From NCBI RefSeq assembly GCF_964204645.1, contig NC_134035.1:2058001-2122000 (forward strand): a stretch of DNA of 64,000 bases. Direction: 5' to 3'. The notes beneath the pieces were generated by a model. That model saw only the letters and a program-made list of their open reading frames with translations, was not told the DNA's origin and did not search any database. Made by a program: the position numbers and the translations under genes. Numbering within the stretch: position 1 is the first letter of the stretch; each line of letters starts with the position of its first letter. Below are positions 1-64,000 of the stretch, piece after piece. The DNA is from Tubulanus polymorphus (taxonomy: Eukaryota; Nemertea; Palaeonemertea; Tubulaniformes; Tubulanidae).

Positions 1-861
1 TATTTTGATAAGAATTATTCTGAATTGAGAGTTGCATCTGAAAATCAGCATTCGATCTCGGTTTCATCTTTGGTTTACTTTGAGTTAAAATTAGTTCATT
101 TCAATTTGCTTTAAACCTGAACTCTAAATCTGAGTTCAAAATTGATTGTAGTTAAAACATTGAAAATGAACTCAGTTAGCTCTAACTTACAACTGTGGAA
201 CTGGGTCCAGAACTGTGAAACTGGATCCTGATAGCTGCCTATATGAAATATACGACCCTGGGTACATTTTCCCAAAACGAAATTAATCCTAAATCGATTC
301 AATATGCACCCGTGTTGAAGTAATTTAAAAGCGATTTTAGAGTAAGATTTTCTTCACGTAGGGCCTAGTCTAATTAGGTCCAGGGGTCAGTTTCACAAAA
401 AATTTATTGGTGAGATAAACTGAATTAAATGTAAATATTTTTAGAATCGATTTGAAAAACTTTCTTGCCAAGCTCATCTACCAGCTGACAATTTAATCCG
501 ATAGACACTCATAATTCATAGTATCCACTAGATGGCGAACTAGTCAAACCCTGGCTGCTCAAAATTGAACGGCATGTCTTACAGTTGTTTGAATAATATA
601 CAACTCACTGAGACCTTAGATCACTATTAGCTGTGGATGATGTTGATACAAATCAACAAATAATAGGCAAAATATTATTATATTCTAGAATTATCTATTC
701 TCATAAAATACTGAGCCATGAAATAGATTTTGGTGTCAAATTTATGTGATGAAATTGCTTCCCCGATTTTAGTTGGCCCTGGTTTTACAAGATTTTTGTA
801 TCCATTAGTGTTGGTAAAGAATATTGTTTTCGATTAATTTCTATTTCAACTAGATTTGGCC
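1..861. other. No gene seen; diverged repeat fragments
   Basis: AT-rich sequence without a supported gene. Bases 170-235 hold an AACTGTGGAACTGGRTCC-type repeat also found at 22.2 and 23.6-23.8 kb. Bases 355-420 are an inverted relative of the repeat at 1500-1545 and 1845-1885. Bases 525-537 read CCACTAGATGGCG, a match to the CTCF core consensus. Confidence 0.4.
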
Positions 862-1459
862 GCACATCAGGTGGCCTAGCTCAGTCAGTTTTGGTAGTAC
901 GTAACCTGTTATAAAGGTCTCAAATGAGATGGCACAGATAGGCGGCCAACCTTAAACTTTGATATTTAATCCATTTTACGTTGTATTGAAGATCATTTGA
1001 GTTAAAGAAGATTTAGGTTATCCCTCAATGCAGTTTAAATGGAACCGATGCTTTTAGATCAGCTGCCCATCTGTGCTTACCCTTTTGACCCGTTTCTTTA
1101 ATATCAGGTATATACTACCTAAACTTACTGAGGGGCAGTCGTTTTTTAATCCATTGCACACTGTATCAAATGATTACAAAAAAGCCTTAGCAACTGAAGT
1201 TTGCTATGTAGGCATGGAAATAAATTGTTAGAATTTAATGTTGGAATCATAGAGCCACTTTTGTTAGAATGTTAGAATCATAGAGCCACTTTTCTTTATT
1301 TTAACTGTTTTCAATGAAGACTTTTTGCAATCCTTAAATACAGTGTAGAATGGATCAGAAAACAATGTTTTTCGTCAACTGCCAGTCCTTTCTGGTCCTA
1401 ATAAGACTTCTATCAGGTATATACCACTAAAACTGACTGAGCTAGGCCACCTGATGTGC
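862..1459. mobile_element. MITE-like element with about 38-bp terminal inverted repeats
   Basis: The left end (862-900, containing CAGGTGGCCTAGCTCAGTCA) is the inverse of the right end (1422-1459, containing TGACTGAGCTAGGCCACCTG). Weaker complementarity extends outward to about 840 and 1482. There is no transposase frame. The interior includes a fragment of the foldback family seen at 2348-2770 (around 1170-1400). Confidence 0.7.
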
Positions 1460-1554
1460 AAGTCAAGTCGAAATAGAAAATAGCTGTACAATTTTCGAGA
1501 AACTGACTCTTGGACCCAATTAGACTTGGACCCACTTAGATGAAGAATATCTTA

Positions 1555-1771
1555 GGCTAAAAAAAATTGATACCTTGTTTCTCCGCTCTGCTGAACTTAA
1601 ATGTTGACCCGGCCGGCCGCCTATCTACCCTATACATTACTTTAAAAATCGTGATCAATTTCACCATAACAGACCCGGCCGCTATAGAAATGAACTGTTT
1701 ATAAATTATATCATATTTTACAAAAATGACCCGGCCGCTGCGGAGAAACAAGGTATCATTTTTGTTTAGCC
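1555..1771. mobile_element. PIF/Harbinger-like MITE with TTA target duplication
   Basis: About 32-bp terminal inverted repeats begin GGCTAAA and contain GATACCTTGTTTCTCCGC (inverse at 1739-1757). TTA flanks both ends, matching the 3-bp TWA duplication of the PIF/Harbinger superfamily. Inside, GACCCGGCCG occurs three times (about 1606, 1672, 1728). Non-autonomous, 217 bp. Confidence 0.65.
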
Positions 1772-2047
1772 TTACACTTAGAATCGATTTTAAAATTTCA
1801 TCATTAACTAAAGTTTATCTCGCCAATGAAATTTTTGTGAAACTGACTGTTAGACCCAATTAGACTAGGACCCACTTAGATAAAAAATATCTTACACTTA
1901 AAATCGATTTTAAATTTCTTCATTAATGCAGGTGAATTTAGTGAATGTTGAATTGATTTACAGGGTTTTATTTTTACGTTCATGAAACGGAATGGACCGA
2001 TGTCTTCATAATTTTTGCATGACATCCGTTACTTTGTAATATTTCTC
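1772..2047. repeat. Local duplicated AT-rich sequence
   Basis: The stretch at 1843-1915 (GACCCAATTAGACTAGGACC...) repeats the sequence left of the MITE at 1503-1553, and CTTACACTTARAATCGATTTTAAA occurs at 1771 and 1893. No gene seen. Confidence 0.4.
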
Positions 2048-2343
2048 TTAACCCTTTCAGTGCTGACTGATCAATAGCTTATAGTGCTGGAGATAATTTT
2101 AAAATTTTGAAAAATTCTGCCCTAGTTTGTTGAATAACGGGAATACCACTATAGTGCGTCTACACCGCGGCACAGTGTATCATTAGCCACTAGTATTTCA
2201 CTATGTTTGACGGGTGCTGCCATCTTTCAATAGAGATAAAAACTAATTACTAATTACATCAAGACACCGCAGTGCGGTGTACTAGCAAAATCTATCACTG
2301 ATTTATATACCACACTGTGCTGTAGACACACTGAAGGGGTTAA
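2048..2343. mobile_element. piggyBac-like MITE (TTAA flanks)
   Basis: The ends are TTAACCCTTTCAGTG and CACTGAAGGGGTTAA, that is, a TTAA duplication with CCC...GGG terminal repeats as in the piggyBac superfamily. The interior has GC-rich blocks around CACCGCGGCACAGTG. A truncated inverse copy is at 24740-24903. No transposase frame. Confidence 0.75.
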
Positions 2344-2347
2344 ACTT

Positions 2348-2770
2348 TTGAACACACCTCAATTTGGTCTCGATACGACCAGAGTGAAAATGTGCAGTCT
2401 GAATAAACAGTTGTATTTACATCCACTTTACACCATATTGAAGAATTGCCAAAAAGTCTTCATTTTCTCATGTTGCAATTACAAAAGATCAGCCATTTTT
2501 GAAATTCTAACAAAATGTTTCTTGTGTTTCCATGCCTCTGAAATATGATTTTTGATGATTTGAAAATAATTTAAAATGGTAGGCATGGAACATATTGTTA
2601 AAATTTATTTAGTTCATAAAATGGAGTCTCTTTTCTCTGATTCAAATCAGTTAAAGACGATTTTTTGACAATCCTTTGAAAACAGTGTCAGATGGATATA
2701 GAAACGATGGTTTATCTGGACTATACAGTTTCACTGGTCCTGTTGAGACCAAGTTGAGAAAAGTTTAAAC
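2348..2770. mobile_element. Palindromic foldback element
   Basis: The left half (2358-2460, TTTGGTCTCGATACGACCAG...) is an imperfect inverse of the right half (2650-2760, ...TGTTGAGACCAAGTTGAG). Relatives lie at 25200-25430 (one arm plus centre) and 28925-29365 (both arms). No coding capacity. Confidence 0.55.
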
Positions 2771-3267
2771 ACGAAAATAAAAGATTTAGTGTGCATTACT
2801 TTGGATAACTGATCTGGGTTTTTTGGCACCCTACACAAATTTAATTTCTTCAACAAAAATGTCAAAAAGATTTCATTTAAAGCGGCTATCAGGATCCAGT
2901 TCCACTGTTCTGGACCCCCCAGTTCCACATTTCTTGATCAGTTTTTTAGATTTAAAACATTCTGAAATAAACCAAATTTCAACTGGTAATGAAAAATGGT
3001 AGGGAATCGTTGGTGCCCTCAAAATGTCTTCAACAGAAAATATCTTTAGGGTCTTATTCATTCATTAGCCTTGCCGTTATACCATTGCGTCCAAAACTGT
3101 TGAACTGCATGTATGGCCTGATGGTTTACTGAATGAAACCCTAAACAAAATATTTTGTTGAAATTTTAAGGTGCGTTAAGCATTTCATTGAACTAATCAA
3201 TACTCGAAAGTGCTGGAGATGTAAAGATTTAAAAAATTCCACCTCAGCACTTAGATAAACAGGCATA

Positions 3268-3585
3268 CTCATGGTTCCCACAGAACGCGGAAATTGGGAA
3301 AAACTTTGGAATTTTGAAATGATAATTCCTAGTTTGGAAATATTTCCAAAAATAAATTTCGGAAATTTTCCTAAAATCAAGGAAATATTTGGGTAATTCA
3401 TTTATATTTTGTGTATTTGCCAAGTGCAACTTTCGTCAGCGAATTCCCTTGAGAATCATCTGTATCAACCAGTCACCGCTAAAATGTTAACTGAAGCATG
3501 ATGATATCGGTTCAGTTCCACTTTGGAAAATTGAAAAATCACCCATGAAATACTTAGAAATTTTTAATCCATGTAACTGTAGTAA
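3268..3585. repeat. Dispersed 320-bp repeat, copy 1
   Basis: From ATGGTTCCCACAGAAC to CATGTAACTG this matches 31190-31500 in the same orientation with scattered changes (GGAAATTGGGAAAAAC, AACCAGTCACCGCTAAAATG and CACCCATGAAATACTT are shared). Function unknown. Confidence 0.65.
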
Positions 3586-3800
3586 CCACGCATACTGCTA
3601 TAGTGCGGTAACACTGGGGCCAGATGTTAATGTGTTGTCTCTGAAATTGTTTCTATTAAAACCCAAGGGCTACCCTCCATAGCACTGACTGATTACAGAT
3701 CTGTCATCTGGTGGATTTGTTTACAATCGATATGCCAATTTTCAAATGATGATAAGTGTCGTCGCTCAAATGTTTATGATGTCTCTATTTTGTTTTCTAG

Positions 3801-3828
3801 AAATATGGCTCCAAAACGAAAGCAGATA
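3801..3828 (+). CDS. Exon 1 coding part (MAPKRKQI)
   Basis: The acceptor TGTTTTCTAG ends at 3800 and the donor GTAAGT starts at 3829. The ATG is at 3805 in context AAATATGG, giving MAPKRKQI with a PKRK basic cluster typical of nuclear localisation signals. The acceptor just before the ATG means at least one non-coding exon lies upstream, probably within or beyond the repeat-rich first 3.8 kb. Phase 0 at the donor matches the following micro-exons. This start was chosen because it is the first ATG in the chain and follows a good 3' splice site. Confidence 0.65.
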
Positions 3829-6800
3829 GTAAGTATTCATTTTTTTGTTCCAATAATATGTCTGTATCTACATTGATACCTAGTATACTTACCTGAGTAG
3901 ATGTGCACTACGTCATCGATATTTTTGAGATAGTGCGCACTATTTCATTGATATATCGGAGCTAGATTTAAATCCCCCGCCCCCACTCCCCCTGGTGTTA
4001 GCGTTCATACCAACCCATCAAAGATACCGTCCACTCCACCTCACTAACCATCCAGGATACAGATGGAATAATGAATTAAATGTGCAATTGAACCCGGGAC
4101 CGGTTATCATTTGATGTTACAATCAATATTCAAAACTGAAACATTTTCTGGGGCCGGTTCCATAGTCAGGTCTTAGACTTAAGATCAGTCTAAGACCAAC
4201 TTGGTTCTATAGCCAATCTAACAACTTAAGACCAGTCTTAAGATTTAAGACCACTTTCGGACTTCAGTCTCGATTGACGTGCAACCACCCCCAGATGCTT
4301 ACTTTTCAAATAATTCTAATGAATGTGAATGTTATTGTTCTTTTCTAACAGCCAGAAGTCCTGGAGGAAATTCCGCCGCCAGTAAGTTTAGATTTCATGA
4401 TATCATTTTATATAAACCTGTTTTGTTTAACCTGGTCCTCTGAAGCCGGTTAGACTGATATTATCTTTAACCCGTGCTCAGGTAACTGAATTCACTTTTA
4501 ATCAAGTTAACCCAGATTTATTAAAGTAAACATTGGTCTCCATAAAACTGGCGCTTAGATTCATTGATCATTTAATGAATGATTTTTACAGATATGAATG
4601 TTAATTCTCTTTTCTAGATTACGATTGAAGCGGAAATTCATTTTGTAAGTTTTCTATTAATCTCCTCGGTGGAATATGATATCTACCATTTTCGCTGAGA
4701 GTCATTGAAACTTCATAACTCTTTAAGCAAGTTGTTACTGATTTCGTCTTCAGTTTGTGCGCGCGCTCACTTACACATACGCTTATATTTGCGCATGTAG
4801 TTCATAATTATCATCAAACTCGTAGTAATAACGATAATAGTAATGATGATAATTACAATTGTCATTTTTAAAGTGCAAATATCCCGATGAAAGGAATTAT
4901 CAAACTGATTTATCGCGTGGTGTTTTTGGTTTTCTCTCATTGTAACAAGTTTACTCTGATGAAATCTTTTTCCAGATATTAAACCTGTCTGGTATTCGTT
5001 TCAATCATGATCTCTGTTAAATGTGTGCTACTCAATATGAAATAACAATGCAATTAATTACTTTTCTTTCATCGCGACAGTTTGCTGCTGCAGCAGCAGC
5101 AACGACAACAGAAGTTTGAATTTTTCTGTTTCATGGACTCTATATCGTTTGAATCAAACTGTAAAACAAACGAATACAGAAATATCAAAGTTACAGAGAT
5201 CAGAGTTTTAATGCAAGAAATTAATGAATTCTCTTTTCTTTTATTGCAACAGAACAGACAAACAGCGACGAATACAGTAAGTTTGAATTTTTCTGTTTAA
5301 TGGACTTTATATTGTTTAAATAAAACCCTAAAACAAACGAATACTGAAATATCGAGGTTTTTCCGAATACAGATATAAAACTTGTCTTTTGTTTTAATTA
5401 TAATATGATCTCCTGTGTTTATTAATGTTTGCTACTGAATATGAAATAATGCAAGAAATTCATGAATTCTCTTCTTTTTTTTTTATTGCGACAGAATTCG
5501 ACGACGACAAGAACAACAACAGCACCAGAAGTAAGTGAGAAGTTTTCTGTATCATGGAATTTCTGTGGTGTTTATTTCTTTCTGACAGACGATGATTTGT
5601 TTGTGATTTTCATCGTATATTTCATACCGGGAACAAAGTCATGAAAATAATCCTGCTTTCAATGAAATAAAATTCCCGTCACTTAGAATTATTTTATAAT
5701 CAAGTTTTTTTTTATATAATATTAGCGCACACAGTAAAATCTGGAAACATTTGCTCACGGATATATGTGCATATATTTTATGTATCTCTTTTATTGATGT
5801 ATTTATATTTACTGTATTTAATGTGTGAACGTGAAATAACAAAACTAAAATGAATTCTCTTTTTTTCTTTCATGTCATCAGCGTAAACAAACAGCAGCAA
5901 AGGCAGTAAGTATTAATTCTTCTGTTACCTTGAAACAACCGATTCTTATGAGTTTTTCATCAGAATTATCATCAATTACAGAATTTAATCGGAGTTCGAT
6001 TCCCTTCGTAACTTATCGTTTTTGACCTGAATGTGAATGTTATTGTTCTTTTCTAACAGCCAGAAGTCCTGGAGGAAATTCCGCCGCCAGTAAGTTTAGA
6101 TTTCATGATATCATTTTATATAAACCTGTTTTGTTTAACCTGGTCCTCTGAAGCCGGTTAGACTGATATTATCTTTAACCCGTGCTCAGCTAACTGAATT
6201 CACTTTTAATCAAGTTAACCCAGATTTATTAAAGTAAACATTGGTCTCCATAAAACTGGCGCTTAGATTCATTGATCATTTAATGAATGATTTTTATAGA
6301 TATGAATGTTAATTCTCTTTTCTAGATAACAGTAGAAGCGGAAATTCATTTTGTAAGTTTTCTATTAATCTCCTCGGTGGAATATGATATCTACCATTTT
6401 TGCTGAGTCATTGAAACTTCATAACTCTTTAAGCAAGTTGTTACTGATTTCGTCTTCAGTTTGTGCGCGCGCTCACTTACACATACGCTTATATTTGCGC
6501 ATGTAGTTCATAATTATCATCAAACTCGTAGTAATAACGATAATAGTAATGATAATAATTACAATTGTCATTTTTAAAGTGCAAATATCCCGATAAAAGG
6601 AATTATCAAACTGATTTATCGCGTGGTGTTTTTGGTTTTCTCTCATTGTAACAAGTTTACTCTGATGAAATCTTTTTCCAGATATTAAACCTGTCTGGTA
6701 TTCGTTTTAATAATGATCTCTGTTAAATGTGTGCTACTCAATATGAAATAACAACGCAATTAATTACTATTCTTTCATCGCGACAGTTTGCTGCTGCTGC

Positions 6801-8510
6801 AGCAGCAACGACAACAGAAGTTTGAATTTTTCTGTTTCATGGACTCTATATCGTTTGAATCAAACTGTAAAACAAACGAATACAGAAATATCAAAGTTAC
6901 AGAGATCAGAGTTTTAATGCAAGAAATTAATGAATTCTCTTTTCTTTTATTGCAACAGAACAGACAAACAGCGACGAATACAGTAAGTTTGAATTTTTCT
7001 GTTTAATGGACTTTATATTGTTTAAATAAAACCCTAAAACAAACGAATACAGAAATTTCAGGGTTTTTCCGAATACAGATATAAAACTTGTCTTTTGTTT
7101 TAATTATAATATGATCTCCTGTGTTTAATGTTTGCTACTGAATATGAAATAATGCAAGAAATTCATGAATTCTCTTCTTTTTTTATTGCGACAGAATTCA
7201 GCGACGACGACGACGACGACAAAAACGACAGCACCAGAAGTAAGTGAGAAGTTTTCTGTATCATGGAATTTCTAGTCGTGTTTATTTCTTTCTGACAGAC
7301 GATGATTTGTTTGTGATTTTCATCGTATATTTCATACCGGGAACAAAGTCATGAAAATAATCCTGCTTTTAATGAAATAAATGCCCGTCACTTAGAATTA
7401 TTTTATAATCAAGTTTTTTTTATATAATATTAGCGCACACAGTAAAATCTGGAAGCATTTGCTCACGGATATATGTGCATATATTTTATGTATCTCTTTT
7501 ATTGATGTATTTATATTTACTGTATTTAATGTGTGAACGTGAAATAACAAAACTAAAATGAATTCTCTTTTTTTCTTTCATGTCATCAGCGTAAACAAAC
7601 AGCAGCAAAGGCAGTAAGTATTAATTCTTCTGTTACCTTGAAACAACCGATTCTTATGAGTTTTTCAACAGAATTATCATCAAAATTACAGAATTTAATC
7701 GGAGTTTGATTCCCTTCGTAACTTATCGTTTTTGACCTGAATGTGAATGTTATTGTTCTTTTCTAACAGCCAGAAGTCCTGGAGGAAATTCCGCCGCCAG
7801 TAAGTTTAGATTTTATGATATCATTTTATATAAACCTGTTTTGTTTAACCTGGTCCTCTGAAGCCGGTTAGACTGGTATTATGTTTAACCCGTGCTCAGT
7901 TAACTGAATTCACTTTTAATCAAGTTAACCCAGATTTATTAAAGTAAACATTGGTCTCCATAAAACTGGCGCTTAGATTCATTGATCATTTAATGAATGA
8001 TTTTTATAGATATGAATGTTAATTCTCTTTTCTAGATAACAGTAGAAGCGGAAATTCATTTTGTAAGTTTTCTATTAATCTCCTCGGTGGAATATGATAT
8101 CTACCATTTTTGCTGAGAGTCATTGAAACTTCATAACTCTTTAAGCAAGTTGTAACTGATTTCGTCTTCAGTTTGTGCGCGCGCTCACTTACACATACGC
8201 TTATATTTGCGCATGTAGTTCATAATTATCATCAAACTCGTAGTAACAACGATAATAGTAATGATGATAATTACAATTGTCATTTTTAAAGTGCAAATAT
8301 CCCGATGAAAGGAATTATCAAACTGATTTATCACGTGGTGTTTTTGGTTTTCTCTCATTGTAACAAGTTTACTCTGATGAAATCTTTTTCCAGATATTAA
8401 ACCTGTCTGGTATTCGTTTTAATAATGATCTCTGTTAAATGTGTGCTACTCAATATGAAATAACAACGCAATTAATTACTATTCTTTCATCGCGACAGTT
8501 TGCTGCTGCT

Positions 8511-8542
<32 letters not shown>

Positions 8543-11500
8543 GACAACAGAAGTTTGAATTTTTCTGTTTAATGGACTCTATATCGTTTGAATCAAACTG
8601 TAAAACAAACAAATACAGAAATATCAAAGTTACAGAGATCAGAGTTTTAATGCAAGAAATTAATGAATTCTCTTTTCTTTTATTGCAACAGAACAGACAA
8701 ACAGCAACGAATACAGTAAGTTTGAATTTTTCTGTTTAATGGACTTTATATTGTTTAAATAAAACCCTAAAACAAACGAATACTGAAATATCGAGGTTTT
8801 TCCCGAATACAGATATAAAACTTGTCTTTTGTTTTAATTATAATATGATCTCCTGTGTTTATTAATGTTTGCTACTGAATATGAAATAATGCAAGAAATT
8901 CATGAATTCTCTCTTTTTTTTATTGCGACAGAATTCGACGACGACAAGAACAACAGCACCAGAAGTAAGTGAGAAGTTTTCTGTATCATGGAATTTCTGT
9001 GGTGTTTATTTCTTTCTGACAGACGATGATTTGTTTCTGATTTTCATCGTATATTTCATACCAGGAACAAAGTCATGAAAATAATCCTGCTTTCAATGAA
9101 ATAAATTCCCGTCACTTAGAATTATTTTATATATCAAGTTTCTTTTATATAACATTAGCACACACAGTAAAATCTGGAAGCATTTGCTCACGGATATATG
9201 TGCATATATTTTATGTATCTCTTATTGATGTATTTATATTTACTGTATTTAACGTGTGAACGTGAAATAACAAAACTAAAAGGAATTCTCTTTTTTTCTT
9301 TCATGTCATCAGCGTAAACAAACAGCAGCAAAGGCAGTAAGTATTAATTCTTCTGTTACCTTGAAACAACCGATTCTTATGAGGTTTTCGTCAGAATTAT
9401 CATCAAAGTTACAGAATTTAATCGGAGTTCGATTCCCTTTGTAACTTATCGTTTTTGACCTGAAAAAAGGCGGCTCTAAATCCAATTCGGTTACAGATAT
9501 CAAACCTGTCTATTTTTGGTTTATTTGTATTGGTCATCAAATTCAATTCTTGGCGCACATTTTTATGCCCATAAACTGGTGCTGATTTTCATAAGCGCAA
9601 CGATTGAATAGATTCCGACTCTTTTTTTTCTTTCGCCTGGTAGATTTTCTGCAAAACAAGATGATGTTTTCCATGGTCGATTTACCAATTCCTAGGCTTT
9701 GTATTAATGAATTTTATTCTTTTACAGCATCACACTGGAACGAGGTCCACGTTGGCGTCCCCAGACATCGAAGTAAGTTTAGATGTATCCGTTCTGTTGG
9801 CTGGTTATCAATTGTAATATGTTGAGACTTGAGATGAAAATGATTTGTATTGTGTTAGTACATGAGGTTAAAGCCTGTTTTTTGTTATGCCGTGTGCGGG
9901 GAAGGCAAAACACAAAACGCCGAACAGCAAAATGTCGTGTCCGTTGAACATTTTATTGTTTGTGGGCAAAACGTGTTCTGAAAAGTGTGTTTTCTGTTTT
10001 GGCGAAACAAATGTTATGCCGGTGCGGCGGGCTTAAGGCGAGTGAATAATTAGGGTATATGAGAAAAAAAGCGGGAATATAAATGAAGAACATTCGTAAC
10101 TCTTTGCCTGCCACGCCTATTTTTCAGGCAATGCTGCGTTTTGCCAGGATTTCCGTGTTTTTCAGAGATTCATAAAACAAAAACAAGAAGAGATATCTTC
10201 TCGTCAAATTTGTTTTATATCTTTGATCTGGTCTTGCATTTTCATGTAAAATAAGCGGCATTTCTTCTAAGAGTGATAAAATCTGTAGCGATAACCAGTG
10301 CAGAGGGAGTATTTTGCAGAATATATGCTCGTTCATGCGTGTTCAGCCCCCATTTCAATAGATGATGTCACTCGCACACTGTATAGAACAACTGATGAGT
10401 TTGTTTAGTAGTAAAAGGCATTAAACTAACTGGTGTTGTGCGATGAATTCGCCATCTATCGTTAGAGTTAAGAACCAAGCCAACCGTATCGGTACGGTTT
10501 TGAGTTAAGAATCAAGCCAACCGTATCGGTACGGTTTTGAGTTAAGAATCAAGCAAACCGTATCGGTACGGTTTTGAGTTAAGAAACAAGCCAACCGTAT
10601 CGGTACGGTTTTGAGTTAAGAAACAAGCCAACCATTTTGCCAGTACGGTTTTGGCAGGAATGTGATGGGAGATAACGAACATACAAGTACGTGTTTGGGT
10701 GGAAATGAGTTAAGGAGCCACGTCGGATCAACCCACCTCCCAGTATATATCATCCAAGGGCATAACTCTTTCAGCACTCACGGGTGATTTGATAAAAAAA
10801 AACACTCAGAGTGCCCATCATTGGTAACATAAAAGTAGGAAAATCGATAGAAACTTTCGAGCTCCATAGAGTGAAAACTGTAAGAGATGAGCTTAATGTT
10901 AATTGAAAGGTTTCTAGGGTATGACTGACCCTTAGAAAAGATTGGTAACAATTTTTTGAAAAATGATCTAATTTGCACGAATTATAGCTCTTTTTAAGAG
11001 CCTCAAAACGCTAAGCGCCACACATGGCATTATAAGTGGATTCGTTGTTTAAGAGACCAGAGAAAAACATTCGACTAAGAAACTCTGTCGTCACAAGGGT
11101 TTGAACCTATAAACCCTGGATTGACGAGACCAGTGACCGGCGGCTTAGTCCACTTGGCCACTGCGCCTCTCCAATTAATTATAGCTCAGCGACCAGTTTA
11201 TTTGCTAACTCCTTAAATTTCAGGTATAGGATAAACAACCCAAGGGCTTAACGACAATTTATTGAAATGTCGTTTTTGAGATGCTCTCACGATTCAATCT
11301 TTTGATGCAATTTTTTGGTAATTCGACTGTATTATTTAACGGGAGGGAGAGTTAATAGCGAAGCAAATATCGCAACTTTTTTGATGCCGTAAAAACCGGA
11401 ATTACAACGATGTTCATATACATTCATACCTAAGCGTTATTTAAAACAGGTTCTCATAGGCGTCCCCAGGAATTTTCATACGGGGTTCGAATAAGCATCA

Positions 11501-14500
11501 ATCCAGCATCCAAGCACAATGTCTGGTGTTTGGGGGGCCTCCCCCAAAAAACTTTTTTTTAAATTTGAGGCTTTAGAGACGTTTTCCAGGCTCTAAATGA
11601 ATCACTTAGAGTTAAAGGACTTAAGTCAAATTGGCAAGAAAAATCTTGAACATTGATTACATGTTAACTTGAGAAGTTATCTTGAAAAGGGTCCGCTACC
11701 CCTGCACCCCTCGGGGACGCCTATGGTTTTGTGTGAGTCAATGTGCGCTACGTCATCAATATTGGAGCATTTCAAAATAACAATTACAATTGTGAATGTT
11801 CGCTTATCCATTTTGTAATATAACGCTTGCCAGTGGTCCGGTATCACTCCCGAACTCGCTTCCACCAGCCCCCTGGCCTCATGAAGCGTGATTTCATTAC
11901 TGGCGCTGTTGCGCGTGACGTCATATATCGATTTGCGAAATACTTCCTTGTTCGGTAAAACGTTCGCTGATTGGTCTATTTAACGGGAAAACCAACATAA
12001 GTCTACTGACGGTTTGTTACAAGCGCTGTGATTGGTACGACCGGATTCTGGTCGGCTAGTAACGACTCCAACGACTCGTGAGGTCAGGGGGTTCGGGGAA
12101 CAGCTTTAGCGTAGTGGGTTCGAATCCCTTGACAGGTGAAGATTTCAATATTGAAGCATTTCAAAATAACAATTACAATTGTGAATGTTCGCTTATCCAT
12201 TTTGTAATATACAGTGTTGCCACTTCTCCGGATTTCTCCGGAATTCCGGATTTAAAAAAAATCCAATTTCATTTCCGGATTTTCGGGAGAAGTCAAATAA
12301 CCACAAAAGAAAACATCGCGAAAAAAATAAAATCAATTCGGGATTCGACCCTAAACATCAAAACGTGACGGCTCCGTAGAGGGTTCGAAAAAGCCGTATT
12401 GTGCTGCCACGTAGTGGCAACAACCCCGCGCGCAGTACACGATTAAACCAAGATGACGCGACGATCGAAATCGACTGACGCTTCGTTTGTTTTTTGGCTC
12501 TGGTTTATATATGAGGTGTATTTGCCGGAGCCAATTGCTATTTGAAAAAAAGATCTATAGGCGGTAATGAAAGTGAGGCCTATAACGCGTATTGCGCCAG
12601 AACGCATCTCCTGGCGTTCTAATTTAAAAAATTTTTTTGGGGGAGGGCCCCAGACCCCCGACTTATTTTCCGGATTTTTAGCTTCACATAAGTGGCAACT
12701 CTGAATATAACATATTTCATTCTGTATGTTTTCTGTTCGATAAATTTTATATATGTCTTATTGGCAATAGACATTTGTGTACCGGTATTACCTCGTTGAT
12801 ATATCGGGGCTAGAGACTAGAGATTTTGCCGGTCAGTTCAATTCAATCATCGATATATTCAAATTCAACATATATTTATTGATCCTGCTAGTAGTCACAC
12901 TGATTGACTACCCCGACTCATCGGACGGAACAGGAACACGGAGAACTTGAAGAATAAAGATGTAACTGACATACGACAACACTGCTTTCGTAACTTTCAT
13001 TCCTATGAAAGGAAAATACAGAATTCGACCCCGATTAATTCATATATCGTCAATCGTTGACAAGCAATTCATGTGTCATTCAAGGTGTCAATAAACACCT
13101 CTTTCAGTTTTCCTCTAATTGATATTTATGGAGATGTAAAATTTTTCATTTATATTTCAGGAAATCGAAACAGTTTTCGAATTAAAGTTGGGGACGTCGC
13201 TCAGGGCCTCGTTCCAGAAGACGCTGACGCGAAAACATCCGGTAATGTGAAAAAGATTGATTTCAAAGGAAGTGCAGCTTACCCTAGGGGGAGCCACTTT
13301 GATTACATAAATTAAACAGTCAAAGGGTGAAAATGCTCTATACATTTTGTATTCAATTCATTACTTTCACGTTAAAATGACTTTGGATATAACGACTTAT
13401 CTAACTATTTCTTAGTTTTATTATAAACCTGAGAATTCCGTCCAAAATAAAACATTTTAATAATTTCATATCGATTATAAACGAACAGATTACTGAAATT
13501 CATTGTTGTATATAACGAGCTTTCAGTGAATGACGTTTATTTCTCATCACTTTCAAACTGCTACTGATTTAAAATGCTCATACAGTCTCTTTTGTTCTCT
13601 ATTTACAGCAAGTGATCGTAGATACGCCGAGAGTTCATGCCATTGTGGTAGTTCGTGGGCCGAAAGTAGCAGTTGACAACTGCTACGAGTACGCCCACGA
13701 ACTACGCGACCGGCTCGTCGCGCAGGAGGTAAGAATAATAGTGTTAATAATATCCATACTTGATTACGACAACTATAATATGAGAGTATATTAATGTTTC
13801 TTCGGTTGTGGGGGCCATCTAATCTTACTCAGTGTGTGCAGTCCCAGCATCATCCAGCCTGCAATCCTCGGTGCGATATAGGGCACACGTTAACCCCTAT
13901 TGAAGGATGTCATCGGCGGCCATCTTGAATTTATTTTTAGCGCGAAAAAGCCTGGACGAACTTTGGTTATCGCAGTTAGTCGACTATTTGTGAACTAAGT
14001 GCAACAGAATGTCAGTTATGACTATAGTCAGAAATGATCGACTGTGGTATTGAGCACGGTCGCTGTAGTTCGGACTTCATGATTCCAAGATGGCTGGAAT
14101 ATGTTTCGACTGAGCTATCGCGCGTTCAGTGATTTCCAACCATTGGTCGACTAGCTACGAAAAACCAAAGTTTGCCCTGTATTTCTCGATGGATTCCCGT
14201 GAAACTTCGCTTTAAGACGGCTAAGCTTAATTCTTTCGAAGTCAATAACAAATTAAGTAAACTCTGTCGTTTTTTACGAAGACTGCAACATTCTTTACCT
14301 GTCTTCCAGTTGTTGCCACTTTGCTAAGTTTTAGTTTCTCCTCATTTTAACAGCTCAGCTGATACCAAACAATCACACAATAATTTCTAGTTTATCGTCG
14401 CCGAAATTTCTATTGTTGATTACTCTCATCACTCTTGAAAATAGAAAAAGAATTTAATTGAATCGTTTTTATTTAATAGACTCTGAAAGAGAAGAGAAAA

Positions 14501-17500
14501 ATGGAAGTAAGTAAATTCTTTCGAATAATTACAGGCGGATTTAGGTCACACAGTTACTGAGTCTGTAATAACAAAACTAAATAAATTAATTCTCTTTTCT
14601 TTCCAGAGGGAAAGGAAAAAAAAAGCATTAGAAGTAAGTTTGAATTTGTCTGTTTAATGGACTTTATATCTTTTAAACCGTAAAGCAAACGAATACAGAA
14701 ATATCAATTTCAAAGTTACATAAATATCAGAGTTTTTCCAAACATAGATAAAAAACTTGTTTTTTGTTTCTTTTGTTTTAATCAAGATATGATCTATGTT
14801 TAATGTTTGCAACTGAATACGAAATAACGCAAGAAATTCATGAATTCTCTTTTCTTTTATAGCAGACGAAAGCAGCAGCAGCAGCAGCAGCAAAAACAGC
14901 AGCAGCATTTGTAAGTTTGAAGTTTTCTGTATCATGGACTTTTTTGTCCGTCTGTTCATCTCTCCATCTGTTCACTTGCGACATTTTCTATGATAGTGAC
15001 GAGTTTCAAGGTCAACGGTTTTTGTATATTTTCACCAGGGGGCGTTGAATATCAAATAAGTCTGATTATCAAGCGTCCAAATCATTTTTCGCGTGGGATT
15101 GGCGACTGGACCACAAGTTCATTGATAATATTAACCAACAGATATATGTAAACCAATGATCATCAAATAATATAACAATCGATTCTTAAAGAGCTTTTCA
15201 TCAGAATTTTGTCAAAAGTTACAGAATTTAATCTGAGTTCGATTCCCTTCAAAATGATTTACCATGTGGCATGTTTGATTTTAACTTAATGTAAGAAATT
15301 TATGCTAATGACATCAAAATCATTTTTCAGATACAGACATCTATATAAACCTGTCCAGTTTTTATGTCTACTGTGTTTATTAACGTTTGCTGCTGAATAT
15401 GAAATTTAAAACAAAACTGAATTTTCTTTCTTTTATTGCAGCAGAAACCAAAAACAACAGCTGCAGTAGCAGCGGCCGTTCCTGCACGAGTAAGTTTCTA
15501 TTTTATAATTACGATTTTATGATTACGTTCATTTTTCTAACCGAGACCGAAACTTCTCGCACCTTACACTTTACATCCCTATTTCGTTATCTGATATAAG
15601 CATTTCATAAGGCTGTGGTAAACCTCTTTGCCTATGGGCAATTATTTTTTGCGATTTTCATCGATTTCCAGACACAGATATTAAACCTGCCCAGTTTTTG
15701 TGTCTACTGTGTTTATTAACGTTTGCTGCTGAATATGAAATATAAAAAAAAAACTTACTGAATTTTCTTTCTTTTATTGCAGACGAAACCAACAGCGGCA
15801 GCAACAGCGGCAGCGGCCATTCCTGCACGAGTAAGTTTCAATTTTATAATTAAGCGTCATTCGTTTCCCGTGTATTCCCTCGTAGATGATCCTGTCTTAA
15901 CATCAACTTTAATCCAGTAGCACTCAGGAATTGCACTTAACTTAATGTAATATATTTATGCTAATGACATCAAAATCATTTTTCAGATACAGATATCTAT
16001 ATAAACCTGTCCAGTTTTTATGTCTACTGTGTTTATTAACGTTTGCTGCTGAATATGAAATATAAAACAAAACTGAATTTTCTTTCTTTTATTGCAGCAG
16101 AAACCAACAACAACAGCGGCCATTCCTGCACGAGTAAGTTTCTATTTTATAATTACGATTTTATGATTACGTTCATTTCTCTAACCGAGACCGAAACTTC
16201 TCGCACCTTACACTTTACATCCCTATTTCGTTATCTGATATAAGCATTTCATAAGGCTGTGGTAAACCTCTTGGCCTATGGGCAATTATTTTTTGTGATT
16301 TTCATCGATTTCCAGACAGATATTAAACCTGCCCAGTTTTTGTGTCTACTGTGTTTATTAACGTTTGCTGCTGAATATGAAATATAAAAACAAAAACTTA
16401 CTGAATTTTCTTTCTTTTATTGCAGACGAAACCAACAGCGGCAGCAACAGCGGCAGCGGCCATTCCTGCACGAGTAAGTTTCAATTTTATAATTAAGCGT
16501 CATTCGTTTCCCGTGTATTCCCTCGTAGATGATCCTGTCTTAACATCAACTTTAATCCATTAGCACTCAGGAATTGCACTTAACTTAATGTAATATATTT
16601 ATGCTAATGACATCAAAATCATTTTTCAGATACAGATATCTATATAAACCTGTCCAGTTTTTATGTCTACTGTGTTTATTAACGTTTGCTGCTGAATATG
16701 AAATATAAAACAAAACTGAATTTTCTTTCTTTTATTGCAGCAGAAACCAACAACAACAGCGGCCATTCCTGCACGAGTAAGTTTCTATTTTATAATTACG
16801 ATTTTATGATTACGTTCATTTCTCTAACCGAGACCGAAACTTCTCGCACCTTACACTTTACATCCCTATTTCGTTATCTGATATAAGCATTTCATAAGGC
16901 TGTGGTAAACCTCTTGGCCTATGGGCAATTATTTTTTGTGATTTTCATCGATTTCCAGACAGATATTAAACCTGCCCAGTTTTTGTGTCTACTGTGTTTA
17001 TTAACGTTTGCTGCTGAATATGAAATATAAAAACAAAAACTTACTGAATTTTCTTTCTTTTATTGCAGACGAAACCAACAGCGGCAGCAACAGCGGCAGC
17101 GGCCATTCCTGCACGAGTAAGTTTCAATTTTATAATTAAGCGTCATTCGTTTCCCGTGTATTCCCTCGTAGATGATCCTGTCTTAACATCAACTTTAATC
17201 CATTAGCACTCAGGAATTGCACTTAATTTAATGTAAGATATTTATGCTAATGACATCAAAATCATTTTTCAGATACAGATATCTATATAAACCTGTCCAG
17301 TTTTTATGTCTACTGTGTTTATTAACGTTTGCTGCTGTATATGAAATATAAAAAAAAAAACTTACTGAATTTTCTTTCTTTTATTGCAACAGAAACCAAC
17401 AGCAGCAGCACCGAAGGAAGTAAGTCAGCATTTTTCTGTTGTATCATGGATTTTCTGTCGTGTTCATTTCTATCTGACAGCCAATGTATTTCATACCGGG

Positions 17501-20500
17501 AACAAAGTCATAAAAATTCTCCTGTTCGTTTTATTAAATAACGATACAGAATCAAAACAATATCTATAACGAGGCATCCGTCGCTTAGAACTCATTTATT
17601 ACGTATATTGATACCTACGTGTGCTACTGAACATAAAATAACAAAACTAAAATTAATTCTCTTTTTTTCTTTCATGGCATCAGTGCAAACAAACAATAAC
17701 AACGACAACAACGAAAGAAGTAAGTTTTGGCCATGTTTTTAGTTTTCGCTCATCACTGACATTACTGATATCTTTCCTCGCAGTCTTAAATCGGCTCCAC
17801 TCAATTTCTCTCATGAAATGCTTTCCATGTTCGAACTACACGTGATCATGAACTTGAAAATGAAAAATGATTAAATCTAAATGTTGCTCGTTTATTTTAT
17901 AGGTCACCAGAAAGCGATGCCGATCCGTCGACGAGGTCAGTTTGAATTCTATCGAATCGTTCTCCCGTTATTACTTTCAATCTGTCTTTTCGTCCATAGA
18001 TAGGATCTCACAATCGCCAGTGGTATAGGCATTGTTCAGCAATTCAAGGGTGCTAATGTCCTAGAAAACCTGGCAATCTCATTGAATCAGAAAGATTGGG
18101 GAATTTGATAGATTTTTACCAAAATCCTGGTCCGTCGGTCGGTCCGTCGGTCGGTGATGTTCACGTCTCTGCACCCACAGCTTATGGTTATTCATGAAGA
18201 CTTGACCATTATTTCCTGTTTTAAGTCGTGTAGATTATTATCATTGTGGTTCAATATAGATTACGACTATCTGAAAGTTGAGATTTACTAAAGAAATGTG
18301 TATCAAAATTCTGAATGTTGATTTCAACTTTTTTTAAAATATTTTACAGCAACCCGTAAGCCCGCCTAAATGTCGGCGAGAGGAGGTAAGTTTCAATTTC
18401 ATTAAATCATTTTCGATATCGATGTTAAATATTGATAACCTTAGCCCTGTTTCATAGACTGTATATCAATAATACCCTAGAGGTATTTCTTCAACCTGAG
18501 CCCGATTTTGTAAACCGGATATCAATGTTACCCAGAGTTGCCAACCGTTCCTGATTTTCGGTATTTGTTACTCTTTTATGACAAGAAATACTGATTTGAT
18601 TTGTTCGATGCATATGAGAAGTATGAAAGATCTAACTGAGGGTCTTACTGTTGATTACTGATTGATTTGAACATTTATTTTCATATTACAATTTGTTACT
18701 GATAGCACTTTTCAGAGGTTGGCAGCCCTGTTGGTTGCCGATAGGTAAATCTTCAACATAGGTGACAACTTCATAATGAAAACCTTGGTAATGACTGAAA
18801 AATTTCAAAATGATCCCAGCTGGTATTATTTTTTCCCAACATCTATGAAACTTGGCTCTGGTGAACGCCTAGCCTCACTGGCAAGCAATTGTGATACTAT
18901 CGTGACCATATGTCACTTGTGATCAGTAAGTGTCATTTACCAAAAACATACGTACATTTTATCTTAATAAATTTTTTGTATTCTTTTTTATAGGACATCA
19001 ATTTATTCGACGACCTTTGGGTAAATATCCTTTTGATCGCCTACTCGTTCTCAGTGAATTTGGAGCCATCCCTTTCATTAGTGGGTGGCTCCATATATAC
19101 TCGCTTTTAGGGTTAGCTAGAATTTTTCATGATATTTCATGTTATTTTGATTACTAGAATGATGATTTCCCAGAGCCGCCGCCGCCGGAGCCCGAGGCTC
19201 CTACCATTATCGTAAGTTGTAAAAGATAATTATTTTCGTAGTTCACCAGATTATTATAATCTGATATTGATTTTCCTGCTGAAATATCCATGTTCTAAGA
19301 GATCCCATAGCATATCTCCACCAAGGTCAAACTTGGCTAAAGCTACGACCAATTTTGCTCGTAGGCTAAAGGCACCTAGTTTTTGCTAGCTTATTTGTTG
19401 TTGGAAAACATAAACACTGGTAATTCTGTTTGCAGCGCTGCAGCCGCTATACGGTATCATGGGTTCAATTCTAAAATGTCATTACTTAGGGGCAGTTCCG
19501 TGGGGGGCTGGTGAATTTGGCTATATTCCTTAAAGATATTTTTTGCCTGACCGCTGCAGCTGCCGCAGTTTAGGGGTCCTAACCAATAAGAATTTTGAAA
19601 TATGTTCTAATTTCCTTGTATCTGGGACATTCTGTTGGATCGAGTTACTTTAAAAAAAAAAATGTTATTCTGACTATATTCCGGAATACAATGGAATCTA
19701 GTTTGGATCCGCTACTGATTAAGCTATATAGAGTAGTATCTTCGGTCCTAAATTAATCACAGCTGAAGCCAGTTATATCTAAAGAGTGTTTGAAAGTAGT
19801 CGCACTCGGTCACAGTTTGTATCGATGCGAATATTCATCTTACCGAGTTCATATTATTCGTAAAATTGGCATTGATAATAGCGTGAAGCAATGTTTTTAA
19901 GTGAAACTAAGAATGTTTAAAAGTTGCGGCTCGGTCACAGTTTTGTATCGATGTGAATATTCTTCAGACCGAGTTAGTAGAATATTGAAATCATGTCACG
20001 CAGCATCCATCGGTTCAATTATCCTCAAAACAGTCTCTAAATCGAGGGTCAACTAAGAATTTCGATCATGGAATCTTTCATCCGTGGTATAGTTATTCAA
20101 AACTTGATTTCAGAATTTTTTTTCTTTACATTTCTAGGAATCGGAAATCGCGCGTATTGTGCAAATTGACGTAAGTTTACAATAGACAATTTCAGTTACA
20201 CATGTTGACACCCAGTGACTTTATAAATACCACCTGCCTGCCATCTACTGACAAAAACTTGAACTTTATTCCATAATGTACACTATACCGTTGTGGTTCT
20301 CATAAATCCGATCATTAGTAACAACCTATAACGTAATAATAACTATTTTTGATGGTTCACCAGATGAGGCTTTTTCTTAAATAGCTTGGTTTACGGGAAC
20401 CGCCTCCCGAAATTTGAAGAAAAGTCAAACAAAAGTAGAATTTTTTTTTACTCCCATCTGTGGAACAAATTCAGTGGAAAACGAGCAAAAAAGTTTTTCA

Positions 20501-23500
20501 CCTTCGCCGAATGAGAATCCCGGCTTGAATGATGAAAAAATTGAAAACCGCGCGTTTATTCTTTTTTTGATCACATTTGTGTGCAGAATTCGAACTTTCC
20601 AAGGATCATTGTTTTGGACATATGTATATTGCCCTATCGATCGTTCCCTCTTCCTTCAAAAACTGTGTTTATCGCGCTGAGCGAGTTCTTTTTTTTAAAT
20701 TTTCCGAAATGATATTTCAATAGTCTACCCTGTCAACCAAGCTATTAAAAAAATGCGAGATTCGAGATAATTTATTCTGATTTTCATAAATGCTAAATTG
20801 AGCTCTTGTTTTTCTTTTTATGTAGAGAAATGAATTCCACACGTGCGTGAATGTGCCGGTAAATATTGTGAACATTTCTATTGAATTTACAGTTGAACAC
20901 AAACGACTGCAGATGAAATATGTCTGAATTTTTGTTGACGTTGTTAAACTAAAGTTGATTTTTTATTTTATAGAAGAGGAAGCTCGAGGTACCGGCATCG
21001 GTGAGTTTGAATTTCATCAAATCATTTTACAGTCCGTTCGTCTGTGTGCCTGTCTCTCCGTCTGTCCGCCTGTCTCTCCGTCTGTCCGCCTGTCTCTCCG
21101 TCTGTCCGCCTGTCTCTCCGTCTGTGTGCCTGTCTCTCCGTCTGTCCGTCTGCCGACGGGATCTTGTGAAAGTTTAAGCTTACGACAAGTATGATTTGTG
21201 ATTGCGACGAGAGTTTGTCGATGCGAAAAAAACCATTTTCCAAGTGGCTTGAACATCTATTTTGGGCATGGAAAAAAAGGCACAAGATTTTCGCGATGGT
21301 AGTACGTGCCTCTTGTGATTGTGGAGAGTTTGTTGAAGCCCTTTTTGCAAGTGGTGTTGTCGTTTCTGCACCCGCAGTTCATGGTTATTCATTTCCATTT
21401 TTTAGTTGTGTAGATTATCATTTTCGTGGCTCACCAAAGATTATTAAGATAATCTGAAATTGAGATTTCCTTCAGAAATATGTTTGAAAATTCTGGATGT
21501 TGATTTCAACTTGTTTTTATTTTATAGGACCCCGTTAGCCCTAAACGGGCACGCGTCGGACCGGTTAAAGTAAGTTTGATTTGAGTCAAATCATTTTAAG
21601 TGAAGCTAATTTCAAATAAGTTTATTGATAATCTGGGCAGGGTTTTATAGACCACATCATTTTCTCCTAGGGGTAAATCCTCAACCGTGGCCTGATTTCA
21701 TAGACCGGGTTTCAATGTTGCCCCTAGCGGTAAATCCTCAACATAGGTGACAACCACCATTGTAACAATGATAAACTATGGTAAAAACTGACAAATTTTT
21801 AAATGTTTCCAGTTGTCCGAGCGTTCAAACCACTTTTCAAGTGATTTTCGCGTCTCTGCACCCACAGTTCATGGTTATTCATGAAGACTTGACCATTATT
21901 TCCTGTTTTAAGTCCTGTAGATTATTATCATTGTGGTTCACCAATGATTATGAGGATATTTTATTGTTTTCAAAATCTGCATCGGAAAAAGAATTAAAAT
22001 AGTGTAGAATTCTTCTGCTTTGGATCTCGTGGCACCAAAAAATCGAAACCAAAAAAAAGTAAAAATACCTAATTCTGGGGCGGCGGGACAGGGAGAGATC
22101 TAGAAATTTATGACAATCGGCTTGATGACCATCGCACGGAACTAACTGAATATCATTGGCTGGAAAACTAGGATCCAGCATCGGTATCTCTTTACTAGAT
22201 CATAACTTCAAACTGTGGAACTGGGTCCAGAACTGCGGAGCCAGGTTCTGTAACTGTGGGACTGGGTCCAGAACTGCGGAGCCAGGTTCTGTAACTGTGG
22301 GACTGGGTCCTGAACTGTGGAACCAAGTTTTATTATATTAAATTGAAATGAATCATTTTCATGTTTTTATAACCAATGGAAATATCGTTTTTTTACTTTC
22401 TAGACTGAAACACCTGCGACGCCGCCGCCGCCGCAAGCTGATGTAAGTTTGAACTATAAGTGAAAATAATTATAATGCATCAAATACACTGAATGTGTTG
22501 ATCATTACTGACACTTCAATGAACAGGAAGACATACAGAATCCCTGAATCTCTCTGGTCCTACTGAGCTATTCACATGTAGAATCCCTGAATCTCTCTGG
22601 TCCTACCGAGCTATTCTGATACCGAATTCTCCAATCAGTAAGAAATCATTTAATGTTTCGATGATTTAATCAATGTCGATTGTTTTGTTTTTTTCCAGAG
22701 AGACGAGATACCGCCGCTGAGGCGATCGCCGCGGCTGAGACGCCGAAGAGTAAGTTATTAGAGCCCTTGCGCTGTCATATATTCAGGTGAAAACTACTCA
22801 AATTAGAGATATCAAATAGTCGGGTATTTTTAACCGTAATGATATGATCCAGTGCTCACTATTAATACAATAAGAGATGCGCGAAAAAATATCGATGCTC
22901 TAATTTGACGACGACTTGTCGCACTTCTTGTTCACTTTCTGTCCCATTAGATTGTCTCACATACCTAAGCGGTGCCATCTGAAGGGATAGCTGGCGTGCC
23001 AGTTCCCTACTGTTCAAATTTCATTAAAGCGATGATGAAAGGATTATCCAATGGACCGGAACTGCTATACATAAACGCCGAATGTACTATAAAGAGAAAT
23101 CAAGAAAAACTTTGAAATTGTGATTTCTTGGTTTGTTTGGAAACTTTGCGCTGCATTAGTTGAGCTCTTGAAATGCTCTTGTTTGCAGGCTCTCTTTCAG
23201 CTTTTGATTTCATATAGGGAATTGGCCCCATTATCTCTCTAATTACGATTCGTGTTATCGAAACGCTAGTAAAAACTGCATGAATTTTGACTTTTTTTGT
23301 TGTTTTCTTAAACCTTAACATCATGATTGTTATTATATTATAGGCAGAAAATGCAGCTGCCGCCCCCGCCGCCCCCGTCGATGCGACGGAAAATGGTAAG
23401 TCTACACATATTCATGATCCTATTTAGATATGTCCGTTTGTAGCCAGACATTTTTAGCAGAGCTGCCCAAACTGTTACTGATTTTCGGTATTTGTTACTA

Positions 23501-25064
23501 TTTTATGACAAGAAATACTGAATTTGTCTCTGATTTGAACAGAAATATGAAAGATGTTACTGAGCGCCTTACTGTTGATAACTGATGATTAATTTAGTTA
23601 ACTGTAACTCACAACTGTGGAACTGGGTCCTGGATCCCGAGTTCAGAGTTAACTTTAACTCGTAACTGTAGAACTGGATCCTGAGTTCAGAGTTAAATCT
23701 AACTCATGTGTGGAACTGGATCCTGAGTTCAGAGTTAACTCTCGCAAATGTAGAACTAGATTCTGAGTTCAGAGTTAACTCATTTGTGGAACTGGATCCA
23801 GCACGTTAAAATTCCCAAAATCATGTCACTCCTGATGGAGTATGACGGCAGTATAACGGACTTTGACTGTATTGTCCACGTGGTAAAACTCCTATTGATC
23901 GTCCATGATTTAATGAAATACTAATAATTTTTCTCATTTATTTATTTTACAGTCATCGAAGAGATAAGGCGGAATATCGCCGCGGATCCGCGGTACTTAC
24001 TTAATTTTTTGACGCGATGTAAGTACAACTTTTTGCATTTATACTCTCTCCTCTCTCTTTCCACTGATCACATCATTTTTCATCCCCCCCCCCCCCCCCC
24101 CCGCTCGTGTTGAGATAAGTATCCTCAACGTACATTGAATAAGGTACTGGCTGCGTACAGATGGCGCAAAAATACACTCGTTGATACGCGATGAAATTAG
24201 TTTATTTTCGAACTCGATTTTCGCTTACAAAATTCAAATATAATCAAACGAATTTTTGTTCGAGCAACTTTCGCGTTGAGGAGAGAATCCCACAATGATA
24301 ATAAAAAGTCCAAAAATGAAACTTCGAGATAGTAGTTTATTTCAACGTTTCGACTATATCCTAATAGTCATCTTCAGGAATAATTCCTGATTATTATGAA
24401 GTTTCATTTTCGGACTTTTTATTATCATTGTGGGATTCTCTCCTCATCGCGTCAACACGGATAAAGTGTTCTACCAATCGTGAACTTTCGCGTATTGATA
24501 AAGCGATGAGTCGGCTACAGTTCAATCGGGAAGTGTCGACGAAATTGAAGCACGGTTATTGAGGAGTAACCACTAGCTGATCCTCGCTTGCCACAGTAAC
24601 GCAGCCACTGCCTCATCAAGCCCCGGGTCTTATTGACGGTACATCCTAGAAATAATTGAAATCGAAAAACGAGATCATTGTTCCCCTTACAGAATTCTGT
24701 ATAACAAAAGCCTATTTATTTTCGTGCGGCGTCAACCATTTTCAGACACATCGTGAAATATCAGTAACTAACGATACACCGCGCCGTGGTGTAGACGCAC
24801 TGTAGTGCTATTCCCGTTATTCAACACACTTGGGTGGAATTTTTCAAAATTTTCAAATTATCTCCAGCACTATAGGGTATTGATCAGTCAGCACTGAAAG
24901 GGTTAATAAGATAAAAAACCAACTTTATTTACAAATTAAAAGAATTCTAAAATCGAGAATTTATTTATGGAAACAATCTAAAACATAAGAACACGACGTT
25001 TCGATCTCACCCTAGAGATCATCGTCAGGTGTGAGATATTGACTAAAAACGGATTAATTATATA

Positions 25065-25096
<32 letters not shown>

Positions 25097-27084
25097 AGAA
25101 CAGGTTAATTGAGTGATTTGGTGAGTAAGTAATTAGTGTTTGGCAAGGCATGAAGTAATATACTCCATATACCATATGTCGCTCATTGTTTTAAACACAT
25201 ACCGCATCAAATTTGGTTTAAATACGACCAGTGATACCGCGCGGTCTGAATAAACCATCGTTTTTGCATCCATTTTACGCTGTTAATTGAAGCATTGCCA
25301 AAAAAGTCTTCTTGAACTGATTTGAATCAGAGAAAATAGACTGCATTTTATGAACTAGATCAATTTTAACAAGTTTCCATGCCTACCATTTAGAATTATT
25401 TCCAAATCATCATGAATCATGGTTTGCGGTTATGGCAGGGGTTGACCTGATGGTTAAGTGATGGTTCGCTGATGGTATGACACCTATTTATTTGTTCATG
25501 TGACTGTACAATACAATGATACAATGTTTAGTTACTTCTGTGCTGTACTGTAGTAACCCTGTCCCGACAACCCTAAACTCTCAACCAGCCCATCAATGTC
25601 ACTCATGGAGACTGATATTGTATTCTTTCCGCATCCCCCATTCTGCTGCATGATGATGTCACAAATTATTGGCAACCAATCACGCTTCAAGTGGAAAGTC
25701 AACCATTTTGTATTAATGAGATTACTAGCTACACTGGGTTCACTGTAAATCTACAAGGGCTGAGCCAGGATTTTTGGAAGGTTTACTGAAGGGCACATGA
25801 GCACTCGTGAAGGGATGAAAGGGGTCTTAAGTGTTTCTCCCCAGAAAATTTTGAAATTTTGTTGCCCGAGGCTATTCGATAGCCATCATCAGGGAATACT
25901 TGATATTTCTTTATAAAATGGAAAAAGAAATTCCTAAAATATCTTGAGGGCACCTCAAGATATTAAAGGCGGGGGACTGGATCCGCCCTTGATATATTAA
26001 TTGTTTCTCCTGATTGTTAATGTATTTCTTTCTATTTTATATTTTACAGTGGAACCAATATTAATTGAGACGGTGGAGGATGGTCCGGAGGACGTGAAAG
26101 AGGCCATAGACCTCTTTCACTTGAACCTTGGTCCTGTCTTGGATGACCAGCTGGCAGACCCCGTTCCAGCTGCTGCCTCCCCGGATAGGCGCCCTAGGCA
26201 GCGGACCCTCCGGCAGCCGCACCCTCTTGCACAGAGGTGGTCCCGTCGCGTGGACGGGCGGCTGTGGGAGGGGGAGTTACGGGAGGTAAGCATCATCTCA
26301 ACATTAACTGTTTTTTTTATATTTCTCTCAGTTTTGATTTCGAATGAATTTCTCTCACACGAACAGTTTTTATGAATCACTTATAATATCTTTTCTTTAA
26401 TAATACTTTCATTTTCAGCGAGCCATCGTCATTTTTTTTTTTGCTTTATTTTCTAACCCTTTAGAATATTGTTTCCCAGATCGCGACGATTTATCTCTTT
26501 GTTTATATGTAATCAATTGTTTCATTATTTCAGCTCGGTTACTGATCCGAAAATTTTCTGTAAAAAATCACTTTTCAACCGATCATTTAGTAAATGAATG
26601 TTTTCTTTTTTTGCAGACGGGCACGCGCACCGCTCGGCATCGAAGACGACGCCGTCCGGCGGTTCGTCGCGGTGGTGTGGCGCCTCCCGAGGGGGAGCGA
26701 CGCGGTGGCGGAGGGGAGGAGATCGGCGTCGTGGCAGTTCCGGAGGTGGTGGAGGCGGTGCCGGTGCCGGAGCCGGAGCCGGAACCGGAACCGGTGTTTG
26801 AACCGGTCCCGGAGCCGGAGCCGGAACCGGAACCGGTAGAAGAGGAGATGGTCGTGGAGGTTGAGGAGGTAAGAGGGGTTCCTCCTGCCCCCGTGGAGCC
26901 GTTGGCCGCTGCCCCGGTTTCGGCGCTGGACAGAGTTCTGTCCAGCGACCGATGCCGCGCCGAAGTGCGGGTGGTGGCTCGCGGTTCCGTGGGACCGTGG
27001 GAGGAGCTTCTATCTTCGGATAGATCAAAGGCTCTTTTACATGATTTAAAATCGGTCTTGTTTAGGCGTGGGTACAGGGAGTAG
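3805..27084 (+). CDS. 47-exon micro-exon gene, nuclear-type low-complexity protein (whole gene span)
   Basis: I do not recognise the family. By eye, 47 exons with AG acceptors and mostly GTAAGT donors chain into one frame from ATG 3805 to TAG 27082-27084, about 814 residues. Forty-two exons are 54 nt or less (24, 27, 30, 33, 36, 45, 48 nt are common). All are phase 0-0 except the exons at 23344 (0-1), 23953 (1-1) and 26050 (1-0), whose phases fit each other; that fit is strong internal support. The protein runs: short basic start, three copies of a PEVLEEIPPP-led cassette, a more complex middle (13.1-13.7 kb), Ala/Thr/Lys/Pro repeats, basic NLS-like motifs (VTRKRCRSVDE, KRKLEVPAS, DPVSPKRARVGPVK, SPRLRRRR), then a helical-looking segment and a Pro-Glu acidic tail. 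A nuclear role is inference. Symmetric exons would allow many in-frame splice forms. The upstream 5' UTR exon and promoter were not found. Confidence 0.75.
4140..4265. repeat. Inverted-repeat-rich intronic element
   Basis: GGGGCCGGTTCCATAGTC is followed by several mutually inverse blocks (GTCTTAGACTTAAGATC, CTTAAGACCAGTCTTAAG). It lies in intron 1 and is probably the end of a MITE. The other end was not found. Confidence 0.4.
4352..5905 (+). CDS. Exon cassette, copy 1 (six micro-exons)
   Basis: Exons: 4352-4381 PEVLEEIPPP; 4618-4644 ITIEAEIHF; 5081-5113 FAAAAAATTTE; 5253-5276 NRQTATNT; 5495-5530 NSTTTRTTTAPE; 5882-5905 RKQTAAKA. All are phase 0-0 and follow AG acceptors with T-rich tracts. 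Donors are GTAAGT except at the Ala/Thr exon, where the sequence is GAA then GTTTGA. Compared with sister donors (ACA-GTAAGTTTGAA), one T appears to be lost (ACA-GAAGTTTGAA), so the original donor is broken. Read-through there gives GAA GTT TGA, an immediate stop. The exon must use the weak GTTTGA donor, be skipped in frame, or act as a poison exon. Flanking introns match cassettes 2 and 3 nearly base for base. Confidence 0.7.
6060..7613 (+). CDS. Exon cassette, copy 2 (six micro-exons)
   Basis: Exons: 6060-6089 PEVLEEIPPP; 6326-6352 ITVEAEIHF; 6787-6819 FAAAAAATTTE; 6959-6982 NRQTATNT; 7195-7239 NSATTTTTTKTTAPE; 7590-7613 RKQTAAKA. It lies 1708 bp after copy 1 in exact register, introns included, so it is a segmental tandem duplication. 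The fifth exon differs by expansion of ACG/ACA threonine codons, and exon two has Val for Ile. The broken GTTTGA donor is shared with copies 1 and 3, so it predates the duplication. Frame is kept throughout. Confidence 0.7.
7770..9336 (+). CDS. Exon cassette, copy 3 (six micro-exons, Ala expansion)
   Basis: Exons: 7770-7799 PEVLEEIPPP; 8036-8062 ITVEAEIHF; 8499-8552 Phe, 13 Ala, TTTE; 8692-8715 NRQTATNT; 8932-8964 NSTTTRTTAPE; 9313-9336 RKQTAAKA. It lies 1710 bp after copy 2. The third exon has a GCA trinucleotide expansion that raises the Ala run from 6 to 13, a likely length-polymorphic site. Its donor is again GTTTGA. After the last exon the shared intron sequence ends near 9.47 kb, which marks the edge of the duplicated block. 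Confidence 0.7.
9728..9772 (+). CDS. Micro-exon HHTGTRSTLASPDIE
   Basis: The acceptor CTTTTACAG ends at 9727 and the donor GTAAGT starts at 9773. The 45-nt, phase 0-0 exon reads HHTGTRSTLASPDIE. It is less repetitive than the cassette exons and has no paralogue that I see in the window. The next intron is the longest of the first half (3.4 kb) and carries inserted elements. Confidence 0.6.
10465..10652. repeat. 37-bp tandem repeat, each unit a hairpin
   Basis: About five units. Each has GAGTTAAGAA then the palindrome AACCGTATCGGTACGGTT (arms AACCGTA/TACGGTT, 4-nt loop). The fifth unit is degraded. Located in the 9.8-13.2 kb intron. Confidence 0.8.
11086..11172 (-). tRNA. tRNA-like pseudogene or tRNA-derived SINE head
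   Basis: On the minus strand, GGAGAGGCGCAGTGGCCAAG (A-box, Ser/Leu-like) is followed about 55 nt later by GGTTCAAACCC (B-box). No clean anticodon stem or acceptor stem forms, so a working tRNA is unlikely. Pol III promoter boxes are the only clear signal. Confidence 0.45.
11757..12211. repeat. Direct repeat pair around a CRE/CCAAT block
   Basis: About 66 bp at 11757-11822 (GAGCATTTCAAAATAACAAT...) recurs at 12147-12211. Between them, 11880-12070 is GC-richer with TGACGTCA (11916-11923) and two ATTGG boxes (about 11970 and 12030), a promoter-like combination. Bases 12115-12127 read GGGTTCGAATCCC, a B-box match without a convincing A-box. Confidence 0.45.
12212..12703. mobile_element. hAT-like MITE, 492 bp
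   Basis: The ends CAGTGTTGCCACTT and AAGTGGCAACTCTG are inverse with one mismatch, and AATATA flanks both sides. The direct repeat at 11757 shows the uninterrupted site (TTTGTAATATAAC), so insertion happened in one of two duplicated copies. hAT elements usually make 8-bp duplications; only six bases are clear here. Subterminal TCCGGATTT motifs occur at both ends. Confidence 0.7.
13161..13728 (+). CDS. Two larger exons of complex sequence (folded-domain candidate)
   Basis: Exon 13161-13241 (81 nt, donor GTAATG) begins EIETVFELKLGTSLRASF and ends TRKHP. Exon 13609-13728 (120 nt, donor GTAAGA) begins QVIVDTPRVHAIVVVRGPK, holds DNCYEYAHELRDRL and ends VAQE. Both are phase 0-0. Composition is balanced rather than low-complexity, with a beta-like run (VHAIVVV) followed by a likely amphipathic helix, so this is the best candidate for a folded domain in the protein. 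I do not recognise it. Codons here are GC-richer than the flanking introns, which supports coding use. Confidence 0.65.
14480..14910 (+). CDS. Three charged and Ala-rich micro-exons
   Basis: Exons: 14480-14506 TLKEKRKME; 14607-14633 RERKKKALE; 14863-14910 QTKAAAAAAAKTAAAF. The first two are highly charged and helix-prone, the third is Ala/Lys. The intron starts after the second and third exons (GTAAGTTTGAA) match those of the cassette exons at 5277 and 6983, so these exons derive from the same ancestral exon. All are phase 0-0. Confidence 0.65.
15442..17116 (+). CDS. Tandem two-exon unit, three copies (TKP/QKP...IPAR repeats)
   Basis: Six exons alternate between two types. Type A: 15442-15489 (QKPKTTAAV...VPAR), 16098-16133 and 16741-16776 (QKPTTTAAIPAR). 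Type B: 15783-15830, 16426-16473 and 17069-17116 (TKPTAAATAAAAIPAR). Acceptors are TTATTGCAG and donors GTAAGT; every exon is phase 0-0. Copies 2 and 3 are 643 bp apart and almost identical, introns included, so the duplication is recent (or an assembly duplicate). Lys-Pro-Thr-Ala composition resembles linker-histone or protamine-like tails, but that is composition only. Confidence 0.7.
17393..18385 (+). CDS. Four micro-exons turning basic (NLS-like)
   Basis: Exons: 17393-17419 KPTAAAPKE; 17684-17719 CKQTITTTTTKE; 17903-17935 VTRKRCRSVDE (donor GTCAGT); 18350-18385 QPVSPPKCRREE. All are phase 0-0. The last resembles the exon at 21528 (DPVSPKRARV...). The introns just upstream of both also share a 150-200 bp block, so the two exons look like duplicates. 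Arg/Lys clusters with SP sites suggest a nuclear, phosphorylatable protein (inference). Confidence 0.6.
17990..18349. repeat. Intronic repeat shared with 21.3-22.0 and 32.4-32.6 kb
   Basis: A block containing TCTCTGCACCCACAGCTTAT and TGAAGACTTGACCATTATTT recurs at about 21350-21510 (diverged), 21770-21970 and, inverted, 32390-32585. It lies upstream of the related exons at 18350 and 21528, consistent with exon-plus-intron duplication. Confidence 0.6.
18994..20858 (+). CDS. Four acidic and mixed micro-exons
   Basis: Exons: 18994-19020 DINLFDDLW (donor GTAAAT); 19158-19211 begins NDDFPEPPPPEPEAP and ends TII; 20138-20170 ESEIARIVQID; 20826-20858 RNEFHTCVNVP (donor GTAAAT). All are phase 0-0. 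DINLFDDLW is a short acidic-aromatic stretch like many transactivation or docking motifs, but such motifs are too short to assign. The exon at 20826 has the weakest context of the set. Confidence 0.55.
19790..19985. repeat. About 120-bp tandem duplication in intron
   Basis: CTCGGTCACAGTTTGTATCG...GAATATTC...ACCGAGTT occurs twice, near 19805 and 19930, with moderate divergence. The rest of this intron (19212-20137) shows no gene. Confidence 0.55.
20974..22749 (+). CDS. Four basic/proline micro-exons (KRKLEVPAS to SPRLRRRR)
   Basis: Exons: 20974-21000 KRKLEVPAS (donor GTGAGT); 21528-21569 DPVSPKRARVGPVK; 22404-22442 TETPATPPPPQAD; 22699-22749 RDEIPPLRRSPRLRRRR. All are phase 0-0. PKRARV resembles the classical monopartite NLS class, and the Arg-rich last exon could bind nucleic acid or act as a second NLS. 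The exons at 21528 and 22699 have recognisable relatives in the inverted copy at 31.8-33.7 kb. Confidence 0.65.
21033..21155. repeat. 20-bp minisatellite
   Basis: Five to six copies of GTCTCTCCGTCTGTCCGCCT directly after the exon at 20974. The continuous frames on both strands here are repeat artefacts. Confidence 0.85.
22195..22335. repeat. 56-bp tandem repeat (GGAACTGGGTCC family)
   Basis: About 2.5 copies of AACTGTGGRACTGGGTCC plus GAACTGCGGAGCCAGGTTCTG. The related array at 23600-23805 has about five shorter units (GGAACTGGATCCTGAGTTCA). The same family is at 170-235. Confidence 0.75.
23344..24018 (+). CDS. Ala-rich exon and helical exon (phase 0-1 and 1-1)
   Basis: Exon 23344-23395 (52 nt) reads AENAAAAPAAPVDATEN and ends one base into a codon. 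Exon 23953-24018 (66 nt) completes that codon as Val and reads VIEEIRRNIAADPRYLLNF then LTR, ending one base into the next codon. The second looks like an amphipathic helix. The phase change here and its correct closure at 26050 argue that this chain is real. A relative of the second exon in the inverted copy (31790-31855) keeps its length and frame but has lost the acceptor AG. Confidence 0.65.
23600..23805. repeat. GGAACTGGATCC-family tandem repeat
   Basis: About five units of GGAACTGGATCCTGAGTTCA followed by GAGTTAACTC with variable spacing, in the intron before the exon at 23953. Confidence 0.7.
24084..24102. repeat. Poly-C run
   Basis: Nineteen consecutive C within the 24.0-26.0 kb intron. 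Likely length-variable. Confidence 0.9.
24278..24445 (-). mobile_element. Foldback element with hammerhead-like core
   Basis: Near-perfect 48-bp arms (24278-24325 and 24398-24445) enclose a core. On the minus strand the core reads CTGAAGA, T, a 6-bp stem GACTAT/ATAGTC with a 6-nt loop, then GAAAC. This follows the hammerhead order CUGANGA - stem II - GAAA, except for one extra U before the stem. Such cores are known from Penelope-like elements and retrozymes; activity is unproven. Confidence 0.55.
24740..24903. mobile_element. Truncated piggyBac-like MITE
   Basis: Inverse of the left half of the element at 2048-2343, ending CACTGAAAGGGTTAA. The opposite terminus is missing. Shares the ACACCGCGCCGTGGTGTAGA block. 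Confidence 0.65.
24996..25029 (-). other. Second hammerhead-like core
   Basis: The minus strand reads CTGACGA, T, stem GATCTC/GAGATC with a 6-nt loop, GAAAC. The layout equals the core at 24347-24377 although the stem sequence differs, so the structure rather than the sequence is kept. Confidence 0.5.
25060..25096. repeat. (TA)n microsatellite
   Basis: Mostly alternating TA with short interruptions. Confidence 0.85.
25200..25430. mobile_element. Partial palindromic foldback copy
   Basis: CAAATTTGGTTTAAATACGA through CCATGCCTACCATTTAGAAT is related to the arms of the element at 2348-2770, rearranged. The next 25430-26049 holds no gene. Confidence 0.45.
25870..25892 (-). other. Third hammerhead-like half core
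   Basis: The minus strand reads CTGATGA, T, stem GGCTAT/ATAGCC with a 3-nt loop, but continues TCGGGCAAC in place of GAAAC, so it is degraded. Confidence 0.35.
26050..26285 (+). CDS. Exon with acidic helical segment then Arg-rich segment
   Basis: 236 nt, entered in phase 1 and left in phase 0 at donor GTAAGC. The acceptor ATTTTACAG ends at 26049. It reads EPILIETVEDGPEDVKEAID, continues through LFHLNLGPVLDDQLADP, then a Pro/Arg-rich part, and ends RLWEGELRE. The first half, with the preceding exon, may form one helical domain. The 2-kb intron before it carries a poly-C run, a TA repeat and several foldback elements. Two truncated relatives of this exon lie in the inverted copy (31888-31934 and 33568-33699). 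Confidence 0.7.
26617..27084 (+). CDS. Terminal coding exon: Arg-rich, Pro-Glu repeat, unique C-terminus
   Basis: The acceptor TTTTTTTGCAG ends at 26616; the stop TAG is at 27082-27084; 155 residues. Order: basic start (TGTRTARHRRRRRPAVRRGG), Gly-rich link, an acidic run of alternating Pro-Glu (EPEPEPEPVFEPVPEPEPEP) repeated on both sides of a Phe, an EEE/VEVEE patch, then a balanced C-terminus containing DRVLSSDRCRAEVRVVARGS and ending LFRRGYRE. It is the most GC-rich coding stretch in the window. The minus-strand open frame over it is a shadow. No obvious AATAAA was seen in the next 1.8 kb. Confidence 0.75.
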   Translation, partial: TGTRTARHRRRRRPAVRRGGVAPPEGERRGGGGEEIGVVAVPEVVEAVPVPEPEPEPEPVFEPVPEPEPEPEPVEEEMVVEVEEVRGVPPAPVEPLAAAPVSALDRVLSSDRCRAEVRVVARGSVGPWEELLSSDRSKALLHDLKSVLFRRGYRE

Positions 27085-27171
27085 ATGAATCGTAAATGAT
27101 CCAGTAACGAGGTAGGCTTGTTTGTTCACTGCTTCACTGGGTCATTTACGATTCAACTGCTTCCTGTATCC
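27070..27171 (+). other. Long hairpin covering the stop codon
   Basis: Arms 27070-27105 and 27136-27171 are inverted repeats of 36 bp with a 30-nt loop. Five positions differ from perfect DNA complementarity. In plus-strand RNA four of these become G-U pairs and only one (A-A) stays unpaired; in minus-strand RNA all four would be A-C mismatches. The left arm includes the last codons and the TAG. A role in read-through, 3' UTR control or small-RNA processing is possible but inferred. Confidence 0.6.
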
Positions 27172-27225
27172 GGGTAATCAGCAGTTCAACGAAACAGTTT
27201 TTTTCATCGGTCATGGTAGTCAGTT

Positions 27226-27910
27226 AATCAGCAGTAGTAGTGTAGTCATTCAGTCAAGTTACGCAGTCATACTAGTCATTTTTTGGTTAGTAGTAGTCAC
27301 TAATTTGTAGTCAGTGACTCGTAGTAGTCATTTTGTCATTAATAGTAATAGTATTGGTGACTCTGTAGCAGTCACTCAATCACAGCAGTCATGATCAGTA
27401 GTAGTCAGTAAGTCTTTATAAGTCAGTTGTAGTAGTCATTTTTTGGTTAGTATTAGTCACTAAGTTGTCAGTGACTCGTAGTAGTCATTTTGTCATTAAT
27501 AGTAATAGTATTGGTGACTCTGTAGCAGTCACTCAATCACAGTAGTCATGATCAGTAGTATTCAGTAAGTCTTTATAAGTCAGTTGTAGTAGTCATTTTT
27601 TGGTTAATAGAAGTCACTTATTTGTAGCCAGTGACTCGTAGTAGTCATTTTGACATTAATAGTAATAGTATTGGTGACTCTGTAGCAGTCACTCAATCAC
27701 AGCAGTCATGATCAGTAGTAGTCAGTAAGTCTTTATAAGTCAGTTGTAGTAGTCATTTTTTGGTTATAAGTTGTAGTCAGTGACTCGTAGTAATCATTTT
27801 GTCATTAATAGTAATAGTATTGGTGACTCTGTAGCAGTCACTCAATCACAGCAGTCATGATCAGTTGTAGTCAGTAAGTCTTTGTCAGTCAGTGACTCGG
27901 TCGTAGTAGT
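27226..27910. repeat. 157-bp tandem repeat, about four copies
   Basis: ATTGGTGACTCTGTAGCAGT recurs with spacings of about 157, 160 and 149 bp (near 27353, 27510, 27670, 27819). Units are rich in GTAGTAGTCA. It begins soon after the stop codon of the micro-exon gene and may lie in its 3' UTR. Confidence 0.8.
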
Positions 27911-28144
27911 CAGTTGAAAGTCGATCAGTCGATAAATTGATAATCAGCTCAATTGAGTTCAGATTATTCGAAAAACCGTCGATCGATATCTCGGCATTTT
28001 TTTAAACCGATTTTTTCTAAAACAATATTTTGCGTGTCAAACATTTTTTCGACGTGTTCGCCTCGTCGATATTTTCTAATTTTCAACAATTTGAGTAAAA
28101 ATTACTCTTTGCGAAAATTGCGGTCAATTTTCCAAGTGCAGATA

Positions 28145-28410
28145 CTATAAGGTACAGGTGCAGATCCTTTTAGGTACAGGTGCAGATGCTCTCAGGTACA
28201 GGTGCAGATCCTTTTAGGTGCAGGTGCTGTTAGGTGCTTGGTACATATGTATTCAGGTACTAAGTATGCATATGACCAGTTGTACACATGGCTGGATGTA
28301 CTCATGACTAGGTGTGCACATGGCTGGGTGTGCACATGGCTGGATGTACACATGACTAGGTGTACACATGACTAGGTATATACATGGCTAGGTATTCTTG
28401 TGACTAGTCA
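28145..28410. repeat. Two short tandem arrays
   Basis: GGTACAGGTGCAGATCCTTT-type units (28150-28260) are followed by 18-bp CATGGCTGGATGTACA/CATGACTAGGTGTACA units (28285-28405). No gene. Confidence 0.75.
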
Positions 28411-28924
28411 GACTCTGTATTCTGTTTTACTAGTTGCTATCATTGTTTCTATGGTTGGGCTACCTCTCGGAGTTACTAGTCATATCTCGATATGAATCGT
28501 ACGGTGCTGGGTTTATGGCCGCAGATCCGGGCCTTCCGGAGATAAACTCGCACAAAACATTCATCCCATTCTTCCAGAGCTGGCAATGGCGTATTTCCGT
28601 CGGAAGTGACGGAATAGGAGGTATAAAATCTCCCGAGGCTGTAGCACGAGGCATAAGACCTCCCGAGGCTGCAGTAGGAGGTCCTCCCGAGGTTGCAGGA
28701 GGGTGGTCATGTACCCTCCTAGCGAGCGCAGGATGTGCACTAACCCCCCTGGCTCGCTGTGCCGAGATCTTGGCCCCCCCCTCTTCCTACCTTTTTTTTT
28801 TTATAGTTTAGGTTTAGTGATAGTTTAGGCTTTATTATTACAATTTTAAGGAGTTCGGTTTTTTTTCTTTTTTTTCTTATCTAACATAAGTCTTATATTT
28901 TTCTGTCTGTGGTAGATTTTTCGG
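28411..28924. other. GC-rich block, no gene supported
   Basis: Contains a diverged CCCGAGGCTG repeat (about 28630-28700). An open frame at 28434-28811 has no splice or codon support. The block then runs into T-rich sequence. Confidence 0.4.
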
Positions 28925-29365
28925 GATAATTTTCTTAATCTTTTGAACGCATGCCTCGAGTTTGGTCTTGATATGATAGTGAAACGGTGCTGTCTAAATG
29001 AACTAGCTTTTATATCCATTTTATGCTGTATTGAAAGATAGAAAAAGAATCTACTCTTGTTGAATAAGAGAAAAGAGACTCCATTTTTTTCATTTCTAAC
29101 TGTGTTTCCAATTTCTTCAAGCCGACAAATTATAATTTTGATCATTTGGAAAATATTTCAGTATTTAGGCGTGAAAGGTGTAGGCTAATTTCTGAACTTA
29201 ATTTATTTTTGATTTATTTAAAAAAAATTGAGTCTATTGTTCTCCCTATTAGACTTGTTGACAATTCTTCGATACAGTGTAAAATGGATTATAAGAAACA
29301 ATGTTTTATTCAGAGTACGCAGTTTCACTTGTCGTTTAAGCCCAAGTTGAGGCAAGTGTTCAAAT
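28925..29365. mobile_element. Palindromic foldback element, full copy
   Basis: The left arm (CTCGAGTTTGGTCTTGATAT...) and the right arm (...AAGCCCAAGTTGAGGCAAG) are imperfect inverses, as in the element at 2348-2770. The short open frames inside are not genes. Confidence 0.5.
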
Positions 29366-30217
29366 GATTCAAGGAAATATCCGAAAAAATCGATCCCAGA
29401 CAAAATATATTAGGTTTAACTTAGGCAAAATTCTAGGCAAAATTTTTTCTGCGTCGGGAACTACTGAGAATGTTTTGATATTTTAGAAAATTTTTGAAAT
29501 AATCATTATTAAGATTGGTCTTCTTTTGTTTTTTCTCAGAAGAACGTAATTGAAAATTTGAAATAGATTTGGAGTTTGGATTTCATAACAATTCGTGATG
29601 TTTCGATCCTAGGCAAAGTTAAACAAAAACGTTTGGAAACTCGTTTAAGGAGTTGATACTTTTTTGTGAATCCATTAATTGAATGAAATATTCGAAATTA
29701 ATTTCAACGTTTCAATTACGAAGCTTCTCTTAGTATGTGTGTGCGTGTGTGTGTGTGAATGTTGTATACAGTGAATGTTGGTTCTGTTTTTGCGAGAATG
29801 ATTGTTAGTTCTTCACGCGTGTCGTCTGAACCCATTAAACCCTGGGATGGGGTGTAGGGACATGGTTGAGGATGGGTTCGGGTTGTGGGGGTGGTTGGTA
29901 TTCCTATGTGGGCCCAGTTTCACGAAGATATTCAGTTTAGGATTGAGTTAGAACCAATCATTGTCAAATTATACTTCGTGAAACTGGGTTCGTTGCTCTT
30001 TAGACCATTCTTAAAAATCATATAGCAAAAATATTCAAAATTTGTCACAATATTTTCAGAAATTCCTGATTTTTTTCCAAACACTTTTTTAGGTATTTCG
30101 TTTTCTTAGGTTTTTTTTTCTTAGACTTTTTTTTGTAGGCCCTCCCCATTTATCTTGGCACGTAAATTCTTGGTATTTTCACTTAGTATAACTGGATATT
30201 GCATCCCTAGTTTTGGC
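29366..30217. other. AT-rich spacer with an 18-bp inverted repeat
   Basis: No gene seen. Bases 29922-29989 have CCCAGTTTCACGAAG and CTTCGTGAAACTGGG as inverse ends of a 70-bp element. A short (TG)n lies at about 29740-29757. Confidence 0.5.
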
Positions 30218-30672
30218 TCCCTCTTTCCTCTACCCTCTACCCTGCTCCTCCTCTCTCTTCTTTTCCTCCTCCCTTCCACGTTTCTTGCCTCTCTCCTTTA
30301 CCATCCTCTCCTTACCCTAACCCTCTTCCTCTCATCCTCTCCCATACCTGATCCTCCCTCTCTCCCTTTCCTCTTCACATCCTCTTCCCTACCCTGCCCT
30401 AATCTCTTCTCTCTATGCTCTGCCCTCCTCTTTCACTTCCTCTTGTCCTCCCTCCCTGCATCCCTCCCTCCCTCCCTGCATCCCTCCCTCCCTGCATCCC
30501 TCCCTCCCTCCCTCATATCCTCTTCTCTTTATACTCTGCCCTCCTCCTTACCTCTTTTCTATCTCCCTCTTACTCCCATTTCTGCTCCCCTCCCAAATTC
30601 TCCCATAGTCCTGCCCTATTCCCTCCCTGGTCTACCCACTCCCCTCTAAATTGTTGCTGAGCTTTTACTCAG
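30218..30672 (+). repeat. 0.45-kb pyrimidine tract
   Basis: Almost pure C/T on the plus strand, including CCCTCCCTGCATCCCT repeats (30445-30510). It ends in TTTTACTCAG, a 3' splice site, so it may be an overgrown polypyrimidine tract. The long open frames in it are low-complexity artefacts. Confidence 0.75.
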
Positions 30673-30754
30673 GTCCACGTTGCCGGTGCAGATATCAAGA
30701 ATTTACGCCCAACACGCGCCGCGAGCACGCATTCAGCCAGCAATATGGGAAGAT
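30673..30754 (+). CDS. Candidate isolated exon
   Basis: 82 nt between acceptor TTTTACTCAG and donor GTAAGA. Clearly GC-richer than its surroundings. The first frame is open and starts VHVAGADIKNLRPTRAAS. No partner exon was identified. It could be an exon of an unseen gene or an unused GC-rich patch. Confidence 0.3.
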
Positions 30755-30939
30755 GTAAGAGGGTTTTCAAAAGCGGGTATTCTGGTTGGTCTGGATATGG
30801 TCATCTTCCTGGTTAGACCGCTACGATTCACGGGATATGTCCAGTAACTCCCCAGAGGTTTCTCCAACCCTCTGGAAACAATGATAACAACTATTAAAAC
30901 ACGAATGCAGTCTCTGACTAGTCACCTGAATACTTAGTC

Positions 30940-31095
30940 ATGTGTGTATCTAGTCATGTGTGTATCTAGTCATGTGTATGTCTAGTCATGTGTATGTCTA
31001 GTCATGTGTATGTCTAGGCATGTGTATGTCTAGGTTTGTGTATGTCTAGTTATGTGTATGTCTAGTTATGTGTATATTTAGTCACATGTATACTA
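30940..31095. repeat. 16-bp TCATGTGTATGTCTAG repeat
   Basis: About nine or ten copies with small changes, similar in content to the array at 28285-28405. Confidence 0.8.
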
Positions 31096-31189
31096 AGTTA
31101 TTCTTATAAAGGTACATTCTCAAATTATAGACACCAAATTATTTTTTCGATTTTTGCTATGCATCCGTTTACGATGTGCGGATTATACC

Positions 31190-31500
31190 GTATGGTTCCC
31201 ACAGAACAGGGAAATTGGGAAAAACTTGGGAATTTTGTAATAATAATTCCCGGTTTGGAAATATTTGGGAATTTGAAAAATTTTCCTTATATCAGGAAAA
31301 TACTTGGGAAATTCATTATATTTCACATGTTGCATTTGCCAAGGGCAACTTTCTTCAGCAATTTCCCTTGAAAATCACCTTTATCAACCAGTCACCGCTA
31401 AAATGTTGACTGTTGCATGACGATATGTGTTCATTGCCATTTGGGAAAATTGAAAAATCACCCATGAAATACTTGGGAATTCTGAATTCATATAACTGAG
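31190..31500. repeat. Dispersed 320-bp repeat, copy 2
   Basis: Same orientation and extent as 3268-3585. The short open frames within it are not genes. Confidence 0.65.
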
Positions 31501-32199
31501 GGAACGGTGATACCAGCATGAAAATGTTTTTTGCTTCTCACTCTCAAGTTTTGTCAGTATTTGAGATAATTTAGGATTTCTTTTGATACATAATCTTCTG
31601 ATTATCGGTCGAACAGGAAAGTGTAATTGATAACGGATAGAGCGAGATAGTTTTACACCATTACAGCCAGTACTTTATTCAATATACGTTGAGGATATTT
31701 ATCTCAACACGAGCGGCGGATGAAAAATGATGTGATCAGTGAAAACAGAAAGTAGAGAGTATAATATAAGTGCAAAAAGTTGTACTTACATCGCGTCAAA
31801 AAATTAACTAAATACCGCGGATCCACGGCGATATTCCGCCTAATCTCTTCAATGATTGTTAAATAAACAAATTGAGATGATGCTTACCTCCCGTAACTCC
31901 CCCTCCAACAGCCAAGGTTCAGATGAAAGAGATCGAAAAATAACCACAACTAGAAATCATTGTGATCTTGAAAGTATTTTGATATTTCAAAGCTCTTAAA
32001 AATGGAGGCACTACTCTCAAAGTCGTTATCAGGTCTGGAATACCACTAACTCAGTAAACAATTCAAACTTACTCTACGGCGTTGTAGCCGCGGCGACCGC
32101 CGTAACGGCATTTCGTCTCTCTGGAAAAACAAAACGATCAACATTGATTAAATCATCGAAACATTAAATGATTTCTTACTGTTTGGAGAATTCGGTATC

Positions 32200-32370
32200 A
32201 GAATAACTTGGTAGGACCGGAAAGGTTCAGGGATTCTATATGTGAATAGCTCGGTAGGACCGGAAAGGTTCAGGGATTCTATATGTGAATAGCTCGGTAG
32301 GACCGGAAAGGTTCAGGGATTCTTATATGTGAATAGCTCGGTAGGACCAGAGAGATTCAGGGATAATTCT
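32200..32370. repeat. 47-bp tandem repeat
   Basis: Four copies of GCTCGGTAGGACCGGAAAGG plus TTCAGGGATTCTATATGTGA. The parental gene's intron at 22530-22620 holds two inverse copies, so the array expanded after the inverted duplication. Confidence 0.75.
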
Positions 32371-32961
32371 TTTTCCGATGCAAATTTTGAAAACAATAAA
32401 ATATCCTCATAATCATTGGTGAACCACAATGATAATAATCTACATGACTTAAAACAGGAAATAATGGTCAAGTCTTCATGAATAACCATGAACTGTGGGT
32501 GCAGAGACGCGAAAATCACTTGAAAAGTGGTTTGAACGCTCGGACAACTGGAAACATTTAAAAATTTGTCAGTTTTTACCATAGTTTATCATTGTTACAA
32601 TGGTGGTTGTCACCTATGTTGAGGATTTACCGCTAGGGGCAACATTGAAACCCGGTCTATGAAATCGGGCCAAGGTTGAGGATTTACCCCTAGGAGAAAA
32701 TGATGTGGTCTATAAAACCCTGCCCAGATTATCGAACTTAAAATGATTTGACGCAAATCAAACTTACTTTCACGGCACCAACGCGGGCCCTTTTCGGGCT
32801 GGCTCAGGTGCAGGTGCGGCGACAACTGCAGCAGAGCTGCATTTTCTTCCTATAATATAATAACAATCATGATGTTAAGATTTAATTGATTAAAATTGAA
32901 TACGTCCTAAGATGTCACGGCGGCTGCAACATTTTCATTATCAGCTAATGAAGCGTGGGAT

Positions 32962-33499
32962 CGCCATCTGGTGGCGTAACTGGTGGGATCGCCATCTGGT
33001 GGACTTTGAGAATCTAGTTAAACTTATCAATTTGATCACAATCGAAATGGATATTTTCGATCATTTAGTTATAGAATTAACTCGTTTTGATGTTTTAACT
33101 CTACTGAGTCAAATCTTAACTGGAACTGGACCGCTTGGTATGCGTGTATTCAATATGTACAACTGAAAATACAAACGTTTCAGCTCTTATTTAGAATTCT
33201 TGGTTCCGCCCGGGCAAGTGAGATTTGCCATTTTTACATAAGTATATATAAACCCATCCACCAAAAATGTCTGGCTACAAACGGACATATCTAAAATAGG
33301 ATCATGAATATGTGTAGACTTACTATTTTCTGTGGCATCAGGGGCTACATTTTCTTCTCGACGATGTTGAGATTTAATTGATTAAAATCGAATATGTCTT
33401 ACCTTGAAATATCACGGCGGCTGCAACATTTTCGTTATTAGCTGATGAAGCGTAAAATTTCCATCTGGTGGCATAAATGGTGGGATCGCCATCTGGTGG
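32962..33499 (-). promoter_or_regulatory. Cluster of CTCF-core-like sites
   Basis: On the minus strand CCACCAGATGGCG occurs at 32962-32974, 32990-33002 and 33487-33499, matching the CCASYAGRKGGCG part of the CTCF consensus. A half-match lies near 33471. A similar site is at 525-537 on the plus strand. Binding is unproven; the copies could simply be repeat units. Confidence 0.35.
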
Positions 33500-33699
33500 T
33501 TTCGGTGACGCGATCGCCACCTGGTTAGTACAATATCAAATCTCATTGATGTTGAGATGATGCTTACCTCCCGTAACTCCCCCTCCGACAGCCGCCCGTC
33601 CACACGACGGGACCACCTCTGCGCAGCAGGGTGCGGCTGCCAGAGGGTCCGCTGCCTAGGGCGCCTAACTGGGAAGGCAGCAGTTGGAGCGGGGTCTGC

Positions 33700-34439
33700 A
33701 TTCGTTTATCTAGAGATCTGCATCAATTGGTGACATTGAGAATTCTTTCCTTCAGGTCGGCCAATTTTAAGTCTGCCGGCCTTTTCCTATTATAACTTTG
33801 TTACCCGCACCCAAATTTTTATTAGGGAATAGAGAAGTGTATCTGGGCTCTTCCCGGTGACCATTGAGTCGTCTCGGCTGTGTTACAAATAGCTTAGTTT
33901 CTTCTGTCATTCAACGTGCAGAAGTTGCGAGCGCGATAATTAGTTAAAACAAAGCGTAAAGAGGAGGCAGCCATATTATAACGTAGGAAGAAAAAGTATA
34001 ATTAGACTTCGATAATTTTGCAAAATGATTTATTTCATTAGAATTGAAATGGAGACGTTCATTACCAATTCGGAGCAAACTTAGATTAAAATCTAGCAAA
34101 ATTAGATTACGATTGAAATGGACGTTCATAACCATATTTCCAAATGGGTTTTACTTCCCAGAATTTAGCTGTGTCGTTATTAAGACTGTCGTTAAAACTA
34201 TTGTTTTCTGTATGAATTCTGAGCCCTTTACTATTTCCTCCGTGAAGGGCGGACAACGTTATAGTTCGATTCAAATGCAGTAGAATCTTATGGTTTTTGT
34301 GTGGTGTCTATAATTTTAGAATGTGCGTATCTAACACTTACTTTTGTATCAATACCCGGTTAATGATGCATCGGTTATTATCATACGAATCTTTTTTCAC
34401 TTTGGGATAAGTTGAATACCGCCCCAGTTTAGTAATACA
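33700..34439. other. No gene seen
   Basis: AT-rich sequence between the inverted copy and the 39-bp array. It has only short open frames without splice or codon support. Confidence 0.4.
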
Positions 34440-37400
34440 AGAATCTTCTTTTTGAAGTAAGATAAACTGCACCTGTTGGAATCACTTTGGGGTAAGATTA
34501 AAGCTCTCAACCCCTGTTTAGCAATACATGAATCTGTACTTTGTGCTAATATAAGCTTTTCACTTTTGACCTATATAAACTGCACCTGTAAAAATATTTC
34601 CACTTTGGGGTAAGATAAGCTACCCCTGTTAGAATCTCGTCTCTTTAGGGTAAGATAAACTACCCCTGTTAGAATCTTTTTATTATTAGGGTTACTACCC
34701 CTGTTAGAATCTCTTTGGGGTATTACAGAATACCCCTGTTAGAATCTCCTTTCTCTTTGGGGTAAGATAAACTACCCATGTTTATTTTAGTAATACAAGA
34801 ATCTTTTTGGGTAAAAGATCAATATACTGCTCCTGTAAGAGTAAGAATCCCTTCTCTTTTGGGGTAAGATAAACGCTACAAACCTTGTTTAGTAATACAT
34901 GAATCTTTTCTTTTTGGGGAAAGATAAACTGTTCATGTAAGAGTCTATTCTTACTTTGGGGTAAGATAAACTACCCCTGCAAGAAACTTTTTCCGTTGGG
35001 GTAAGATAAATGTAACCCCTGTAAAAATGTTTCACTTGGGGTAAGATAAGCTTGATGTATGTTAAGTACCCTTGAGGAGAGGTATGGCTAACTAGATGAG
35101 TTCAAACCCCAAACAATCTTCTCTTTGGGGTAAGACATACTTCCCCTGTCAGAATCTTTGGGGTAAGATAAGCTACAACCCCTGTTTATTCAGTGAATCT
35201 TCTCTTTGGGGTAAGATAAGCTACCCTGTTTATTCAGTGAATCTTTTCTTTGGGGGTAAGATAAGCTACACCTGTAAGAATCTCTTTTCTCCTACGGGTA
35301 GGATAGATAATTAATAAATGAATAAATAAGCTTGGTGTATGTTATGTATAGCTATCCTTGAGGAGAGGGATGGCTTACTAGTTTGAGCTCAGTGAGTTAA
35401 AACCCCAATCTTCTTTTTGGGGCGAGATAAGCTTCCCCTGTAAGAATCTTATTACTTTGGGGTAGGTTAAGCTACAAACCCTGTTTAGTAAGGCATGAAT
35501 CTGTACTTTGTGGTGATATATGCTTTTAACCTAGATAAACTAGTCCTGTAAAAGTGTTTATTTTTTACCTTTTGGGTAAGATAAACTACAACCCTTGTTT
35601 ATTAATACATGAATCTTTTCTTCTTTTTGGGGAAAGATAAACTGTTCATGTAAGAATCTATTTTTACTTTAGGGTAAGATAAGCTAACCTGTTTATTCAG
35701 TGAATCTTCTCTTTGGGGTAAGATAAGCTACCCCTGTAAGAATCGTATTATACTTTGGGGTAGGTTAAGCTACAAACCCTGTTTAGTAAGGCATGAATCT
35801 GTAGTGGTGATATATGCTTTTCACTTTTGACCTAGATAAAATAGTCCTGTAAAAGTGTTTTTTTTACCTTTTGGGTAAAATAAACTACAACCCTTGTTTA
35901 GTTATACATGAATCTTTTCTTTTTGGGGAAAGTAAACTGTTCATGTAAGAATCTTTTCTTACTTTGGGGTAAGATAAACTACCCCTGCAACAAACTTTTT
36001 CCGTTGGGATAAGATAAATGTAACCCCTGTAAAAATGTTTCACTTGGGGTAAGATAAGCTTGATGTATGTTAAGTACCCTTGAGGAGAGGTATGGCTAAC
36101 TAGATGAGTTCAAACCCCAAACAATCTTCTCTTTGGGGTAAGACATACTTCCCCTGTGAGAATCTTTGGGGTAAGATAAGCTACCCTGTTTATTCAGTGA
36201 ATCTTCTCTTTGGGGTAAGATAAACTACCCCTGTAAGAATCTGTTTATTTTGGGGGAAAACAAACTGCTCCTGTAAGAATCTCTTCTCTTTGGGGTAAGA
36301 TAAGCTACCCCTGGAAAAATGTTTTCACTTCGGGGCAAGATAAACTGCTAAACTGCTCCTGTTAGAATCTCTTTGCCCTGTGGGGTAAGATAAACTACCC
36401 CTGTTAGAATCTCATTTCTCTCATAAGCAGCAACATTTCTTAGAAAAATATCTATCGTAAAAATACAAGACAAACTGCTCCTGTATCTTTTCTTCACTTT
36501 GGGGTAAGATGAGCTACCCCTGTAAGAATCATATCACTTTTGGGTAAACTACTCCTAGAATCTCATTTCTCCTACGGGTAAGATAAATATAACATTATTA
36601 ATAAAAGAAAAACTTGTCAGAATCTTTTCTTCACTTTGAGGTAAGATAGGCTACAACCCCTGTAAAAATGTTTCACTTGGGGTAAGATAAGCTCGGTGTA
36701 TGTTATGTACCCTTGAGGAGAGGTAAGGCTTACTAGTTTGAGCTCAGTCTGTGAATTCAAACCCCGATCTTCTTTTCGGGGTAAGATAAGCTACCCCTGT
36801 AAGAATCTGTTTACTTTGGGGTAAGATAAACTACCCCTGTAAGAATCTTTTACCTTTGGGGTAAGATAAATATAACCCCTATTTATTTAGTAATACATGA
36901 ATCTTCTCTTTGGGGTAAGATAAACTGCCCCTGTAAGAATCTGTTTACTTTGGGGTAAGATAAACTGCCCCTGTAAGAATCTGTTTACTTTGGGGTAAGA
37001 TAAGCTATTCCTGTAAGAATCTCTTTTACCTTTGGAGTAAGATAAGCTACCGTGTAAGAATTTTTTACTTTGGGGTAAGATAAGCTATCCCTGTAAGAAT
37101 CATTTTACTATGGGGTAAGATAAACTACCCCTGTAAGAATCTTTTACCTTTGGAGTAAGATAAGCTACCCCTGTAAGAATCTTTTACTTTGGGGTAAGAT
37201 AAACTACCCCTGTAAGAATCTTTTACCTTTGGAGTAAGATAAGCTACCCCTGTAAGAATCTTTTACTTTGGGGTAAGATAAGCTACCCCTGTAAGAATCT
37301 TTTACTTTGGGGTAAGATAAACTACCCCTGTAAGAATCTTTTACCTTTGGAGTAAGATAAGCTACCCCTGTAAGAATCTTTTACTTTGGGGTAAGATAAG

Positions 37401-38125
37401 CTACCCCTGTAAGAATCTTTTACTATGGGGTAAGATAAACTACCCCTGTAAGAATCTCTTTTCTCTTTGGAGTAAGATAAGCTACCCCTGTAAGAATCTT
37501 TTACTTTGGGGTAAGATGAATATAACCCCTATTTATTTAGCAATACATGATCTTCTCTTTGGGGTAAGATAAACTACCCCTGTCAGAATCTTTTACTTTG
37601 GGGTAAGATAAACTACCCCTGTCAGAATCTTTTACTTTGGGGTAAGATGAATATAACCCCTATTTAGTAATACATGAATCTTCACTTTGGGGTAAGATGA
37701 GCTACCCCTGTCAGAATCATTTCACTATGGGGTAAGATAAGCCACCCCTGTTAGAATCTCATTTTTCCTACGGGTAAGATAAATATAACATAAGAAATAC
37801 AAGACAAGCTGCTCCTGTAAGAATCTTTTACTTTGGGGTAAAATAAGCTATCCCTGTAAGAATCTTTTACTTTGGGGTAAGATAAGCTATCCCTGTAAGA
37901 ATCATTTTACTATGGGGTAAGATAAACTACCCCTGTAAGAATCTCTTTTCTCTTTGGAGTAAGATAAGCTACCCCTGTAAGAATCTTTTACTTTGGGGTA
38001 AGATGAATATAACCCCTATTTATTTAGTAATACATGGATCTTCTCTTTGGAGTAAGATAAGCTCCACAAGAATCATTTCTTCACTTTGGGGTAAGATAAA
38101 CTATATCCCCTATATATAAAAATGC
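34440..38125. repeat. 3.7-kb array of a 39-bp hairpin minisatellite
   Basis: The unit is CTTTGGGGTAAGATAAGC, TACCCCTG, TAAGAATCTTTTA. Period is exactly 39 bp where clean (for example 37266 and 37305). Each unit holds GGGGTA and TACCCC as 6-bp inverse arms around an 8-nt loop. Units are diverged and longer before 36.7 kb and most uniform at 37.0-38.0 kb. A longer block (about 1 kb, 34960-35180 resembling 35980-36180) is also repeated. GTAAGA/GTAAGT-like donor motifs occur twice per unit. Confidence 0.85.
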
Positions 38126-38372
38126 CGAGATATTCGTTTCATTAATTGGTAGTAATTGTTAATGAGTTTACAGTACGATGCAGTTATTCATGTTAAAAGT
38201 TCAGGCATTAGCCTTTCTCTATGTATGAAGTTGCACTCGCTTTCTGCATCTTATCCAGGAATATTTTCAATATTTTTGATGTAAGTATGTTTACAACATA
38301 CTCACTACAACTAAACCAAGCTTTTATCTTGGATGTAAAACTAAGCGTGTTCGTTAGTTCAAAGAGTATGAC

Positions 38373-38975
38373 TACTCATTCGTTAGTTCAAGTATACGAC
38401 TACTCATTCGTTAGTTCAAGTATACGACTACTCATTCGTTAGTTCAAGTATACGACAACTCATTCGTTAGTTCAAGTATACGACAACTCATTCGTTAGTT
38501 CAAGTATACGACTACTCATTCGTTAGTTCAAGTATACGACTACTCATTCGTTAGTTCAAGTATACGACTACTCATTCGTTAGTTCAAGTATACGACTACT
38601 CATTCGTTAGTTCAAGTATACGACTACTCATTCGTTAGTTCAAGTATACGACTACTCATTCGTTAGTTCAAGTATACGACTACTCATTCGTTAGTTCAAG
38701 TATACGACTACTCATTCGTTAGTTCAAGTATACGACTACTCATTCGTTAGTTCAAGTATACGACTACTCATTCGTTAGTTCAAGTATACGACTACTCATT
38801 CGTTAGTTCAAGTATACGACTACTCATTCGTTAGTTCAAGTATACGACTACTCATTCGTTAGTTCAAGTATACGACTACTCATTCGTTAGTTCAAGTATA
38901 CGACTACTCATTCGTTAGTTCAAGTATACGACTACTCATTCGTTAGTTCAAGTATACGACTACTCATTCGTTATT
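38373..38975. repeat. 28-bp tandem repeat, about 21 copies
   Basis: Units of TACTCATTCGTTAGTTCAAG plus TATACGAC, exactly 28 bp apart and nearly invariant except for ACAACTC variants at about 38454 and 38482. There are no spacers between units. Likely recent expansion. Confidence 0.9.
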
Positions 38976-40159
38976 TCGTAGGTCAAATTAGTTGACTACG
39001 TGTGTTTTGCTGCTGGTTACCCTTTTTTTGCCTTCGATCTATCTGAAGATACCTTCGCCTCTTCCATGCTCTCCTCTGTCCGTGCTTCACTGCTTCTGCG
39101 CTGTTCCACGGTTTATGCTGCGGCGCTGTGATCTGAGCCTCTGTCGACTGTATGCGTCTGCTTTTGCCAGTAAGTACCCTTTTATTTTTTTGGTGGGTCC
39201 CGGGATGTTTTTTATCGATTTTTTCTCCGCTGCGGTACATTGCCAAGTCACTTTTTTGAACTCGATAAATTGGCGTGAGCCTCGGGATAACGATGATAAT
39301 TATTATCATCCGAATATGTGTTGCAGTGTTGCGACACTTTAACTGTGGACCGTTGATGGTCTTTATATATATTTATGTGGCTTGGCAATTAGATCTAGTT
39401 GGGGGCCCTTGGACTTCAATATGTTTTGGGGGGCCCCACCCACCCGTTATAACAATGTGATGATGAGGTCAACTATATATATTTTCATCTATTTCACAAT
39501 GAAATAGATTGCTAAAGGTTTACGGTTTTCCTGAAACCAGATTTCATTACGCAGTTTAACTGCCATCTTATGTAAAAAGTTTTAAAATCTGATCTAATGT
39601 TGAATGCAGAGTTTTGCTGTACTCTGATATTTTGCGATGAAATAGATTGCTGAAGGTTTACAGTTTTTACTGAAACCAGATTTCATTGAGATTTTTTTCC
39701 CTTCGATCTATCTGAAGATACCTTCGCCGTTTTTTACTGAAACCAGATTTTATTACGCAGTATAACTGCCATCTTATGTAAATAGATTCAATAATACAAA
39801 CTGACTTAATGTTTAGATCAGTTGTAACTGAGGGCGTAACCTTGGTATTTTTACTGTACATGAAAACATTCCTGTGAAGAAATGTTTTACCCTGTTAACT
39901 TTTTAATATTGATATCGCGATAAACTTATTGATATCGCGATAAACTTGTTCCTCTCATATTATCACATTTTACCCGCCCAATATAGGATTCTTGTTTATT
40001 TGGTTCAGGGATATACCACGGGTTAGTTGAGGGATTTTTATGCCGCAGTGGAGCTTTATTGTAATCATAAATGGTTTTTGTTCGATTATATTTCGTAAAA
40101 GGCTTTACCCGGACCATCCTTTTACTTGTCTCGATTCGTCGTCGTCGTCGTCGAACCCG
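38976..40159. other. Spacer with duplicated segment; possible first exon
   Basis: TTCGATCTATCTGAAGATAC occurs at about 39035 and 39703, and ACTGAAACCAGATTTCATT-type blocks recur at 39530-39740. CTTTTGCCA then GTAAGTACC at 39170 is a strong donor and might end a first exon of the downstream transcript. No protein gene is supported. Confidence 0.35.
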
Positions 40160-40215
40160 GATCCGCTACCATCGCGATATTCCGCTTATGATCGTTTACG
40201 TTTTGATTAAAGTAG

Positions 40216-40431
40216 CGATCGACTGGCTCTGCTATCATTTACCGTCAACGTGCGGTGGTCAACTGAACCTAATGTCAACTCACCGCGTGATAAACTGGCT
40301 CTGCTATCATTTACCGTCAACGCGCAGTGGTCAACTGAATCTACTGTCAACTCACCACGCGATCGACTGGCACTGCTATCATTTACCGTCAACACCCGGT
40401 GGTCATCTAACCCTGCGATCAACTCAGTACT
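40216..40431. repeat. 72-bp tandem repeat in the first array exon
   Basis: Three units with TGCTATCATTTACCGTCAAC at 40230, 40302 and 40374. The segment from about 40390 to 40740 recurs at 47830-48185, so the 5' part of the transcript unit was duplicated downstream. Confidence 0.8.
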
Positions 40432-40784
40432 GTCAACTCAAACTGCGGTCAACGCTACTCTCAGCTAAATGTCGACTCAATGGTCAGATCTTATGTCAAC
40501 TCTATCTTGGAGTCATTCAGTCTTATTACTCCACCAACATTCAACGGTCAACTGGGCAAACAACTCAAGCAAATCAGGTAATTATCTTTCTCATCACTTC
40601 TCACTTTAAAATTTGTAGTTTTGTGTAATATTTTGATGTGTTTGAAATCTGTATTTATATTTTGTTTTATCATTTCAGTTTCTCCAATTTGCTGTTGTTA
40701 CTATGAACCGGAAAACACTGCTTCGCAAAAACAACGTCGTACAGTGTGAACAAATCTGATAATCAAAATCCACTATATTGCTAT

Positions 40785-43700
40785 CAGTTGCGTCTCGTGG
40801 ACAGTATCGCTATCAGTTCCATCTCGTGGACGGTATCGCTATCAGTTGCGTCTCGTGGACGGTATCGCTATCAGTTGCATCTCATGGACAGTATCGCTAT
40901 CAGTTGCGTCTCGTGGACGGTATCGCTATCAGTTGCGTCTCGTGGACGGTATCGCTATCAGTTGCGTCTCGTGGACGGTATCGCTATCAGTTGCATCTCG
41001 TGGACGGTATCGCTATCAGTTGCGTCTCGTGGACGGTATCGCTATCAGTTGCGTCTCGTGGACGGTATCGCTATCAGTTGCGTCTCGTGGACGGTATCGC
41101 TATCAGTTGCGTCTCGTGGACGGTATCGCTATCAGTTGCGTCTCGTGGACAGTATCGCTATCAGTTGCGTCTCGTGGACGGTATCGCGTTCAGTTGCGTC
41201 TCGTGGACAGTATCGCTATCAGTTCCATCAACTGGACAAACAACTCAAGCAAATCAGGTAATTATCTTTCTCATCACTTCTCACTTTAAAATTTGTAGTT
41301 TTGTGTAATATTTTGATGTGTTTGAAATCTGTATTTATATTTTGTTTTATCATTTCAGTTTCTCCAATTTGCTGTTGTTACTATGAACCGGAAAACACTG
41401 CTTCGCAAAAACAATGTCGTACAGTGTGAACAAATCTGATCAATCAAAATCCACTATATTGCTATCAGTTGCATCTCGTGGACAGTACTGCTATCAGTTG
41501 CATCTCGTGGACGGTATCGCTATCAGTTGCATCTCGTGGACGGTATCGCTATCAGTTGCGTCTCGTGGACGGTATCGCTATCAGTTGCGTCTCGTGGACG
41601 GTATCGCTATCAGTTGCGTCTCGTGGACGGTATCGCTATCAGTTGCGTCTCGTGGACGGTATCGCTATCAGTTGCGTCTCGTGGACGGTATCGCTATCTG
41701 TTGCGTCTCGTGGACGGTATCGCTATCAGTTGCATCTCGTGGACAGTATTGCTATCAGTTGCATCTCGTGGACGGTATCGCTATCAGTTGCATCTCGTGG
41801 ACGGTATCGCTATCAGTTGCGTCTCGTGGACGGTTTCGCTATCAGTTGCGTCTCGTGGACAGTATCGCTATCAGTTCCATCAACTGGACAAACAACTCAA
41901 GCAAATCAGGTAATTATCTTTCTCATCACTTCTCACTTTAAAATTTGTAGTTTTGTGTAATATTTTGATGTGTTTGAAATCTGTATTTATATTTTGTTTT
42001 ATCATTTCAGTTTCTCCAATTTGCTGTTGTTACTATGAACCGGAAAACACTGCTTCGCAAAAACAATGTCGTACAGTGTGAACAAATCTGATCAATCAAA
42101 ATCCACTATATTGCTATCAGTTGCATCTCGTGGACAGTATTGCTATCAGTTGCATCTCGTGGACGGTATCGCTATCAGTTGCGTCTCGTGGACGGTATCG
42201 CTATCAGTTGCGTCTCGTGGACGGTATCGCTATCAGTTGCGTCTCGTGGACGGTATCGCTATCAGTTGCGTCTCGTGGACGGTTTCGCTATCAGTTGCGT
42301 CTCGTGGACGGTATCGCTATCAGTTGCGTCTCGTGGACGGTATCGCTATCAGTTGCGTCTCGTGGACGGTATCGCTATCAGTTGCGTCTCGTGGACGGTA
42401 TCGCTATCAGTTGCGTCTCGTGGACGGTATCGCTATCTGTTGCGTCTCGTGGACGGTATCGCTATCAGTTGCGTCTCGTGGACGGTATCGCTATCAGTTG
42501 CATCTCGTGGACGGTATCGCTATCAGTTGCATCTCGTGGACGGTATCGCTATCAGTTGCGTCTCGTGGACGGTATCGCTATCAGTTGCGTCTCGTGGACA
42601 GTATCGCTATCAGTTGCGTCTCGTGGACGGTATCGCGTTCAGTTGCGTCTCGTGGACAGTATCGCTATCAGTTCCATCAACTGGACAAACAACTCAAGCA
42701 AATCAGGTAATTATCTTTCTCATCACTTCTCACTTTAAAATTTGTAGTTTTGTGTAATATTTTGATGTGTTTGAAATCTGTATTTATATTTTGTTTTATC
42801 ATTTCAGTTTCTCCAATTTGCTGTTGTTACTATGAACCGGAAAACACTGCTTCGCAAAAACAATGTCGTACAGTGTGAACAAATCTGATCAATCAAAATC
42901 CACTATATTGCTATCAGTTGCATCTCGTGGACAGTATTGCTATCAGTTGCATCTCGTGGACGGTATCGCTATCAGTTGCGTCTCGTGGACAGTATCGCTA
43001 TCAGTTGCGTCTCGTGGACGGTATCGCTATCAATTGCATCTCGTGGACGGTATCGCTATCAGTTGCATCTCGTGGACGGTATCGCTATCAGTTGCGTCTC
43101 GTGGACGGTTTCGCTATCAGTTGCGTCTCGTGGACAGTATCGCTATCAGTTCCATCAACTGGACAAACAACTCAAGCAAATCAGGTAATTATCTTTCTCA
43201 TCACTTCTCACTTTAAAATTTGTAGTTTTGTGTAATATTTTGATGTGTTTGAAATCTGTATTTATATTTTGTTTTATCATTTCAGTTTCTCCAATTTGCT
43301 GTTGTTACTATGAACCGGAAAACACTGCTTCGCAAAAACAATGTCGTACAGTGTGAACAAATCTGATCAATCAAAATCCACTATATTGCTATCAGTTGCA
43401 TCTCGTGGACAGTATCGCTATCAGTTGCATCTCGTGGACGGTATCGCTATCAGTTGCATCTCGTGGACGGTATCGCTATCAGTTGCGTCTCGTGGACGGT
43501 ATCGCTATCAGTTGCGTCTCGTGGACGGTATCGCTATCAGTTGCGTCTCGTGGACGGTTTCGCTATCAGTTGCGTCTCGTGGACGGTATCGCTATCAGTT
43601 GCGTCTCGTGGACGGTATCGCTATCAGTTGCGTCTCGTGGACGGTATCGCTATCTGTTGCGTCTCGTGGACGGTATCGCTATCAGTTGCGTCTCGTGGAC

Positions 43701-45795
43701 GGTATCGCTATCAGTTGCATCTCGTGGACGGTATCGCTATCAGTTGCGTCTCGTGGACGGTATCGCTATCAGTTGCGTCTCGTGGACGGTATCGCTATCA
43801 GTTGCGTCTCGTGGACAGTATCGCTATCAGTTGCGTCTCGTGGACGGTATCGCGTTCAGTTGCGTCTCGTGGACAGTATCGCTATCAGTTCCATCAACTG
43901 GACAAACAACTCAAGCAAATCAGGTAATTATCTTTCTCATCACTTCTCACTTTAAAATTTGTAGTTTTGTGTAATATTTTGATGTGTTTGAAATCTGTAT
44001 TTATATTTTGTTTTATCATTTCAGTTTCTCCAATTTGCTGTTGTTACTATGAACCGGAAAACACTGCTTCGCAAAAACAATGTCGTACAGTGTGAACAAA
44101 TCTGATCAATCAAAATCCACTATATTGCTATCAGTTGCATCTCGTGGACAGTATTGCTATCAGTTGCATCTCGTGGACGGTATCGCTATCAGTTGCGTCT
44201 CGTGGACAGTATCGCTATCAGTTGCGTCTCGTGGACGGTATCGCTATCAATTGCATCTCGTGGACGGTATCGCTATCAGTTGCGTCTCGTGGACAGTATC
44301 GCTATCAGTTGCGTCTCGTGGACGGTATCGCGTTCAGTTGCGTCTCGTGGACAGTATCGCTATCAGTTCCATCAACTGGACAAACAACTCAAGCAAATCA
44401 GGTAATTATCTTTCTCATCACTTCTCACTTTAAAATTTGTAGTTTTGTGTAATATTTTGATGTGTTTGAAATCTGTATTTATATTTTGTTTTATCATTTC
44501 AGTTTCTCCAATTTGCTGTTGTTACTATGAACCGGAAAACACTGCTTCGCAAAAACAATGTCGTACAGTGTGAACAAATCTGATCAATCAAAATCCACTA
44601 TATTGCTTTCAGTTGCATCTCGTGGACAGTATCGCTATCAGTTGCGTCTCGTGGACAGTATCGCTATCAGTTTCGTCTCGTGGACGGTATCGCTATCAGT
44701 TGCGTCTCGTGGACGGTATCGCTATCAGTTGCGTCTCGTGGACAGTATCGCTATCAGTTGCGTCTCGTGGACGGTATCGCTATCAGTTGCGTCTCGTGGA
44801 CAGTATGGCTATCAGTTGCGTCTCGTGGACAGTATCGCTATCAGTTGCGTCTCGTGGACGGTATCGCTATCAGTTGCGTCTCGTGGACAGTATGGCTATC
44901 AGTTGCGTCTCGTGGACAGTATCGCTATCAGTTGCGTCTCGTGGACGGTATCGCTATCAGTTGCGTCTCGTGGACGATCGCTATCAGTTGCGTCTCGTGG
45001 ACGGTATCGCTATCAGTTGCGTCTCGTGGACGGTATCGCTATCAGTTGCGTCTCGTGGACAGTATCGCTATCAGTTGCGTCTCGTGGACGGTATCGCTAT
45101 CAGTTGCGTCTCGTGGACGGTATCGCGTTCAGTTGCGTCTCGTGGACAGTATCACTATCAGTTCCATCAACTGGACAAACAACTCAAGCAAATCAGGTAA
45201 TTATCTTTCTCATCACTTCTCACTTTAAAATTTGTAGTTTTGTGTAATATTTTGATGTGTTTGAAATCTGTATTTATATTTTGTTTTATCATTTCAGTTT
45301 CTCCAATTTGCTGTTGTTACTATGAACCGGAAAACACTGCTTCGCAAAAACAATGTCGTACAGTGTGAACAAATCTGATCAATCAAAATCCACTATATTG
45401 CTATCAGTTGCATCTCGTGGACAGTATTGCTATCAGTTGCATCTCGTGGACGGTATCGCTATCAGTTGCATCTCGTGGACGGTATCGCTATCAGTTGCGT
45501 CTCGTGGACGGTTTCGGTATCAGTTGCGTCTCGTGGACAGTATCGCTATCAGTTGCGTCTCGTGGACGGTATCGCTATCAGTTGCGTCTCGTGGACGGTA
45601 TCGCTATCAGTTGCGTCTCGTGGACAGTATCGCTATCAGTTGCGTCTCGTGGACGGTATCGCTATCAGTTCCATCTCGTGGACGGTATCGCTATCAGTTC
45701 CATCTCTTGGACGGTATCGCTATCAGTTCCATCTCGTGGACGGTATCGCTATCAGTTCCATCTCGTGGACGGTATCGCTATCAGTTCCATCAACT
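40785..45795 (+). repeat. 29-bp minisatellite in eight exon-sized blocks
   Basis: The core GTATCGCTATCAGTTGCGTC plus TCGTGGACG makes 29 bp. It has no stop in any forward frame, so each block shows three overlapping open frames that encode the same 29-residue period (SLSVASRGRYRYQLRLVDGI then AISCVSWTV). The reverse strand has stops in every unit. Variants (CATCTC for CGTCTC, GGACAG for GGACGG, GCGTTC for GCTATC) recur at fixed places near the block ends, indicating block-wise duplication. Confidence 0.9.
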
Positions 45796-45930
45796 GGACA
45801 AACAACTCAAGCAAATCAGGTAAATATTTCTTTCTCATAATTCCTTGTATTCGAATTACTTTATAGATTTGTAACATTTTGATTGGATTGAAATCTATAT
45901 TTATGTTTTGATTATTTTGTTGTTTTTCAG

Positions 45931-47760
45931 TTTCTACAATTTGCTGCTGTTATGATATGGGACGGTCGAAGCGCAAAGTCGATACTCAAGAGAAATTGAT
46001 ACTCAAAGAATTTTGGATATCAAATCTGTGAAATTGAGACCAAAATGATCAAATGTGCGTCTCAATCCTATGAAATTGAGATCAAATGTTCCATATTGAA
46101 ATATCAAAATTGTCTATCAAATCTTTGAAATCGAGACCAAATTGATCCATGATCCGTGAAACTATTATTTCCTTCAGAATTTAAATATGGAATCTCAGTT
46201 ATTTGCCTAATTCAATTTTCTTGCCAACAGGATTTGAACCTGTAAATGGATAAATCATTCTGGATGATAATGATGTATTACTAAACGGCAGGACGCAGTT
46301 CTATCGGGTTCTGAGTTCAGATTTAACACAAAAAGTTAAATCATGCGTAAGCAATGTACTAATTACTAATTCTAGTTGATTGATTTGATGATTTGAGTCT
46401 TCGAACTCACGAAGCTGAACTTAACAAAGGAAACTTCTATGATTTCCAATGAATTGCCTTTTGAAAAACGACCAAATTATTTTGAGGCATTCATTATTCG
46501 GGAATTTTACCTGAATAGAATCCTATTTTTATTGAAATGAAAAGCTCAAGTGAAACACGTGAATAAGATCTCGTGTCTACGTTGGAAACACTTTGTGAAA
46601 TTTTTCGAATTTCAGAAATTGTCATCAGGAATCGAACCTGAAACTGCACAGATTATTATATCTGGTTTACTCTTACCAATGAGCCAGATGGTGAACTTTA
46701 AACAACGTTGAGCAACAGTCAAAATGCTCTCTAAATCTGGATAATTTCTTCATCATTTTTGATTAAATTGCCATTTTTTGACGTCAAATTACTTTCATTT
46801 TTAGCAAAAAAACGACTACAGTATCAGTTAAGTCTTATTCATAGATTTTCATGATCTGGACCTGATATTGAACTTCTGAAATTTGGCATTCGTTTTTCTT
46901 ACAGATATGGTCATCAAATTATTGAAACTGAAAGGATTTTCCTGTTGGAATTTCTTTTTAGTTTCCATGTTTTGTATTCGATGCTGGTTTTGAACAAGTA
47001 CAAAATTTTTAAGGAGAAATCTCTAACATTTCTCGGCTTACAGGGACTGAACCTGTCACTATAAAATTACCAAGTTTTGTGTGATATCAAAATCTGCTAT
47101 TTTTGGTATCAAATACTTTCATTTTCAGCGAAAACTACAACAGTTATGAAGTTGTCTTATTCATAACTTCATAAACTGAACCTGATATCGAACTTCTCAA
47201 CTTTGGAAAATTTGTTGGGAAGTTTTTGTGAAATTTATTGTCATCAAAGTAAAATCCTAAACGGAGTTTCTTATTCATGGAATCATGTATGTTTTAGTTT
47301 CCATGTTTTGCATTTGATGCTCGGTTCAAAAGAACCCGAAGTGTTTAGAAATGATAAAATCTTTAACACTTTTCAGTTTAGTAGAAATAATGTGTATCTT
47401 CAGGGACCGAACCTGTAAACATTATTTCAAGTCTCATGTGACTTCATCAAAATCAATTATGAAAAATCTCGATGTGATACGATTATTTATTGTTCGACAT
47501 TTCAGTCGACTCGAGTTCAAACAAGGGAAAAAAAACGTTTGTGTAATGAAAGAAAAAAAATCATGTAAGAAAAAAAATTATGTAAGAAAAAAAATATATT
47601 GTAAGAAAAAAATATATATTGTAAATCAACAACGACGATGACGACAACAACGGGAATGGCAACGATGGACAACAATAGTAACCATAGTAACAACTAATTG
47701 GCTCCGTTAACTCCTGATACAACATCCACTCTATGACCACACGTTCAGTGGTCAACTTAC
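45931..47760. repeat. Diverged repeats with tRNA-like B-boxes
   Basis: GGTTCRATTCC-type B-boxes on the minus strand lie at about 46235, 46632, 47042 and 47402, spaced 360-410 bp. The one at 46620-46695 also has a good A-box (TGGCTCATTGGTAAGAG), but no acceptor stem forms. Bases 46785-47040 and 47105-47400 are a diverged tandem duplicate (CTGATATTGAACTTCT, TTTAGTTTCCATGTTTTG shared). No protein gene. Confidence 0.5.
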
Positions 47761-49635
47761 TCAAAACCGGTAAGATCTGATGTCAGTGATCAACTCCTTG
47801 CTATCGATTGATTCGCTCTGCTATCATTTACCGTCAACGCGCGGTGGTCATCTAACCCTGCGATCAACTCAGTACTGTCAACTCAAACTGCGGTCAACGC
47901 TACTCTCAGCTAAATGTCGACTCAATGGTCAGATCTAATGTCAACTCTATCTTGGAGTCATTCAGTCTTATTACTCCACCAACATTCAACGGTCAACTGG
48001 GCAAACAACTCAAGCAAATCAGGTAATTATCTTTCTCATCACTTCTCACTTTAAAATTTGTAGTTTTGTGTAATATTTTGATGTGTTTGAAATCTGTATT
48101 TATATTTTGTTTTATCATTTCAGTTTCTCCAATTTGCTGTTGTTACTATGAACCGGAAAACACTGCTTCGCAAAAACAACGTCGTACAGTGTGAACAAAT
48201 CTGATCAATCAAAATCCACTATATTGCTATCAGTTGCATCTCGTGGACAGTATCGCTATCAGTTGCGTCTCTTGGACGGTATCGCTATCAGTTGCGTCTC
48301 GTGGACGGTATCGCTATCAGTTGCATCTCGTGGACGGTATCGCTATCAGTTCCATCAACTGGACAAACAACTCAAGCAAATCAGGTAAATATTACTTTCT
48401 CATAATTCCTTGTATTCGAATTACTTTATAGATTTGTAACATTTTCATTGGATTGAAATCTATATTCATATTTTGATTATTTTGTTGTTTTTCAGTTTCT
48501 ACAATTTGCTGCTGTTATGATATGGGACAGTCGAAGCGCAAAGTCAACACTGCGCATATATTAGTAACTGTCAACTTGCTCGATGGTCAATTCAAATCTA
48601 CGGTCAACTGGACAAACAACTCAAGCAAATCAGGTAAATATTACTTTCTCATAATTCCTTGTATTCGAATTACTTTGTAGCTTTGTAATATTTTGATCGG
48701 ATTGAAATCTATATTTATATTTTGATTATTTTGTTGTTTTTCAGTTTCTACAATTTGCTGCTGTTATGATATGAACTGTAAAGCAGGATGTGCCGAACAG
48801 AGTGAAAAATTGCATTCAGAAAAAAATGTACCAAACCTATGTGATTACAAAACATCAATCTTGCGATGTAAAGTAACATGGAAACAATTCGATCTATCGA
48901 AACATCAGGTTTGCTGTTATCAGTCAAGAGACTATCTGATATAAATGCGTGAGAGTCACCTGCTATGCTATCCAGTCTTACGGGACCGTCTCATACAATG
49001 CGATATCGAGTATGAAAGTTGAATGATACCCACAGCGAAAAGGCTTATATGATACAATACGTCATGTTCATCAGTAACAAAGAAACGAGACGAACTGAGT
49101 TGAGACACCAAGGATCAAGTAACCTGCTATCTGTCATGGATCCAGTAACCCGCTATCTGTCATAGGGCTGTCGTATATAGTCCAATACGTCACGATCGCG
49201 AGTAATAACGAAACAGGTCGAATCACAAACGTTCCAGTGCACAAATTACTCGCTAGCGTTCCTTCTCGCTTGCGATCTCGAGATATTTTCCAGAAAGAAA
49301 AATTTGGTTGAAAGTGTACGTTGTTTAATCGGGTAGTGGAAGGAGTTAAAGGAGCTGAATCGCCTCGTTCGTTCGTTCGTTACTACGTTTGGTTACTTCG
49401 CGTAATTAGACTCGTTTTAAAATTCGTAAACGCTTCATCGACGATGACGACAACTTCACCAACGACGACTACAGGATTTTAGTGGTTGAAAAATATTTGT
49501 ATTCGAAAAAAAAAAAACTTGGATTGATATTTTAGATGATTAGAAAATAAATTGTAGGAAACATAAAGAGAGATATGTTAAACATAAAACATATTTTGAG
49601 AAACCTAAAAGATTACATTATAGCTTGAATTATCG

Positions 49636-49790
49636 AAAAAATATATTATTGTAAGAAAAGAAAAAATATATTATTGTAAGAAAAGAAAAAATAAATTGTA
49701 AGAAAAGAAAAAATATATTATTGTAAGAAAAGAAAAAATATATTATTGTAAGAAAGGAAAAAATATATTATTGTAAGAAAAGAAAAAAAA
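49636..49790. repeat. 25-bp AT-rich repeat
   Basis: About six copies of AAAAAATATATTATTGTAAG followed by AAAAG. Similar shorter runs lie at 47545-47625. Confidence 0.8.
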
Positions 49791-50928
49791 ATTTCTAAGA
49801 AAATAAGGCATAAATATCTTAGACAATTAGAAAAGAATATTGTGAAGAAGCAGTTGAATTAACAGATTTGAATAATACAAACATAAATCGAATACCGGGT
49901 AGTTAACAGTTGAGTCAAGTTTAGAATAATTTAGTGCAGGTTTATATGTGATATTTGATAAGTCACTGAAATAGGATTTAGACAAACGTAGATGAATTAC
50001 TGAACTGTTGATCTGTCAATAATTTGAGTTTAGAGATTGTTAGGATATTTGGTGAATAATTGAATTGTAAATCAGTAAATTTTAGAAGTTAGAATATTTA
50101 TTATGATGGACTGGACATAGAAAAATTAAGTATTGATTGATAAGTGAATAACTGAAAAAAAACTGAATTGTCGAATTATGAATACGATTCTATTCAAGAG
50201 ATTGATTTAAAGCGTTTCATGTTGTTTTAGTGTGGTTGAATATCTATCAAATAATCTTTAATGTTTGATCGAAGTTGATTGACTTTAATTCTTGAGTCGA
50301 TCGGTGAAAAACTGCTGAAAAATGAAGAAACCTAGATAGAGTAATAGAAATTTTGAATAGACTATAGAAATCTATGGTATAGATATTTCATTGAAAAGGA
50401 GATTATGAATTACTTGTGTGATGTTTGTGTTGGTCGAAAAATGTTTTGTAGCTGTAAGAAAAGAGTTGACAAAAATTCTGATAAACACAGTGATATACGA
50501 TTAAAACTGTAAAATGAAGAAATAGAATAATCATTGAAAGAAATTTTGATACAGATTTTGATAAACTGTTGTGCGTGAAAATATAGGAAACATTTTTGTG
50601 AAACAAATAGATTTAGATACTGTGTTAAACAGTGTTAAACCATGAAGGAAGAAATCTGATGATTTTGAAATATTCCTGTTTTTCCAGTGGTGTGGCATAA
50701 ATAGATTTAAATGCGGAAGAACTATGATGATTTTTGTGATTATGAAACATTCCCGTTTTTCTTGTTGTAAGAATTTTCCTCAGTTAAGGTTTCAAGGTCA
50801 GGTTACGAAAGTCCGCATAGGAATATGGTTTAGGTTACAAGAATAAGATATAGAACAGTGAGGTGATTTTGTTGAAAAATGTTACTATTTTGTGAATTGC
50901 ATTCCGTGCCACTAGATATTTTCATATA

Positions 50929-50976
<48 letters not shown>

Positions 50977-52516
50977 CTGATATATAATTACTCAGGTTGT
51001 TCAAGCGATAAAATAGAAGTATTTGATGTGGAAATATACGATGAATTTTGTGTGATTTTTCTTGTGGTACAGAAAGATCTTGATAAACTGTTGTATAATG
51101 AATACAGTTATATCAAAACCGTAAAGGGAAAAATTTGATGATTCTGAAACATTCCTGTTTTTCTAGTGGCTTGATGTTGAAATATTATGATTGTGTTTTT
51201 GTGATTGTGAAACATTTCCAGTTTTTCACAGTCCAGGTTTGTCTAGGTTACAAAGATAAAACTTATAAAAATCGTGAGGGTGATTTTGTTGGAAGATTTT
51301 ATCAGTATTTTGTGATTTGCACTGATACTGATGATGGTTACTCGGGTTATATATTCAATCTATTAAATAGAAACTAGCAGTGATAATAAATAGCTACTCG
51401 CGATTTCATATGATCTCATTTTTATAATATGTTAAACAGGCAAAGTCTAATTAAGTCATGTAAACTTTGTATGTTTTCATTGAAGAGTTAGAGTGTATAT
51501 AATTTTGAACACGATTACATATAAACATGTGTGTTCTAAAAATGTAGATAGAGATGTATTTATATGTTTAAATTCATTTGGAAAAACATGACCTTTTATG
51601 ATTGTTTGATATTTGTTGTTTGTTCATTTGGATTTTTGTTCTCAAAACAGGATTTTATTTGTGAACAGCAGAAGGTGAAAAATGAATGAAAGAGGATAAA
51701 AGCCAATAGCTATGAATTTCTTTTTATTCATTGGTTTTATCTTGGAAAAGTGAAGAAAGAAGATGTAACTCCAGCACTTCGGGATATAGACCCCAAGCAC
51801 CTCCCTTCTCTATAGAGCTTATTCTGAATTTCCTCTCCCTTGTTGATCTATGGTGAACTGGTTGAAATGTTTAAAGTGAAAAAAAAATATAATGCTAAAA
51901 CCATTTTGAACAGAAGAGTAGTTAAAACCAGATCGCCAAGATCATTCCATTACTCGCCTACCATTTACATGGTAAATGGGGAAAAATAATTTTGTTAATC
52001 GAGATAGAAATAAAAACATTTTGAAAACATTGGTGACATGAAAGTTATTGACAAAATATACAGATACTTTACTATACACTACTGGAGGGATCTTACATAT
52101 ACATGTATGACGATATCTAAACCATCTTGGATCAATTTTGCTGAGTGGAAATTTGAAGCTCTAAGTAATGTGTCTAAATTTGGAATGTTTTCGCAAGTTT
52201 AGCAAGAATTGGTCACAATCAGAGAGACAATGTAATAAATCCCCAAAAATATAGGCCATTTTTGGAAATTCATTTCTGCGTAAATGAAGGTTTGAAAGTC
52301 TAACGAAAGATTACAATTACGATTACGATTTGATTTACACTCCAACCATTTCCATGGTATATGGAGGAAAACTATTTCACATGTATATACAAATATTTAC
52401 ATAACAACACTGAAGTGATTAAAATTTAGAGAATGAAAAAGTTTACAAAATATATACATTAACTATTTACAATACATCAAAGCCGGTTTTAGATAAGATA
52501 AGATGATAATGAGATG
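49791..52516. other. AT-rich region, no gene seen
   Basis: Only short open frames. There is a (TA)n run at 50930-50973. Sequence around 50600-50780 and 51100-51220 is weakly duplicated (GAAACATTCCTGTTTTTC). Short palindromes with CCATTTACATGGTAAATGG are at about 51960 and 52350. Confidence 0.45.
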
Positions 52517-54993
52517 ATCTAACCTCATATTCGTAATCAGCACCCCAAAAAACACGTCTGCACAAAATTTCATTAAAATTGGGCCAAAAAAATATTTTGA
52601 CTTTGTACCCCATTTTGGGGTGCATATTTTGGGCATGAAAACCCTTATTTGCCCATGCAGATGAATTCCGATTCAAAATCTGATTGCGGATCCGGAATCT
52701 ACACCTCAGAATACATATTCCTACCAAATTTCGAAGGAATCAGAGAAAAAAAAGTTTTCGCCGAAAAAAAACTCCTGGATTTTTGCCATTTTTGGGCAAA
52801 AAACCGAATCTCTTCGATTTGCTTGAAATTTTAGTCCTATATATTTTCAGGGGTGCTGATTCAAAATCTGCAATCAGATCTTGAAAACTCTGGGATCCAA
52901 GGCCTTTTGAAAATTTAGGGGTCCCCCAAAAAATTCGAATTTCTCATTTTCTGGGCAGCGGATCCGAAAAATTCGTTCAGATTTGCGATCAACACCCTTA
53001 AATACATGTCTGAACGGAATTTCATCAAAATCGGTGACAAAAAATATTTTACCCCTGACACTCATTTTGGGGAGTAGCCTACCTTAGATTGCCATTTCTC
53101 TGATACACCGGTAACTAGACTTAACTCTAACTGTGTATAACTGATTGGTGGCATCAAATTTATTAACTTTCATTTATATCTTTTAGGATGTTTGTCATCA
53201 TTAGGATGGAATTATTGACTTTTTGAGTTTGATGATCAGGATCAGATGAACTGGATAAATATGTGTGGGCAGTGTTAGAACTCACCGGGAGGATAAACAA
53301 ACAAACGAACAAATATTGGGAGAACTTGACTTCAAATTTACTCTTAAGCATTATTCTTTAATAGTTTCTGAGCATTATTTCTGGTTACAGTGTTAGTGGT
53401 AGTTGAATGCACTATTTTAGAGAATAAAATTAAATTTGCTTGAAGTTCTTCCTTTGGCATGTGAGCCTACCGCTTTACCGGATGCTAATACATTCCGCAG
53501 ACAAAAGAGTTCTATCAAAAATGTTTTGAAATTCGTTTAAAAAAGATGTTCCCCTTCGAAAAACCTTAAACGATAGTAAGATTTTTCATATACAATGGAA
53601 TCGTATTAGATAATCAACGAAATTCGGCCAAGAAAAATATCTGTATTGCTCGCATGCCACAGTAAGATCGCAAGGCTGAGTTAGATATTTACCGTACAGT
53701 GCTGCCCCTATGAATAAGGATAGCGGAATTTCTGCGAACTAAAATAGCGCATATTTACCGCCGGAATTTAAATGTCCTTATTACGTACAGTACCGACCAG
53801 TGTGTCGTCTAATTCTGATTTAATATGATACTATGAATACGTTCTGAATTTTGAATATTCTTTAGGTATATCATATTTAATCATTTTTAGCTAAAATTTA
53901 CTTACTTATCAATTAATATAATATTTGTATACTGAATAAATTATTCATTTTCATTTTTTAATGATAATTTATCATCAGAATTGACAAAATGTCCATATTT
54001 TTTCTTCGATAAAGTCTATTTGCGCGCAAATAAACAGGGAACATACAAACACCTATCGCTCTCTCCCAGACCATACTAGAAATACCCCGATTCATCTTAA
54101 CTCTTTTAAGGCTTATTCTTTTATAGAAAAATTGTTTGGTTCAAACGTTTGAGAGCAGTTTTCAGAGTTTGAGAATTTTCCTCGGAATCCGGCCCGCAAA
54201 TCGGTAATTAGTTCGTCCACTCCTGCCGTTCGATAACTCTGGCAAGCGAGTATTATGTTAGTTCACATTTTCCACGCTATCGTTATACATAGCGGCAGCA
54301 CTAGACGGTCGAGATTGAATTGGTCGCGCTATTTTACTGTGGAGCGGGCTCAATTCGATCGCTAATTCTTTATTTACAACAGTAAACTATTCCCTCAATT
54401 GATAAAGACTTTAAAGCCGCGATGATTCTAAATGTACGAATTTTGATATTGGTAAAAAAGATAAGAATTCATTCACGATGTTTCATTTTCATGTCCTCAG
54501 GTACACGCACTTTAGGGGGACCTCACTCACTCCAGACCCACAGTGACTTTGCAGACACTTCGACAGTCAGTGACTAGTGAGGCCGGGACCTACTCAAATT
54601 TAGTCTGAATCAGTCAGTCGTTTTAACTACGGGTTCTGGGTTGGTTAGGGAACGACGGCTAGGTGCTAGACTAACAGGGACCTCACTCGGTGTCAAAAAC
54701 CACTTTCTAGCCTACACGGGCCGCACTACCCTAGCCGCTTGCATTGCACATGGTGCAGCAGGCGATAGTTTCACAAATCTTGATGAACTGTTCTTCAACT
54801 TCCTCCGGCACCACATCTTGTTCAGCAGGTTAAGACCAGCTGACTCGACCATTTAGTTACACCAGCTTTCTCCCACTGCCACAGGCTGGGCTCTTGTGTA
54901 AAACGAGAATCTGTTAATCCAGTGTGACTGAAAACTGCTGAAAACTTTTGTTTAAGCCTTTACTTTGTCAGAGTAATTGTACTGTTTTGCTCT

Positions 54994-55410
54994 CATTTCA
55001 CCCATCCTCCCTCAACCTCTCACCCGACCCTCCCTCAACCTCACAAACCACCCTCTTCAACCTCTCACCCCATCCTCCCCAACCTCTCACCCCATCCTCC
55101 CTCAACCTCTCACCCCATCCTCCCCAACCTCTCACCCCATCCTCCCTCAACCTCTCATCCCATCCTCCCCAACCTCTCACCCCATCCTCCCCAATCTCTC
55201 GCCCCATCCTCCCTCAACCTCTCACCCCATCCTCCCCCAACCTCTCACCCAATCCTCCCCCAACCTCTCATCCCATACTCCCTCAACCTCTCACCCCATC
55301 CTCCCCAACCTCTCACCCTATCCTCCCTCAACCTCTCACCCCATCCTCCCCAACCTCTCACCCCATCCTCCCCAACCTCTCACCCCATCCTCCCACAACC
55401 TCTCAGTCAG
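54994..55410 (+). repeat. C-rich 22-bp minisatellite before a 3' splice site
   Basis: Units like CAACCTCTCACCCCATCCTC. The same array recurs, at different lengths, at 58095-58270 and 61390-61790, each time 30-50 nt before TTTCAG. The open frames in these arrays are artefacts. Confidence 0.85.
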
Positions 55411-55446
55411 TCTTCCTGTTAATGTGATTTCAATTTTATATTTCAG

Positions 55447-55756
55447 GTTTTCCTCTGTCGGGCTGTGGTGTAGTACTCGACGTGGTGGACTTCAACTGAA
55501 ATTTATCACAGTTTTACTTCTTCAGTCAACTTCTTCCGGACTACTAGTGAACTAACTGGACTACTAGTCAACTAACCGGACTATTAGTGAACTAACTGGA
55601 CTATTTGTGAACTAACCAGACTATATGTGAACTAACTGGACTATTTATCAACTAACCGGACTATAAGTGGAGTGATACTCATAAAAATACAGTGTGGAAC
55701 TCTGTATGTGGATTTGTGGAACTCGGTGGACTACCATTACTGCTAGACAAGGGCTA
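55447..55756 (+). ncRNA. Candidate exon repeated in copies 1-3
   Basis: Between acceptor TATATTTCAG and donor GTGAGTG. Equivalents are 58314-58593 and 61830-62108 (donor GTGAGTGTGAGT). All three start GTTTTCCTCTGT and end GACAAGGGCT plus two bases. Copy 1 has a longer internal 20-bp repeat (GGACTACTAGTGAACTAACT). Frames are not kept between copies, so a non-coding exon is more likely. Confidence 0.4.
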
Positions 55757-56340
55757 GTGAGTGTGTGAGTAGAATTTCTTATAAGTTTCCAAAACAATTA
55801 TGAGAATATGTATTCATCAATTTTAATTTGTGAAAATAAATTATATTATGTTCATTTCTTGTATTTTGTTTGTTGAATTGCATAGAGTTTTGCATTTAAG
55901 ATTTTGATTTTATTCGGGCAGTTCCTACAGACCGGTCATACCGGAATATAAGGAGTTTTAAAGGGAGAACTTTTCATATTTCGAGCAAGTGTCTGCTTCG
56001 CTTGCCCAATAACTGTAGACTCTCCTACAGTCGTTTCGTAAGCAAATTTTTAGAATCGACTGAATTCATGAATTTGCAAGTAAGACTTGCAAATTCATGA
56101 CCATGACCGAATGTTTTCATCTATTACTACATCATATTTTTCAGGTTGGAGGCGCAGGGCGTTGGAGGTGCATATATTTGAAACAATATATCTCGTCGCG
56201 CTCGACTAACTGGAGCCACGAGCCTTTTTCCTGTTTGGCGTAACAGTATTTCTCAGCCGACTGAGGGCTATCACCATTCACTTCTTACTCTTCACCATCA
56301 GAATACATTACCACATATTTCCTGAAGATGAAAATTTGGC

Positions 56341-58929
56341 CAAAATGACTGTCGTGTCTGGTTTTAGGATGTTTGTCATCATTAGGAACTATAGTACCGG
56401 TATTTATTGACATTTTTGTTTGTTGATCAGGACTACATCGAACTGGATGTTAGCAAGCGTTAGAACTCACCGAGAGGATAAACAAACAATCGAACACATA
56501 TTGGGAGAACTTGACTTCAGTTATAGTGAACTTTACGAGGACTAAATATGTGACACTACCGATTTGCTTTTGAACTAAAAACAGGGCAACTGAAAAAAAA
56601 CTGCGTGGCTTCTAGAACCTGTCGTTCTCTCCCAGACGAAACTAGGAATATCCCCGATTCAAATTTACTCTTAAGCCTAATTCTTTCATAGAAAGTTGTT
56701 CCTTTAATAGTTTCAGGGCATTTTTTCTGGTTACAGTGTTAGTGGTAGTTGAATGCACTATTTTAGAGAATAAAATTTAATTTGCTCAGAATTCTTCCTT
56801 TGGCATGTGAGCCTATCGCTTTACCGGATGCTAATACATTCCGCTGACAAAAGAGTTCTATCAAAAATGGTTTGAAATTCGTTTTAAAAGGATGATCCCC
56901 TTCAAAAAACCTTAAACGATAGTAGAATTATTCATATACAATGGAATCGTATTAAACATTGAACGAAATTCGGCTAAGAAAAATATCTTTATTACTCGCA
57001 TTCCACAGTAAGATAGCAAGGCCGAGTTAGATATCTACCGTACAGTGCTGCCCCTATGAATTACGGTAGCGGAATTTCTGTGAACTAAAATAGTAGCGCA
57101 TATTTACCGCCGGAATTTAAATTTCCTTATTACGTACAATACGGACCAGTGTGGCGCCTAATTCTGATTGAATATGATACTATGAAAACGTTCTGAATTT
57201 TGTATGATATTTCCTAATTTTTTAGGTAACATATTTAATTCTTTTTAGCTAAAATTCACTTACCTATCAATTAATGTTGTATTTATATACAGAATAACTT
57301 ATTCGTTTACATTTTTGAATGATAAAATTGACAAAATGTCCATATGTCCAAAATGTCAATATTCTTTCTTCGATATATTCTAATTACGCAGAAATAATCA
57401 GGGAACATACAAACACCTGTAGCTCTCTCCCAGACCATACTAGAAATACCCCGATTCAAATTTACTCTTTCAAGGCTTATTCTTTTATAGAAAAATTGTT
57501 TGGCCAGACGTTTCAGAGCAGTTTTCAGAGTTTGAGAAATTTCCTCGGAATCCGGCCCGCAAATCGGTAATTAGTTCGTCCACTACGGCCGTTCGAAGAC
57601 TCTGGCAAGCGAGTATTATGTTAGTTAACGTTTTCCACGCTATCGTTATACATAGGGGCAGCACTAGACGGTCAAGATTAGATCGCACTATTTTTACTGT
57701 GGAGCGGGCTCAATTCAATCGCTAATTCTTTATTTACAGTGAACTATTCTCTCAATTGATAAAGACTTTAAAGCCACGATGATTTTAAATGTACGACTTT
57801 TGAATTGGGTAAAATGATAAGAATTCATCATATTTTATGTCCTCAGGGCCCGGGACGCACAGGGAGACCTCACTCCAACTTCGACTTCGCAAACACGTCA
57901 CGACACACTAGTGAGGCCGGCCAGGCCCTGACTCGACCAGTTAGTTACAATGGCTTTCTCCCGGCCACAGGCTGGGCTCTTGTGAAAAACGAGAATCTGT
58001 TAAACCAGTGTGACCAGGGGACTGAAAACTGCTGAAAACCTTTGCTGAAGCCTTTAGGCTACTATGTTAGAGTAATTGTACTGTTTTGCTCCCCTTTTCA
58101 CCCATCCTCCCTCAACCTCTCACCCCATCCTCCCTCAACCTCTCACCCCATCCTCCCTCAACCTCACCCAACCTCATCATCCCATTGTCCCCAACCTCTC
58201 ACCCCATCCTCCCTCAACCTCTCACCCCATCCTCCCCCAACCTCTCACCCCATCCTCCCCCAACTTCTCGCAGTCAGTCTCGCTGTTAATGTGATTTCAA
58301 TTTTATTTTTCAGGTTTTCCTCTGTTGGGCTGTGGTGTAAACTTCATCACGAATGCTGGACGTGGTGGACATCAACTGAAATTTATCACAGTTTTACTTC
58401 TTCAGTCAACTTCTTCCGGACTACTAGTGAACTTACCCGACTATATGTGAACTAACCGGACCATTTAGTCCATTTAGGACCATTTAGATTGATACTCATA
58501 AAAAACAGTCAGTGGTGGACTCCAGGAGGTGTTGAACTCTGTATGTGGATTTGTGGGACTCGGTGGACTACCATTACTGCTAGACAAGGGCTGGTGAGTG
58601 TGAGTAGAATTTCTTAAAAGTTTCCCAAACAATTATGAGAAAGCAGTTTATCTGTAAACACTGTTCACTGCATTTCATAAGAATTGTCTATGTGGTTATT
58701 TGAAGCAGCCTGTAATTGTGTTGCGGGAATTATAATTCAGGGTTTTTAGTAAGAGCATCAATTTCTACCTTAAAAATTAATTGAATATTAAAAATTAATT
58801 GAATATTTGACATCATTGAATAAAAATCGTTTTTGGACCGAATTTCGAGGGCGAATTTCATCAAAATTTGTGACGAAATTAAGGGGGTCAAAACACGAAA
58901 TCCTGAATATCTCATTTTAGGAGCCTCGG
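56341..58929. repeat. Higher-order tandem repeat, copy 2 (shorter)
   Basis: Resumes at GGATGTTTGTCATCATTAGG (56366) and follows the same order, but lacks the CAGCACCCC subrepeat block at its start. Landmark spacing is 3179 bp from copy 1 and 3266 bp to copy 3. The C-rich array is shorter here. Confidence 0.75.
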
Positions 58930-61900
58930 ATCCTAAATCTAACCTCATATTTGTAACCAGCACCCCAAAAAACATGTCTGCACTAAATTTTATTAAAATT
59001 GGGCCAAAAAGATATTTTGACTTTGTACCCCATTTTTGGGGTGCATATTTTGGGCATTAAAACCCTTATTTGCCCATGAAGATGAATTCCGTTTCAAAAT
59101 CTGATTGCGGATCCGGAATCTACACCTCAGAATACATATTCCTACCAAATTTCGAAGGAATCAGAGAAAAAAAAGTTTTCGCCGAAAAAAATCTCCTGGA
59201 CTAACACCTTAGATTTTTGCCATTTTTTGCCAAAAAATCGAATCTCTTCGATTTGCTTGAAATTTCAGTCATTTATATTGTCAGGGGTGCTGATTCCAAA
59301 TCTGCAATCAGATTTTGAATATCTCGAAAACTCTGGGGTCCAAGGCCTTTTGAAAATTTAGGGGTCCCCCAAAAAATTCGAATTTCTCATTTTCTGGGCC
59401 TCGGATCCTAAAAATTCGTTCAGAATTGTGATCAGCACCCCAGAATACATGTCTAACCGGAATTTCATCAAAATCGGAGACAAAAAATATTTGACTTCTG
59501 ACACTCATTTTGGGGAGTAGCCTACCTTAGATTGCCATTTCTCTGATATACCGGTAACTAGACTTAACTCTTACACTGTGTATAACTGTTTGGTGGCCTC
59601 AAATCTATTAAGTTTCATTTATATCTTTTAGGATGTTTGTCATCATTAGGATGCCGGGAATTATTGACTTTTTGAGTTTGATGATCAGGATCAGATGAAC
59701 TGGATAAATATGTGTTGGCACTGTTAGAACTCACCGGGAGGATAAACAAACAAACGAACAAATATTGGGAGAACTTGACTTCAAATTTACTCTCCTTTAA
59801 TAGTTTCCGAGCATTATTTCTGGTTACTGTGTTAGTGGTAGTTGAATGCACTATTTTAGAGAATAAAATTAAATTTGCTTGAAGTTCTTCCTTTGGCATG
59901 TGAGCTTAGCGCTTTACCGGATGCTAATACATTCCGCAGACAAAAGAGTTCTATCACAAACGGTTTGAAATTCGTTTTAGAAAGAGAATCCCCTTCTAAA
60001 AACCTTAAACGATAGTCGAATTATTCATATACAATGGAATCGTATTAGATAATCAACGAAATTCGGCTAAGAAAAATATCTGTATTGCTCGCATGCCACA
60101 GTAAGATAGCGAGGCTGAGTTAGATATTTACCGTACAGTGCTGCCCCTATGAATAACGATAGCGGAATTTCTGTGAACTAAAATAGTAGCGCATATTTAC
60201 CGCCGGAATTTAAATGTCCTTATTACGTACAGTACCGACCAGTGTGTCGTCTAATTCTGATTTAATATGATACTATGAATACGTTCTGAATTTTGTATGA
60301 TATTTCCTTATTTTTAGGTAACATATTTAATTTTTTTTAGCTAAAATTCACTTTTTTATCAATTAATATAGTATTTGTATACAGAATAAATTATTCATTT
60401 TCATTTTTTAATGATAATTTATCATCAGAATTGACAAAATGTTCATATTTTTTCTTCGATTATAGTCTATTTGCGCGCAAATAAACAGGGAACTTACAAA
60501 CACCTGTCGCTCTCTCCCAGACCATACTAGAAATACCCCGATTCAAATTAACTCTTTTAAGGCTCATTCTCTTATAGAAAAACTGTTTGGTTCGAACGTT
60601 TGAGAGCAGTTTTCAGAGTTTGAGAATTTTCCTCGGAATCCGGCCCGCAAATCGGTAATTAGTTCGTCCACTCCTGCCATTCGAAGACTCTGGCAAGCGA
60701 GTATTATGTTAGTTCACATTTTCCACGCTATCGTTATACGTAGCGGCAGCACTAGACGGTCGAGATTGAATTAATCGCGCTATTTTACTGTGGAGCGGGC
60801 TCAATTCAATCGCTAATTCTTTATTTCAGTGAACTATTCCCTCAATTGATAAAGACTTTAAAGCCGCGATGATTCTAAATGTACGAATTTTGATATTGGT
60901 AAAAAAGATAAAAATTCATACATGATATTTCATTTTCATGTCCTCAGGTACACACACAGTTTAGGGGGACCTCACTCCAGTGACTTCGCAGACACTTCAC
61001 GACAGTCAGTGGAGGCTGGGACCTACTCAAATTTAGTCTGAATCAGTCAGTCGTTGTTACTACGGGTTTCGGGTTGTTTGGGTAACGACGGCTAGGTGCT
61101 AGGCTAACAGGGACCTCACTCGGTGTCAAAAACCACTTTCTAGCCTATACGGGCCGCACTACCCTAGCCGCTTGAATTGCACATGGTGCAGCAGGCGATA
61201 GTTTCACAAATCTTGATGAACTGTTCTTCAACTTCCTCCAGCACCACATCTTGTTCAGCAAGTTACACCAGCTTTCTCCCACTGCCACAGGCTGGGCTCT
61301 TGTGTAAAACGAGAATCTGTTAATCCAGTGCCGTACTGAAAACTGCTGAAAACTTTTGCTTAAGCCTGAGTTATTGTGTTTGCTTCTCTTTTCACCCATC
61401 CTCCCCAACCTCTCACCCCATCCTCCCCAACCTCTCACCCCATCCTCCCTCAACCTCTCACCCCATCCTCCCCAACCTCTCATCCCATTGTCCCTCAACC
61501 TCTCACCCCATCCTCCCCAACCTCTCATCCCATTGTCCCTCAACCTCTCACCACATCCTCCCCAACCTCTCATCCCATCCTCCCCCAACCTCTCACCCCA
61601 TCCTCCCCAACCTCTCATCCCATACTCCCTCAACCTCTCACCCCATCCTCCCCAACCTCTCACACCATCCTCCCTCAACCTCTCACCCCATCCTCCCCAT
61701 CCTCCCTCAACCTCTCACTCCATCCTCCCTCAACCTCTCACCCTATCCTCCCCCAACCTCTCACCCCATCCTCCCCCAACTTCTCGCAGTCAGTCTCCCT
61801 GTTAATGTGATTTCAATTTTATTTTTCAGGTTTTCCTCTGTCGGGCTGTGGTTTAAATTCATCACGAATACTGGACATGGTGGACATCAACTGAAATTTA

Positions 61901-62444
61901 TCACAGTTTTACTTCTTCAGTCAACTTCTTCCGGACTACTAGTGAACTAACCCGACTATATGTGAACTAACCGGACCATTTAGTCCATTTAGGACCATTT
62001 AGATTGATACTCATAAAAAACAGTCAGTGGTGGACTCCAGGAGGTGTTGAACTCTGTATGTGGATTTGTGGGACTCGGTGGACTACCATTACTGCTAGAC
62101 AAGGGCTGGTGAGTGTGAGTAGAATTTCTTAAAAGTTTCCCAAACAATTATGAGAAAGCAGTTTATCTGTAAACACTGTTCACTGCATTTCATAAGAATT
62201 GTCAATGTGGTTATTTGAAGCAGCCTGTAATTGTGTTGCGGGAATTATAATTCAGGGTTTTTAGTAAGAGCATCAATTTCTACCTTAAAAATTAATTGAA
62301 TATTAAAAATTAATTGAATATTTGACATCATTGAATAAAAATCGTTTTTGGACCGAATTTCGAGGGCGAATTTCATCAAAATTTGTGACGAAATTAAGGG
62401 GGTCAAAACACGAAATCCTGAATATCTCATTTTAGGAGCCTCGG
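58930..62444. repeat. Higher-order tandem repeat, copy 3
   Basis: A 3515-bp unit nearly identical to the start of copy 4, including the CAGCACCCC block. No protein gene: the paired small open frames repeated at 58.8 and 62.3 kb, and at 59.3 and 62.8 kb, copy along with the repeat. Confidence 0.8.
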
Positions 62445-64000
62445 ATCCTAAATCTAACCTCATATTTGTAACCAGCACCCCAAAAAACATGTCTGCACTA
62501 AATTTTATTAAAATTGGGCCAAAAAAATATTTTGACTTTGTACCCCATTTTTGGGGTGCATATTTTGGGCATTAAAACCCTTATTTGCCCATGAAAATGA
62601 ATTCCGATTCAAAATCTGATTGCGGATCCGGAATCTACACCTCAGAATACATATTCCTACCAAATTTCGAAGGAATCAGAGAAAAAAAAGTTTTCGCCGA
62701 AAAAAATCTCCTGGACTAACACCTTAGATTTTTGCCATTTTTTGCCAAAAAATCGAATCTCTTCGATTTGCTTGAAATTTCAGTCATTTATATTGTCAGG
62801 GGTGCTGATTCCAAATCTGCAATCAAATTTTGAATATCTCGAAAACTCTGGGGTCCAAGGCCTTTTGAAAATTTAGGGGTCCCCCAAAAAATTCGAATTT
62901 CTCATTTTCTGGGCCTCGGATCCTAAAAATTCGTTCAGATTTGTGATCAGCACCCCAGAATACATGTCTAACCGGAATTTCATCAAAATCGGAGACAAAA
63001 AATATTTGACCCCTGACACTCATTTTGGGGAGTAGCCTACCTTAGATTGCCATTTCTCTGATATACCGGTAACTAGACTTAACTCTTACACTGTGTATAA
63101 CTGTTTGGTGGCCTCAAATCTATTAAGTTTCATTTATATCTTTTAGGATGTTTGTCATCATTAGGATGCCGGGAATTATTGACTTTTTGAGTTTGATGAT
63201 CAGGATCAGATGAACTGGATAAATATGTGTTGGCAGTGTTAGAACTCACCGGGAGGATAAACAAACAAACGAACAAATATTGGGAGAACTTGACTTCAAA
63301 TTTACTCTCCTTTAATAGTTTCCGAGCATTATTTCTGGTTACTGTGTTAGTGGTAGTTGAATGCACTATTTTAGAGAATAAAATTAAATTTGCTTGAAGT
63401 TCTTCATTTGGCATGTGAGCTTAGCGCTTTACCGGATGCTAATACACTCCGCAGACAAAAGAGTTCTATCACAAACGGTTTGAAATTCGTTTTAGAAAGA
63501 GAATCCCCTTCTAAAAACCTTAAACGATAGTCGAATTATTCATATACAATGGAATCGTATTAGATAATCAACGAAATTCGGCTAAGAAAAATATCTGTAT
63601 TGCTCGCATGCCACAGTAAGATAGCGAGGCTGAGTTAGATATTTACCGTACAGTGCTGCCCCTATGAATAACGATAGCGGAATTTCTGTGAACTAAAATA
63701 GTAGCGCATATTTACCGCCGGAATTTAAATGTCCTTATTACGTACAGTACCGACCAGTGTGTCGTCTAATTCTGATTTAATATGATACTATGAATACGTT
63801 CTGAATTTTGTATGATATTTCATTATTTTTAGGTAACATATTTAATTTTTTTTAGCTAAAATTCACTTACTTATCAATTAATATAGTATTTGTATACAGA
63901 ATAAATTATTCATTTTCATTTTTTAATGATAATTTATCATCAGTATTGACAAAATGTTCATATTTTTTCTTCGATTATAGTCTATTTGCGCGCAAATAAA
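62445..64000. repeat. Higher-order tandem repeat, copy 4 (cut by window end)
   Basis: Matches copy 3 with only scattered single-base changes, implying very recent duplication. Continues past the window. Confidence 0.8.

Follow-up and report, generated by a model that had tools for sequence, protein, structure and literature searches.

A multi-copy gene family built largely of small symmetric exons, with hairpins in its coding sequence and across its stop codon, in the nemertean Tubulanus polymorphus

In schistosome micro-exon genes (MEGs), symmetric exons of 6–36 bp make up about 80% of the coding length, and almost all of the encoded proteins are secreted or membrane-anchored (PMC5825161). 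The T. polymorphus gene described here resembles MEGs in its chains of short symmetric exons, in forming families with repeated exon-length patterns and in fast turnover (PMC5825161). However, the 29 exons no longer than 36 nt account for just 852 of its 2442 nt (34.9%), its start is not signal-peptide-like and its motifs look nuclear; the likeness claimed is one of architecture. An earlier note on this DNA, made from the letters alone, had named MEGs as the nearest published architecture. This stands for the short symmetric exons (44 of 47) but does not extend to membership: with 34.9% against about 80%, and lacking a signal-peptide-like start, the gene is MEG-like in architecture and is not classed as a MEG.

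Fibrillar collagen genes have exons of 54 and 45 bp and are believed to have expanded as exons were added, for which unequal recombination has been put forward as one route (PMC4450265). Like them, the present gene builds a long protein region from many small exons; however, its translation contains no Gly-X-Y repeat and matches no Pfam family above cut-off, its modules differ from one another in sequence and charge, and its exon number varies between copies within one genome. Fibrillar collagen exons show phase-0 symmetry. Low-complexity or disordered modules encoded in small symmetric exons, as in the present gene, also occur in the PEVK region of titin and in tropoelastin, but these proteins are much larger or extracellular and their exon phases are different. 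Two further systems are relevant to other parts of the locus: the hairpin RNA (hpRNA) suppressors of the Drosophila Dox family, which originated as inverted copies, and the 3' stem-loop of replication-dependent histone mRNAs, which is short and lies after the stop codon. A limited literature search found no comparable gene family by title or abstract.

The gene lies on the forward strand of the window, by which we mean the whole stretch of 64,000 nucleotides analysed (C11:2058001-2122000). A rebuild of the 47-exon chain that the earlier note had proposed at 3805-27084 reproduced it exactly, with an ATG at 3805, a TAG stop ending at 27084, 2442 nt including the stop, 813 amino acids and no internal stops. 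AG is present at all 46 acceptors (exons 2-47) and GT at all 46 donors. The counts given in the note were recovered as well: 42 of the 47 exons are 54 nt or less, and 44 of 47 have phase-0 borders and a length divisible by three. The frame, which had been said to survive the whole chain, is open throughout, including the sole phase change, which runs through exons 44 (52 nt, phase 0 to 1), 45 and 46 (Table 1). The window holds a real gene. Because an acceptor stands four bases before the ATG, an upstream 5'UTR exon is implied. The six-exon block that makes up exons 2-19 encodes the modules PEVLEEIPPP, IT[IV]EAEIHF, polyAla-TTTE, NRQTATNT, Thr-rich APE and RKQTAAKA. Since this block is present three times and exons 26-31 are near-copies, the chain contains only about 31 distinct exon types, and not every exon counts as independent evidence.

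Table 1. Features of the gene and its surroundings, in window coordinates
Feature	Position	Strand	Description
Exon 1	3801..3828	+	ATG at 3805, separated by four bases from the acceptor at 3799-3800; starts MAPKRKQI
Exons 2-19	4352..9336	+	A six-exon block (about 1.7 kb), present three times in tandem
Exons 20-24	9728..14633	+	HHTG..., EIETVFEL..., QVIVDTPRV..., TLKEKRKME, RERKKKALE
Hairpin in exon 22	13640..13715	+	z -6.3
Exons 25-33	14866..17719	+	Ala/Thr/Lys-rich micro-exons; 26-31 near-copies of a two-exon block
Exons 34-44	17903..23395	+	Basic, acidic and S/T-P-rich micro-exons: VTRKRCRSVDE, QPVSPPKCRREE, DINLFDDLW ... RDEIPPLRRSPRLRRRR
Exon 45	23953..24018	+	66 nt, phase 1-1; equivalent exon of the C6 relative also 66 nt, phase 1-1
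Exon 46	26050..26285	+	236 nt, phase 1-0
Exon 47 and stop	26617..27084	+	C-terminal module common to the diverged subfamily
Coding hairpin in exon 47	26915..26955	+	z -6.1; identical in 8/8 copies
Long hairpin across the stop codon	27062..27182	+	-69.9 kcal/mol, z -12.8; arms of at least 27 nt
Inverted partial copy	31664..33803	-	Scrambled, frame-broken copy of exons 41, 43, 44, 45 and 46

With the DNA of exons 21-22 as query, the genome (77 contigs, 267.8 Mb) yielded nine full-length matches at 97–100% identity: six on contig C11 (copies A, which is the window copy, B, C, E, F and H), two on C9 (D and G) and one on C8 (I). Broken pieces of the same exons were found additionally on C8 and C11, and a stretch adjoining copy I (C8:13994766-13998645) carries rearranged partial exons 21-22 with repeated small pieces. 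Eight of the nine copies (A-G and I) were read through, copy H being known from matches only, and all eight have an open frame from the ATG to the same stop. They differ in exon number, with 47 in A, 46 in B, 42 in C, 44 in F, 38 in I and 43 in each of D, E and G. The six-exon block occurs three times in A-G and twice in I; in copy C a deletion of about 142 bp has removed the polyAla exon from one block, copy B carries an extra NRQTATNT exon, and the KPT-type exons (26-31) number from two to six per gene copy. Copies C, D, E, F, G and I each have one or two KPT-type exons whose acceptor sits three bases downstream, the first tandem AG having been lost, and in copy I an apparent in-frame TAG serves as the acceptor of a KPT-type exon. 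One GC donor was accepted as valid in copy G. All exon gains and losses among the copies leave the reading frame intact. Many exon length changes fall in triplet repeats, where slippage goes in steps of three in any case, and this counts against the explanation that we favor below.

The copies of the window type are under purifying selection as protein, micro-exons 34-44 included. Across exons 34-47 of seven copies (A-F and I), pN is 0.0094 and pS 0.0356 (ratio 0.26), with introns at 0.0178; across exons 20-25 of the same seven, the values are 0.0139 and 0.0488 (ratio 0.28), with introns at 0.0139. Among the 399 codons of exons 34-47, 19 vary nonsynonymously and 26 synonymously only, against an expectation of 72% nonsynonymous (p=2.5e-5). 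The deficit is seen both in micro-exons 34-44 taken by themselves (10 nonsynonymous and 15 synonymous variable codons, p=6e-4) and in exons 45-47 (9 and 11, p=0.011). Synonymous divergence in the window type is 2 to 3.5 times intron divergence, for which GC-rich codons or conversion of introns are possible causes; this excess, too, counts against the explanation favored below. Positive selection was considered as a cause of exons outpacing introns and was rejected, as nonsynonymous change is below the neutral expectation; it is also disfavored by exons 41 and 43, which differ mostly synonymously from their inverted copies.

We give a probability of about 0.68 to the reading that this is a multi-copy protein-coding family, the product being a disordered, probably nuclear protein with a linker that differs from copy to copy through duplication of micro-exons. 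Each copy would encode a short basic N-terminus and a long region of micro-exon modules acting as the linker, followed by a C-terminal module (exons 45-47) that is conserved. Tandem duplication of small exon-plus-intron units would have enlarged the micro-exon array, and unequal exchange or deletion between similar introns, which is the mechanism we infer, would add or drop modules with the frame kept. Since nearly all of the units are phase-0 symmetric, gain or loss of modules is frame-safe, and linker length accordingly differs between copies. Thereafter the gene would have been duplicated as part of segments, at least about 51 kb long, that lie close to contig ends. Eight intact copies with 38 to 47 exons in one genome offer a natural experiment on gene growth by tiny exons, in which the changes are traceable, and an architecture known from secreted parasite proteins would be extended to a probably nuclear one. 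The multi-copy family, the nine-exon relative and hairpins described below, and the inverted fragment at 31.6-33.8 kb are additions to what the earlier note had reported.

That note had suggested that the symmetric exons could give a very large isoform set. Under this reading, alternative splicing would produce a very large set of proteins from each copy, as in schistosome MEGs. Exon symmetry makes this possible, since the 44 symmetric exons could be skipped without a frameshift, and the tandem CAGCAG acceptors that precede exons 26, 28 and 30 in the window copy could yield small in-frame variants. However, the strong donor GTAAGT is found at 36 of the 46 sites, pointing if anything to constitutive inclusion, and the variation that is observed lies in the DNA, between copies. 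The symmetry itself follows from tandem duplication of phase-0 exons, for which isoforms are unneeded. We therefore regard a role in isoform generation as unlikely, although it is the best-surviving of the alternatives to duplication of micro-exons between copies of a protein-coding family.

A search of the genome with the protein of exons 45-47 revealed a diverged subfamily. Beyond the nine copies and the broken pieces there are at least 35 matches to exon 47 at 45–48% identity, one of which (L042) is rearranged, and matches to exon 46 at 42–53%; 148 of 162 candidates were scored, so that the counts are lower bounds. The exon-47 matches are placed on C3 (at least 10), C6 (at least 19) and C8 (at least 6), in arrays whose members are often about 33 kb apart on C6. 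One relative on C6 was read and has nine exons, of 63, 90, 39, 27, 39, 76, 66, 230 and 393 nt. The phases of its last four are identical to those of exons 44-47 of the window gene, the 66-nt exon has the same length in both, and the C-terminal parts align at 41% identity. An acceptor is located 3 nt before its ATG, as at exon 1 of the window gene. With the DNA of its exons 5'-6' as query, at least 30 full-length matches were obtained (18 on C6, 11 on C3 and 1 on C8; 40 of 53 candidates scored). The homology covers the 3' exons, the upstream micro-exons of the window gene having no evident counterpart in the C6 relative. From the shared 3' exons and phases, the micro-exon chain of the window belongs to a family with at least one member that has few micro-exons. 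When 15 diverged relatives were compared over their last 90 codons, 11 codons varied nonsynonymously and 9 synonymously only, so that constraint is not visible from this comparison by itself; most of the 11 involve L039, which seems to be out of register where the 90 codons begin. The rearranged L042 was left out of the 15-sequence comparisons. By eye, a long intron of the C6 relative contains a degenerate reverse-transcriptase-like stretch, possibly DIRS-like (L032 3000-4300), and several nested inverted repeats lie 3' of its stop (L052 1-330).

Disorder-promoting residues make up 61% of the protein of copy A and 65% of that of the C6 relative, and on composition the protein is probably mostly disordered. 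By charge-hydropathy, in contrast, copy A (0.437 vs 0.416) lies beyond the usual boundary on the folded side, and the C6 relative on the disordered side. Copy A carries two K[KR]x[KR] motifs, in agreement with the NLS-like motifs that had been pointed out from the sequence, and three [ST]Px[KR] motifs; from these short motifs the protein is probably nuclear. The N-terminus MAPKRKQIPEVLEEIPPP is charged and proline-rich, and the best mean hydropathy over 12 residues within its first 40 is 1.36. By this crude test it is not signal-peptide-like, in agreement with the earlier note.

Searches beyond the genome returned no homologue in Pfam, PDB, IMG/VR or a collection of 5.8 billion predicted proteins. 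The best Pfam scores were DUF2530 (E 0.091, below its cut-off) for the window protein and DUF6508 (0.23) for the C6 relative; in PDB, exons 20-24 reached E 0.15 at best and exons 45-47 reached 0.53. Residues 204-306 and 575-690 had 0 matches at E<=1 among the 5.8 billion proteins, and two short peptide patterns identified no relative in IMG/VR. A two-row alignment of exons 45-47, scored against those of the 5.8 billion proteins that shared most words with it (7995 candidates), matched solely a bacterial PAL-like protein (5.6e-4), which was judged to be compositional. Kinship with the cohesin subunits REC8 or RAD21 was considered and dropped as no match was obtained. The collections searched are apparently mainly microbial, viral and metagenomic, and the family can therefore be called an orphan only provisionally. 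Neither Rfam at its gathering threshold nor a tRNA scan gave a match in the window.

Two hairpins are located within the coding sequence. For the one in exon 22, none of 2000 synonymous-codon controls, in which the protein was held constant, folded as well. Its inner stem is the same in all eight copies that were read; the outer part has changed in F and G, which pair better, and in I, where four changes weaken the fold. The hairpin in exon 47 was likewise equalled by 0 of 2000 controls, and so was that in exon 47 of the C6 relative, which has a z of -9.6. In a gap-free protein alignment the axis of the exon-47 hairpin coincides in the two subfamilies, dividing the same codon after its first base. 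Counting 21 positions outward from this axis, which was chosen by eye before counting, 13 pair in both subfamilies, five of those differing on both sides, a further three are paired in the window type alone and five in the relative alone; the comparison is effectively one of two lineages. As read from these alignments, the exon-47 hairpin keeps its axis in the diverged subfamily, with compensatory changes. Among the 15 relatives compared, some changes in a hairpin stem preserve pairing, as G-T in L034 and L036 and as T-G at the outer stem, and others break a pair, in L035 and L037 (T-T) and in L038 (A-C).

The third hairpin straddles the stop codon. One uncompensated change is found in F and one in I among the eight window-type copies, and the C6 relative has a stop-straddling hairpin of its own with a z of -10.3. 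Such a hairpin occurs in 15 of the 16 relatives read there, the exception being L042, which is rearranged and lacks part of it. Between the subfamilies these hairpins are unlike in sequence, and their axes lie at different distances from the stop. Within 2.5 kb 3' of the stop, seven window-type copies contain neither AATAAA nor ATTAAA, although variant hexamers occur in the window; in the C6 relative an AATAAA is present at +629. A hairpin at the message end of a multi-copy gene for a putative nuclear protein recalls the histone stem-loop; however, the arms here are at least 27 nt long and span the stop codon. We infer that the hairpins function at the level of the mRNA and not as DNA palindromes, with 3'-end formation, stability and translation among the possible roles. 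A hairpin of fixed axis and changing sequence, together with the hairpins at the stop codon, makes a specific function at the RNA level testable. We suggest only tentatively that the locus represents a new gene system, in which dozens of interchangeable phase-0 micro-exons have their number of modules reset by unequal exchange, compensatorily conserved hairpins in the coding sequence and at the stop would provide dedicated 3'-end, translational or small-RNA control, and the family is clustered near contig ends. Separately, intron 45 contains an inverted repeat (24272-24451) with arms of 54 nt that are 96% complementary and 72 nt apart, resembling a small foldback element.

Inverted pieces of the gene are found beside all nine units, eight of them seen by exon 45 and the ninth, at copy G, by exon 46. 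In the C6 arrays there are also six pieces, partial and rearranged, that run opposite in strand to the genes beside them. In the window, intron 41 (21528-21996) and its inverted copy (32364-32809, reverse strand) are 98.8% identical, whereas identity in the exon piece next to it is only 79%, most of the differences being synonymous. Multi-copy genes beside inverted partial copies are a feature shared with the Dox family in Drosophila and its hpRNA suppressors. The gene could be a selfish multi-copy gene that is silenced by small RNA from the inverted fragments and from hairpins of the message, as with Dox-type genes. The inverted copies in both subfamilies would fit such a genetic conflict, as would the strength of the hairpins, the copy number, the placement near contig ends and the failure to find relatives. 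However, the inverted fragment is scrambled, which is unlike the Dox family, and the coding sequence evolves under purifying selection and not rapidly. We consider this conflict improbable, and more so than isoform generation.

The copies share more than the gene. Relative to the window, a marker 0.9 kb before its start and another at offset 0.3-1.2 kb are present in all nine copies, a marker at offset 50-50.9 kb is present in eight and absent in E, and near offset 56 kb a full match was found in only some. Two pairs of copies lie in tandem about 80 kb apart, and the nine copies, as well as the diverged arrays, are all within about 3.1 Mb of a contig end. Markers from -0.9 to 50.9 kb common to eight of nine copies on three contigs could suggest that the shared segment is a large transposable unit with the gene as its own cargo or product. 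However, no transposase-, integrase- or capsid-like ORF was noticed by eye among the ORFs listed, the peptide patterns had no IMG/VR relative, and placement near contig ends with two tandem pairs is as in ordinary segmental duplication. A mobile element is, if anything, slightly less probable than a genetic conflict, and copying of a protein-coding gene within duplicated segments remains our preferred reading.

Chance was addressed with a splice scan blind to the gene model, in which a polypyrimidine-YAG acceptor was paired with a GTRAG[TC] donor 9-130 nt away. Over 3701-27100 the scan recovered 21 pairs on the forward strand, 20 of them a multiple of 3 and 19 open in phase 0, against 0 on the reverse strand. 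The 36.9 kb downstream of 27100 gave 3 pairs on the forward strand (2 a multiple of 3, 0 open) and 1, which is open, on the reverse, and the first 3.7 kb of the window, scanned on the forward strand, gave 0. In 100 first-order Markov sequences the mean was 1.36 pairs (maximum 5), with a mean of 0.10 open and in phase (maximum 2). That the chain is a string of chance splice-like motifs or a dead repeat, as exons that are small, repetitive and in places of low complexity might suggest, is very improbable given the strand asymmetry and the Markov control, the eight intact copies, purifying selection within the micro-exons and exon phases kept in a relative of about 41% protein identity.

Other repeats lie elsewhere in the window. 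A satellite array with a unit of about 40 bp (TTTGGGGTAAGATAAACTACCCCTGTAA) occupies 34384-38117, and one with a 29-bp unit occupies 40776-45791 and 48222-48356, with about 170 copies in the first stretch. Within 52517-64000 a 3.3-kb segment is repeated at 58937 and at 62452, the latter cut by the window end, at 88–92% identity.
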